Shown: positions 1 to 64,000 of the stretch, in pieces | Layout of the letters: every line of letters starts with the position of its first letter | Numbering within the stretch: position 1 is the stretch's first letter | Origin: Polytrichum commune | Taxonomy: Eukaryota; Streptophyta; Polytrichopsida; Polytrichales; Polytrichaceae | Assembly (NCBI GenBank): GCA_950295325.1 | Contig: OX485806.1 | Location: 56,539,169 to 56,603,168 of the forward strand | Length of the DNA stretch: 64,000 bases | Reading direction: 5' to 3' | Program-made: the position numbers and the translations under genes | The notes under the pieces: model-generated | What the model was told of the DNA's origin: nothing | The model's input: the letters and a program-made list of their open reading frames with translations, nothing else | Databases searched by the model: none

Positions 1-3000
1 TGTGCTATTGGATGAGAAAAGGTAAATTTTTGTTGAAAAATCTTGGATGGATGCCTTCACAGGTTGGTTGGCTTGAACAATATTGAACGAACGTATCCAA
101 TGTGGATTTAATGTTCTCTACCTATGTGCCGGGAGGGAAAATTTTAGCGCGTTGTTTGAATTGCAATTTTTTTTCCTAGTTTTCTTTGGCAATATAAGTA
201 AAATAGGGTATTTTAAAATGATTCCCCCCCAAAATAATAATTATTGATAGGGTGTACTAAAATACAAGCATTTACCTTCATTTTGAAAAATACCTTGTAT
301 TGTTTTCTACAAGGTAGATAGCCCCTCGATAAATAAGTCTTGTGCGCACGTGTATGCATTAATATAAGAGGGAGTGACCCCCCGAGACCATGAGATCTTG
401 CTAGATATAAGTTCTAACCATCCAATTTTTATCAAAAAAATTGTTGACTTTATTTTTTGGTTTTTCTTAGAAGTCGATTATTCTTGATCAACTGCTCTTA
501 GTCAATTACAATAATTAAGTTTGAGCAATTGACTATTTCAATCTTTTGCTAAATCAAAAAATTAAAATACCAAAAAAAATCCTAAAAGACCATTTGATTT
601 CATAGCTAATAAGGTCTATTGGCCTTGATTTTTTTAATTTGTTTGTTTGCAATAGATTATTGTGTTAGTTATTATTTTATAGTCAATTACCATGGCGACT
701 AGAAAATAATAGTCAACCAAAGGATTGACCTCATCAATTTACCCCTAGATATTATCCTCCTCTGACATGATATATTTTGGTCCAACGCCACGTTGTTGTC
801 ACAAATGTGATGTATTATGAAATCCCTAGTTGGCCATTACAACTTATATTGACATGTTTTACTACGGTGTGGAGCACATGTTGAGGTTTTCACTAACTAA
901 ATTACGGAATTCTTAGTGCGTTTGAGCAATTGTAAACCAAAACACTTAGTAACCATTGAACTATGCCATGATATCATCTGAAATCGGATGGGTTGGCTTA
1001 ATGTCTTGTTCAAACCGTCAAACCATAATTGCATAAGTATAATTTATTACGAGGCAGCATGACTCTTTGAATTCAATAACTTAATGGATAGGCATGGATT
1101 ATCAAATTAGTCGATAAAAAAACATTGGTTTTTTATAGCCCTTATCAATTGTTGTGATAGAAAACCAATTTTGTCAAGTTCTATGCGAGAAAATTAGATC
1201 TGATTGTAGTCTTGGTTGATTTAGATGTTTGGGCTCAATATTGATATGAATGAGCAAAGTTCTTCAAAAAAACAATGCCAATGGCTTTAGAGAATTTCTT
1301 TATTATCCAACATCATTTTGTGGTATGCTAGGATCCGTAGCGGGGCTTATCATCTTGATTGCGACAATTCTCTAGAGGAGATTATGTCTATATGTAACAT
1401 GAGGATCCTATAACCTTAGATGTCAAGTCTGGCTGTACAATCCCTCATGTGTAAGATATTTTGTTGAATGCGATTATGTTTATAGAGGGTACGGATATAC
1501 AAGAATGATAAGAAAACTTTTAGAAAGGTTTTTTTGTTACCTCCCCATTGATGGAACCTTACACCCCAGATTAACAATGGTTATCGAGGATTGCCTTGCT
1601 TTGTGTGGTGAGAAAATATGCGCCTTCCATGTTATTGTGGGCTAATTATGACACAATTTAATCCACACTTAATTTCTTTGTCTCCAAACGAGTAGATTTG
1701 TCCTTGTTATAAGGAATTCTCAAGTTCTCTATATTTGAGTACCTAATACAACAATAGAGGGTGCCATGAAAAAATTCCAATTTAAACAACACTATGATAC
1801 TAATTTTAGACATTTGACTCACAAATTTAAGATTGTGGTATACCGGAGCATTTTTTCCATATACTTGACCATGTCTGTTCCCAGTAGTCAAAATGTGATT
1901 TTTAGTAAGAATGGCAGTGAACACAAAGGCTACCATCACTATTGACCAAGATGCATTTGGACATGATTTCTTTTAGAGACATGTGTTACTATAATGTATT
2001 TACAATCTCTCGTATATGAATATAATTTTTATGTCCACTTATAGCATTATCCTTGTCTTTTATTTTGCTTGTGAGCATAAGAGTATCCCATCTGAATCTT
2101 GTGTTTTTTTTATTTAAATTTAAAATTGTTGGTCCTTTCTTGCCTTTTAAAAATTTCTTGTTGTGGACTTAAGAGGGCTTACATTCTCCAGTCACCATCT
2201 TTTTGTTCATTTTATTATCTTTGGTATAATTGTTGATGGGAAGATCTCTTAATTGAGAAACGTGATATATTTCCTCGACAAATTAGGACCATATGGCTCT
2301 AACCTTAGATATATACCCTAAGGTCGGCACAACAAGAATTTTAATACAGAATTATGAAATTTTATATCACTTTATGATGGTAAAATATGTTCATTATATA
2401 TCAATTTAATATTATTTAAGCATTTTGCATACGCTCATTAAAATAATTTATGATAAATCCAATTGTATCAAAAATTATGTATAAAGACAAACTCTAATAT
2501 GAAATATAATGTTTTAAAAGTTTAAAATTTATTTTTATATTATGGGGATCATAGTCCAAATTTTGGGATTTTTTCCATCTTATGAGTATATATAATTTTT
2601 TTAATAATAAATGTTAAGTATTAGAATAGAATATACAAGCATTGTAGTAATTTTAGTCCAAAACTTGTATTGAAGTTATTTTATAACTCTAAAACATATT
2701 ATTATATAGTCATTAACAATTCTCAAATGGTCTTATCATTCGAGGACCCTTGCAGTTTATCCCAATTGTTGCCACCACAAAAAAAATACTCCCTATTCAT
2801 GTCCAACATCTCTATACAAACTACATATTTCATGTTTTGTCTATGTATGTAATTTACTCCAGCCAAGAAGTTGATGATGTTATGATTGCATATTTTAAAT
2901 TTAATTTTTTTCGTGTTCGTTCTTTGTAATCCCCATGTCTTCTACAGGGTGTAATATCATATCTAATGAGTATCATTATTAATTAAGTATGTTCAAAATT

Positions 3001-3950
3001 AATTAAGCATATGTAATTATTATTTCAGGTGTTTAAAAAATATTTATTTAGTCAAATTTAGGTCAAAATGTCTACTTTAAGTTATATGTTTGTTCTTCAA
3101 AGTTACGGCAGCCCACAGACAAATGATAATAAGAGGAGATAAGAAATTCGATTATGCATTCGGCAAAGGATTAAATGAGGGTTTCACAAAGCTAATTTAA
3201 TTAATAAAAGTTCTTATCATATCCTATTATGTTTGATTAGACTTCATTTTACCCTATTTTTAATTAAATACTCTTAGTATAGCACTTTCATGCTTCATAA
3301 ATCATTATTCCAAAGTGTGGGAATCTTATTTTGCTGATGATCCCTGCTTATTATATTGCCTTGGGCTTATGGACAATGAAGTTTTATGGCAGTCTCTACA
3401 ATATGTACCCATCTTGTTGTGTTTGATTTAAGATGGAGTATCCACATTAAATTCCATAAAACTACATGCTTACCTAGATCATATGTATAAATCTTTTTAT
3501 ACACAACCCTATAAGAAGTCTTGTGTTTGGCTTGCAAATCACACCTGAAGCTCTGGGTGGCAATTCTCCCCTTTAGAACAGTTGTTTCTAAACTATTTCT
3601 AATGCTTCTAATAAAATATGGTTTTTTATTCCACAAAGAGGAGCTTCGTGCTTGGAAAGAGTGCATAAGAGGAATCCATTGATACCATCTAATGCCTAAA
3701 CTAGAAAACATTCCACTTTCAAATGTTATATTCAAAACTATTTAGAAGCAAGTTATTCAAAAGTGGGGTCACCATGCAAAACCCTAGCTGCTTTGTTTGA
3801 GGTCTAAGAAAATTCATAAAATTTCATAGGATTTACAGCCATGAAAATGCTTATAGTGTGAAGGCCACTACAAAAGAAAGCTTCTCAAAAATAGTTTAGC
3901 AACCACGTCCTAAAGACAAGTGCTATAAGTAGTGGTCCAAGATGACCCTA
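1..3950. other. AT-rich non-coding stretch
   Basis: No gene is recognised here. Short open frames exist, the longest about 122 codons on the minus strand at 3,367-3,735, but none has a domain I recognise, splice-linked partners or coding-like composition. The sequence is AT-rich with homopolymer runs. The motif CACTACAAAAG near 3,867 resembles a CACTA transposon end, but no matching inverted end was found. Confidence 0.5.
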
Positions 3951-3954
3951 CACT

Positions 3955-4200
3955 ACCGGGTGATAGTGGAGAGGTACCCAATTCTGAATGAAGTGGTTGG
4001 CGATTCGATTCCCACTGTGAAATCTTCTCTCTACTTGACGGTAAAAACTAGCTAGGTAGGTGGAATCCAAGACCCCACCCACTGCAAGGTAGATTGTAAA
4101 CCCCACCCTGCACCAAGAGGATTCTTGAGGAGAGTAGGGCCAACATGCTCAAATTCACGTCCAATTGGCCGACATTGGTTAATAATTTATTTATCTATTT
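3955..4200 (+). repeat. Possible tRNA-derived SINE-like sequence
   Basis: A box B-like stretch (GCGATTCGATTCC near 4,003) follows a loosely A-box-like GGTGATAGTGG near 3,959 at roughly tRNA-promoter spacing. The segment ends in a T/A-rich tail (about 4,180-4,205). This is the general layout of a plant SINE. No second copy in the window confirms it and no target duplication was seen, so the call is weak. Confidence 0.2.
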
Positions 4201-4232
4201 ATTTGCTACAGATTGTTGTCACCTGGGGGCTT

Positions 4233-4700
4233 GAAGTCACTACACTAAATATGACATTTAGTGACACCAATTCCAATTGTCTTGCTAAATACTCGGGGGG
4301 GGGGGGGGGTAGTCATTGGTTGGAGTAGCAATATACGTGCAAACAAATGATAGGGTATTTAAAAAACATGGGGGCAAAAATTTATAATTGGACTTAAGAG
4401 TAATATAGGGTATCAAAAATGGCACTGGACATCTCTAAAGTACTATAGGGTATGGAATAATAGGTAATTTGGAATTATAAGTAATGCAAGCCATTTTTAT
4501 ATTAACCCAAAGTAGAAATTTACATAATGATAGCATGTGAAAAAAAAATAAAAATTGAAAGTAATACCCCCCTATAAAATAGTGGTTGTTCGCACCTATA
4601 TCCTTAACTTTTTAACACACTGCCCCCCCCCGAGGCTGAATACTAATTGTAAATTGCGGTATAGTGTCACCAACATTAAATGTTAATCCCATATTATTTT
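4233..4700. mobile_element. Probable MITE with imperfect inverted ends
   Basis: The left part (about 4,245-4,312: CATTTAGTGACACC... then a run of G after CTAAATACTC) reappears in inverse complement at about 4,620-4,690 (run of C, GAGGCTGAATACTAATTG..., GGTGTCAC-like, CATTTAATG-like). The arms share the order: poly-G, ACTC/CCTC, TATT/TTAG, CAATT, GTGACAC, CATTTA. The internal part is AT-rich and non-coding. The family is unknown and the exact ends were not fixed. Confidence 0.35.
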
Positions 4701-5770
4701 TCATTCCTTGTAATTTTTTGGGGGATTATAGATTTACAGTGTTGCAATTGTTGTCACTTACCAAGTGATTCTTAATCCATATTTCAATCATCCATGACAA
4801 TATTTCATCACAAGTTGCTAAGAAGAGAAGGTAGGGTTTTGGCTAATCGATGAACTCATCCATCATCTTTTGGCAATATTTGTTCACTTATTCATAAGAA
4901 GTGTCATCCGAAAAGTACCATAGTGACATAAGATGTCATATGACACTAAATATCATACTCAGTGTAGTATTTGTGTGAAGGCCCCACTAGGATACCAATA
5001 TGGACTTCGTGAATAGTATGGTTGTATATGCTACATGCTTGACCAACATGTTGAAGACCACGTCATGTCATTCTCATCCCTATTTTATTCTGAGACATAA
5101 AAAAGCCTGATGAGCGAATCTACTATTCGACATGCTTTAGTACAACGTCATCTAGTTACAAATTACAAGGACTCAAAAAAATTCAAGATAAAGTAAATTC
5201 ATTGATGTTAAACATGACATACAAGATGAGAACGCCATACAAAAACAAAATACCTTACAACTTCACAAGAGATAAGTTTGTATGTACAAACAGAAACACT
5301 TGCTCACGAGTGCGGTGGGCAGGCGACCGGCCAAGGTAATGCTAGAGCCCACATGGAAGGACAGATGGGCTTTTTCTGTCTGCCAAGGAATTCTCAGATG
5401 TGGAAGGGCACTCAGGCATGTGCAATTCCTTACAGTAACCAAAGCAACCCATTTCTTTGTTTGAAGGTTACCGTTGTTTATGACTTAATTGCTGTCCAAG
5501 ATAATCGTTGTCATGCTTCAAACTAACACAAAGAGATTGCCAGAATGCTGCCAGGGTGAATGTTTTGGCAAGGGTGCATGGACAATTCCAAGTTCTACCC
5601 AAAGAACTTTTTATGAGGATTCAGTATGTCGACAATATAGTATTCTGTTAGGAGCCCGCGAAACTTGAGACAGTGACGACATCAGTCTGCAAACTAATGA
5701 TTCTCACCTTGATAGGTGCCGCCTATGAAAGTGCGACTGGTGTAGATAATTCCTAAAATAAACTTCTCAC
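4701..5770. other. Intergenic sequence, no gene recognised
   Basis: No recognisable coding region. Two overlapping short frames at 5,278-5,526 have no familiar motif. This stretch lies just downstream of the minus-strand CCCH gene and may include its 3' untranslated region. Confidence 0.4.
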
Positions 5771-5822
5771 TTCCTATCGAAAAACTCTGAACCTACGGCA
5801 ACCCTTAGGCCACTTCCCATTT

Positions 5823-7639
5823 TTACGACTGCCTTGAGGGCTGCTCACCACCGAGGCATAATTGCTGAAATATCGATAATCTTCTGGATCGATGTTTCTG
5901 TGGCTCCGCTGATCTTGTCGGTGCTTGTGAATAGGACGAAGACATGGAATTCGATCTGTGAATGAATCGGCACCGCTTCCCGTAGCTGCAGAGCCCCGTC
6001 TCCGTGTATGACCTGCACATCTGCAGGGCTTGTTCATTGAGGCCTTGCAAGCGGAGCATAGTGCACACAGACTTCAATAACTGCTCGAGCAAAGATCTCA
6101 CAACATGTTGGACAAAGATGTAGCGACCTTGTTGAGAGTAGTTTTTCTCATAGGTCACAATCCAGACGAAAGGACCTCTCTTCATTAAATGGAACTCTGA
6201 TTTGTACAACATCCAAAGTGCTTCAAGATAATACACATCCAAATGTCTGAAAAAAGGATGCTCCCAGGGTCGTCCACAGCTTCTTTTTACCAAAGAAATT
6301 CTTGACCCGTCGTCGACATCCGAACAAAACCCCAAATCGACTGAATTTTTTTTTTAAAAATAAAATGGATTCCCACTTCTGGCGAACTACTTGACTGAGT
6401 TATAGTACCTCCGTTTTGTATTTTGGATGCCTGGGGACAGGCCTGAGATCTTCATTCCCGTGCGCAAACTACAAAGAAAGAACGTATTGCAGACAGTGAG
6501 AAAAGCCTCAGAATATTACAGGGTCGGACAGTCTGCCCTTACATGCAATACATCAGATCTGCGTCAAATATAGCCCAAGTTGTTTTTAATACTAATCAGC
6601 ATCTGATTTGGGTAATAGCCAAATATTATATGTATATTATTGGGTCACTGATAATTGTAGTCACTGGTTACTTATAAAAGGTTAATTCATTTCTGGCGCT
6701 TTATAATTTCCAGCAACTGGGGCCCAGTATTTCTCGAAGCACGCACGTCTGGATCCACGGATCATTATCGATTTGTTGACAGTTGTTGAAGTTTAAAGTG
6801 CAACTGAGCTGCAGGGAAGCGCCAATCAGCAGGTCTTAGAGAAAATATGAATGAGTGATAAACTTATTCAGCTCAATTGTCAAAAGTACCTGACACTTGG
6901 TTGAGTATCTGCAGTTACCCGTCTCTTCCCAGGATCTGCACAGCTCAGTCTTGTACAGACCAGTTTTCACTAAGGACAGATGCTCAGTCTCGTCAGAAGA
7001 AACAGACGAGCTGGTACGCACTTCTGATTGAAGCGGGATGCTGCTACTCGACATGCCATTCGGCACTAGAGTTTCTTCAGTCGACTGCATCCTTATGGCC
7101 GATGTTCTGTTGGCACGCCTTGAATTGTAATGAGATTGCAACGGTACTGCTGGAGGGACATGGCTGCGTGCCAGAATTTCATCAGGATCAGTATAAGAGA
7201 AACTCACAGGTGTGTAGAGAAGAGCATCATGTGCATTCTGTGACGGCGCGTTCGTACGCAGCGCAGAGATTGAGCACAGAAGAGTTTCAATGTCGCTAGT
7301 CGGACGGTGAAGTTCACGTTTGTTTGCATAAAAGTGCGAAACATTTACGGTCCTCCTTGCATCTTGGAGCACAAGGGGGGTGCTAAGATGAGTAAAGTCT
7401 CGGAGTTCGTCTTCGAAGCTCCTCACGGACAATTGGCTTTGAGTGATTGAGGTGTCTTCTTCTTCTGTGGGCTTTGAGCTCATTCTTTGATTCTGAGAAA
7501 AAGCAATGACCCCTTTCTGGTTTTCAGGAAGTTTGTTGAGGGGGTAAGATATCCCCCAAAGGTTCAATTCTTCCTCTCTATGTAGTCTGCAGCTGCAGTG
7601 TGTATACTCTGCACCGCAGCCGCTAAGTTGATTCGCCAT
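5823..7639 (-). CDS. Tandem CCCH (TTP-type) zinc-finger RNA-binding protein, three exons
   Basis: Exon 1 runs 7,639-6,890 on the minus strand, exon 2 6,468-6,409 and exon 3 6,020-5,823, all with GT-AG borders in phase 0, giving about 335 residues from the first in-frame ATG (7,639). Finger 1 straddles exons 1 and 2 (YKTELCRSWEETGNC...CQFAHG) and finger 2 straddles exons 2 and 3 (YKTEMCRSYTETGLC...CRFIH). Both are C-x8-C-x5-C-x3-H with the YKTE lead-in, separated by exactly 18 residues, the canonical spacing of tristetraprolin and plant C3H14/C3H15-like proteins. Such proteins bind AU-rich mRNA 3' ends and control mRNA stability. The long N-terminus is Ser/Thr-rich without a recognised domain. 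The frame is open about 30 codons further upstream without an ATG, so an extra 5' exon is possible; an ATG at 7,821 is in another frame. A TATA-like sequence lies near 8,036-8,046 (minus). No disabling change was seen; this is the best candidate host gene. Confidence 0.82.
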
Positions 7640-8049
7640 CTGAGGTTCGTGAAACACGCTATAGTTTCGCTCTGAATTAGGAGTAGTACAACCTGAGGCC
7701 AATAGAGGTGAACACAGCGACAATGGGAGTGCAGGAAAGAGTGACGAGAAAGCGCTCCGGACTGGGGAAAATTTAACGACTGATCACATGCAGGGAGTGG
7801 AGATTGATCTTCTATGACCATGATGAAAACCTTGCTTCACTTGTGTTCTATATGGCACTTCATACGTTACCGTGGCCCTTCTCTCGGAACTCAAATCTGG
7901 CAGAAGATGAAAGAGTATTGGTCACAGTTGAAGTAGAAGAGTGCTGTATAAACAACGCAATTAATCTGAAAAACATTTACCACTATTGGTTCTGCGAGCG
8001 ATTCAATTGAGGCTTCGTATAGCACAGCAAAGCATATAATATGCGTACA

Positions 8050-10890
8050 CACTAAGGTAGACCTGCCTTATCTTAATTGAACACCTATACTTGAGTGGTT
8101 TGTGGTTTGGGGTGTGACTTCAAAAATGAATATTATAAAGACATGCATTTAAAAGAGATTGGTTTGCCTACTCAAATCATGATAACTATTTTTTTGCACA
8201 AAGCTTCAATAGTCAACATAATTGGGGGATCTCTATGACCATTTATTGAGCATGAGAATCTTCACTTTGATGAATAATAAGATATTGAGACGAGAGAAAA
8301 TTAATGCATATGAGCATACTTCTCATTCATCTGTCGTGAAAACTTGCAATGTTTGTGGTCAATTTATCTCGAATGACTTGTACCAATCTAATTTGCAGTT
8401 TTTAAAGCAAATTGTGATGTCAAATCGGCTAAAATAATAACATCCGGGGTGCATTGGGGTTTTTTTTTTATGTTGGATGAATGAGAGGATGGCTTTTGTG
8501 CAACAATTCCCTCTCGGGGCGATCACACCCCTTTACATTTCGTAACCATGTGCAATAATGGGGTATGTAATTTGGGGATATTTATGCACCTCTCAATATT
8601 TTTTCCTCCCTATTTGTAGATAAAAAGCTATTTTGAAAAAAAAATTAGCACCCTATATTTATTTGTAATTTTTTAGAGAGGCTAATGTTTGTCATAATTT
8701 TTTTGTATAAATCATACAAATATCAAATAATGAACGGAATACTATAGCATTGCAAAACTAACTATGTGAGCAACAAACACTCCATATCATTCAAATTATC
8801 ATTCATTGGTTTTAGTTAGTAATACTAATCATAAACCATTCAAAGTACCATTCAAAACACAACCAAAAACACTAAGATATTAGTTAAAGGATTACCAATA
8901 AACATGGACATAACAAGCTGACATAGACTAGTTGTAAACATGGATAGAACCAAAAAAAAATACAATCATTTGTGACAAGACATGAAATTTGCACAACTAC
9001 CTACTTCAAAAAAACAAGGTTGCATTCAAATACAAGAAAGCTAAATACAAAATTTTAAAATCTTTAAATTAATTGTGTTCACAAACACATTCAGCTATAG
9101 TCCCATTCAATCCTTGTAACAAACATTTACAACGTGAAGGGTTAAGATACAACTATGCACCCTCCAAAACTATCAGGATATATGTTCAATATCCTCTACA
9201 ATGTCATGATAAGATTACTCCACAATTTTAGGTTTTTCCAGCATTAGAAAGAGTTACGAAGATTGAGAAAACAAATAAGTTCAAAGAATATTGGCCACTT
9301 AATTTGACTTCTATTTACAAACATGGCACCTTAATCTCCTATTTTTTAAAGTGAAACTAGCTACAACCATCACCATTTACTTCATGATCACTTGCTAAGA
9401 TTGTAAATCATTTGTGAACCTTACAATTCCTTACTGTATTTGAAAGGTTGAAACCCCGTTGAACTCCCAAGATTCAAAGACATGCACAAGAATCACGACT
9501 CACTACCTAGTCGAGCTTGCAAAGTGTGCATGACAACAATTAACATAGAAGAGTTGCATGCCAAGATTTTTTGAATATTCAAATAAAGTTGTTGACTCAG
9601 TATCCGTAACTCATCAAGGCCAATTCCTTATCATAATTTGGCAGACGTATCAACCAAATTTGACAACAATGCACATTAGTTCACCGTATGCATCCTTCCC
9701 AACCAAGTTGCAGCTCCTTCCTATAATTCTAGTAACAAGCTAGAAGTGTTGTAAGTCATGTAACAAACCATTGTAATAACCTTGTGTAAGCTATATTCCA
9801 AGCAATAGCACATAATCTCTAATCAAGCTGCCTTGAATATTTGTATTTTTTACAAATTGTTTGCTACAAGTCCAAGTGAATACCAAATAAAAAGCAAAAA
9901 CCAAGGGTGTGAAATTGCACCTCACGTGATAGAAATATTCCTTGTCCACACGATATCCATAGCATACCTCGCAAAGAAGAACTAGAGCATAAAAATCCAC
10001 CACAAGGTGTGAAAGAAGACCAATTTGCAAATTTAATGTCACAATCACTTTATATTGAGGGTCAACAATGAGGTGCACACACTGAGGTCAAATACAAAAA
10101 ATCTTTGACATCTATGAAAACGCCGAGGTCTTCGCGACTTTGCATTGGTGATCTTCGCAATAGAAAAGATGTGCACCTTTGGTGCCCATGAAAGACCTCG
10201 TGTGAATGCTTACAAGTTTCACACAAGTAATGGAGCTAAAAACATGCTAAAAAAATGTGTCTTACCTACCAAAGCAACGCAAGACCTCCTACCCAAACTC
10301 CATGTTTTATCACCTTTGCGCCATTGTGTTTGCCTAAACCCTGAGCAAACCTTACCTTGAAATCATGCTACCAAAACTTGAGCGAGGTCCAACATGTTCA
10401 GTGTTATTACAAAACCCAACGATCATTGAAGAACTCCAACACGTTATTTCCCCCAAAAAAACCCATGACATTTTCCTACATACTAATGTGCTTGATTCAA
10501 ATCTAAACAAAAACTACACACTTCTTCATCCAAGTAGTCAAACCCAAAATTATTCTTTTGATCTTACTACACATTTTTAGGGGGATCCTATGTCTATGAC
10601 CCTAGGAATTACAACTGATTACTACAATGGAGGAATTATCCACCGTCCTATTTTACATATAATCATGTAGGGGACATATTTCCAATGCTATAGTAGATCT
10701 AACAAAATTATACATTTTACCCTAAATGAATGAAATTGACCCTATTTTTTTATTTCATGTGGTTTTCTAAAATTCCGATAGTCTATCCCCAAAAATTTGC
10801 TCTCTCCAAATATTCATATGAACTCCAAGTTTATTAGGAAAGTGCCTACAAACTTGATTTAGGTTTGCTAACCATCTTGTACTAATCACA
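8050..10890. other. AT-rich intergenic sequence, nothing recognised
   Basis: Only short frames without known motifs occur (for example 9,791-10,078 minus and 10,145-10,580 plus). No terminal repeats, LTRs or splice-linked exons were seen. Confidence 0.4.
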
Positions 10891-10893
10891 TGT

Positions 10894-10938
10894 AACACTA
10901 TATTCGGTAATTGGAGATTTTTTGTTGATTTTGAGACT
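10894..10938 (+). repeat. Terminal-repeat copy related to the giant element ends
   Basis: The sequence AACACTATATTCG followed by a diverged GTAATTGGAGATTTTTT and a TTTTGAGAC matches the left end of the giant element at 21,646 over about 45 bp. The first 13 bases are identical and the rest has a few mismatches. About 270 bp downstream lies the same type of minus-strand exon found near 22.3 kb, so this marks a second, truncated copy of that element end. Confidence 0.55.
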
Positions 10939-11204
10939 ATTTAAGGACGTGGCTTTCACAATTGTAGGAAGGAAAACAGTATAAAGATGCTATGTTCCCA
11001 ATTTTGGATACATATATGAGACTCAAATCCATGGAACTACACAAACGTAAATAAGAAAATGGGATTTATGAAAACATTTGCATATACAAAACCGATATCA
11101 TATTTACTGAGTAGGGTTGAAGTACAACATACATGTGGAATATCCAATATTAGGCCAAAGTCCTAGAAATATAATCCCACAACTAATTGTATGTTAATAA
11201 TAGC

Positions 11205-11561
11205 CTATACGTTTGGACCGTGAATACGACTCACTACTTTTATTTTTGCAATAGCCTTTGTGGCCGTTTCTTTTGCTTTTGCTTTAATGGCATCCATGGC
11301 TCTAAAGATCTTGGACCCGCGGCTGTAACCTTGTTTATTGACTGGTCCCGAATATGTGCCATTTGCCCATATTTGCTGACTCGCTACCGATTTGTGGGTT
11401 GTGGTATTGTGAGTGGAATACGAATGCGTTTGGGAAACCGAATGTCTTGCACTCTTCCGTAGGGCCAAACAACGATCAGACTCGCAAGAAGCAGTCTTCA
11501 GTGTTCGCCTATCCAATGACGAAGTCGAGGATGACCGGCCCACATTCGTGTATATTGGGGT
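11205..11561 (-). CDS. Terminal exon of unknown protein with GYSRG/IFR motif (element-borne)
   Basis: A minus-strand exon opens after an acceptor (TGTTCAG) at 11,562 and is read in phase 0 to a stop at 11,205 without interruption (118 residues). It has a Ser/Thr/His-rich first part, then a GYSRGSKIFRAMDAIKAKAKE segment and an Ala/Lys-rich tail. The exon at 22,267-22,548 encodes the same plan (KNARQSSSS... then GYSRGAEIFRNVEAMRAKE and a Lys-rich tail), so the two are homologous. The family is not recognised and no function is claimed. No convincing upstream exon was found; the copy is probably a truncated remnant of the giant-element type found at 21.6 kb. Confidence 0.45.
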   Translation of the reverse strand, partial: TPIYTNVGRSSSTSSLDRRTLKTASCESDRCLALRKSARHSVSQTHSYSTHNTTTHKSVASQQIWANGTYSGPVNKQGYSRGSKIFRAMDAIKAKAKETATKAIAKIKVVSRIHGPNV

Positions 11562-11579
11562 CTGAACAATGACAATAAA

Positions 11580-12828
11580 TATATATAATGAAGGGTTAGT
11601 ATAAGTGGTTACAAGTTACGGATGGAAGTCCGAAAAACCCAAAAAATTGAAATGCACTAATACACGGAAATCATCAAGGAAAAACTTGAGAATGCCAATA
11701 GTTGGGCACCTTGGCCTTCGGGGCGTTGGTGACATTGTATCATATCTTGGGAGAAGTAGCCAAGTGAGCTAGTCTGAAAAAGTAAGCATTTACGACCCAT
11801 GTACCCTAGAAGGAAAAATGTGGATGATTTACATCCTGAGTGGCAACTCCTAAATGATAGCCAAGGATGTGTAAATAATAATCCAGGTGTGGACCTAAAT
11901 ATCCATTTATAAAAGGGGGTTTCACTTTATTAATAAGAGGTCAAATTGGTACATTGTATTAATAATTATGGTGCAAAAATTCCCACATTCTATCACATGC
12001 CTCTGTGGCGATTCCATATGCTCCCTAAACTTTTTTTCATGGTCCACTATCATAATTTAAGCATATTACAATATATAATATGTGTTTTATGATTATGTGT
12101 TATGGCTAGAAATTGTCCAGCCCAATATGCACATATTCGTTTTATGAATACTGATATTATCCACTTATGAACCTTTGCTCAACATATTTTACTTTCTCAT
12201 TTTGGAGAATTAAAATATCATTGAATTTGATTTCTTGAGTACTTTGCGAGTACGTTCTTCAAATTGTACTAGTTTTAGCATTAATGTTTTTTAAAGCTAA
12301 GCATCATCTAGCATAAGTTGCCACCTTAGGGTTTACATTCAATTTGAAGCTTACATAAATTATGACAAAATGACTTGGAGATTTGCATTTATTTTACAGT
12401 TGACATGAGATTGACTCCACATCAAAATTTTGTTAAAATAGTAATCATTGTCATCTTTTGAAGTTTTGAGTACATGAGAGTTATTTGTAGAGCATTGGCA
12501 TCAAATGGGCATCAAACTCCCAATTCCCATTGACTTCGCAAAAACGTAAGCTTGAGGCTTAGCATAAGGTAACCCAAGTTATTCTAATGCTTAAATTCCC
12601 ATACTCATTAAATACGTCCCCCTATTGAAAGCCCAACTTTCTAGTTTGTCTACTTAGATGGGTGGGCCAAGCAAGTTTTGCATAGGCCAATCAAGGATTT
12701 AAGACGACGGGTTCCATGGACCTAGATCTTATTCTAGACCTAGGGATCTCTTAAAGTTCTTGGAATGGCAAGAAGTTCCAAATGTTTCATCCAACTTTGA
12801 AAATAGCCTTTAACACATGAAGAATTGG
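11580..12828. other. Non-coding, nothing recognised
   Basis: No coding region, terminal repeat or tandem array was recognised. It separates the 10.9-kb element remnant from the first gypsy LTR. Confidence 0.4.
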
Positions 12829-14770
12829 TATCGAGCACCGCTTCATGAGGAGTGCCCAAAACACCATGGGCACAAAAAAACCCCGGAGTGACACCCGGAA
12901 TTTATGACGCCGTTGATGAAAGGGCCCAAGTGATCCTAGTGTGGCTGAGGGCATGTTGCAACCCTTGCTAGCCCCATTAACAATATTGCCAATTTTCATT
13001 TCTAGCAAAGGTTACAATGCTAACCCTTCGCATTCCGCCATGCTAATGGTTAGCTCCTCTTACCCCGGACCTTATAGTTCATAGGAGGGAACCAGCCTTC
13101 CTACTTTACTTTCAGGACTCACCCTTTAATCTGTAACCAATTCTTAGATGTGGACTTCCATCCACGGAAATCCAATCTTATGTTGATCATCGCATTGCCG
13201 GAGCAACACTACAACAACCTGAACCATATTAGGCAACTATGGCCTCACAATGGGCCACAACTCATGAAGGCCGTGCCGATCGGTCTAGGGTGGGTGAGGC
13301 CACACCACCTCATCCATAAAAGCCTCAAGGACTCTAGGCAGGGCCCACCGTCAACAAACCTTTTGTCTCTTTAACAAGAGTTGGGGCCAAGTAGACATTT
13401 TCCCTTAGCCGTTGGGCATAGAGGCCCCCAGCAGCTTCAGACCATCATTACTTCCTTTTATGATGTCTGATGTTAACAAGCAACCATTCCATCTTCATCT
13501 ACGCTTCACGTAGATGCCGGTGCACTCCTCACTTGCCCCATTTGAGCAAGTATTGAGGAAGTTATGCATGTTCAAACCTTGGCAGTCTCGGGAGCCACTC
13601 CCAGGCGACTGCTGTACCCGAGCGCTGTCCCGGGACAGTGCCCCACTCAAATTGCCGTAACTCCTAGCTCACACCTCCGATTGAGGTGATCTTGAGCATT
13701 CTAAAATCACCGCGCCATAACATACACATAGCTTATGGCCTTACCCTCATGCCTTCTAGTCTCCGTGGGTGGGAGGCGTTCTCAACGCCCGGGGCCCTCG
13801 CCCACAATAGGATCACTTGGGCCCTCTCACCAATGGTGGCACAAGTCCCGGGTGTCACTCCGGGGTCCCCCTTGTGCCCATGATGTTTTGGGCACTCCTC
13901 ATGGAGAGGTGCGTGACAGGGCCCTAGGCATTGAGAACGCCTCCCACCCACGGAGACTAAGAATTACAAAGGTAAAAGCATAAGCTATGCGTAGCTTATA
14001 GCATGCAAATTCTAGAATGCTCAAGAATACCTCAATCGAAGGTGTGAGCTAGGAGATATGACAATTCAAGTGGGGCCCTGTCTCAAGACAAAGCCTTGGG
14101 ATTAGAGTAGCTTGGGAGTGGCTTCCGGGACTGCTGAGGTTTGATCAGGCATAATTTCCTTAATATTTATCCAAATGGGGAAAGCAAAGAATGCATCAGC
14201 ATCTACATAAAATGTACATGAAGATGGAGTCGTTGTTTTATAACATTCCAGATTATATAAGGAAATTATGGTGTTTTGAAGTTGCTACAAGCTTTTAGTC
14301 CCAACGGTTAAGGGAAAAATGTCTATTTGGCCCCAACCCTTGGGAGAGAGACAAAATGTTACTTGACGGTGGGGTAGGGGTTTTACCCAAAGTCCTACAG
14401 GCTTATAGCGGGCGGTGTGGCCAGCCAAACCCACCCGAGGCCAAACGGCATGGCCTTCACAGGCATTGGCCCAACGTGGGGCATAATTGCTTATTATGGT
14501 TCGGGTTGTTGTAGTGTTGCTCTCGCAACTCGATGATCAATTAAAGATTGGACTTCCATGGATGGATGTCCACATTTAAACATTGGCTACCAATTAAAGG
14601 GAGAATCCCGAATGGAAGAATGGGAGGGTTGGCCCCCTTCTATGGGCTAAGAGGTCCACGGTATAGGGAGCTAACCATCGCATGGCAAAATGCCAAGGGT
14701 TAGTGCTTGTGGGTTTTGCTAGAGTTGAAAAATAACTAAGATTGTTAAGGGGCACTATCAAGTTGCGATA
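12829..14770 (+). mobile_element. Older Ty3/gypsy-family LTR (plus), split by a younger LTR
   Basis: The 5' part is 12,829-12,953 and the 3' part 13,919 to about 14,770. Together they match the LTR consensus visible at 18,734-19,706 from start (TGTCGCGCACC, here TATCGAGCACC) to end (GTTGCGACA, here GTTGCGATA). It is clearly more diverged than the intact copies. The interruption is a complete LTR of the same family in the opposite orientation, so this copy was there first. Confidence 0.75.
12954..13918 (-). mobile_element. Solo LTR, Ty3/gypsy family (minus), nested
   Basis: A complete LTR of about 965 bp in minus orientation begins TGTTGCAACC and ends GTGCGTGACA, with inverted TG...CA tips. 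It lies inside the older plus-strand LTR. Flanking 5-mers GGGCA (12,949-12,953) and GGGCC (13,919-13,923) differ at one base and fit a 5-bp target duplication. No internal retrotransposon sequence is present, so it is a solo LTR. Short frames inside it are not genes. Confidence 0.7.
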
Positions 14771-15110
14771 GTTGGGGCCATGTAGATGTTTTCCCTTAGC
14801 CACTGGGCATGGGGTCCCCAACAGCTTCAAACCTTCAAAACTTCATTGTTTGATTCTTGATTCTATTAAGCAACCACTCCATTGATATTTTTCTTTGCCT
14901 ACATGTTAATAGATTTTTTACTTGCGCCATTCGGGCAAATATGATTTTTTTAATTTCAGATGTTTTGGGCACCATTTCCAAGTCACTACATTCCCATCAC
15001 ATTGTCTTTTGGAGAGTTGGGCGTTGTCCTTAGGCAACATCCCATTCAAATTGTTGACACTTTATGATCCCCGCTACATTTTTGGGAAGCTTTGAGAATT
15101 TGAACAATGC
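14771..15110 (-). repeat. Partial, diverged gypsy-family LTR (minus)
   Basis: Starting with GTTGGGGCCATGTAGATG, the sequence follows the reverse complement of the middle of the LTR family (the LTR 'GTCCACTTGGCCCCAAC' block, then the GGTTGCTTG, CTACGTGAAG, GGGCAAGTGAGG and ACAGCGCCCC blocks) in strongly decayed form. It abuts the copia-type left LTR. Confidence 0.5.
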
Positions 15111-15155
15111 ATCCTCCACCCATTTTTGCAACCCACCTAAGAATATGCATTTTTT

Positions 15156-15420
15156 TGTAGAAAGTAGAGCATTAGATTGCTCGTAGTCAATAGAAATATA
15201 AAAAAAAAATTGAGAAAAAATAAGGTTATAATAAGGCTACCATCCTAGTCCAAAGAGGGATACAAGTTATCTAATATTGTTTGTGTGAACCAATGAAGAA
15301 AAAAACAATAAAAAACAAAGCAATGAGAGTATAAAACCATCTCATTTCAAGCATTGTTCATATGTCTTTGTATAAATGTCTATGCTTATGCAATCTTATC
15401 TCTTATTGATTCCAATAAGT
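15156..15420 (+). repeat. 5' LTR of copia element
   Basis: It begins TGTAGAAAGTAGAGCATTAG and is matched by TGTAGAGGGTAGAGCATTA at 17,302. Shared blocks include GTCAATAGAAATA, GAGGGATACAAGTTATCT, GTGTGAACCAATGAAG and CTTTGTATA. The right border is approximate. Confidence 0.65.
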
Positions 15421-15910
15421 GATGGACCCACCATGCAACTAAAGTGCCTAAAGATTTTATTGCATTTGAGTTTGCAGAGTGGATTTTAAGGAGTTGGAGC
15501 TTCGGAACGTTGGAGAGCTCCGAGGGTGCATTTTATTATAGTAAGTGTTTTTTTGTTTTTTTGTTTTTTCTTGAATGTAGGTTTGATGCGAGAACATGTG
15601 ATGTGAGTTTCTTGAGTGTTGGTAGGTTTGAAGGTGTTTAACTATGTAAGGTATTTGAGGTGAAAAAGATCTTATTTGATTGATTTGTATGATTTCAGTA
15701 TCTTTTGAACTCTCTTGAGGTGTAAGAAATCTTGTTTGAATGATCTAGGAGTGTGAGACATTTAAGGTAAAGAATATCTTATTTGACTGATTTAAATGTC
15801 TTTCAAAATTTTTGAGGTGTAGAATATGTAATTTAAGATATTTGAGACTATAAAGCATTTACGATGAAAGATATATTGTTTGAGTATTTCAAGTTTATAT
15901 TCAAGCATAA

Positions 15911-16412
15911 GATGGCATCATTTGATAGCGAGGCCGCTAAAATCATTGACAAGTTTAATGAAAAAAAATTCAATTTTTGAAAGTTTAAAATTAAAATGTT
16001 GTTGAAATCTATGGATCTTTGGGATATTATGGATAGATCTGATGAACCTCCACCTTGTGATATGGATCCCAAAGTGTTGGAAGAATATCAAAGACACGTA
16101 AAAAAAACATTGACTATCATCGGCCTCAACTTGGCGAACAACCAACTTGCGCACATTAAGAGTTGCAAAGAACCCGTGAAGGCGTAGAAGAGTCTTTGCA
16201 ACATTCACAAGACGAAGAATTTGTCTAACATCATTTTCATTCGTCGCAAGTTTTTTACGTGCAAGATGCAAAAGGGTGAGGACTTGTTGGATCATGTCAA
16301 TAAGGTCAAGGGGCTCGCGGATCAATTCACTTGTTTGGAGATATTCGTGAGAGATGAAAATATTGTCATGACTATGCTCGAAAGCTTGCTGGCGTCACTT
16401 CTTTGGGCGTAA
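15911..16412 (+). pseudogene. Copia gag remnant
   Basis: The frame starts at ATG 15,911 (MASFDSEAAKIIDKF) and matches copia gag polyproteins of the UBN2/gag-polypeptide type: the KIKMLLKSMDLWDIM region, the LANNQLAHI region and, after a stop at about 16,187, the FFTCKMQKGEDLLDHVNKVKGL region. A TGA at about 15,978 falls where this family normally has Trp after the Phe-rich stretch. A second stop ends the first half. It cannot make a full Gag. Confidence 0.6.
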
Positions 16413-16429
16413 TAAAATCCAACGCCTTA

Positions 16430-16925
16430 GTTTGACAATGGTTTCATGTGTAAACCGCATTAACCACTACTTTCGCCCAAAACAATTTGTCAAGGTTTTG
16501 AACATAAAATATCCTCCTTGCCATCTTCACGATGGTACCATTTGCCACGCCATATTGTTGAGGCATAAATGGGGTAAACATTTGCTTCTTGATACCACGA
16601 TCTTCCAGAAAATGGTTGAATGCCTTGAAAACAAATTCCCCGCATTGTCCAACCGAAACGTTTTGATTTTGTGCTCCGATTGTGTTTTTACGAGTGCCTT
16701 GAACTCCTTGAACTTCTTAAAGCAATTCCTTTTGGATTTCAACATATACCACCACACCTTGCTTAAAAAATCATCAATAATAGTTACAAAATACCTTGTA
16801 CCACACACGTCAAATTGTTCAATTTTCAAAGGCTTGTCCGCTCGCCTCCTTCCCTCATTTGGAATCGCAGCCTTATGTTGTTTGCCTTTGATGCTCGCTT
16901 CACAAAGCGGATCATTTGTTATACG
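16430..16925 (-). pseudogene. Copia integrase core, inverted within the element
   Basis: On the minus strand, opposite to gag and the RT/RNase H remnant, lies a copia integrase core: ...EQFDVCGTRYFVTIIDDF..., LKSKRNCFKKFKEFKALV, and RLDNAGNLFSRH, where the family has SDNGGEY. The first two catalytic-type Asp positions (DVCG and LDN) are visible. Upstream (minus) is a GKQH...IPNEGRRASGQ-like linker seen before integrase cores. The pol segment has therefore been inverted inside the element. Confidence 0.6.
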
Positions 16926-16944
16926 TCAAACAAATAGGTGAGCA

Positions 16945-17300
16945 TTTTGTGGCAATCCCCTACGTGGGTGATTTGATTATATTGGCAAGCAAAGTAACCC
17001 AAAAGAACGGTTTGGCTTCGGCAACTTTTGGCGGATGTGGGATATATGCAAGAAGGATCGACATCCATCATGTGTGACAATCAAGGATGCATAGCACTTG
17101 CAAAGAATCCCACACACCATTTTTGCACCAAACATATCTATGTTCAGCAATGAAACTAGACTACCAAAAGATATGTTTGAAGTATTTTCCTAGGAAATAT
17201 ATGATAGTGGACGTGCTATCCAAACCATTTCCAAAATATAGGCATCAAACATTAACAAAGGCAATGGGTTTAGAAGCCTTTGACTATTTGCAAAGTGGGA
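16945..17300 (+). pseudogene. Copia RT/RNase H remnant
   Basis: YVGDLIIL near 16,960 resembles the reverse-transcriptase YVDD box with the first Asp changed to Gly. It runs almost directly into the C-terminal RNase H region (MCDNQG..., then KYFPRKYMIVDVLSKPFPK), so most of RT and RNase H is deleted. The sequence stops at the 3' LTR polypurine tract. Confidence 0.5.
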
Positions 17301-17301
17301 G

Positions 17302-17560
17302 TGTAGAGGGTAGAGCATTAAATTGCTTGCAATCAATAGAAATAATTAAAAAAAATTTGATTAAAAATAAGATTATCATGGGAGTTTGAAGAGGGATACG
17401 AGTTATCTCATATTATTTGTGTGAACCAATGAAGGGAAAAAAATAATAAAAAACAAAGCAAGGAGAGCATGAGACCATCACATTCCATGCATTGGTCATA
17501 TGCCTTTGTATAGGTGTCCATGCTTGTGCAATCTCATTTCCTATTAATTCCAATTCTTCA
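17302..17560 (+). repeat. 3' LTR of copia element
   Basis: It starts TGTAGAGGGTAGAGC and ends about ...CAATTCTTCA, the TG...CA borders expected of an LTR. It is preceded by the polypurine tract and is homologous to 15,156-15,420. Confidence 0.65.
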
Positions 17561-18036
17561 TAGCAAATTCATTCATCTTAGGTGTAGCATTCATTTGAAC
17601 ATTAAAATCGCTCACATAGGCCTTAAAAGACCTGATGTGCCTCATTTGCATGAAGTTCATTCTCGCACCTAAGTCTTGCTACTCCGGCATGAACCTCTCA
17701 ACAATCCTTGAAGCCTATCCAATTCAAATTTTCCACCACCTCAAGATTTTGCTAATTCTTGCTAGTCCACCACTAAAACATATGGTATTTCCAAAAAGGC
17801 AATTACTATAGAGACTTTAGCATCCTCCTTGGGCTTTTGGACATCATAGTAGTCATTAGTTTTTAATAAAATTTCTTTCATTTTTCTTGCGTTGCCAAAC
17901 CTAGAGAAGGTACTCGGCATATTTACCTTGGCCAACGTCTTTGTTGATGAACAAGGCCATCATCACCTTTGCGTTTGTTGCTTATTTTTCTTTTACAGTA
18001 CTAGCTCAAAGACTCTAATCCTACCATGATACCACC
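17561..18036 (-). pseudogene. Ty3/gypsy PBS and gag fragment
   Basis: Reading minus from the LTR border at 18,037, a primer-binding-site-like TGGTATCATGG (initiator-Met tRNA type) comes first, then a decayed Retrotrans_gag domain: KPKEDAKVSIVIAFLE..., a GGGKFELDRLQGLLRG-like stretch, LGARMNFMQMRHIRSFKAY and VSDFNVQMNATPKM. Several stops and frame changes are present. It links the TGTCGC...GCGACA LTR family to Ty3/gypsy. The fragment is cut off where the copia element begins. Confidence 0.5.
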
Positions 18037-20015
18037 TATTGCAACCATTGCTAGCTTCCCTTAGCTTATCTTCACCGTTTCTCAACTCTAGTAGGTGTCA
18101 CAAGCATTAACCGTGCACATCCCATACATGCGCATGGTTAGCTCCCCATACCTTGGACCTCCGGGCTCATACTTGGTGACCAAACTCTCATACACATGCA
18201 TTCTTATCCCATAGTCCGTAGCCAATGATAAGATGCAGAATTCTATTCAAGGAAGTCTAATATTTAGTTGATCATCGCATTGCCTCAGTAACACTACAAC
18301 AACTTGAAGCATATTTGGCAATTTGCCCCCAGGGACCAATGTTGTGTTGTTCTGTAGCAGGTGGGGTTGGTCGGAAATGTCACCTCCCCATAGAAGCCTC
18401 TAGGACTTTGGACAGGGCCCAAAATCCACCATCAAATGATATTTTTCTCTCTCCTAAGAGTTGGGACTAGGTAGATATTTTTCTTTAGCCATTGGGACTA
18501 AAGTCCCCCGACAGTTTCAAACCTCTACAACTTCATTGTCTAAAACTCTGATTTTATTGAATGACCAATCCATCAATATTAATTCTTTGCATGGATGTCA
18601 ATAGACCCCTCACTTGCCCTAGTCAGACAAGTATTGAGAGAGTTTAGGTTATTCTAACCCCAACAGTTTTGCGTGCCACACCCATAGCGTTCCTTGGAGT
18701 GTTGGGTGTTGTGCCTAGGCAACGCGCCCCTGGTGTCGCGCACCTCTCCATGAGGAGTGCCTGAAACACCATGGGCACAAGGGGGACCCCGGAGTGACAC
18801 CCGGGACTTGTGGCGCCGTTGGTGAGAGGGCCCAAGTGATCCTAGTGTGGGTGAGGGCCCCGGGCGTTGGGAACGCCTCCCACCCACGAAGACTAGGAGG
18901 CACAAGGGTAAGGCCATGAGTTATGCGTAGCTCATGGCGTGGTGATTCTAGAAAGCTCAAGAACACCTCAAGCGGAGGTGTGAGCTAGGAGTTATGGCCA
19001 TTTGAGTGGGGCGCTGTCCCGGGACAGCGCCCTGGTACAGCAGTGCCTGGGAGTGATTCCCGGGACTGCCAAGGTTCAAACAGGCATAACTTCCTCAAGA
19101 CTTGCTCAAATAGGGCAAGTGAGGAGTCCATCGGCATCTACGTGAAGCGTAGATGAGGATGAAGTGGTTGGTTGTTATGATCAGACATCATACAAGGAAG
19201 TTATGATGGTCTGAAGCTGCTAGGGGGTTCTAGGCCCAGCAGCTAAAGGAAAATGTCCACTTGGCCCCAACTCTTGGTAGAGAGACAAGAGGTTGGTTGA
19301 CGGTGGGGTAGGGGCCCCGCGTGAAGTCCTAGAGGCTTATATGGGTGAGGTGGTGTGGCCTCACCCACCCGAGGCCGAACGGCACGGCCTCCATGGGCGT
19401 TGGCCCAATGTGAGGCCATAGTTGCCTAGTATGGTTTGGGTTGTTGTAGTGTTGCTCCGGCAATGCGATGATCAACATAGGATTGGACTTCCATGGATGG
19501 AAGTCCACATTTGGGATTTGGTTAGGGATCAAGGGATGAGTCCCGAAAGCAAAGTAGGAGGGTTGGTTCCCTCCTATGAACTATGAGGTCCGGGGTAGGA
19601 GGAGCTAACCATTAGCATGGCGGAATGCGAATGGTTAGCGCTCGTAACCTTTGCTAAAATTGAAAATTGGCAAGATTGTCAAGTGGGCTTAGCAAGGGTT
19701 GCGACACCTGGAGTGTTGGGCGATGTCTTTAGGCAGCACCCCACTCAAATTGTCATATCTCATAGCTCACACCTCCGATTGGGGTGTTCTTGAGCATTTT
19801 AGAATGTGGACGCCATAAGCTACCCGATGCTTATGGCTTTATCCCTGTACGTCCTAGTCTCTGTGGGTGGGAGGCATTTTCAACGTCCAGGGTCCTCACC
19901 CACATTAGGATCATTTGGGCCCTCTCACCTATGGTGCCACAAGTCCCATGTGTCACTCCAAGGCCCTTTTGTGCCCATGGTGTTGCAACCACTTTTCATG
20001 GAGAGGTGCGCGACA
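18037..20015 (-). mobile_element. Older gypsy 5' LTR (minus), split by a younger LTR
   Basis: On the minus strand the LTR starts at 20,015 (TGTCGCGCACCTC), is interrupted at 19,706-18,734, and ends at about 18,037 (GGTTGCAATA). It is directly followed by the PBS and gag remnant, so it is the 5' LTR of a decayed Ty3/gypsy element. About 40 bp around the interruption (GGAGTGTTGGGYG...) is present on both sides, suggesting a small tandem duplication in the older copy. Confidence 0.6.
18734..19706 (+). mobile_element. Intact solo LTR, Ty3/gypsy family (plus)
   Basis: A 973-bp LTR from TGTCGCGCACC to GGGTTGCGACA is flanked by a perfect 5-bp direct repeat CCTGG (18,729-18,733 and 19,707-19,711). 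No internal retrotransposon region remains, so LTR-LTR recombination is the simplest explanation. It is the cleanest copy of the family in the window. An internal palindrome (GGGCGCTGTCCC/GGGACAGCGCCC) lies near 19,010-19,034. Confidence 0.85.
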
Positions 20016-21641
20016 CTCATTTCAAACTTTATCTCTTTACTTCAGTGTTTTGGTATATGGGTAGAATTTGAACTTCATGTTGTGATTTTCCACATTTCAT
20101 AGGGAATATTGTCAATGCAAAGGAGGTGGGCAATGTCAACGGGAGGCGTTTGTATGAATGATACCAACTGCAATTCAAGTTACTCGGTTTTACTAGTGTT
20201 GTTAATCACAAACCATGTTTTCAATATTTTTGAAGTTGAAATTGCTCTCATTTGTGGATGCCTATGATAGTCTAAGACTTATTAGATCTTGCAAGTGTGT
20301 TGAGAATAGATATTGTTTAGTTCCCAACAAACTGTAGAATTCATAGCAAAAAAGGATGAGATTTAAGATTTAATCTTGCTTGATGACCTCGACCACATGA
20401 TATATAGTTGTAGCTATTCTTACACCTAGCAAGAACCTTTAGGTTCAAGTGCGTTGAATCTCGGTATTTATTTGTAGATTTATTTTCCAACCACAAATTC
20501 TAAATTATGAATTGTTCTTTATTGCTTCGTACATACAAATCATCTTTTTGCTAGATTGTTGAAATCATTTGTTGTGCAACATCTTTACACATTCATCTAT
20601 TGTCATATATTGCCAAGATCACCTAATATATAGAAGGTTGGATTTATTTCTTAAATACTCAAAATAAGATGATAGTCAATACTATGGTTTATTAATGCCC
20701 TTACATAAAAATATGACCACTACATTGTTTATAATGAAAGTCCCAAATCTCCAATTACTAAGGAAGACCAAAGGTATTTTTTTTGTGAATGTTTAGGAGG
20801 ACAACCACCATGATCTCATCATGCCTCTACTTGCTTGTTCTAGAATTAGCGGTGAGAGTATTGACACTTATGGCATCGGACCTTAAGTCCACTTTGGAAA
20901 GTATTGAGGTTGGTTGGATATTTGTAGAATAAAATTAAACCTTTAGAAAATTTATTTTGATAAGTTTGCATGATCACCAATGACACTTGAGGTCTTCATA
21001 CTATAATTTTGTGGATGAAGTACTAAGAAAAATTAAGTCATGATTGTTAGATTAACAGTGAGGTTGGTCAAAGTCCAAAGATATTGAAGGGGATTGGGAC
21101 AAAAATTGAGGAAGATAAAAATAGAGGTGGAGGAGTTCAGATCTTTAAAGATCCAAGACCAAAGTCACAAAAAAAAGATATGAGATATGCCTGAATGGAG
21201 TTTAAATTTATTTTCCCCTTACAAAGGATTCCTTCAAGCGGTGGGCAATGAGATTTTTTAGTTTTTGCCTCCAAAGGTTATACTTATCTTGGACACACTT
21301 ATGAAGAATTTAACCAATGTTTGACTTTCATCTATTAATTTCATTCATCATTGACTTAGTAATGTCAAATGATGCTTATTAAAATAGAATCCCCCATTGC
21401 CAAATAGAATTTGCAAAGTCAAAAGGAATGTCAATTAGTCAATCTTGTTCGGCTCCACTTATTTGATCGTATTGGCGTGTAATCACCTTAGATTTTTCAT
21501 TTTTGAAATAATCAAAAGCTATATCTTTATTTACCATTTGTTCTTTGCATTTAGCTTTGTCAATCCTAGAAAATCCACCAATTATTCTTTGGTGTCCATT
21601 GCTTCAAGATTTTATCTATTAAGCTGATATCCATTTTAAAG
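20016..21641. other. AT-rich non-coding stretch
   Basis: No gene or repeat structure recognised between the gypsy LTR cluster and the left end of the giant element. Confidence 0.4.
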
Positions 21642-21645
21642 TTCT

Positions 21646-21669
21646 AACACTATATTCGTTAAATTGAGA
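21646..21669 (+). repeat. Left terminal inverted repeat of giant element
   Basis: AACACTATATTCG plus the next 11 bases is identical to the reverse complement of 50,225-50,248. The same start occurs at 10,894. Confidence 0.6.
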
Positions 21670-21799
21670 TTTTTTGGGCATTTTGAGACATTCACAGAAA
21701 TAAGAACAAGGATAAATGGAACACATATTGGTGAAAGTTGTAAGATGCGAACACTTTGAAGCGGGTGTTTAGACCAAGAACCCCATTAATAACTCATAT

Positions 21800-22050
21800 T
21801 TGTGATGGTTTAGGGTGGGCAATCCAAACCTTAGACCAAATTGAAGGGGAAATCTTAAAACATTCATATTAATGCACACAAAATATGAGAGCTTGTATGA
21901 ATATGGTTTAGGTAGGGCACTCCAAACCATAGATCTTATTGAAGGGAAAATCTTAAAACATTCATATTAATGCATACAAAATATGAGAGCTTGTATAAAT
22001 ATGGTTTAGGTAGGGCACTCCAAACCTTAGACCATATTGAAGGGGAAAAT
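21800..22050 (+). repeat. Three-copy ~98-bp tandem repeat
   Basis: The unit contains TGAAGGGGAAATCTTAAAA, CATTCATATTAATGC, AAATATGAGAGCTTGTAT and GGTTTAGGTAGGGCACTCCA; the last is a degenerate relative of the 22-bp palindrome. Copies start near 21,765, 21,861 and 21,959. Confidence 0.7.
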
Positions 22051-22132
22051 CATGTGACACTTATATTATTGCAAAAAAAAACATACAAAGTATGGCATGT
22101 AAAATGCATAGCATGCTAACACCACACATCCA

Positions 22133-22273
22133 TTGGATAGTGCGACCCAAAATCATATTGCCTATGGCCCAAAACCCTACGCCTACTATAGCCTATCTAG
22201 CCTTGGATAGTGCAACCCAAAATCATATTGCCTATGGCCCAAAACCCTACGCCTACTATAGCCTATCTAGCCT
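22133..22273 (+). repeat. Two-copy 70-bp direct repeat
   Basis: TGGATAGTGCGACCC through CTATCTAGCCT occurs twice head-to-tail (22,133 and 22,203) with one clear mismatch. The second copy overlaps the stop codon of the minus-strand GYSRG exon. Confidence 0.85.
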
Positions 22274-22548
22274 TGGAGACTGCCTTTTTTTTTTGCATCT
22301 TTTTTTTTTGCTGCGGCTTCTTTTGCTCGCATTGCTTCAACATTCCTGAAAATCTCCGCCCCGCGACTATAGCCATTCTTGGGGTGACCGCCATCAATAA
22401 CACATTTTGGATTCCGTCAGCCGCCCGAATTATACGACGAAGAATTCGAATACGATGAAGAGGACTGTCTTGCATTTTTGGTTATGGCGTACATATGCTC
22501 CAACTCGATGGACGCACTAGACCGCATAAGTTTACGGGTGGGAGCAAC
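22267..22548 (-). pseudogene. Terminal exon with GYSRG/IFR motif (element gene)
   Basis: After the acceptor GCGTTGCAG (ending at 22,549) a 94-codon phase-0 exon encodes a Ser/Tyr-rich stretch, then GYSRGAEIFRNVEAMRAKEA and a Lys-rich tail. There is one in-frame TGA after the NSGG. It is homologous to 11,205-11,561. It lies just beyond the preceding exon's possible donor (GACAAG/GTGAAC near 22,667), so it could be the last exon of the FCP1-like gene. Function unknown. Confidence 0.45.
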
Positions 22549-22666
22549 CTGCAACGCGTCAATGCAAGAACACATGTGTTAGTTTAGGGAGGAAGATCCA
22601 AACCTGTCACACGTTCATTTTTTTAGCGCAAAATGATTGTAATGCGTGGTTAACCATGTTTGGGGG

Positions 22667-23990
22667 GGGGTTCACCTTGTCACCGGGGGTGTTCGCGTCG
22701 GAGTTGGCGAGGAGGGGCAAGGCGTCCTGCAAAGGAATGGAAAGGGTGCCGCTCTTCGTAGGCCGAGCGTCCATCTGAAGCCGCCGTTGAGGTGTAATAC
22801 TGCTGCCGGGCGGAGAGGGGGACGCCTGGACACATTTGCGATCTATGCCCTTGAGCGGCGACGGTGACGGAGATCGCCGAAAGATTTGCTTGGGTGGGGG
22901 GCTATCGACGACGCCGGCGTCAAGAGGCTCCTTGGAGTAGTCAATGGTTGACGCGGCATCGTAAACGGTTTCGTAGAAGAAGCTCCCCAAGTTTGACTCG
23001 CTGACGATGTCAATCGAGGGCTCCAAACGCTGGCGCAAAATTGGAAACGAAACAAAACCCAAGGGAAGAGGGTTTGATAGAGCGCGTGAAAATCAAGATA
23101 CATATGAAGCATATATTACACAAAGTGGACGGGCGCACACACACACACACACACACATACAAACACACGTAGTGTTTCAAATGAGCTTGTTCAATTTCGC
23201 GTGAGATAACAACTCTCTGTACAAATGGTCTCGTGGATCCAAGTATCTCTCGCCTATGGGATTATTCCTAACAAAATTGTTTATGGGTAGTCCGCTACCC
23301 CAGAGCGCCTGGAGGTATTTACTAAGGTCTAACAAAAATCGGTCCCAGACCTTCTCGACCGTCCACGTAGGGCAAACTATGAAGTTGGCCGTCGGGTTCA
23401 ACATGTTCTTTGCGGCGCTGTCGTCCACCATGAGCGTGTTCTCGCGGGTGGGGCGGACGTCGTAGGGGACGCCTATCAAGGACGGACGTTGGTCCCAAAA
23501 AATGGGCTTCAAGACCTTGAGATATTGGGGGGAAGCGGGGTTGTTTGGTTTTTTGACGACTTTGCCGTCCTATGTGTACAATATTCTACATGCTTCCTGT
23601 GCTAGGACCATGCAGGGGGGCTCGATGCTCTTGAAGATGAACTCCACGACGGCATTGGTGTTCTCGGCCTTCATGGAGCTCCACACGACCACCCACCATC
23701 GTTGTTGGGCGATCTGCAGGAAGGTCCGAAGCCACGGGCGGAGGTGAACTAGCTTGCTCTTTATGAACGTGGGCGGCCCGTCGTAATTAGCGTCCTCGGG
23801 CTTGCAAAAGGGCACCGTGGGGTCCCTAGGGCAATGAACGCACTGCACGAGGACACCGTTCAAGTCTTACACCAGGAATCGTTTCTTCGGCAGTGGGGGC
23901 GGGGCGGGTAAAACCGGGGGGGCCGCCGCGCTGCCCTCTCCGCTCCTTGGAGAAGAGCGTCGGGGAGCCGCTACGCTATGTTCCGAGCCC
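22667..23990 (-). pseudogene. FCP1-like (HAD) phosphatase-domain gene, broken
   Basis: The main exon runs from about 23,985 to 23,200 on the minus strand. After a Ser/Pro-rich leader come KKRFLV, an in-frame TAA (23,867-23,869), then DLNGVLVQCVH (HAD motif I region), HLRPWLRTFL, WWVVVWSSM (motif II WSS), a Lys-containing KVLKPIFW, and ENTLMVDDSAAKNMLNP (motif IV DDS). Motif order and spacing match the NIF/FCP1 homology domain of CTD-type phosphatases; plant members often read LDLNG rather than DxDGT. The second exon (about 23,038-22,667) is Pro/Ser-rich. The stop sits directly before the catalytic motif, so the gene is probably dead unless read through. The GYSRG exon may be its 3' end. Confidence 0.6.
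23135..23158. repeat. (AC)n microsatellite
   Basis: About 12 uninterrupted AC units, followed by degenerate ACAC-rich sequence to about 23,170. It lies in the presumed intron between the two exons of the FCP1-like gene. Confidence 0.9.
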
Positions 23991-24460
23991 TACAGATACG
24001 ATCGAGAGAAAACGGTGGGCGACTTATGTCATGCTATGTCCAAACGAAGCATTAAAGAAACGAGTGTTCTCGGTGCAAAAACAAAACCATTTGATTCATT
24101 TTGGAGGGGGTGCAACAAGGGATACAAGAGAGGCAAGAACATACAACATACATTCAAACACAAGATACAAGTATATAGGAGTAAAAAATGGTGATTATAT
24201 TGTATACAATGCTCTATGTACATCTTGATTGGGGGGAGCCGCGTTGAACAATGCGTTCAAACTAGCCTAGTTCTACATCTAGCAAAATTTGAATAGACGG
24301 GCCGCCGTGATGAAGACTTCGTCGCAAGCCGGGGGTATGTGGACGAACGGATGGTCGGGGGGATGTGGCGAAGGGTGCGAAGGCCGGGGGGGGGCGACGT
24401 GTGCGTGAGTTTAGGGTAGCTAGGGGACACGACCAAGGCAAGAAGACAAAGACCCAGGGA

Positions 24461-24482
24461 GTTTGGGTCGACCGACCCAAAC
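24461..24482. repeat. 22-bp palindrome, intronic
   Basis: Perfect palindrome with half-site GTTTGGGTCG and centre AC/CG-type, located directly after the donor GTAATG of the IDGQH gene, hence in its intron. Confidence 0.9.
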
Positions 24483-24755
24483 TGAGTGGGGTCAGTGCAT
24501 TACCTCGCCTTGGTCGTGCCTTGACGCCGTGGATGCCGTCACCGCGTGCGCTGCCCCACCGCCTGCTCCGATGACGACGTCAGCCGCAACCTGCTCCTGC
24601 AAAGGCTGACTGTCAGGCCTTTGTCCCAACCCAACCTCCGCATGCACATCATGCATTGGTTCATCGATTGGGTTAGGAGTAGAGGTATCACCAGGCCCTT
24701 GCGGGCCTTCAACATCTAGCATGGGCTCGTCCACAGGGGTCTGATTGGGGACGGG

Positions 24756-24846
24756 GTTTGGGTCGGCCGACCCAAACCCTGTTGCTTGGCGAGCGTCGCT
24801 CTGGGATGCTGCAACTTCGGCACTGTTTGGGTCGGACGACCCAAAC
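24756..24846. repeat. Two 22-bp palindromes inside an exon
   Basis: Copies at 24,756-24,777 and 24,825-24,846 lie in the open frame of the IDGQH gene and are translated as GFGSADPN and MFGSSDPN. The palindromic DNA has thus become protein sequence. Confidence 0.85.
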
Positions 24847-26043
24847 ATGCGGGAGTCGTCCCGCTGGTGGTGTGGGGGCAAGAGGATGGGAGGCTAGAGC
24901 AGCGGGGGTGCCAACGAGCTGGAAGCTCCGGGGACGCGCCAAAGGTTGGGGTCGTCCACCTGCGGGACGGGCACGTAAGGGCGGGTGTGAGGCTGCAACA
25001 AATGCCCGAAGCCGAAGGACTGCTACGGCGTGGGCCGCGGGCCGATATCCTGGGGAGGGAAGCCTGCGGGCAAGTGAGGGAATGAACTCGGGGGAGCCAT
25101 CACCAATCCCTGTGCCAACATGCCCTGGATCACTTGCGTGATCAGGTCCGCTTGGGACGGAGGTTGGGCCATCGCCCTTTGCCGCTCCTGCTCCAACAGG
25201 AGAGCCCTCAACTCCGCGACTTCGTTGCGGACAGAGGGCTCCTCGGCGGCAGCCTTTTGCAATCGAACGCGGTGCTCCTCGTCCCAGAGCATCTTCACGT
25301 TGGCCTCCTCCACGGTGAGGACCTCGGGTTTCACCCTCACATTCCCGGCGAACGCTCCAGGGGAGGCAGGATCCGACCTTAGCCTCTTCGCGAGCTCCAT
25401 GTCGTCCTCGTCTTCGGAGCTTATGGCGATCGTCTCCTCCACCGCACAGTCCCCGTACAGCTTTTTGCCCTTCAGCATTCGCCGCTCCCTGAAGGTGGCC
25501 ATCGCGTCCCTCGAATACATGTCCTTCGCGTCGGCCACCGTGAGGACGGGCACTAGCTTGCTTTGCGGCGTGGCAGCCCGCATGGCCTTCTTCCGTTGAG
25601 GGGCTTCGGATTCTTGAGTGAATCCTGTTGCCCTCTCCTCCACCTCCCCCTCCACTTTTTCTGCTTCTTCCTCCTCCTCCTCCCCCTCCTCCGCAACCTC
25701 GCATCCTGCTCCCATTGACGGATTGCCCGGATGCAACCCGATGAGCGGTTCTGGCAATTGAACGGAGGCCCACATGGCAAATTCACACGGGTTGATTCTC
25801 CTGGCCATATCCAACGGGTTCTCGCCCCCCTCGACGATCTCTTTGACGTAGGATCCGGGTATCCAGTCGAGGATGTCCATTCTCTTCGCCAGAGCCTTCT
25901 GGGTCCTGTAGAATTGAACATCGGCATCCTCCACATAGGAGTAGATGTTCAACCCAGACATCTGCACAATCCAAATCAATAATATTAGTATCACCAATGA
26001 AGAATAAGGGAAAATGACACCCAAAACAAAACAAGAATAGTTA

Positions 26044-26065
26044 GTTTGGGTCGGTCGACCCAAAC
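26044..26065. repeat. 22-bp palindrome, intronic
   Basis: GTTTGGGTCG half-sites around centre GT, inside the 137-bp intron 26,098-25,962 of the minus-strand gene. Confidence 0.9.
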
Positions 26066-27465
26066 CGACCATATGGTTCGTTCAGGTTATTTGCTTACCA
26101 TGGCTGCGAAAACCGGTTTGGAGCTCCCGAAGACGTTGAAGATGCAGTCCCCTCTCTTTGTGAGGGTCCTCATCATCTGCAGGTAGAACTCCATGCGCAG
26201 CTCATCCGCGGGGTAGTTGGCGTACTTCGCCTCGTCGTACAAGCTTCTGCTGGAGTCCAACCCTTCTTGGACTTGGAAGAGCTTCTCCATCCTGGCTATG
26301 GGATGGTTTGGCACATTAAGCAGCTTAGCTTTGTACACGAAGTACAAGCACAACACGTTGACGATCTTCGTCTTCTTGTCTTTCAGCGTATTGTACGCCC
26401 CCTCCGCCGGTGCAGCAATGTAGTGAGATTTTGAGACGGCGTACTCTGGCTGCAATTTCCGCACGATCTCGTACACTTGCTCTGTCTTCCTGTCCTCGAC
26501 AATCCACAGCCAGACGTCGACCTCCCTGAATTTGGGGCTGCCGTAATCCACAAACTTCGTGAAGAACGGTTCGTAGAACGGGGTGCTCATTGTCCCCTTG
26601 AATGAGGCTCCAGGGATGTTCCTGAAGTCTATCATTCCGAAGGGGAAGCGGTCCCCGACTTTTGTCCTGATAGCGTTCTTGGCATCAGAGCCCGACCAGC
26701 CTTGGATCTTCAGAGGATCGAGGGTGACCAAGTTGAAGTAGGCATCGCCCTCGAAGCTGACGATCTTCTTCTCCTTTATAAAGTTGGAGAAGGCACTCGT
26801 GAAGTGTTTGGGAAGCGCCTGGTTCCTCCCCCCCTTCACAAGCTTGGACTTCAGGAAGTCGTCTCCCGCCTCTCTCATGAGTGCCGCCATGGACGCACTG
26901 GTGAACTTGTAGTCGGCTTTGAATGCCCTCCAGTGCGCCTCGTCGACCTCTCCATCCACTATGAGCTACTTCTTCGGCACCAGCTTGTGCAGCTCTTGGA
27001 CGATGGTCGTCTTCTTCTTCCTGTTCTCCGTCCATTCCTTCATGGTGTAGCATGAAAGGACGAAGATCTTTGGCTTCGTGAAGACGATCTTCGGGTGAAC
27101 CCAACATCTCTTCGCCGTCGACTGCACGTGGAGGATGTGGGACGCCGCATTTCCCATCTCTGTCTCCGAGAGACCTTGAAGATGTCTGAAGAACTCCCTC
27201 ACCAGAGGCTTCATTTGCTTGAAGCGCGCAGTCTGGTTGAAGAGCATGCCGGTGTCGGGATCCATCTTGTGTTTCTCGAAAACTTTCTTCCATATCCCCC
27301 ACACGGAGTCAGACGCTGTGATCAAATAATTTTCTCCTCTTAGCTCGTTGTACTTCTTCTACTTGTGGGAAGCATTGTCAATCGAGGAGAATTTGTTGGT
27401 CATCTGGTATTTGAAGTCCTGCACATGAAGTAATTAACACACGTTAGAAAACTGCGAATGCAAGA

Positions 27466-27544
27466 CTTTGGGTCGATCGACCCAAACTATAAATCTGACG
27501 AGTATGTTTAAACAATGCAAGAGTTTGGGTCGATCGATCCAAAC
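27466..27544. repeat. Two 22-bp palindromes in one 134-bp intron
   Basis: Copies at 27,466-27,487 (first base changed) and 27,523-27,544 (one mismatch) both lie in the intron 27,552-27,419, about a third of whose length is palindrome. Confidence 0.9.
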
Positions 27545-28905
27545 ATACTCACCTCCCATTTGGGGTTCTTGTCTTTAGCATTCTCCATTTCCTTGGGAGG
27601 CCTGCCGTAAAACTCCCACACCTCCCTCGAGGCCATGATGTTCCGAATCCACGATGTCTGGTACGCCCTCTTCTTGTTCCCCATGTTGAAGAAGCGTGAG
27701 ATGTCGGTTAGTACGGTCTCGTTGTCAGACCAAACCACCAATGCCTTCCACACCTTTAGCTTCTCCTTTTGGTTATTGGGGTCGTCCCACTCGGTCATCA
27801 GCTGGATTTTTGTAGGGGCCTCCACACTGTGTTGGCCGTCAATCAGCCAGAAGTCGCCTTTGCATATTTCCGGCTACATTTCAGGTGTTGGCATTCTCTT
27901 CAACCCTTGGGGCATGACAACAATTGTCTGCCTGTCGTCTTTGAATTGCCCTCCCAAGATCTGAGCGACCATCCAGTCGATGTAGGCATCCTCCTTGGCT
28001 CGGACACACTTCTCAGGTGGCGCAAGGTGGCACTGTGCAATGTTCACCTCGAACTTGAAGTCCCTGCCCATGAAGAAGCAATGCAAACACTTCGTCTCGA
28101 AGTTATCATTGATTTTCTGTATCTCGCCTGCATCCACCTCTTGGCCAGGTTTCGGCATCCGTAGCTCCGGGGAAACTGGCTCGGTGGTCATGACTGAGGA
28201 CTCTCTCGCCTTCTTCGACGGGGTCGTCTGCCGGCTTGCGGACGGTGTGGGCGTCTCGCTGTCAGCCGGCATTCCTGTAGTGCTAGTCCGTCTGGAGTCT
28301 GCAGGGACCGGACGCAACTTCCTCACAGTTTGGGGTCTGGACGACCCTGCGCCTTCTTCTATTGTTGCCTTACGCCTCACAGGCTGCTGCGTTTTGGCTT
28401 TGCTTTGCAGCGCCTTGTTGAGGACCGTGATAGCCTGTTTCAATTTTGTAAACCTACTTGCAACCTTCGTGTTGGTTACATTGCCATCTATGAATATGGC
28501 CTCCGGTTTAATTGTCTTAGGATCCACGCATGTCTCCTTGGCGTAGATGGTGTCGAATGACTCGGAGAATTGGTGCATGAACATGTGGGCGTTCTGCACG
28601 GCGGAGTTCTTGAGAATTACGTCCACGTAATCCCCGAGGGCTTGGACGGACGCAACCTCCCATCCTGTCAACGTTGTCCAAATGTGGTTCTCGTGGGTCC
28701 CTACTTTTACCACGAACAGGAGCTTGAACTGGGAGCCCTTTACAACATGAACTGACCACGCAAGGACGAGCCCATCCTTGGGCACGTATGAGTCGTCCTG
28801 GGGAGTTTCGTACTCCTGCCATATTACGTCTGGCGCAAGCATAAAGAACCTTTCTCCAGGTCTCTTCTTGGGGGCCATCTGTAATTCCAAAAATTGAAAC
28901 TATTA

Positions 28906-29338
28906 GTTTCGGTTGATCGACCCAAAATAGTCGACAATGCATTTAACATTTGGTGGAATGGAACAAATGTATTTTATTGACCATCCCGAATTCAAGGTTT
29001 GGGTCGATCGACCAAAACCTTGAACACTTGGTGGCTCGTGTTCCTTATGTGCTGAAATAGACCTATGATGGTTCCTCGTTAGAGAGTTTGTTTGTATTGG
29101 TATAATGTATGTGTATGTATATGATTTCATCAATTTCAATTATGGGCATCTGAAGGATTCTTTGATGTTTTTCTTGTTCAGACGTCGTGTTTGGGTCGGG
29201 CGACCCAAACATGAGGCTTTGTGTTGGGTTTAGGTTCACAAACATGTGGCTTTCTTTAGGGGTCAGGGTCCCAAAATGAGGACATGTTTAGGTCGACCGA
29301 CCCAAACAACAGGCTGTGTTTGGGTCGTCTCCCCAAAC
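28906..29338. repeat. Five dispersed 22-bp palindromes upstream of the IDGQH gene
   Basis: Starts are 28,906 (diverged), 28,997, 29,189, 29,286 and 29,318 (diverged, 21 bp). They lie in the probable 5' intron or leader of the minus-strand gene. A further degenerate copy is at 30,937-30,958. Confidence 0.85.
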
Positions 29339-29499
29339 AGTATTATTTTAATATATTTTTTTAACTTGGCATGAAACATATACAATGCTTATGCGTTGTG
29401 TATGCTACAAACCATGAATTAACCATCTCACATTGTGGATATAAGAAAACACAATACCTTTCAAAGATATGTTGCAGACACTTTGGAGTAGATATGGTT

Positions 29500-29920
29500 C
29501 TGTGGCTTCCAAACAATTATAAACTCTCTCAAACAACTCTTGAATCTCTCAACTAACTCCTGAATCTCTGAACCAACTCCTGAACCTCTGAACCAACTCC
29601 TGAATCTCACACACAACTATTGAATCTCACACAGAACTACTATACCTCTGAAACAAATTCGAAATCTCTCAAGAACTCCTTAAACAACACAAACTTCCAA
29701 AACCTCAAAGTCATAACCATTCCTGAATCTCACAAAAACTGCTGAATCTATCAAACAAACCTAAAACAATACAAACTCACAAAACCTGCACCTCACAAAC
29801 ACTCCTGAATCTCACAAGAACTCTTGGACACTCTTCCAACTCTCTTCCAATACTCTTCCAACACTTTCCAACACTCTTGAACAGTCTTCTACTAATTTCC
29901 TTCACCCTCACGCCCTAAAA
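29500..29920. repeat. Degenerate ~18-20-bp tandem repeat (CTCCTGAATCTCN...)
   Basis: Variants of ACTCCTGAATCTCTGAACCA recur through the region, becoming ACTCTTCCAACACTC-like at the right. It lies upstream of the minus-strand gene and may be its 5' leader. No coding potential recognised. Confidence 0.6.
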
Positions 29921-31890
29921 CCTTCCTCCGTGTGTTTCTGGTTTTTTCTAAATTCTTCCTAACTTCCAAGGTTGCAGAAGTGCTATTCTATTGTTCTCGC
30001 AAGAGAACAGAGAGAAATAGAAGAAGGAAAAACAAGCAAAATGCGGCAGAAATCTATCTAAAAGCTACACCCAGCCTGAATCGCCACGCTGCTTCGCGAA
30101 AGCGGCGCTTCCAAGCGAGGCGCGGAGCATATGCATGGCGCGGAGAGAAAGAGAGAAAGAACGAAAATTTGTGACGGTTGGAATTTTGTTTGCCTCGGGA
30201 ATTGGCCCCCAACCGCATGAATAGGGTGCCCACATGATTAGGGCACCCACGGGAATAGGGATATAGGGAACCCTAAATCCTAAATTCTGAAGCCCGACTC
30301 TAAACCCTTAGCGGGCCTACTTCTTTAAAAAGGCATAGGCTATTTCTCTCATGGCATAGGTCGCATACTACAATATCAAATTTTTGTAAGTTGAAAACCT
30401 TTTGAGCCTTTAAGTTACCCGCCAATTGCCTTCAAAACTAATTTTTAGTAGGTTAAAATCCTTCATATCTTTTAATGTTGAAGGTTTTTAATTCAAAATT
30501 TGAGTACTAAGTCGTATCCTTGGTAGGAATTGAACCTAGCTAAGCCTTTCACCACGTTTGAAGGCCAAGAATTAACCATCTGTTTTTTAAAGCGTTGATT
30601 ATAAGTTATGAAAGGTTGCTAAAATTCAAATGAGTTCAAGGGTGAAAGTCCTCACCATCTTCTGATTCAACCTCTACTCTTCCTAAGATATAGCCTAAAG
30701 ATATGTACTTAGGCCAACTAATTTCCCAATTTGAAGAAGGATGAATGGCTAAAATCCTCTCTTTTAAAAAAATTGTATGTAAAATTTCCTACATGTTTTT
30801 TATCACATAGGTTGATATCCTATGTTCTTAAATTGTGCATAGGCTTTTTGTCCTACACTTTCAAAATTTTATAGGCCAAGTCACTTATTTTTTAGGCTGC
30901 ATTTGTATTAATCACTTTATTCGTTAATTTGTGATGGTTTAGGTAGGACGACCCAAACATTAGACTATGTTGTTGTGGTCCTACAATAAATATGGTTGTA
31001 AGCCCTTGAAATAATTGGATGACTTTATGGTTATATTCTCAAACCTAAGTTTGATCCAAGACTTCATGTATAACTCTACTATGATGTATAAAATGGCCCC
31101 CACCCCCACCTCGCACCCCACCAAAGCTTTTGTACAAGTTTCTCAAGATTTCAATCCCTTGTGCTTGTGATCATTTCCTAATCCACTAGACTATTTTCTG
31201 TAATTAATGTGGGTTACCATTCGGAGCTACACATTTATGTAACATTTAATAGAAAGTTATTTTTTCATCCAAATAACATAAGTAGGTAGTATGCACACGA
31301 AAGATTACGATCTGACTTAGTTGGTAAAAAACGATAATGTTGGTAAAAAGTTATAGCAAAACATAATTATGAAGGGCACAAGTGCACCTCTCGTTCATCC
31401 AACATAAAGCCCTTAAATAGTATGTAACTTGAACTCTAGAGTACACTAAGGTGCTACATAAAATGTGTTGTTCTACAAAACTAACCATTTATATAGCCAA
31501 TGCATTCTTACAACAAAACTTTATGCTAAACTAATACTTAACCCCTACTTACATGACACCATACCCTAAATTTTCCAAACACATTGAAGGCATTGGTTTC
31601 TCTTTTGTTTGACCATGTTAGGAAAACCATACAATTGCGTGATATTTAACGATGTAATCATTGACATCTAGACTTTACCAATGATGCCAACAACTCACAC
31701 GATATTGAATGAATAAATAAGGGGTCCTACACCCCCCAACATGTGGAACAATTTAGAATACTTGAGTGTGGAGCCTATTAAATGAATACCTTCCCCAACT
31801 GCATTTTGTAAGGGTTTTGAAATGCATGATCCTTATTTGAAAATACCAACATGCTCAAGTTTTAAGTACATCACTGAGATCGTGACTTTG
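29921..31890. other. Non-coding interior of the giant element
   Basis: Only a short frame at 29,932-30,174 (Arg/Lys-rich, no recognised motif) and one degenerate palindrome at 30,937 were seen. Confidence 0.4.
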
Positions 31891-31897
31891 ATAAATC

Positions 31898-32727
31898 GCA
31901 GACTCGCCAATAAACCATGGTTCACAATATATTTAATATATAGATTATGATATAAGAATAAATCGGAGAAGCACAACATGAAATGAAGCCATTCAAGCAA
32001 TCATGTTGTTATTCATTGTTCCCTCCATGTATATTAGATGATGGCGCAAGATAAAATAGATGTTGTTTGTATATGGGGACATCAGGGAACCACAACTACA
32101 TTTGGTGTTTAGGGTTTAGGGTTTAGGAGATAGGGTTATAACATATTAATCTATCCAATGTCAATGTATAACATTGTCTTACTCGTGAGAAGAGTCTTAT
32201 AGGAAGGTTATATGAAGACGATCTTGATTATGTTAATTTGTTATTTGAGATGTTTAAACGCGATATATTAATTGGTCTTGTGTTTATTCAAATAACATGA
32301 AATATTGTGGATATTAATAGGGGTTAGGGGTCCAACTTTGGAGGTTTCGCTCACTCTAGGGAATCACATAGTCGCTAATAAACCATCGTTCATGATGTAT
32401 TTAATATATGGAATGTGATGTAAAAGTAAATCGGAGAAGCACAACATCAAATGAAGCCATTCAAGCAATCATGTTGTTATTCATTGTTCTCTCCACGTGT
32501 ATTAGATAATGCAGGAAGATATAACAAATATTGTTTGCATAATATGAAGAAGAGTCTAATCGGAAGGTCATAGTAAATACAATCTTGATCATGTTAATAT
32601 GTTATATGGGACGTTTAAACATGATATCCTAATTGGTTTTGTATTTAGTCAATATGTATTTCATGTTGTGGATGTTATAAGGGTTTAGGGTCCAATTTTG
32701 GATGTTTTGCTCTCACACATTAGTAAA
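31898..32727 (+). repeat. Two-copy direct repeat of about 365-465 bp
   Basis: Unit 1 (about 31,898-32,357) and unit 2 (about 32,362-32,727) share TAATAAACCAT, AAATCGGAGAAGCACAACAT, GAAGCCATTCAAGCAATC, ATGTTGTTATTCATTGTT and GGTCCAA-TTTGGA-G-TTT. Unit 1 has about 100 extra bases including a telomere-like (TTTAGGG) tract. Confidence 0.75.
32107..32127 (+). repeat. Short interstitial TTTAGGG tract
   Basis: Three consecutive plant-type telomere units (GTTTAGGGTTTAGGGTTTAGG). A second tract lies at 32,868-32,888. Confidence 0.8.
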
Positions 32728-32867
32728 CTTGAAGTGAACTTGATGATGGATTCAAGTAACATTAAAATATTGAACTAAAAAGGGACATTGGTAGTTAGTA
32801 TCCCCTTAACAACGTCCACATATGTTCGTCATTGCCACATTTGCATGCGAGATAATAGAGCAAGGTT

Positions 32868-32888
32868 CTAGGGTTTAGGGTTTAGGGG
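32868..32888 (+). repeat. Short interstitial TTTAGGG tract
   Basis: CTAGGGTTTAGGGTTTAGGGG: about two and a half plant telomere units, 760 bp from the first tract. Confidence 0.8.
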
Positions 32889-33313
32889 AGACAAATAAAT
32901 AATTCTATTCATCATGACAATGGCCTCAAGCCTTGGAAACTCTCTCATAATTGCAGCCTCCAAATGGCCCAAACCCCACCTAAATAGGTTTACACTTGAA
33001 AGCATTGAATGGAGTTGTGTTCGGGTCCACATATTGGTTAAAATATACCGTCATGATACTTGGAAAAATTAATGTGGCCACCACCCTTCCTCCCAATGGC
33101 GTATGTCATATCCACACAAAACAAAAAAAACAGATTAAATATCATAGACTAAGTCATATGACGGTTGGGGTATGAGAGGGGCATTGATAGATGCGCACTT
33201 TCTACAATAAACAGAAAACGGGAAATTATGTCAAGAGGTTTGAAATAATCTCTGCAAGAGTAGAAGGCGGGAAATGCATCCAATGACTTAGTCTGGGAAG
33301 CGGAGGTGGATAG

Positions 33314-33320
33314 TATAAAG
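33314..33320 (+). promoter_or_regulatory. TATA box candidate (TATAAAG)
   Basis: TATAAAG followed by GGGCGC, then a pyrimidine-rich TTTTTTTTTTCTCTTCTCTC about 30 bp downstream, fits a plus-strand core promoter. Without the nested MULE, the next plus-strand gene would be the DUF7869-type transposase about 1.2 kb away, so this may be its original promoter. No transcript evidence is available. Confidence 0.35.
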
Positions 33321-33625
33321 GGGCGCACCCCCCAAAAGTCGGTTTTTTTTTTCTCTTCTCTCGCTGCTGAATTCGTAGGGAGAACTCTTAGTCAGAGTTG
33401 TACTTAAAGGTTCGTGCTTGCTGCCGTTCATGAGCACTTTTTCCACAGTATGCAAGTTCATGAGCACCTATCCACAGCATGCAAGCCCACCGTGAACTTT
33501 GCAATGAGCTCAAATTCAACACACCTCGCAATATCCTCCGCATTATACGCCGGATTTTGTGGTGTATTTGGGCGCCCTTCACCTTTCCACTAGTGTTGGC
33601 GGGTTTTGAGTCTGACCCTTATGAG

Positions 33626-33922
33626 GTTTGGGTTGGTCGACCCAAACCCCTCCACTACTGTTTAGGGTTTTTGTCTGACCCTGATGAGGTTTGGGTCGAC
33701 CGATCCAAACCTGTCCACTAGTGTTTAGGGTTTCAATCTGACTCTTATAAGGTTTGGGTCGGTCGACCCAAACCCCTACCCCAGTGTATTAGGGTTTCAT
33801 CTTGACCCTTATCAGGTTTGGGTCGGTCGACCCAAACCCCTACCCCAGTGTGTTAGGGTTTCATCCTGACCCTTATCAGGTTTGGGTCGACCGACCCAAA
33901 CCCCTACCCCACTGTGTTAGGG
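33626..33922 (+). repeat. Palindrome minisatellite, left half (array A)
   Basis: Five units of 63-64 bp, with palindromes starting at 33,626, 33,689, 33,752, 33,816 and 33,880. Each unit is GTGTTAGGGTTTC..CTGACCCTTATCAG then the palindrome then CCCCTACCCCA. It ends in CTGTGTTAGGG (33,912-33,922), the MULE target duplication. Confidence 0.9.
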
Positions 33923-34130
33923 GACAACACTTGTACGTGTGCGTAGAGCGGGGAGCGAAGAGCTTAGAGCGGTGATGTGGAGAGCGGAGAGCGCAGAGCA
34001 TTGAGTGATTAAATTTAGCAAGCTTCTAAGACCAAATTTAGATTTTTAAAAAATAGTCTAGAATATGCTTCGAATATTTGACAATCTATTAAAATAATAA
34101 AAATAGTGACCTATTTCCGTGGAATGTATA
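33923..34130 (+). repeat. Left terminal inverted repeat of the 12.1-kb MULE
   Basis: The tip GACAACACTTGTACGTG... matches the inverted right tip GGGAAACTCAAGTATGTG with gaps. Further in, GAGAGCGGAGAGCG-type blocks and CCTATTTCCGTGGAAT (right: CCTATTTCCATGGAAT) match. Similarity is patchy, so the pair is old. Confidence 0.6.
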
Positions 34131-34550
34131 GGTCCACATCTAATTCAAAAGGTCCTATATTTGAAAATGTCTCACTACATTTCGGACCCGGGAAGTGCTA
34201 CAATAAAATAGCATCAAAATAAAACGTATAAGTATATGATAAACATCAATGGTGATCCCAAGAAAGAACAAACAAAAATAAATATATCAAAGTTGGTATA
34301 ATTGAAGAATTATTAAAACCAAGGATGATTACAAGGAATAATCAATGAAACTGGATTTTCTGAGATTGGTATAAATGAAGAATGGGTCAATCAAAATACA
34401 AAGGAATCAAAATAATAAACTTTCTTCGTTGTTATTCATCATTTTTCTCTTTGTCTTATATAGGTTGGACTTTAGCAATTATCGTTTGTGGCCGAATAGA
34501 CTATAAATTGGACTCATATCCACCATGATTGTATATACACTTGTACACAA

Positions 34551-35022
34551 TGGGAGAAAAGAGAGACATGTTTGCTGGATTAGGGTGGGAGAAGGAAATT
34601 AGAAGTCTAGGATATCCCCATATTCCCGTTAATTCATCGCCGGAATTTGAGTCTAGACCTGGAAATCGAGCTAGTGATGACTACGATCTGACTCCATTTT
34701 CGCAGTCTACACAAGCATGGAGGTGGAGGGTGCAGGAGGAGCAGAAACAATATGAGAAAAAAAACAAAGGCATGAAGATGTGCCGGAGAAGGACGTTGAT
34801 TTGGATGAAGACAATTCAAAGGAAACGGACCAGGAGGTGAAGGTGGAAGGCGAATCTTCGAAGTCTCTTTCATTACGCCAAAGGATGAGAGCCTTGCCTC
34901 CGCATCGTCTTCCGCTGAAGGATCGAATTAGAGACAAAACAATATCTTATAGGGATTTGCTTCGACCGGGTCCACCTCCATCGGAATTATCCAAGAAGTA
35001 TGCAAATCGGAAATATAATTGA
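34551..35022 (+). pseudogene. Small MULE-borne ORF, frameshifted, function unknown
   Basis: A frame starting at MGEKRDMFAGLGWEKEIRSL (ATG 34,550 or thereabouts) runs to an A-rich homopolymer near 34,755. There the reading frame must change to continue as PEKDVDLDEDNSKETDQE... to a stop at 35,022. The product would be about 155 residues, charged, with a Leu/Arg-rich LRQRMRALPPHRLPLKDRI segment and the ending SELSKKYANRKYN. It converges on the transposase gene 155 bp away, as accessory genes do in MuDR-type elements. Not recognised beyond that. Confidence 0.35.
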
Positions 35023-35177
35023 TAGATATAGGAAGCATTGTTATACAAATTTTTGAAGTAAATAAAAATAATCATTGAGATTATACCTTTATTATATCAA
35101 TCAATTATTGGTTTAGGGTTGGTCCATAAATGGACACATATATCATAGCCTAATGTAGTGCTAGGCTGAGCGGAATT

Positions 35178-38100
35178 CTAGGAAGTAGGTTGTGTCAAAA
35201 GACCCCCTTCAAGGATGAGTTTGACTTCGTTGAAGCTAAATGTCGAGGCGTGAATGAACAAATTCACTTCCGGATCCAAATTGGAAACCTTGATGAAGAT
35301 GTAATACAAATGCTTATAATTCTGATAAGGATTGCGTTTGCGGCCGAACTTGGAAATCATATCCACGAAGTTCGCGCAATTGCACTCTGGATAAGAACTC
35401 ATTGTCACTTGGTATATGGGGGGTTGGGGTTCTGACTTGGACTGCAGTGTGATAATGCAGCCAAATCCCGGTTGAGGGATCATAATTAACTTCAAAACAG
35501 TACCATGCATAGCTTCAGCAGAGGCAACCATCTGCCTCTGCTTCGCAGAAGGTGCGCTGCTGGATCGCCGAACAACCTTGGACAATCTTGTCGGAGGGAT
35601 GAAGTCTGGAAATTCCGGAATACGGATTCCAGACATATCCAGTGGGGGAGCGGAGTTGGTGAAGAGTCGAGTCGGTGTGATGCGCTCCTTTGGTGGGAGT
35701 TGAAAACCTGCGTTCTCAAGGGCGAAGATCTCCGAACGGGTGAGGTTCGTACCAATCTTGACGGGCCAGATTGGGGGAATGGGAGGTTTCTCTTTACCAT
35801 CAGAGAACGGCATGACCCATTTCCGACGAGGGCCCTTTACGCAACGCTCTATGTCGTCGAGGCAGAAGACGAAGTCCGTGCACTTCATCGATTGGAGTTT
35901 GTAATGATGCCACATACCGGTGTAGGTAGGCGCAGGGACGCTCTTATTATTGGTGACGATTCTTGCAGAGCATTTCTTCTTCGTGCCCGCATGATTAGCC
36001 CAACAAGACTTCCCTGATGTATAGGGTATGCGGGCAATATGCCAAAGAGAGACATCTACTTTGGTTTCTTGCACTGCGGTGACACGATGGAAACCAAGTC
36101 CTGCAGGTGAAGGCACTTGAACCTCTTGTACAGACGGGGAACACTCCTCAATGATAGTAGGTAGGGTTTCTGGCTGAGATCGAGTGACTCGCTTACCAGG
36201 ACGAAGGCGTGAGAAGTTCACGGTATCGGGGCGGTGGGTCTCGCCATCATCACCAATTGGAGTATCAGGTCTTCGTTTCTGCGATCCAAACACCTCGGTG
36301 CCCTCAAGGTGTGGATCGCGAGTGCAAAAGTCTTCCCCACCGGGCATGTCGAGCAAGACCTTCTGCAACACTATGGGGTCACCAGTACGCTGAGCTCAAC
36401 GTTGAGCACCCCTGAGCTTGAGTTCCTCTTTGCTTGGACCATCTCCGCCAACTCCATTTTTAAGGAATGTGTAGTATGCAACAACTTGTAGGAAGGTGCG
36501 AATGTAGTCGTCCACCATAGCCACGTATAAATCTCCACCCTTGTTGCCCGAGGCCTGAAGCCACTTGTTGTGGACGGACTCCGCAAGATTGCACGACGGC
36601 ATCTCGGCCAACTGGTCTTGAGTCAGAATCTTTTCCTGATTGGGGAGTGCAGAGGGAGTATTAGAGGGAGCACATAGAGAGGAAACTAAATCCAGTAAAA
36701 GACAATTATGAATCATGAAGGGGATTTACGAGTTCCATGAAACCACCCCATTGAAGGTAGCGGAAGTGCCAGAAAGCAAGCCATAGCTGGAGGTGCTTGA
36801 GACCGTCCTCACTTGTACAATTCGATGATGCCCACCAAGCCTTGATAGCTAGGTACCTAGTCTCCGCCTCTGCCATAGAGGACGCATTGCGATATTGAAG
36901 GCAAAGGTGTCTATGTTGGTCTTGTAACTCATGCTTTATGTAGAATTTCGTATATTTCTCGAGCGACTGTTTCCAATGGAAGAAACAAGTGCGCTCACGG
37001 CCCTCCATAGGAACTTTGGGATCTCCTAAACCATACACAATGCGCACAGCGTTCCAATTGGCTTGCGCACTGTCCGCCATGAAGCCAATAAAGTTAGGAT
37101 GCGGGATACCGTGGCGGGCCATGACATGGTTGAGGTTCTGCCAGAAGAGCACTTGGGCATCCTTATCCTCCGATTGGAAATCACAACATGAAATGGTCAT
37201 GACCCGTTGATAAGTCCCATCGTAGACATGAGCGGCCATGGTGGTCCACCCTTTGACCCGCTTGACGTGATCGGACATAATCCAGGCGTTCTCAAGGTCC
37301 CCACCCGGTTGCATCCGACGAACCAAATCCACCCCGTTTCCAGGACCAACCTCGGACATCTTGAAGACGAACACCTTGTGGGCATCGTCACCTTGTCCTG
37401 GGAATTAGTTCCGTTGGACGTAGGCCCAATTGCGAACGCCTCGGAGCTTTGCGATGCCATCCATAACACCGAACCTCCGCAAAAATTTGAAAAAGGTAAC
37501 CTTAGATCGAAGGTTTGGGGAGTTCAACCCTCTACAGCTCTCAAACACAGGTTCGAGCTCTGTTAAGGAGAGGAGACGGTGTTTCTCACTATTTTCAGAA
37601 AGGAGGAACTCACCAACAATGTCATTGCTGGCTTCAAGGACGATCTTGCTGTACGTGGCCTGAGGCGTACGCTCAACGTGCTCCTCGAGAAGAGCATTGA
37701 TGCGCTTCCGACTGTCTCTGCAGTCCCCAACCTTCACTGGATGTTGATGGTTTCCGATATGAATGCAGGTTCTTTGGGAGAAATTCTTCCCATGGACGTA
37801 GAAAATCTTCGCCTCGCAAAATGCAATGCATTTGGGAGGCTGTTTGCAGATCCTGCACACAAGAGTAGATCCGGATGGCACAATGCCAGAGAGAGGGAAA
37901 GGCTGAGTAGTGAAACCATCAAATTCTGTGTCGTTGACATGAGAGATACGATGGGCGCGTTGAAGGAAATCACAACTAGTGTTTTGGCATTGGAGATGGC
38001 CAACACAGGTAGAGGAACGAAATACAAGGCCAGCGTCGTTTGTAATGTTGGTGGTCTGAGTCTTCGTCCAAACATGGCCATCATATTGCTTGTCCATGCC

Positions 38101-38832
38101 GTCCATGGACCTGGCCCTAGAAAGAGATGAAGAGACTTCTGGTGCAGGGAGGACAAATAACTGGGTACCATCGAAACGAGGGGGGAGATGATTAACCTCT
38201 TGGATTTTGATCTTATCGTAATTTATTTTCTTGAGGACGCTTTTACTACCGAGTATAGAACCTAGACGACGAAGACATTGAACAATAGGTGGAGGAGGTT
38301 TGGACGTAGACGGTACGGAAGGAGATAAAGGAACATAGCGAGAAGGTGAAGGCGTTACAAAGGAATCAGAGGGAAACAAAGGAGGGGAATCATGAACATC
38401 AGCCTTCCTCATAGATACATCTTCAGTCGAAGAATCAGACAAGTCTACAACGTTGTCTATGTCAGGCTCGGTCTTGACACTTACTACCAGAGGTGTGCTA
38501 AAGTCAGTAGTGGAGGATCGAAGAGGAGCATGGAGTTCTGTTGACACTCCCATCCGAGAATCTGGCCAGCCCCAAACCCTATACTTTCCTGCGCCAAGCT
38601 CCCACACTACATTGCCATTCTCAGTTACCTTGGAGGGCTCATGGAATGTATGAACGAGCAATCCAGTATCATTGAAGATCTCACGATCTACCCATATTGT
38701 ATTAACTTGAAGAGAGAACCTAATGCTAAGATGAAGCTCCCAGACAACAGCAATACCCTGTGCACCAATGGGGAAGAGAATAGGGACATCGTTGGCATTG
38801 GAACGAAGTTCGGCCATTGAGCTGGAAGCCAT
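35178..38832 (-). pseudogene. MULE transposase gene with two nonsense mutations
   Basis: From ATG 38,832 (MASSSMAEL) the minus-strand product has a long N-terminus with a Pro/Ser-rich part, a Cys/His cluster (CVGHLQCQNTSCDF..., CRICKQPPKCIAF), the MULE transposase core (TMAAHVYDGTYQRVM, NFIGFMADSAQANWNAVRIV, CFFHWKQSLEKYTKF) and, after a 94-bp intron (36,729-36,636), TQDQLAEMPSCNLAESVHNK. A C-terminal SWIM-like finger (YPECNCANFVDM...YQNYKHLYYIF) has Tyr where the last Cys is expected. An in-frame TAA (37,402-37,404) and TGA (36,396-36,398, a CGA-to-TGA type change) break the frame. It would catalyse DDE-type cut-and-paste transposition in the nucleus, but this copy cannot make full-length protein. 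Confidence 0.8.
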
Positions 38833-39155
38833 GAAGGCAAAAAAACAGAAACGTAAATGCACAAAGATGCAAAGATTTATAAGGAAGAAGAATGGTGAAG
38901 ACAAACATTGTGATGTCACCATGTGCATCACCGAAGGAACAGAATTCGAGGAACTATTGTATATAAAAAAGGAGTAGGGGGAGGATGCCAAAAAGGGAAA
39001 ACAAGGGACGGCTGCTAAAAAGAGGGAAACCCTAACCCTCAAGCACTGGCAATATAAAGAACAATACAAGCAAAGGAACGAGTTATTATGTGAGTGCAAT
39101 GCCCTAATAGAAGAGGATAGGAGAGAGACGAGTATTAAGAAACCAGGACGCACAC
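38833..39155. promoter_or_regulatory. Divergent promoter region of the MULE
   Basis: 323 bp separate the start codons of the minus-strand transposase and the plus-strand methyltransferase-like gene. TATATAAA at 38,960-38,967 is a plus-strand TATA candidate about 190 bp before the plus-strand ATG; a second ATATAAAG lies near 39,052. No minus-strand TATA of similar quality was seen. Confidence 0.35.
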
Positions 39156-39665
39156 ATGAAGGAACCAGGAAATAGTCAAGTCTCCACAGCCGATCCTGGA
39201 AGAAAGAGAAAGAAAAGAAAGGGAGGCACAAGTTTTAGCAATTCAAAACAGAGGAGATGGAGAGAACTGAGGAGGAAGGAGCAATCCTGTACACAGGGAA
39301 GTGAGCAATCAACAGATTTGAGCAAGACGGGCGGAGAGGCAGAGATAGGGACGTCTAGCAGGAACGAGGAACTGAAACGGATAGAGGAAGAACGGGAGAA
39401 GGGTGGATCACAAGAACAATCGATGGGAGAGAGCGAGCATCGAAGTGATTCGGATTCAAGCGAATCTGAGGAGGAGACAAAGGAGGACTCAATGGGCACA
39501 GTAAGTTTGGTTTAGCGTATTATGCACTAGGCTCAGATATACATTTAGGTAATTTACAATATGGCATTTGATATTGAGTTATGTAATGTGATTCTTCATG
39601 ACCAACATGTTGAATGTTGAAAGCTCTCTTTTGTTAAAGTTGTTTAGATGGAGATATACAACCGA

Positions 39666-39687
39666 ACCCTCTCGGAAACGAGAGGGT
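39666..39687. repeat. Isolated hairpin (CCCTCTCG...CGAGAGGG)
   Basis: ACCCTCTCG / GAAA / CGAGAGGGT is a perfect 9-bp stem with a short loop, the same hairpin that recurs in the array from 40.5 to 42.85 kb. It lies inside the long intron. Confidence 0.8.
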
Positions 39688-40037
39688 CAACAATTATGCA
39701 CCACGAATAGGGTATTGGCTAAGCACGAAGTTGTGCGGGGCCGCCACCTCCCAAACATGGCCCATAGCAACTAGGCTTTCGGCCCATTATATTTTGGGGC
39801 AAGGTACCTAGGAAATAGAAGAGTTCGAAAATAGATGGAGGTAGTCCACCCTAGCCGACACCAAGGAACCATTGCGGCTAACATAGTTTGTCGTTCGGAG
39901 AGAGAAGAGAGGAGGAAACCCTTGCCGACAACCTTGCGGTGTAGTGTCGAATGTGGAAGGAGCATCCACAATCCCATAGTTCGGAGAAGTTCGGCATAGA
40001 CAGGTTTGATGTTTAAACCTGTATTTTGTTTAAATAA

Positions 40038-43000
40038 GTGGCCATGTTTGCGGTTTCAGATTTGTAGTTCATAAGCAAGGTTCAGATTATGAGCCTAAAA
40101 AGTGGCCATGTTTGCGGTTTCAGATTTGTAGTTGATGAGCAAGGTTCAGATTATGAGCCTAATAAGTGGCCAAGTTAGAGGTTTTCGATTTGTAGTTGAT
40201 AAGCAAGGTTCAGATTATGAGCCTAATAAGTGGCCTTGTTAGAGGTTTCAGCTTTGTATTTGATAAGCAAGGTTTTGATTATGAGCCTAATAAGTGGCCA
40301 TGTTAGTGGTTTCAAATTTGTAGTTAATGAGCTAGGTTTAGATTTTGAGCCTAATATGTGGCCATGTTTGAGGGTTCAGATGTCTAGTTGATAAGCTAGG
40401 TTCAGATCTTGAGCCTAATATGTGGCCATTTTACAGGGTTCAGTATGTAATCTAATTCCATATTTTCAGTATAGTTTTGAGGTCCACTAAATATTTGGAC
40501 AGGGGGGGGGACCCTCTCGATTCCGAGAGGGTGGGGATAGTGGGGTTTTAGTGGGCCATGTGTAAGGTTTCAGCTTTGTATTTCATAAGCAAGGTTTTGA
40601 TTATGAGCCTAATAAGTGGCCATGTTAGTGGTTTCAGATTTGTAGTTAATGAGCTAGGTTCAGATTTTGAGCCTAATATGTGGCCATTTTAGAGGGTTCA
40701 GATTTCTAGTGTGTAACCTAATTCCAGATTTTCAGTCTAGTTTTGAGGTCCACTTAATATTTGGACAGGGGTGGGGACCCTCTCGATTCCGAGAGGGTGG
40801 GGATAGTGGGGTCTTAGTGGGCCATGTGTAAGGTTTCATCTTTGTATTTGATAAGCTAGGTTTTGATTATGAGCCTAATATGTGGCCATGTTAGAGGGTT
40901 CAGATTTCTAGTATGTAAGCTAATTCCAAATTTTCAGTCTAATTTTGAGGTCAAAAAAATATTTGGACAGGGGGGGGGGCCTCTCGTTTCCGAGAGGGTG
41001 GGGTAAGTGAGGTTTTAGTGGGCCATGTTAAGGTATCATATTTGTAGTTAATGAGCTAGGTTCTGATTATTAGCCTAATATGTGGCCATGTTACAGGGTT
41101 CAGATTTCTAGTATGTAAGCTAATTCCAGATTTTCAGTCTAATTTTGAGGTCCACTAAATATTTGGACAAGGGGGAAGGGCCTCTCGTTTCCGAGAGGGT
41201 GGGGTAAGTGGTGTTTTAGTGGGCCATGTCAATGTATGAGATTATTAGCCTAATATGTGGCCATGTTAGAGGGTTCAGATTTCTAGTATGTAAGCTAATT
41301 CCAGATTTTCAGTCTAATTTGAGGTCAAAAAAATAGTTGGACAGGGGGGGGGGCCTCTCGTTTCCGAGAGGGTGGGGTGAGTGGGTTTTTAATGGGCCAT
41401 GTTAAGGTATCAGATTTGTAGTTAATGAGCTAGGTTCAGATTATTAGCCTAATATGTGGCCATGTTAGAGAGTTCAGATTTCTAGTGTGTAAGCTAATTC
41501 CAGATTTTAAGTCTAGTTTTGAGGTCCACTAAATATTTGGACAAGGGGGAAGGGCCTCTCGTTTCCGAGAGGGTGGGGTAAGTGGGGTTTTAGTGGGCCA
41601 TGTCAATGTATCTGATTTGTAGTTAATGAGTTAGGTTTAGATTATTAGCCTAATATGTGGCCATGTTAGAGGGTTCAAATTTCTAGTATGTAACCTAATT
41701 CCAGATTTTAAGTCTAATTTTGAGGTCCACTAAATATTTGGACAAGGGGGAACGGGCTCTCGTTTCCGAGAGGGTGGGGTAAGTGGGGTTTTAGTGGGCC
41801 ATGCCAATGTATCAGATTTGTAGTTAATGAACTAGGTTCAGATTATTAGCCTAATATGTGGCCATGTTAGAGGTTTCAGATTTCTAGTGTGTAAGCTAAT
41901 TCCAGATTTTCAGTCTAGTTTTGAGGTCCACTAAATATTTGGACAGGGGGGGGGACCCTCTTGATTCCGAGAGGGTGGGGATAGTGGGGTCTTAGTGGGC
42001 CATGTGTAAGGTTTCATCTTTGTATTTGATAACCTAGGTTTTGATTATGAGCCTAATATGTGGCCATGTTAGAGGGTTCAGATTTCTAGTATGTAAGCTA
42101 ATTCCAGATTTTCAGTCTAATTTTGAGGTCAAAAAAAATTTGGACAAGGGGGGGGGGCCTCTCGTTTCCGAGAGGGTGGGGCAAGTGGGGTTTTAGTGGG
42201 CCATGGTAAGGTATCATATTGTACTTAATGAGCTAGGTTCAGATTTTGAGCCTAATATGTGGCCGTGTTAGAGGGTTCAGATTTCTAGTGTGTAAGCGAA
42301 TTCCAGATTTTAAGTCTAGTTTTGAGGTCCACTAAATATTTGGACAGGGGGGGGACACTCTCGATTCCGAGAGGGTGGGGATGGTGGGGTTTTAGTGGGC
42401 CATGTGTAAGGTTTCATCTTTGTATTTGATAAGCTAGGTTTTGATTATGAGCCTAATATGTGGCCATATTAGTGGTTTCAAATTTGTAGTTAATGAGCTA
42501 GGTTCAGATTTTGAGCCTAATATGTGGCCATTTTAGAGGGTTCAGATTTCTAGTGTGTAACCTAATTCCAGATTTTCAGTCTAGTTTTGAGGTCCACTAA
42601 ATATTTGGACAAGGGGGGGGGGCTTCTCGTTTCCGAGAAGGTGGGGCAAGTGGGGTTTTAGTGGGCCATGTTAAGGTATCAGATTTGTAGTTAATGAGCT
42701 AGGTTCAGATTTTGAGCCTAATATGTGGCCATGTTAGAGGGTTCAGATTTCTAGTATGTAAGCTTATTCCATATTCTCAATCTAATTTTGAGGTCCACTA
42801 AATATTTGGACAGGGGGGGGACCCTTTCGATTCCGAGAGGGTGGGGATAGTGGGGTTTTAATGGCCATGTGTAAGGTTTCAACTTTCTATTTGATAAGCA
42901 AGGTTTTGATTATGAGCCTAATAAGTGGCCATGTTAGTGGTTTCAGATTTGTTGTTGATAAGCAAGGTTCGGATTATGAGCCTAATAAGTGGCCATGTTT

Positions 43001-43120
43001 GAGGTTTCAGATTTGTAGTTGATAAGCTAAATTCAGATTTTTAGCCTAATAAGTGGCCAGGTTAAGGTTTCAGATTTCTAGTTAATAAGCTAAGTTCAGA
43101 TTTCTAATGTCTTAAGGGGC
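40038..43120 (+). repeat. Complex tandem array with ~64-bp and ~200-bp hairpin units
   Basis: At both flanks (about 40,038-40,450 and 42,860-43,120) a 64-bp unit repeats (GTGGCCATGTT, GGTTTCAGATTTGTAGTT, GATAAGCAAGGTTCAGATT, ATGAGCCTAATAA). Between them a unit of about 170-270 bp, mostly near 200 bp, repeats twelve times. Each unit contains GAGGTCCACTAAATATTTGG, a G-run, then a hairpin CCTCTCG-WTTC-CGAGAGGGTGGGG near 40,511, 40,778, 40,980, 41,187, 41,354, 41,552, 41,758, 41,957, 42,166, 42,358, 42,627 and 42,830. The whole array lies in the inferred 3.7-kb intron of the methyltransferase-like gene. Confidence 0.9.
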
Positions 43121-45884
43121 CATGTTAGAGGTCTATGTTGTCAAAATTGAATTTTGTTTTTGATATATGGTTTAAGTTAGAGTGGAGTATGTTATCAAAT
43201 ACCATCCCCTTACTATTTTCTTTGTTGTTATAGTTGGAGAAGGGGGTTGAGGGTGAGATAGCTTCATTTGAAAATGAGTGTTCCGTTGAAATCGATTGGA
43301 GTTCTACGGAGGATATTTATCAACCGGCCAATTATGTTGAGCATTGGAGGCTGAATCTTTGGGACAAGGCATTTCTGGTTTATTTTGACGACAAGGGAGA
43401 TTTGAAATTTATCAAAGGCCTTGATCTCATGGATTTTAAGGAAGGCCCCATAGAAATCAAACGCGTCGCTTACTGGTAATATTTTGAGTTTTCTTTTAGT
43501 TCATATAGTTTTTGTTTATGATGTTCTTCATTTTACAGGTTCATCCACCGTGAGCTCGTTGTGAAGAATGTTTTGCCTTCTTCATGCTTGCCAACCTTCC
43601 TTGTAGATTGGATGGATGTCAACTCCGATCTTTGTGTGTATATGCCCGTGCAAGTTTCCAAGTTTTCGGAGTCTCACTTGCAGGCTGGGGGATGGTACTT
43701 GGATTGTTCTGGAGGATTTGTGCCTGAGGTAGAGAAGCCTCTTTTTTCCAGCCTTGTGAGTAGTGCTCCCGAGGTGACCTTTGTCCCCTTTGAGGAGCCT
43801 GACATTGTTGAGCTTCCTCCTCCACCGCCCAAGGCACCAAAGGGAAAGGGAAGAGCTAGGAATACCGGCACTTTGCTCCATCAGTTGCTCCATCAGCTGC
43901 CCCCTCTATCACTCCCTCCGCATCTCGTCCACAAACTATTGCTACTCCTTCACACAGTGGCACTTCTCTACTCTCCTTGCCTCGCAAGAGGAAGGCCGCC
44001 CTCTTGGATACGAGTGCCACCTCTTCGGATTCCCCTACCACGCTTGCCCTCATCGAAAATGTGGACATGGTACAACTCATGCTCGATTCCGACCTTGCAG
44101 GAGGTCCCCTCCCGGCATATACGCGCATCCAAGAGTACATTGCCAAGGTTTGTATGTTTTCTTTTGGCATTCATCAGACTCCTTTCCGTTTGGTTTGCTT
44201 TTGTTTTTCCTTCTTCATTTTTTTTCATGAATTTTTCATTGCAGGCCGGGGAAGGTCGCACCCGTGTGAACACCTCCTCTACATTTCACAAGGGCCTCGA
44301 TTTACTCTTCGCAGACATTCCCGAAAATTTGCCGGTGCCCAACATCTCCACGGATGTTCCTGAATGGAACAAGCTCCATGATTCTTACTATGAGTGTTTT
44401 TTTGCATTTGCAAAATCTAACTTCTATGATCATGGCGTCCTTGTCCTTGTCCATTGTGCGAGTGCAAGTGTTTCTAGGATGGTTTTCGATTGGGCACACA
44501 CTTACGACTTCTACGTCGCCGAAGATTGGTTCGGAATGGCTGATTTGGACCTCCAATCTCCGGTGGACCCCTCTGGAGTGGTAAACAACTATCCATCTCC
44601 TAGTCCATTTTTGTTTTGTTTTTCATTTTACTTATTCCGATTCTTATGAAATCGTTGTCATTTTTTCAGACTCGCAAATTCAATATCAAGGTTATTGTTT
44701 GTGCTAACTCCGTTCTGAAAGTGCGACCGGAGGCCGCCTATGAGTATGGTTACTACCTCCAGCGAGATGGATGGTTGAATGCTTTCACCAATGAGAAGAG
44801 CCAGACAATGCGCAGTGATGGGATACCCTGGAGAGGTGCTCGCGAAAAGCATGAAGTTTTTTTTTCTATCATTTTTGCTACTCTCACCAATTATAATGAT
44901 GTTATTATGGACTAGCAATATGGTGTAGGTGGTTCGATTACAACGTGTCACTCCATTGAGCGGCATATTGTGGCCCTTGAGTGTGACCCAGTGATTTTTA
45001 ATGCGATACTACTCCCCATGCGTGAAAACCAACCTTCGCGACCTCCCCGCTCAAATGCCACACCGTCCACCTCTATGTTTGATCCTCCTAAGAAGATGAC
45101 CAAACGCGCATTCGGTTTTTTTTGTGCGTAAGTTTTATTTCTATGTTTTCTCATATTTACGTTCTTGTCATTTTCCCATCTTTGTGTGTCATGTTGTTTC
45201 TAATCTTATTGCTTATTGGTTCAGAGCGCCAAGGGAGAACGCATGTATGAGTTCGAGTCCTTCCAAGACGTTCGAGCTCCCAACCTATGCTGCTAGTCTT
45301 GCCAATCTTTTAGCGGAAGCTCCGTCTCCACCTCCTAGTCGCATCCGACCTTTCAACAAACTAATAGAGGATTTTCTAGACATAGAGGCCGAGGAGGGTA
45401 AGGATAGTGATAGACATGGTAGTCCTAGTTCTTGACTACGCCTCGGACCTCTATTTTGTTTGTATTGATTTTACTTTATAAGTTTATTTCTTCAATTTTT
45501 ATGTGGCTATTGAAAACCTCATTCAATCCCTTATTGAAGTTGGTTGGTGTTTGATTTCAATTCTCTAGATAGGTTGGGTAGACGGGTTGAGTATACTTTG
45601 AAGGTTGTCTACTTTAGTTGTACTTGAGAGATGCTAAGGTTGTGAGTGACTTTGAATGGTTTGAATGTTTGTGTTGAACTTTAACTCTTAGCCACATTCC
45701 ATACCGCTTGAATGTTTGTGTTAAGGCTTAACTCATATGTTCAATTGATGACGTAAGCCCTAATTTAATATAAATGTATTCGAAACCTAGACTATAAGAT
45801 GTTTGATAACAAACACTATCTTCCACGCCTATAGGTTTGGTTGGTTCACTGAACAAGGTTCGGTTATTATTTACACGGGAATGG

Positions 45885-46044
45885 GGTGGTTTTTTCGACA
45901 AATTGAAGACAAACTATCACTAAATTCCATGGAAATAGGCACGACTTCCCCTAAAATATTCCAACAAATTTGAAAATCTCCGCTCTCCAATCTCTGCTCT
46001 TCGCTCTCCGCTCTCCGAGCTATGCTCACATACTTGAGTTTCCC
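45885..46044 (-). repeat. Right terminal inverted repeat of the 12.1-kb MULE
   Basis: Inverse complement matches the left end in blocks: GGGAAACTCAAGTATGTGAG, GAGAGCGGAGAGCGAAGAGC and CCTATTTCCATGGAAT. It ends directly at the CTGTGTTAGGG duplication. Confidence 0.6.
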
Positions 46045-46445
46045 CTGTGTTAGGGTGCCAGTCTGACCCTTAGCAGGTTTGGGTCGACCGACCCAAACCC
46101 CTTATCCCAGTGTGTTAGGGTGCCAGTCTGACCCTTAGCAGGTTTGGGTCGACTGACCCAAACCCCTACCTGGTGTGGGTAGATTTACCCTGTGAAGGTT
46201 TGGGTCGGTCGACCCAAACCCCTACCCCTGTGTGTTACGGCTGTAGGTTGACCATGAGAAGGTTTGGGTCGGTCGACCCAAACTTTTTCCCACACCGTGA
46301 TCGAATTCCGAATGGCCCTGAACCCATCATTGTGCAAGGTTTGAGTTGGTCGACCGAAACCCGACTCCATTCCATGGGCAAGCTGTGGATGACCCTCAAT
46401 CCATGGTGGCACAGGGTTTAGGTCGGTCGACCCAAACCCCCTACC
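46045..46445 (+). repeat. Palindrome minisatellite, right half (array B)
   Basis: Six palindromes start at 46,077, 46,142, 46,198, 46,262, 46,339 (diverged) and 46,416, spaced 56-77 bp, with GTGTTAGGGTGCCAGTCTGA-type spacers. Orientation and phase continue those of array A, so the two were one array before the MULE inserted. Confidence 0.9.
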
Positions 46446-46637
46446 AAAATATTTTGTGGAACTTTTTTTGGTCTTGCGCACAGTATTGGGAGTTCACATT
46501 GTAGTTGTGTTTCAAATGTCTTTATCCTCGGTGTCCCTATTGATCATGATGTCTTGCATTTTCCGATATTTGATTCTTTTGGACCCTTACATTGTGTCCA
46601 AGTGTGTTGAGGTTTGATGTGCATGTGTGTAGGCGCA

Positions 46638-49600
46638 ATGGAGGGAGTTGGTGGAAGAGGGGATTCCTTCTCTGAAGACATGGGCAACACCCAATCTTCG
46701 TCTGGGGATGAGCTAGACATTGTCGGGGAGGATAGTTTTGATGACAGTGCAGATGAAGGTCATTTGGGGAGTCCTTCGCCATCTGCCCCTTTTTGCCCCA
46801 TTGTGGAATGTGCGGGGGCTTTCACGAGCTTTATGGGTGAATTTGGATGTGGTACTTGTTAATGACAATGGAGTTGCTGTGGCGGAGGGTATTTGTCGTA
46901 ACACACATCCACAAGATTGCATTGATGAAAACCCCCTTGGCACCGAGGACGTTGGAGTTGTTATATTGGAATCACTCGTACATTCCGAAGTGAATCCAAC
47001 TCATAGGTTCTCGTTGCGAAGGTGGCCGTTGAGGAATGTGACAATTGAGGGGGTTAGCTTGCATGACCATGAGCGACGACACATCCAAATCCAACAAGAG
47101 CTCCAAGCAAACATTCGGCCACGCAAAGGCCTACGGAAGTACGAAACATTGGCACGTCCTACTCCGTCTGCAAATGAGTGTAAACATCAAAGGTTGTTTT
47201 ATGAGGAGTCTATTAGAGAAGTTGCCACAAAGGATTGTTGTGTACATCGTTGTTGCCAATTGTTCCCAAGGGATAAATTGAAAGCCATCCGCGAGGAAAT
47301 GTGGCTTGGAAATTTCCGTCTAAGATCCACCAAAAAGCTTGATGTCCATAGGGTGATACATGTGAACGGAGCGGGTCGCAAGGACATCACCCTTGAGAGC
47401 ATGGACGTGTGTTGTACGGCATGATACACCATTCACGGTGTGGCAAAAGAGGAATTTTATGGACAAGCCGCGTATGCCAAGGAAGGCCGCCGTTCCCGTC
47501 ACCATGGGAACACGGGCTTAAACAAACCAAGGGAAACAACGAGACAAGCAACAGCCACTCTGGCAACCATCATTGTCCCCCTTGCCGATGCAATGCCACA
47601 CAAAATACGCACACTCGCAACCGGTGAAAAGGTTGTGGAGAAGGTTCTTCCTACAGGCACGAAATGGAAAGACATATTGTTGGACGAGAAGGCCGGGTTG
47701 GACCCAATTTCGTTGTCGAAACTGAGTGCAATCAAAAAATCAAACTTTAGCGAATACATCACAAAAAGACGAGGCGACAAATTTGCCCGTTGTTCCAAAT
47801 GTGAGAAGTTGAAACGCCTTCGAGATGCACACACGATGGGGACAGAGTCCTATGCCGCACATCAAATGAACTATTTCAAGCATGTGAACATGCAAGAGGC
47901 ACACCGTAATGATGTACCATCATGCTTTGTCCAACAAATAGATACACAAATAGAGCTTTGTCCATCTCTAGGCCTTTGGAGGTCCTTACAATCATCCATG
48001 ACAAAATGGACCATGCCAAAACAACCTCATCATGTTTTGCAAATCGAATCAAAGCCACGGACGGCCTTTTTAAGCTTCTTGTATAAGTTACATGTGATTT
48101 TGATAACAATTGCATTGCATTACCTAAACACAAATTTGTGCTTTTAGGTTTGTACTTGGGGCCATAGATGTACACCATGTGAATTTTTTTGTGTTATAGT
48201 TGAATATTAAACCATTGGGTTGGCTTTGCAGGAATGATTGCACATGGATATGGTGATGTCAAGTATGCTCATTATGCTCTTGATTTGTATCCGGCGGATT
48301 CAAACCACACGATAGGGTCATTTGCAAAGCTTTTACGTGATTTGGAGAAACCGCCGTCCTATTCATCAAGATTGTTATTTGAAAACTCGGGATCAACACC
48401 ACTATATGAAGCGGTTTTGGATGGAAGAGATGTATGCGTGCACTCATTGCTGGAGCCATCAAGTGAAGATGTGATTGCCAAGAATTTGCCCCCAACTCTG
48501 CGTGTCCAATTGGACAATTGTGCGAAGGACAATAAAAATATATATGTTTTTGCATATTGGTCGTTGTTGGTTGCGAAAGGCATTTTCAAGGAGGTTTTTG
48601 TGTCCTTTCTATTGGTAGGCCACACGCACGATGATATTGATGCATCTTTTGGGCGGTGGAGCATGAAGTTGCGCGAGGAGGATTTTCCAACAATCCCATT
48701 GTTGATGAAGTCGTACATGGATTTGGAGAACATTCCCGTCATCCCCATATGATCGAAGAGGTTCCAGACTTCAAGGCATTTATAGAACCGTATATTCGAA
48801 GCGGAGCTCACCGATTGATCGGGCATACGAAGGCACAATAATTTCGGTTCTACGTGCGTGACGATGGTGTCCCCGCCATGCAATACAAGTTGTTGTGCAT
48901 GTCACAAGACTGGAGCCCGCCGGAAGGTCTCCTTGTATGGCGTGTTGATGGGGAAGGAAGGACGATGTTGCCAGACGGAGAGCCTAAGCCTTGCAAACCA
49001 ATACCCATGAAGAATTTGGAGGATATTGGTAAAAGCATATCAGGCTTCATACAATATTGGGAGAGTTTGAGGGTAGCGGATGTTGGTGGATCGTGTTGGT
49101 TTCGTTACGGAAGTTGGATACAATATTGGACACGTGTACGTGGCGCTTTGGCAAACCTTCATCAAGATACACCCCTTACTTTAAGGCATGGATTTTGGCC
49201 ACAAACACGTGTCAATGTACAACCTTCGGAGGCTAGTCTTTTGGGAAATGGAGAGGTTCGAGAGGAGTTTGATGTGGACGACCATTACGTGGGGCCTGCT
49301 AGTAGTCGTCCGCCACCATCTTTCCGCATTGCAGTGGATTGTCATGAAGGTTATATGCTCATTTTGCGCCCTGGAGATGAGACATATGCAAAGCCAGTGT
49401 GGGTGGCAAGAGCTTTGTCCAAACCAAATTTTGTAACTTCCAGCCCTCATTTTCGACAAATACAAGTAGAGTACTACTGACCGACAGCACGGAATGAAGA
49501 TGTTGTTCGGCATTATACAGGCTGGGTTACAAACCAACACTTTCGGTGGAAGGTGGATTCTGAGCACGGTCCTTCTTGGGTAGATACAGATTCCATATTC

Positions 49601-49717
49601 ATAGCATGGAAACCACGGAAAAATCATAGTGGATCGGTGTCCATCCCTCAAAAGTACATAACTTTTGCAAAAGACAACCTTGCTCGGATCGCAGAAGAAG
49701 CAACCCACGTTGAATGA
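46638..49717 (+). pseudogene. DUF7869-type transposase-like gene, heavily broken
   Basis: The ATG at 46,638 follows an acceptor (GTGTGTAG/GCGCA). After an acidic N-terminus come a Cys/basic cluster (RCSKCEKLKRLRDAH), IIHDKMDHAKT, an intron (about 48,081-48,232), GYGDVKYAHYALDLYPADSN, QLDNCAKDNKN and VGHTHDDIDASFGRWSMKL, then an about 330-residue C-terminus. The Asp-containing HDKMDH, QLDN and GHTHDDID blocks are the hallmark of the uncharacterised eukaryotic family I know as DUF7869, thought to be an RNase H-like transposase. Breaks: frameshifts near 46,845, 47,975 and 48,742; TGA at 47,422-47,424 and 49,478-49,480; TAA at 48,839-48,841. It reads toward the right terminal repeat 0.5 kb away and is the likely ancestral mobilising gene of the giant element. 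Confidence 0.6.
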
Positions 49718-50224
49718 GAAGTTGGTAGGATTGTGTTAGCATGATTATAGTGTAATATGTAATTCGACGAATATATATTACTCATATGTGTGCTCCTCAA
49801 ACTTGGGGCAAAGTTTGGGTAGAACTTGCGAATGCTATATTGTTTGTGGTTGGATGAATATCCATTTACTATATTTCAATACAAATGTGAAGTTCATTTT
49901 TTTATTAAATTTGGGACTAAATTGTCCATTGAAGAAATATGCATTTATTGCATGCACTTTGTATGTTGCAATGTCTATATTTTATTGACCATGCTAATAA
50001 TAGAAATCATTTTATATGTATTTTGGGTGAAACTAGTTTGGAGTGCTCTACCCAAAGTGTTTTTGTTGATGAAGTTGGTGTAGAGTGCTCTACCATATGT
50101 GCTTTTGTCCACACATCATAGATTTGGGATATTAGAATATATAATATATTTGAGATTGTTCTCAATATAGTTTCGGAACACGGAATGTTGTTTGATCCAT
50201 ATATTAATTTGAGACTAGAGAAAG
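49718..50224. other. Right arm of the giant element, non-coding
   Basis: AT-rich. It contains a short repeat (GGAGTGCTCTACCCAAAGTG and GTAGAGTGCTCTACCATATG, about 50,040 and 50,078). No gene recognised. Confidence 0.4.
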
Positions 50225-50248
50225 TCTCAATTTAACGAATATAGTGTT
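50225..50248 (-). repeat. Right terminal inverted repeat of giant element
   Basis: Reverse complement is identical to 21,646-21,669 over 24 bp. TTCT follows immediately (50,249-50,252), matching TTCT before the left end. Confidence 0.6.
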
Positions 50249-50252
50249 TTCT

Positions 50253-51980
50253 CCAATCAACCACATCATTTAGTTTGTAATACCTATTTACCACCACAAC
50301 AAGGTTAATTAATCAAATGATTGATAAAACCTTTACAAGGCATGTAAGAGAGCTCAAGAAAATAAAAATGATGATTTTTGTGTATTTAACCTACAACTGG
50401 ATGGTTTAAAATCATAGCAAACACAATATTATATTTTTAGTTGTAAAAAATTGTAATATATAAAGTTTGAAATTCTGAAGAGTAGTGTGTCATATGCATT
50501 CATGATTGTATTACTCTTGTATGAAAACAAATTTAACAATTATATATTGCACACAATTCCTTGTATGTTGCTTATCATTTCTCATAAAATTAAGAGTTGT
50601 AATGGCTAATGGCATTTCCTACACTCATGTGTGTGGGCCAGCGAATGCTTGAAATTAAACTCCATTACATCAAGTGGCCATCACTAGCCAAAGTGAGCTA
50701 AAATGGCCCATCTTGGTGGAAACCATCCCCTAGCCCCCCACACCATTAAATGTGGATATGCTATAACCCACTTCATGGCTACCTTCCATTCATAAGCATC
50801 TATATTTTGTTATGACTAACCTAATTGGGATTCCTTACTAACAAAAATGAGTCCCAATTAAGGTAGTCACAACAAAACTTAGATGCCATTTTGTTACTTG
50901 GGACTCCCAAACATAAAGCTAGAGGAGTCCTAGCCTTATGTTTGGTATAAACATTGCTTTAGTTGGATAATTGTAGGGGCATATGATATAAAATTTTAAA
51001 ATTGGAGTGATCCTAATGATGGAGTGAATTGAAAGTTTGATTATTTATGTAAATTCCACAAACATTTATGATTTCCTAACTATGTGATTCTACACAAACT
51101 TACATTATTTATAATAATAATAATAACCTCCACACGAGCAACTTATATGTTCAACAATATACATAAAACAAAGAAGATAAAATGAGGTGCAAATCACATC
51201 ATTTATAAATACAAGTATGACAACACAACCCCAATGCAATGCCTCATGAATGTAATCAAATGTCAAACATGCATGATGTAGTTTTAAAGTCCTAAAGTTT
51301 TTATAAACACAAATTAAAACATCACACAATCAAGCTAAAATATTTAGAATGATTACAATTGCTTCCATAAAGTTAAATTGGGGCACCCAAGTTATGTGTC
51401 GTCCTCTGGCATTCTAAACTGGCAACATTCCTAGAGAGTTTGCTAAAAATAATATCCCTTCCGAACCCATTAATGTGAAAAAATACCATGTTCAAGACAT
51501 AGTAACACATACAAAGTTTACATCTAAAGTACATTTGAATTTCAACAAAAAATCTATTTATTTCCAATGAATATGTCATTGAAAAAAAATGAAGTGTTTT
51601 TTGTTCTTCCATGCACTTCATTAGAAAACATACAAACCTTATGTTGTTGCATTTGTTGAATGCTAAATTACATAGAATTATGTTATTGGCATTTCATTTA
51701 TAGTATATCAACTTCAATAACAAGGATTATCTTTAACATGAATAAATTGCACCCTATGTTTTTAACTTGCGATATGTGCTCATTCCCTTCCAAACAAACC
51801 CCCCAAGACTTCACTACGTGCAATTATCCATATACTAATAGAAGAAGAGGGATACAATGACACATTTGTAGTCAATTTGGACACATAATAGAAGTTAGCA
51901 CATATACTATATATGAATTACATGTAGGCGTCACTATGGATATCACTTTCCCGTGCCACTAATTATCTTCTCCACTGACT
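50253..51980. other. AT-rich intergenic stretch
   Basis: No gene or repeat structure recognised. Short minus-strand frames at 51,105-51,329 and 51,373-51,621 have no familiar motif. Confidence 0.4.
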
Positions 51981-51994
51981 TAAGGGCCTAGCCG

Positions 51995-52290
51995 CACCTC
52001 GGCACTAGGCACTCCTCGATTGCCGATCGAGGTCTGCCTGGTACCCAAAACCAAACCTTGCCCGGCCAGCTGGGTTGGAGAAACATTTGCTCAACTCATC
52101 CGACCCTACCTGGCCCGGCCACCTCAGTTGCTCAGCCTCACCAAACCTTGCCCGGCCACCTCAGCATCCGACCAGCTCATCTGACCTTGCAACTGAGCTG
52201 GGTTTACAAAGAGCTCCACAAACTCTTAGCAAAGTGTGTGGCAGTGATTGGAAAAGTCATAAAACCATTGAGATCCTAGTGCTTGCAAGT
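51995..52290 (+). repeat. Left inverted end of second MULE
   Basis: GC-richer than its surroundings and about 85% alike by eye to the inverse of 58,370-58,640. It contains repeated CTTGCCCGGCCACCTCAG-type blocks. Confidence 0.75.
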
Positions 52291-52822
52291 CCAACTGGTT
52301 GCATGTTGACATCCTCCAGTTTTCCTTTATTAAATTGGTTTATATTCTATAAATTCCTCTAAAATGGCCGGTATTTTTCCTTGCAGTCTTGAACTTCGAC
52401 CGGTTATTTCCCAAACTCAACCGGCTCATTTGTAACTAACTGCCGGTTCTCCCCAATCATAGGTGTATGGCAAAGAATGAACACCACAAAGTGTTCACCG
52501 TCCATTAGGCTTTGATGTTTCATGCCACATTAATTTTCATATGTTATTATGGTCCAACGTTGTTTATTTTAAATTTAATTTGAATCCTTTGGATTTATCA
52601 ATAATTTGATGGAAAATGAATAATTGTGATATTTTAGAATTATAAAAAATTCTCTTGATTCTTGTGCTAATTGACTACCATTTGTACTCCATGAATCCTA
52701 AACCCCTAAACTCTAAATTTTTTTATTTCTTTTTCACTTGAGTAATAGAATAGTGAGTGTGTTTTTTTGTGTGTATTTCTTTTGAAAAATAGTTTTGAAG
52801 CATAGAGGAAAATAGTGAATTC

Positions 52823-55130
52823 TTGGGTGATGATTGCATTTATCCTTCCGATTTTGAAGAAGAGTTATTTGATGTAGTAAGTGTAGATGAACTACTTCAA
52901 GCACCACAAGAAAGCAATGATTTTACTTCATGTAGCACCGTCCGAGAGACCTACTTTCACATCTCCGACTCTGAAGCAGAGATTGAAGATGATGAAGAGC
53001 AAAGAGGAGAGTGTGAAGAAGGAGGGAGAGATATAGGCTTCACTTCTTTGATTGGGAACACTCCTAATTTTGTAGATGAGCCTACATTATTTTTTTTTGC
53101 GGATATACCCATTGAATTTTTTCCAAAATTTGTTCATTTTACAAATGCTAGTAGAGATCTCATGATCAAATGTTTACAAGGTGGGTTTGTTCCAACATTT
53201 AATGAAATTCGTGAAAGTCATGCAAGTGTTAGACCACTTTCTCACACTCATGGACGTTCCATTGATTCAAACTATAGTCATCATATTATTGAACGATGGC
53301 AAAAAAATCCAAGAGAGTGTGAAAGTCATAAACATTGGTGATAGACTTGCTCTATCACCATTGAAAGATTCCAAAGAGAGAGAAATTTCTTCCATTGAGA
53401 ATTGGAGCTTGATAGTACAATCTTCTCATGTAGATATTTGTAACAAACATTTGACGTTTCGCACAATCTTATCCAAAATTCGAAAGAGTTGGAGTATGGA
53501 TACTAGAACAGGAGGTATTTATTCAATCTATGTTGAAAAATATCTTCAATCTTATGAAACTTATTTGAATGCTCAACTATGGGATAAGGGACACAATGTC
53601 CCAATTGAAAAATTAAATGTGACATTAGACAAATTGTATGAGAGTCACCTTGTACTACGACGATGGGTTCGTACTTATAAAAGTAAAATTCATGTTGTTA
53701 AATACTACCGTTGTCATAGAGGTGGGAAAACAAGGATATCAACTAAACCTAAGGTGAATAGGTGCACGAGTAGTATCACCCAGGAAAGAAGACAAATGAT
53801 GTTTAGCTTATGTAATTGTTCATTTCAAATTAGAACAATAGAACCTCTAAACAAAGGGAAACAAATCCAGGGTTCAAGCGTCGGAATGGCTATTATATCG
53901 TTACATACAAAGTATAGTGGACACCAACCCGGTACGGATACTGATAAACTATTTCTACCGGTGCATCCAATAGTTATGTCCTTAGTTATGGAGAATTTGA
54001 AGCGGATGGTGTCCACATCCACGGTCGCATTAACATCCAAAAACGAAGAAAGAAAATCATGAGTATGATTGGAGGATTGAAACGAGTCATTTTTTTATTC
54101 TACTTTATTGCAAAGGAGGTGGAGCAAATGATATATTCAATGAAGTTGAACGGTATGTTGCATTATCTATTTTTTTATATTTTGTGAATTCTTTCATGTT
54201 ATGGTTTTCATTATTATTCAAATATTGATTTGGTTTTATTAGATTCTTTAAGAATTGATGATTGGAATTCCGCTTAAGTGGAAGTGATGAGGCTACAAGA
54301 ACAAGACAAACTCATTTTTCACCAACCATATGCATCAAAGCACCCGGAAAAAAACGAAACCACCGTTTGTTGTAGTTATTCAAGATGAATTCATGAGAGT
54401 TGTGGAAAAAAAATATTCTAAGGGTAATGCATGGGCATTAGAGTCTATTTTCAAAACAAATCAATGGGACTTACCTCTATATGCGGCTATTGTTCCTAAT
54501 CAAGATGAAAAAGAAATACCGGTATTTTATATATTGTGTATGATAGACAAACATGAAGGACATGAAGATATTACCATAGAGTTGGCATTATCCGCGGTGT
54601 TTGTTTCTATCGGAGAGGTGAGACCTTCTGCAATAATCATTGACAAATATAAAACGTCTTTGAACTCCATAAACAAGGTCATGTCCAATGATATTCTTTA
54701 TTGGAGCTTTGTGAATGCCATAAAAGTTTAAATTACCGGGAGAATTCTCTTTTGTCATTTTTATGTGATGAAGGCTTAGAGTGAGAAATTGCTTACTCGC
54801 GTTCCGAACCAGATAAAGAGAAGTTATGACATTTATTGTATTTTTTTATACATTGCTCGAATGAGTCTCATTTTGAAGTTCATTTACAAAAGTTGTATAA
54901 TGATTTTTAACATATTCCAACCGTAAATATTTATCTTCGATTGGGGTGGAATAATCCGGATGTTCCGTGGAGAGCTTTATGACCAAAATTTGAAAGATTG
55001 TTTTTTTATGGCGGTATGGAAACTACCAATCATGTTGAACGCCATTGAGAGTGGATTAAATACACTTCGTATGAGCCCCAAATGAGTGCTCATATTTGTT
55101 TTATGTTTAGAATTTATTTAGAATTGCATT
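52823..55130 (+). pseudogene. MULE transposase remnant (second element)
   Basis: An acidic N-terminal piece (52,823-53,341) overlaps a second frame (53,181-54,062) with TGHNVPIEKLNV-type and KYYRCHRGGK, GHQPGTDTDKLFLPVHPIV and NLKRM segments. Then 54,330-54,731 holds the transposase core: FVVVIQDEFMRVVEKKYSKG, NAWALESIFKTNQWDLPLYA, GHEDITIELALSAVFVSIGE and RPSAIIIDKYKTSLN. Past 54,740 a CHFYVMKA-type motif and further traces appear in shifted frames with stops. The WALxSxFKTN block and CHFxVMKA are typical of a Mutator-like family. Function would be DDE transposition; this copy is dead. Confidence 0.55.
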
Positions 55131-55454
55131 TGGAGTGTTATTAAAACAATCAAAAGTATAAAAAGAGTGAATCTTGGTGTGGTTTATGTCTTAGGCCTTA
55201 AGCCTATTTTGTGTGGTTAATTAGAAGCTTAGTCGCATTAGGGAGTGTTTTGATTAAGTGTGTAGTGTTTGATGACGCAAGGGGAAGGGCCTTGGAATTA
55301 AATGTTTGATTTAAAACATGTTCTTGTTGGTTTAGGGGATGAGGGTTTAGTGGATAGGATAAGGTCCTACTAAGTAGGAGAAGATTAAGGGGTTTGTGGT
55401 CTTGGGTGCCCTCTCCTGATGTGGATTTGGCTGCCTAAACTGGGTTGGTTCGTC

Positions 55455-56208
55455 TGTCGCGCACCTCTCCATGAGGAGTGCCCGCAATACCATGGGCACA
55501 AGGGGGACCCCGGAGTGACACCCGGGACTTGTGGCGCCATTGGTGAGAGGGCCCAAGTACTCTTAGTGTGGGTGAGGGCCCCGGGCGTTGAGAACGCCTC
55601 TCACCCACGGGGACTAAGAGTCATGAGGGTAAGGCCGTAAGTTTTGAGGAGCTTATGGCGGTGGAATTCTAGAATGCTAAGGAACACCTCAATCGGAGGT
55701 GCTAGCTAGGAGATATGGCCATTTGAGTGGGGCGCTGTCCCGGGACAGCACCCTGGGACAGCAGTGACCTGGGAGTGGTGCCCGGGACTGCCAAGGTTTG
55801 AAGAGCCATAACTTCATCAATACTTGCCCGAATGAGGAAAGAAAGGGGTCCATTGGCATCTACGCAAAGAGTAGGTGACGATAGAGTGGTCGCTCAATAG
55901 CATCTGACATCATATGTAGAAGTTATTGTGGTCTGAAGCTGCTGGGGGGGTTCTAGTCCCAGCGGCTAAGGAAAATGTCCACTTGGCCCCAACCCTTGTA
56001 GAGAGACAAAAGGATACTTGATGGTGGGGTAGGGGCCCCGCCCAAAGTCCTAGAGGCTTATATGGGTGAGGCGGCTTAGCCGACCGACCCCCCCGGAGCA
56101 TACTTGGCAATGTGCTCCGGGTAGTTGCTCCAGGTTAGCGCTCGTGGCACTTGCTAGGTTGGAAAGGCGGTCAAGCTAGGTGAAGGAAAACTAGCAAGGG
56201 TTGCGACA
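55455..56208 (+). mobile_element. Gypsy-family LTR with internal deletion, inserted in second MULE
   Basis: It starts TGTCGCGCACCTCTCC and ends GGGTTGCGACA like the intact copy at 18,734, but is only 754 bp: the part between the GGTGAGG...GGCC block and the GGTTAGCGCTCGT block is missing. Flanking 5-mers (TCGTC and CCTCC) do not match, so the target duplication is lost or the copy is recombinant. Confidence 0.75.
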
Positions 56209-56360
56209 CCTCCCCTACCCCCTCCGACCCTTCCCCCCCCCCCCCCCCCCGTCCGACCCCATGTTGCCCCGCATTCCCACACGTCTGCCCGCGCTCCCCA
56301 CCGGTTCCCCCCGTCCGACCCTCCCGTCCGACCCTCTCCCCCGTCCGACCTACACCCTCC
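56209..56360. repeat. C-rich low-complexity tract with GTCCGACC repeats
   Basis: It includes a run of about 18 C near 56,236-56,253 and four or more GTCCGACC words. A related GGTCCGACCCGACACG palindromic patch follows at about 56,566. Confidence 0.8.
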
Positions 56361-56925
56361 TTAGTAATATTTTATTACTTTGATTTTAACAAAATGGTAA
56401 ACACAATGGCAAAATGGTTTACATGCCAAGGGAAATATGCACATCCACGTCGGCATTTTTTGCCATATAAGACGCCACCTTGGCAAGAAGGTAAGTATTT
56501 TACCCACCCTACTAGGTTGACCCTAGTTTGACCCTACGAGGAGCCTATTGTGTCGTGACGGAGGGGTCCGACCCGACACGACCCCGTCATGACGTCGCGA
56601 TAGACAACCCTGGATATGACATAATATTTATTTAGTTAGTTAGCTCATTAGCAAGTTAGGTGAAGACCGGCATTAGAAGGTGGCATTAAGTGGTGGACTT
56701 GTGGTTGTATTGTGTGGAATTGTAAGGGAGTGCGCCAATAGTATCATACTAGAGAAGAGTGTTTCTTAACACTTGTAATCTTGTTGTGGAATAAATTGGG
56801 GTACCCACCAATGATGTGAGATGCAATGGAAGTTAATGGCATTGGAATGATTTAGCTAGGCTAGCATTAATGTGATCCCCATGCCCTCACCCGGACTAGG
56901 ACGCTCAAGGGTGGGTGGTTTGGCC

Positions 56926-57060
56926 TCACACTTTGTTATAAGGCAAAATAAATCGTTCACTCTGAAATCTAATTATTGCAATCATTGGAAGCGCGACAGA
57001 CGGTACGCGTGTTGGGGGCCTACCTTATTGGATCACTTTCAACAAGTTGAACTCATAAGT
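56926..57060 (+). pseudogene. MuDR-type N-terminal domain fragment
   Basis: A frame encoding ASHFVIRQNKSFTLKSNYCN followed by HWKRD resembles the start of plant MuDR-type DNA-binding domains (YCIRQNKSF...KSNYCNRW). No continuation was found. It may come from this MULE or from another. Confidence 0.35.
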
Positions 57061-57161
57061 GAATTTAGTCTAACTTGTTTACATTTTTGTCATGGTTAAT
57101 ATGTTATGGTCTAGTATGACATCTTATTATATAATGTGATATTTATAAATTTTAAAACTAT

Positions 57162-57192
57162 GTTTTTGTTTTGTTTTGTTTTGTTTTGTTTT
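57162..57192 (+). repeat. (TTTTG)n microsatellite and acceptor tract
   Basis: Six TTTTG units end in TTTTAG/GTGATTGAAG, a likely splice acceptor for the following exon. An inverted counterpart (CAAAA)n with the same flank (ACATAGTTCT) lies at 58,221-58,246. Confidence 0.75.
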
Positions 57193-57193
57193 A

Positions 57194-57592
57194 GGTGATT
57201 GAAGAAGATATTCAAGAAGAGCTAATGATTGACATCATCAACGCCAGTTGAAAGGAGGAGAGAGAATATTCAAAGCATTCGAATTGGACCCGAAAAATAC
57301 TTCGGAGGTGATAAGTGAAGAACAATTGTTATTCCATGTCACAATTGAAAGTTGTCATACTACAAAGTACAATGTTTCTCTACAAGCGTACTTTTATGAT
57401 TGTGCGGCGCGCGTATCAAGTTACAAGCATATCTTGGGAGTTCAAATGATTGTGAATATGTATTTATTTCCACGTACACACAAAGATGATGGATTCAAAA
57501 TATTTTTGCCTATAGAAGGTATGTGCGTTGCAACGACAAACTTGGATGTGATGAATGAGGAGAATATGGAAGATGCATTACCAATAGAATAA
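57194..57592 (+). pseudogene. SWIM-like zinc-finger end of second MULE transposase
   Basis: From the acceptor at 57,193 the reading continues through VIEEDIQEELMIDI, a stop and a frame change, then 57,248-57,592 with KYNVSLQAYFYDCAARVSSY directly followed by KHILGVQMIV. SWIM fingers of MULE transposases read CxC...xCKHILxVxM; here the first Cys pair and the Cys before Lys-His are altered, so zinc binding is probably lost. Confidence 0.45.
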
Positions 57593-58369
57593 AAAGAATA
57601 AGAGTTGTTCGTCTTGCTTCAAGAATTAGAGGTTTTAATGCATGAAAGTAAACTTTCAATTCACAAGTACAAAAGAAAAGAAGTTCTCCACAAAATTGAA
57701 ATAGGAAGAATATTTCACACGCTCACTTTTCCAATTTCGCCAATTTCGCTCACTGTATCGTTTGGTCTTTTCAAAGTTTGACTGTGAGAGTTTGTCTCAT
57801 TTTCCACCAAATGATTCTTCCTCATTCTTTCATTTTCTTCCTCAGTTCTCCACTCATTCTTCTTGGGAGGAGCCATGTTGAAAAATTAAAAAAAACTTCA
57901 CAATCCACAATGTGTCATAGTTAGATTTCAATCGATTATCAACAAAGTCGTAGACCTCTAATTATAACAACACAAATCTACAAACATTTTATATACCCAT
58001 TCTAATCATTACTATGAAGCTTTAGGCTTCCTTAAAGGACATCACAAAAGCTTCAAAAAATACATCATCAAATCCTAAACTATGAAAATTAGAACCTAAA
58101 CCTCAAATTCTAAATCCTACTTTCAAACCCATTCAACCAAACCCTAAATACTATACATTTTCCACAATATCACCCCTAAATTCTAAACCATTACAAAGAA
58201 CCTTGGAAATCAATAAAATACAAAACAAAACAAAACAAAAACATAGTTCTAAATCTTACATAAAGTCACGATTTTCGAGAAAAAGAACTTAATACATAAA
58301 AAAACCATATGCTTACCTCAATGCTTGTGGTGCTCACAAGAAACTCGCTCCCCCCTCGGCTAACTAGAG

Positions 58370-58640
58370 CAAATGAAGAGCCACACACTTTGTTGAGATT
58401 TTCTGGAGCTCTCTATGAACCCAACTCAGTTGTAGGGTCGGATGAGCTGGGCGGATGCTGAGGTGGCCGGGCAAGGTTTGGTGAGGCTGGGCAACTGAGG
58501 TGGCCGGGCCGGGCAGGGTCGGATGAGCTGGGCAAATGTTTCTCCAACCCAACTGGCCAGGCAGGGTTTGGTTTTGGGCACCAGGCAGACCTCGGCAATC
58601 GAGGAGCACCTAGTGCCGAGGCTAGCCGCACCCAGGGCTG
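58370..58640 (-). repeat. Right inverted end of second MULE
   Basis: Inverted copy of 51,995-52,290. Its translation in any frame mirrors that of the left end, so the short frames here are not genes. Confidence 0.75.
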
Positions 58641-59347
58641 CCAGCTCGGAACAGGTGCACTAACTGGCCTTAAGGCAGATCCAACACCCGCATCCGGTGG
58701 GTCCATGTCGGACAACGTGTAGGTGTGTCGGAGGCTGCCGGGGCCATGTTCCTCTCGGAAAACAGAGCCAAGTACCAAAAAATGATGGTTTTCAACCGCT
58801 GCTCTCAAGCAACGTTAGAGGTGAGCTTGGATGAAAACGAGTAGTTCGATGGACAAAATCTGTTAATGAGTCCTCCTCAAAATTGACGGATCCTACTCCG
58901 CATAAGGTCGCTGCACACGGTTTGCAGTTTTGTCCCGAGCTTGCTTCAGTGTCAGCTCTTGCTTCGGTTGTGCCCAAAAATCTTCCCGCACACTGTAAGA
59001 ACCAAATGTATCTGGTGAGTGGGCCGGTGCTTTCAATGTGGACTTTAAATGTAGACATATATTTGGTAAAATCCTATCTCGGAGGTGGCAGGCTCCGAGT
59101 GAGTTGCAAAATTGTGCCGTTGTTGGAGTTTTATGTGCAACATGTTATCATGCTCAGAGGCAACTTCGACATCATAACTTCGCTCTATGCTTTCGTCTTC
59201 TCCCGTCTTCTCAACTTCCTTTTGCTTCTTTTTCTTTGAATCTGTGGGTTGTTATGGGTTTGTGTGATAGCTCCTCAGGTCATTGTGCCGATGTTGTCAT
59301 TATATAATACATCATAATTAAACCCCAAGGAAAGAAAAAAAATTTAC
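58641..59347. other. No gene recognised
   Basis: Between the second MULE and the HIR-like exon, frames on both strands (58,792-59,058 minus; 58,883-59,239 plus) lack known motifs. Confidence 0.35.
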
Positions 59348-59489
59348 CCTCTCCAACTCTACTGTCACAGCTTTAGCAATATCATCCTTGTGCTCAAAAA
59401 CCTCGTCCAAAATTATCTTGGGGACACATGCTCGGACAACTTCTGCAACACATTTGAGAGTTAGCATTTGTTCAGTGGTCTGAATTTCC
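59348..59489 (-). pseudogene. Isolated exon resembling a HIR (band-7/SPFH) protein
   Basis: On the minus strand an acceptor (TTCTTTTAG) at 59,490 and a donor (AGG/GTAAAT) at 59,347 bracket 142 bp encoding EIQTTEQMLTLKCVAEVVRA followed by CVPKIILDEVFEHKDDIAKA and VTVELER. This matches the middle of plant hypersensitive-induced-reaction proteins (REQIQ...VxRAxVPKxxLDxxFEQKxxIAKAVxxELE), which are membrane-associated scaffold proteins of the stomatin/prohibitin superfamily. The preceding and following exons were not found within about 1 kb, so it is either a gene fragment or part of a gene with long introns. Confidence 0.45.
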
Positions 59490-60671
59490 CTAAAAGAAAA
59501 TAACTAAGACCCCTTGCACACCCTTACCAAACAAATTAGGCATCAAACCCTTTGTGCAGAAGAAATACATTTGCATCAGAGCTCCATGAAACCAAAAAAT
59601 ATGGGGAATCTAAATAGATTGGTTGAGATTGACTAGTTGTCATTTGGTTATTTGAACATCAAGAGATGCTAAATGCAGTGGGTATTATGATGTTTTGGAG
59701 CAGATTATGTTGTTGTTGTTTCCATTTCTACCCAGCTGAAGTCAATTTGAACACAAGTGAATGGGTATGCCTTCTACTTCTAATGTATTATTGTGATCTT
59801 TCATCCCAAATGTTGATGATGTAATGCTCAACTATGCTCGGATATCTTTGTTCCGTATGGTTCTTGGATGTGCCCTTACAAGTTGCACTGATGGAGAATA
59901 GTGGATTGTCTGCAAACACCTTTGTAAATCATCATTGCTTGTGCTTCCTATATCTCGGTACAAATTTGGTATACAATATGTTCTCAATGAAATGGACTCG
60001 TCTTTACATCTGTTTACACAACCATCTTTGTGAATGGCTCTATTGGTGAATTGGTGGAGAAAATATTCGCATTGTGCATGATGATGCTGATGATACACCT
60101 GTTTACAATAGTATTATAGCACTGGCAATGTGATCAAATAGTCTAGGTTCTTATTCTAGGACCTATTAAAAGCTACACTTGGTTATGTAAGAATCTTTCT
60201 GGTGAGAGGTGACGAGCCTTAAAAATCGCTTGTATTGTTGTTTTATAAGCATTAATTGGTCTTTCTTGATTTTTGGGCTTAAGGTGGCTGCAGCTCAAGT
60301 GGCAACATTATCCACAGTTGCACATTGATGTCCTTCCTTTACCTAATTTGCCCATCTACATGACTTGTGTGGTATCCAGTTCGGAAAAGACTAAAAAAAA
60401 TCTATGTTTGGGGAATTATTCATTTTGAGTTCGTCGCATTTAAAATCATTCATTTTGACTCCCAATTTTTGTTTCCCTTGAGGGGAGCATAACAAAGATG
60501 TCACTTGCAGATCCAACTTCTTATAGAAATATTGAACTTTAAGGTTCCTGGATCAAAAAGGTTGTCATCCTAGGGAAAGTAGGATAAAGAACTTTGTACA
60601 TGTGCAGGGGACAAGTACTCTAGCATAGTTTTATATTAATTTCAATTTTTGTACTCTGAATCATGTCCATC
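59490..60671. other. No gene recognised
   Basis: A plus-strand frame at 59,834-60,049 and an in-phase continuation (ENIRIVHDDADDTPVYN) look slightly protein-like but match nothing I recognise. Confidence 0.35.
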
Positions 60672-60925
60672 ACTACTAGGAAAACAAACGAAATATGACT
60701 AGGGCCTTATGACCGGATATGACTATCGGTTTGAATGCAGTCATCAGTGACCACTTTGGTGACTAGAAATGACTATAGTCATCACATGACTAGGATTTTA
60801 GTCATATTTTCAGGGGGCCTCAATTGGAACTACGTAGGGAACGTGTTCTCCCGATTGTTTTTCTCATGGGCAGCCATATGACTAGAATTAGTAGTTAGGT
60901 GACTATAGTTTTGGGCAGCCAATTG
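60672..60925. repeat. CACTA terminal repeat and subterminal AGTCAT/TGACTA motifs
   Basis: After CACTACTAGGAAAAC, the words ATGACTA, GTGACTA and their complements (TAGTCAT, AGTCAT) occur about ten times to 60,912 in both orientations. In En/Spm such repeats bind the element's TNPA-type protein. Confidence 0.75.
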
Positions 60926-61642
60926 TAGGGGGATTTAGGAGTGGGGCATTCATGGTTTTAATGCAACTTTTTTTCCTTTGTTTGTGTTCAATTTATTCTT
61001 TCACTTCTTCTTTCCTTCCTTCAGTTTACATTCTTCTCGTGATTTTATTTTGTTCCTTTAAGGTTTTCTCCTTAGGGTTATTGTATTTTTTTAAATGTCT
61101 TTAAATTTTCGTAAACTTATATGAGTTTTATTTGAAAAAAATTTCATTCAGAATTTTTTTCTTGGAAGCATTTTCCCATCTCTTATTGAATTCAAATGTT
61201 ATGGAAAAAATTTCTAGTTACAAACTCAATCTGTCTACAATCACTACAATTCTCTTTGCACCTTGTTCAAATACTTGTCGATTTGGATTTTAATTTGAGG
61301 CAATGCACACGCATGTTCTTTATTCAATCAGTGACGTTGAAGTTAATTGGAAGGCAAGTCCAATTGTATATATTGGCAATGACATAAATGACTACCCTTC
61401 ATAGTGTGTTTGATAGTTGGTCATGTCCCACCTCTAGATCCTCCTCTACAACAACTTAAGTTTGGTTTACATCTTGGGTGGTAAGTCTCCTGCACAACCT
61501 AAAATCAAGAGTGTCCGGTTCCTTGTCCATGGTACTACATGATGGGCCGTAGGCCTGCATGCTCATCTACTCTACCTAACTGCACACTTTGCATTTCATG
61601 CCTTCCGCCATCGCTTGACTCGACTCTTGCACCACGTGGTTG

Positions 61643-62241
61643 TCACCGCAAAACAATCTTCCATTCATTGTTCTCCTCATCGTCTACAAAAAATACTTGT
61701 TGTACGTGAAGAGGAAATGCAAAAAAGTCCACTGAATATGGAATCAGTCGATCAAATCTGAACAATGTGAATCCATATTCGTCGCATTTCATTGTAGCCC
61801 GAGCTCCCCTCTTGTTGGCTTGTGCCCATGTGCAATACAACACCACCACTTCATATATCCCGCAGTCTACGCTGATAATTTTGTCCACCCACCCCACATA
61901 CTCTAGATTTGTTGTCCTCATGTTCTTGTCATTAGAACTAGAACGACAAGATTGGAGAAACGTAGCAGCTACTGCACTGTCACATGTGGACATAGCTGCT
62001 TCTGCTCCCCGTACTCGTATATGATTGCCATATGCATACATGGCCTTGTATGCCTTTGCTTCTCGTCTAGGAGGCAACAACAATGTTAGTACATCCTCAG
62101 AGACATCATTCCCCCTCGCCAATGTCTTCGGACACTGCGTTTTGGAACCACGTTTGGGATAATCCGGGCGTCTTCCCTTGCTACGTCTTTGGACGACTTT
62201 TCTGGCCTCTTCTCGTCGAGTCATTTCAGTGGCATACCGCC
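61643..62241 (-). CDS. CACTA transposase gene, C-terminal exon (DUF4216)
   Basis: After an acceptor (ATACTGCAG/GCGG, 62,242) the minus-strand exon encodes a basic stretch (MTRREEARKVVQRRSKGRRP), then LEYVGWVDKIISVDCGIYEV, VVLYCTWAQANKRGARATMK, CDEYGFTLFRFDRL and VQQVFFVDDEENNEWKIVLR. This is the DUF4216 pattern found at the C-terminus of plant CACTA transposases. It is open to a stop at 61,643. The join to the upstream exon (62,436-63,386) was not pinned down. Confidence 0.65.
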
Positions 62242-62435
62242 TGCAGTATACACATCACCTCAAGTCTGTTATTTTCCATAAACTGTAGAAATACTACATC
62301 ATGTACAGTTTTGTTCGTCATGTTCTTCATAACTGTGACTATACATAGTAGTTTTCTTCATTTTTTTTATTGTTTCATCTGTCTCGTCCTCATAGCTAAT
62401 CCTAAAATAAAAAAACAATGACTAGACGTAGTGCT

Positions 62436-63386
62436 CTATTTGCCGTATATTACTATGTAACAGTTATATTGCTTAGGTGCATACTCTCTGTAATCTTGAA
62501 GTATTTCAGCGTTGTTAAGCACGAACTCATGAATCCACTCTTGCAGTTCCGGAGACAATACGGGCCGTCTCCCCTTCCCTTGTAACACTTCGTCATTTGT
62601 ACCTGGCTCCTCTTTGTCGTCCCATACACGGCGTGATGTCATAGTACAATTTTGCATGTACTCGGTGCAGAATCCAAGCGCCTCCTCCATGATATACCCT
62701 CTTGCCATCGACCCCTCCGGTTGTGCTCGTTGCCGTACGTAGCCCTTCAACGTTTTCAGATACCGTTCCACAGGGTACATCCAACGTGTGTGAACTGGAC
62801 CACAAATGTCTAACTGCTGCACTAAGTGAATCGACAGATGTGACATGACATCAAAAAATGCCGGTGGGAAGACCTTCTCCAACATACACATAGTTACTGT
62901 TGTTTCTTCCATCAGGTCTGCCATTGTTGATGGATCCACAGACTTTGCACATAAACGCACAAAGATCCTACTTGTACGAATTATTGTTGCGCGAACTTCC
63001 TTTGGTAGGAGTGTTTGCACACGTAAAGGAAGAATTTGTTGCATCATTATGTGGTAGTCATGTGACTTAAGCCCACGAAGGTCTCCGTCAACGGTTATCC
63101 TCTTCGACAACTGTCCCACGTAGTTGCTGGTGGTCTTCAGGTTGCGGATAGTTTTGATAAATTTTGTCTTCTCCACCTTTGACAGCACATAGGGAGCAAC
63201 TGGTAGTATGATGGTGTCATTTCCACCTGGTTTTGGGTGGAGCTCGGGACGTATCGACGCCTCCTTAAGGTTTAGCCTTACTTTCAATGTATCTTTCAAT
63301 CCCCATATTGTCTTCATGATGTTTTTGCACATGTTTTTTTCGCAATGCATTGGATCCAACACATGGCGGATCATAAGAGCTTGCAT
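62436..63386 (-). CDS. CACTA transposase gene, TNP2 end and DUF4218
   Basis: The minus-strand exon encodes MIRHVLDPMHCEKNMCKNIM (the TNP2 'HNIDVMHIEKN' block), then DUF4218: GLKSHDYHIMMQQILPLRVQ, TLLPKEVRATIIR, EKVFPPAFFDVMSHLSIHLV, GPVHTRWMYPVERYLKTLKG and YVRQRAQPEGSMARGYIMEE. The exon is 316 codons, uninterrupted. The family's usual full transposase is 900-1,200 residues with a tnp2 domain upstream. This copy looks intact across the part visible. Confidence 0.8.
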   Translation of the reverse strand: MQALMIRHVLDPMHCEKNMCKNIMKTIWGLKDTLKVRLNLKEASIRPELHPKPGGNDTIILPVAPYVLSKVEKTKFIKTIRNLKTTSNYVGQLSKRITVDGDLRGLKSHDYHIMMQQILPLRVQTLLPKEVRATIIRTSRIFVRLCAKSVDPSTMADLMEETTVTMCMLEKVFPPAFFDVMSHLSIHLVQQLDICGPVHTRWMYPVERYLKTLKGYVRQRAQPEGSMARGYIMEEALGFCTEYMQNCTMTSRRVWDDKEEPGTNDEVLQGKGRRPVLSPELQEWIHEFVLNNAEILQDYREYAPKQYNCYIVIYGK

Positions 63387-63690
63387 TCAGTGTTCAACCC
63401 ATGTTAGAGCAATTCTACACATCCCCTTACTACGGCATTCTGTATGTAGTCGTACATTTAGTCGTCAAATGTAGTCGTGGGTTTGGTGTTGATGACTCAA
63501 ACTAGTCATATTGTATTTACTGAGTCAGTGGATCCAAACATGTGACTACCAACACTAATTTCTTCACTACATATAGTCATGCGCTGAGTGTAGATAATCA
63601 TGTATTGATCACATATAGTGTTTTGTAGTCATATAGTACAAGAACAATGTAAAAAGGTCTAAGGTCTGGAAATGGCTATGGTTCACTAAC
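63387..63690 (-). other. CACTA gene intron rich in TAGTC/TGACT motifs
   Basis: Between the LPYWQ/GTTAGT donor (about 63,688) and the exon starting near 63,395, the DNA contains many AGTCAT/GTAGTC/TGACT words resembling the subterminal repeats at 60.7-60.9 kb. The acceptor position is uncertain. Confidence 0.45.
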
Positions 63691-64000
63691 CTGCCAATAC
63701 GGAAGACGAAACAGGGCTAACAACCTCTTCACTCCAGTTTGGTGCACTGGATCATTGACCCCCCCGTGTCTGTTCTCGTCTGAGGCATTTAGCCATTTCT
63801 CCCTCGCATTAGCATGACACACAATGTCTCGACCAGTAAGAGTGCAAGGTAGTGCTTTATTTTCGTCTTCGCCATCAAATGCTCTTCGGAGTCGTCGATA
63901 CGGGTGATTCCATTTTAGGTATCTCCGATGACCCAAATATACATTTTTGCCCAGTGCAGTTGAGCGACGAGTACTAACATTAGGGCCACATTCAGTGCAT
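63691..64000 (-). CDS. CACTA transposase gene, tnp2 domain exon (partial)
   Basis: The frame enters from the right edge as CTECGPNVSTRRSTALGKNV, then YLGHRRYLKWNHPYRRLRRA, FDGEDENKALP, LTGRDIV and NDPVHQTGVKRLLALFRLPY with a donor after WQ. GHRRYL...HPYRR...FDG.xE is diagnostic of Transposase_tnp2. No stops seen. The 5' part lies outside the window. Confidence 0.75.

What the first reader, a model, noticed from the sequence alone, without database searches (positions are those of the whole stretch)
21646..50248. A possible undescribed giant DNA transposon carrying a phosphatase-like and an IDGQH-motif gene
Seen: a perfect 24-bp inverted repeat at 21,646 and 50,225, with TTCT outside both ends; a DUF7869-type transposase-like pseudogene reading toward the right end; an FCP1-like gene reading toward the left end; and a second copy of the left end with the same terminal exon at 10.9-11.6 kb. 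All copies of a 22-bp palindrome in this window lie inside the interval. Known: DUF7869-type proteins have no described element structure that I can recall. Inference: these parts form one mobile unit of about 16.5 kb once the nested MULE is removed.
Basis: partly seen in the sequence, partly recalled or inferred. Interest (0 to 1): 0.85.

Follow-up and report, generated by a model that had tools for sequence, protein, structure and literature searches.

The report
Giant plant transposon with palindrome arrays
The interval is a real, once-mobile 16-kb DNA transposon present in many copies in this plant-like genome; it carries its own transposase, a phosphatase-like gene and a methyltransferase-like gene, and is studded with a 22-bp palindrome that a related element family has replaced with a different palindrome in the same places, as if each family's protein reads its own code.

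Summary
In the window's own genome (407.8 Mb) both ends are sharp repeat borders: 39 of 39 other scored matches each (best 40 scored of 987 and 1,074 candidates). All seven two-ended copies checked have the 24-bp ends (one end with 2 mismatches) and an exact 4-bp duplication. Two complete copies (16.1, 17.6 kb) have the same three genes in order; in one the DUF7869 gene is open (976 aa), the only transposase candidate. A nested MULE explains the window's extra 12 kb. The IDGQH protein's C-terminal part models weakly as an N6-adenine-type methyltransferase fold without a DPPW-like motif; the left gene is an FCP1/NIF homologue. A 22-bp palindrome (87 sites in three elements, none in their flanks) lies in IDGQH introns and exon 3 and upstream of IDGQH and DUF7869. 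A related FCP1-IDGQH segment in this genome (IDGQH 35-37% identical) has a different palindrome in corresponding places; the two were not found mixed. Best reading: a cut-and-paste transposon (Sola-like 4-bp duplication) whose IDGQH protein recognises its own palindromes, perhaps an anti-silencing system resembling VANDAL/VANC. Binding and anti-silencing are inferred.

The parts
21642..21645 (.). 4-bp target-site duplication TTCT, left
   Evidence: same length of duplication in 6 other two-ended copies
21646..21669 (+). left terminal inverted repeat
   Evidence: 39 of 39 other scored genome matches begin at this border or up to 18 bases before it, most within 4 bases
21805..22051 (+). 98-bp subterminal direct repeat, 2.5 units, with a degenerate palindrome-like stretch (6 mismatches) in each unit
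   Evidence: unit number varies between genome copies
22437..23092 (-). open stretches that may be 3' exons of the left gene(s); assignment uncertain
23177..23890 (-). FCP1/NIF-type phosphatase-like gene, broken by in-frame stops here; motif DLNGV
   Evidence: 32 homologues; found in 9 of 10 fetched left-end copies
24504..25961 (-). IDGQH gene exon 3 (two palindrome sites lie in it)
25962..26098 (-). IDGQH intron 2 with a palindrome
26099..27418 (-). IDGQH gene exon 2, methyltransferase-like C-terminal part
27419..27552 (-). IDGQH intron 1 with two palindromes
27553..28878 (-). IDGQH gene exon 1, with the IDGQH motif
33625..33902 (.). palindrome array, 63-64-bp units, left half
33921..46044 (.). 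nested MULE-like insertion (not part of the unit), 9-bp duplication CTGTGTTAG
46076..46438 (.). palindrome array upstream of the DUF7869 gene, right half
46638..49717 (+). DUF7869-type transposase gene, two exons, broken in this copy; open (976 aa) in the copy at C5:52445274-52461348
50225..50248 (-). right terminal inverted repeat
   Evidence: 39 of 39 other scored genome matches end at this border or up to 14 bases after it
50249..50252 (.). 4-bp target-site duplication TTCT, right

Best explanation
SHOWN: 21,646-50,248 is a copy of a multi-copy terminal-inverted-repeat DNA transposon with 24-bp ends (5'-AACACTA), a 4-bp target duplication, about 16-18 kb without later inserts, and three genes: FCP1/NIF-like (-), IDGQH (-) and DUF7869 (+). 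A 22-bp palindrome is dispersed in IDGQH introns and exon 3 and in arrays upstream of the IDGQH and DUF7869 genes. A related FCP1-IDGQH segment in the same genome has its own, different palindrome in corresponding places. INFERRED, likely: DUF7869 is a DDD/E transposase (acidic motifs HDKMDH, LDN, GHTHDDID in RNase H order) that cuts at the AACACTA ends and inserts with a 4-bp stagger. INFERRED, moderately likely: the IDGQH protein, with its methyltransferase-like domain, recognises the family's own palindromes. INFERRED, speculative: this keeps the element's regulatory DNA open against silencing, as VANC does for VANDAL elements; the FCP1-like protein may assist.
Against: Of 10 left-end copies fetched to 18-20 kb, only 2 had the right end in reach (a third at 48.9 kb), 5 had recognisable IDGQH and 2 had DUF7869, so most of these copies are rearranged, nested or decayed. 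Both structure models are low confidence (mean pLDDT 54.9 and 43.3), no fold match is individually significant, and the DUF7869 list also holds ribosomal, AAA+ and ABC proteins, two of its top rows being mitoribosomal. The methyltransferase-like domain has IDFR.IP where DPPY/DPPW is expected, so activity is doubtful. The ends of the B-type element and its own DUF7869 gene were not found: the DUF7869 gene nearby is A-type. No binding, methylation or transposition data exist. The palindromes could instead be recognised by the transposase or by a host factor.
Confidence: 0.8

Rival explanations
1. The palindromes are binding sites of the DUF7869 transposase itself (subterminal-type sites, as TnpA sites in CACTA elements, recalled), and the IDGQH and FCP1 genes are passenger cargo.
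For: Arrays lie upstream of the transposase gene, and degenerate versions (6 mismatches) lie in the left subterminal repeat.
Against: With up to 3 mismatches no palindrome lies within 3.8 kb of the right end or 2.8 kb of the left end in the three elements; they concentrate in IDGQH introns, exon 3 and the two upstream regions. Palindrome type tracks IDGQH subfamily.
Confidence: 0.25
2. The palindromes are recognised by a host transcription factor (promoter or enhancer repeats) and have merely hitch-hiked with the two families.
For: They flank both divergent promoters and lie in introns, as enhancer clusters might.
Against: Two different palindromes in corresponding places of two related families, not found mixed; 22-bp near-invariant dyads are long for a host factor (inference).
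Confidence: 0.2
3. Two or more unrelated repeats happen to lie side by side, and the inverted repeat is accidental.
For: Most single-end copies examined lack one or more genes.
Against: Seven of seven two-ended copies with an exact 4-bp duplication; collinear three-gene copies at two other loci.
Confidence: 0.02
4. It is an ordinary member of the Sola superfamily with captured host genes (FCP1-like, methyltransferase-like) and no special system.
For: 4-bp duplication, DDD-type transposase, sizes over 15 kb and presence in a moss are described for Sola (PMC10741241, passages).
Against: IDGQH and FCP1 genes stand together in the same order and strand in two families whose IDGQH proteins share only about 35-37% identity, which argues for function rather than casual capture; the B-type pair is split by an A insertion and its element ends are not known.
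Confidence: 0.35

Closest known systems
Sola superfamily DNA transposons
   Same: 4-bp target duplication, DDD-type transposase, variable inverted repeats, some over 15 kb, present in moss (PMC10741241, passages read)
   Different: No Sola sequence was available to test homology; the IDGQH/FCP1 pair and the palindrome arrays are not mentioned in the passages read
CACTA/EnSpm-Mirage-Chapaev-Transib (CMCT) clade
   Same: TIR contains CACTA; Chapaev has 3- to 4-bp duplications (PMC4079192, passages)
   Different: [quoted passage not shown] own sequence); ends are AAC..GTT, not CA..TG
VANDAL elements with VANC anti-silencing proteins (Arabidopsis)
   Same: Transposase gene (VANA) plus VANB and VANC; short motifs in fast-changing tandem repeats in introns of VANC21 and VANB21 and upstream of VANA21; related VANC proteins affect different TEs (PMC5735166 abstract and one section; PMC10398659 abstract)
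   Different: VANDALs are MULEs (recalled) and VANC has DUF1985/DUF287 domains; here the transposase is DUF7869, the candidate protein has a methyltransferase-like fold, and the motif is a 22-bp palindrome rather than a 9-bp motif
TET/JBP-carrying DNA transposons of fungi
   Same: DNA transposons carrying a gene tied to DNA modification, proposed to help escape methylation-based silencing (PMC12730594 abstract)
   Different: Dioxygenase rather than a methyltransferase-like domain; no palindrome arrays mentioned in the parts read

Membership tests
Cut-and-paste TIR DNA transposon | inverted terminal repeats with a constant-length target duplication at several loci | tested here: met
   7 of 7 two-ended copies, 4 bp
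Cut-and-paste TIR DNA transposon | empty target site with a single target copy | not tested
   joined flanks were written out but no search with them was sent, as the genome search machine answered only twice
Sola superfamily | 4-bp target duplication | tested here: met
Sola superfamily | DDD transposase core | tested here: inconclusive
   acidic motifs and RNase H order, but low-confidence model and weak matches
Sola superfamily | sequence homology to described Sola transposases | not testable with these tools
   no Sola reference sequence on hand; the DOI I took for the original paper is not held
CMCT clade (CACTA, Chapaev etc.) | C(2)C and H(3-4)H motifs between second D and last E | tested here: not met
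   only 38-41 residues lie between the D of LDN and the Ds of GHTHDDID, without such motifs (sequence, positions); definition. Which acidic residues are catalytic is inferred.
CMCT clade (CACTA, Chapaev etc.) | 5'-CA..TG-3' termini in most cases, 2-5-bp duplication | tested here: inconclusive
   duplication length fits, but the border with exact 4-bp duplications starts AACACTA
VANC-type anti-silencing system | family-specific motif arrays in introns of the regulator gene and upstream of the transposase gene | tested here: met
   for the B family only the IDGQH side was seen
VANC-type anti-silencing system | protein homologous to VANC (DUF1985/DUF287) | tested here: not met
   no Pfam match for the IDGQH protein
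VANC-type anti-silencing system | protein binds motif and removes methylation | not testable with these tools
   needs experiment
N6-adenine / MT-A70 methyltransferase | fold | tested here: inconclusive
   [not shown]
N6-adenine / MT-A70 methyltransferase | catalytic (D/N)PP(Y/W) motif (recalled) | tested here: not met
   IDFR.IP or close variants at that place in the aligned exon-2 rows
FCP1/NIF phosphatase family | Pfam PF03031 above gathering score | tested here: met
   51.4 bits against 21.8; homologue P0205 55.5
FCP1/NIF phosphatase family | DxDx(T/V) catalytic motif (recalled) | tested here: not met
   DLNGV in the window and in P0205-P0210, P0213, P0214 and others

The most novel reading that the evidence does not exclude
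A second, independently evolved sequence-specific self-recognition (anti-silencing or activation) system of a plant transposon: a methyltransferase-fold protein and its 22-bp palindromic targets co-diverge between sibling transposon families, each family having its own code at the same introns and promoters, in a transposon class unrelated to the VANDAL MULEs.
Probability: 0.4. Interest if true: 0.9.

Novelty: new variant of a known kind. Interest (0 to 1): 0.75.

Why it matters
It gives DUF7869, a named domain without described function, a concrete element: defined ends, a 4-bp target duplication and an open transposase gene in one copy. It also offers a natural two-code system: two sibling families in one genome with related proteins and different palindromes, so binding specificity and its role in escaping silencing can be tested by simple swaps. 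If confirmed, it would show that VANC-like, sequence-specific anti-silencing arose more than once and by a different protein fold.

Tried and rejected
CACTA membership was the first idea, from the CACTA inside the TIR; set aside on the missing C(2)C/H motifs and the AAC border. TAG recoding: all five in-frame stops of the left gene are TAG, but at the three positions with several aligned homologues these carry ordinary residues (the other two positions had one homologue each), so this is decay. ParB/DGQHR relationship of the IDGQH motif: recalled resemblance only; Pfam, NCBIfam, PHROGs and PDB sequence searches gave nothing useful and the model of that part is poor. Profile search of the PDB with the DUF7869 alignment gave only three weak, short matches. 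Palindromes in read-through of DUF7869 (0 of the 120 listed of 326 hits) or FCP1 (0 of 32) homologues: none. With one mismatch allowed the short B words also occur in shuffles (near set 8 against 9 shuffled; distant set 13 against 2), so only exact counts are used. Viral-contig scans for the transposase, TIR, palindrome and IDGQH protein gave no confirmed relative. First alignment A2 was misaligned and replaced by A3 with 35 of the 84 homologues. The 'same terminal exon' at 11.2-11.6 kb was not found. Foldseek on the DUF7869 model gave no significant match. The first shuffled half-site control for palindrome B covered only the larger loci, where B itself had no site; a matched control was run. 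Palindromes with 4-6 mismatches were dropped in favour of a 3-mismatch limit for palindrome A counts; B counts allow 4. Literature: DUF7869 in no held paper; the listings showed no description of this element in titles and abstract starts, which is not proof of absence.
Full report
OBSERVATION. The 24-bp inverted repeat, the TTCT on both sides and the gene contents are as described. A perfect 24-bp pair is not by itself remarkable in a repeat-rich window (one search lists longer ones), so the genome was the test.

GENOME COPIES. Search of the window's own genome (G000, 407,808,757 bases in 64 contigs, window at C4:56539169-56603168) with 301 bases across the left border gave 178 matches; of 987 first-look candidates the best 40 were scored. 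Besides the window itself, 39 of 39 begin at query position 29-47, most at 43-47; 47 is base 21,646. The same with the right border: 1,074 candidates, 40 scored, 39 of 39 besides the window ending at query position 249-263, and 249 is base 50,248. The tool calls such counts lower bounds; the candidates are not proven copies. Ten left-end copies were fetched to 18-20 kb. Two (c2, c7) contain the right end, giving 16,075 and 17,579 bp with duplications ATCT and TTAT. Four more pairs were picked from the two lists by strand and spacing (one of them, c6, had its left flank already seen): about 17.7, 17.9, 25.0 and 48.9 kb; all four have 24/24 ends and exact duplications ATTT, AAAT, AACT, TTCC. With the window that is 7 of 7. 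Wider same-strand pairs (for example 71 and 93 kb) were not tested, and the 25.0- and 48.9-kb copies were not read through. The other 7 of the 10 fetched copies have no recognised right end in reach; FCP1 was found in 9 of 10, IDGQH in 5, DUF7869 in 2. So complete copies exist, but most of those looked at are nested, rearranged or decayed.

ANATOMY. In c2 and c7, as in the window, the order is left end, FCP1-like (-), IDGQH (-), palindrome arrays, DUF7869 (+), right end. Outside the MULE the window element aligns to c2 over 13,209 of 16,479 bases (mean 90.9%) and to c7 over 12,344 (87.5%); about 3 kb at 29.05-32.05 kb has no long match. The MULE occupies 33,921-46,044 with a 9-bp duplication and splits the palindrome array. 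The window's own DUF7869, IDGQH and FCP1 genes are all broken; unbroken relatives exist.

PALINDROMES. Eighty-seven sites (24-bp frame, up to 3 mismatches) in window, c2 and c7 (21, 32, 34), all inside the elements, none in 35,397, 3,925 and 2,421 bases outside. The core GTTTGGGTCG-NN-CGACCCAAAC is near invariant while the flanks are not. Scanning the 22-bp core instead gives 90 sites: 22, 33 and 35. By compartment (limits in c2 and c7 set by me from tblastn matches): exon 3 (2, 3, 3), intron 2 (1, 6, 2), intron 1 (2, 4, 3), 5' of IDGQH (10, 10, 5), upstream of DUF7869 (6, 10, 22), and one site just beyond exon 3 in the window; none in the DUF7869 gene. Tandem units of about 35, 57, 64 and 79 bp carry the same core with different spacers, so the palindrome was conserved and re-amplified.

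CO-DIVERGENCE. Homologue ORFs that read through the two introns show exact translations of palindrome A in 29 of 67 near-subfamily proteins and 0 of 17 distant ones. A different palindrome B (TTTACGAACG-NN-CGTTCGTAAA), which I deduced from the distant proteins, is in 11 of those 17 and in 0 of 67 near ones. Controls at zero mismatches: 0 of 120 DUF7869 homologues, 0 of 32 FCP1 homologues, 0 in one shuffle of each protein. The independent test is DNA: B then turned up in the flanks of one complete A copy (C3:1,082,151 to about 1,100,070; 3 sites at up to 3 mismatches). Fetching the neighbourhood showed an IDGQH gene 71% identical to P0160 and 35-37% to the A type, and, on the other side of the A insertion, an FCP1-like gene 47.6% identical over 166 aa, in the order and strand of the A element. 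Seventeen B sites (up to 4 mismatches) lie in the 8.7-kb IDGQH side, falling by my reading in the exon 3 region, intron 2, intron 1, 5' of IDGQH and further out. No A site lies in that segment and no B site in the three A elements. In the segment plus the two flank pieces there are 20 B sites at 3 mismatches, against none for each of 100 shuffled half-sites. A DUF7869 gene there belongs to another, inverted A copy; the B family's own transposase and ends were not found.

MECHANISM AND COMPARISON. The dispersed, re-amplified, family-specific sites at promoters and introns match what was shown for VANDAL/VANC: motifs in tandem repeats in introns of VANC21 and VANB21 and upstream of VANA21, differing between related elements (PMC5735166, one section read; abstracts). 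The likeliest reader of the palindrome is the IDGQH protein, because palindrome type follows its subfamily; that it counters silencing is by analogy. For the superfamily, Sola is the nearest described group on duplication length, size and DDD core (PMC10741241 passages), but homology could not be tested; CMCT is disfavoured by its signature motifs (PMC12730594 section). The host is probably a land plant, perhaps a bryophyte: inference from gene types and genome size only, not established.

CHANGES AFTER CHECKING. '40 of 40' became '39 of 39 others' (the window matches itself over its flank); the longest pair is 48.9 kb; the first B control was not matched and one search replaces it. None of these changes the odds.

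Noticed in passing
window 30911-30981: A TIR-like stretch (4 mismatches in 24) followed by a left-subterminal-like palindrome unit lies inside the element; c6 has the same stretch at its position 7609, so it belongs to the family or to a nested small relative.
   Followed up: partly
copy c5 (loci L017-L018, C1:27865650 onward), positions 10957-11213: A 257-bp miniature element with TIR-like ends (ATCACTATATTCG...) and apparent 4-bp duplication ATTA, a likely non-autonomous relative.
   Followed up: no
C3:1100070 and C3:1108813 (L039, L048): Two A-type ends lie next to, or within about 26 bases of, B-type palindromes; this may hint at insertion preference near B arrays or be chance in a nested region.
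   Followed up: no
window 62436-63386: DUF4218 (PF13960) protein, typical of plant En/Spm-like transposons (recalled), outside the element.
   Followed up: no
window 54291-54731: MULE transposase-domain remnant (PF10551, just under the gathering score) right of the element.
   Followed up: no
window 12.8-20.0 kb and 55.4-56.1 kb: A family of repeats in both orientations, mostly 61-90% identical, apparently unrelated to the element.
   Followed up: no
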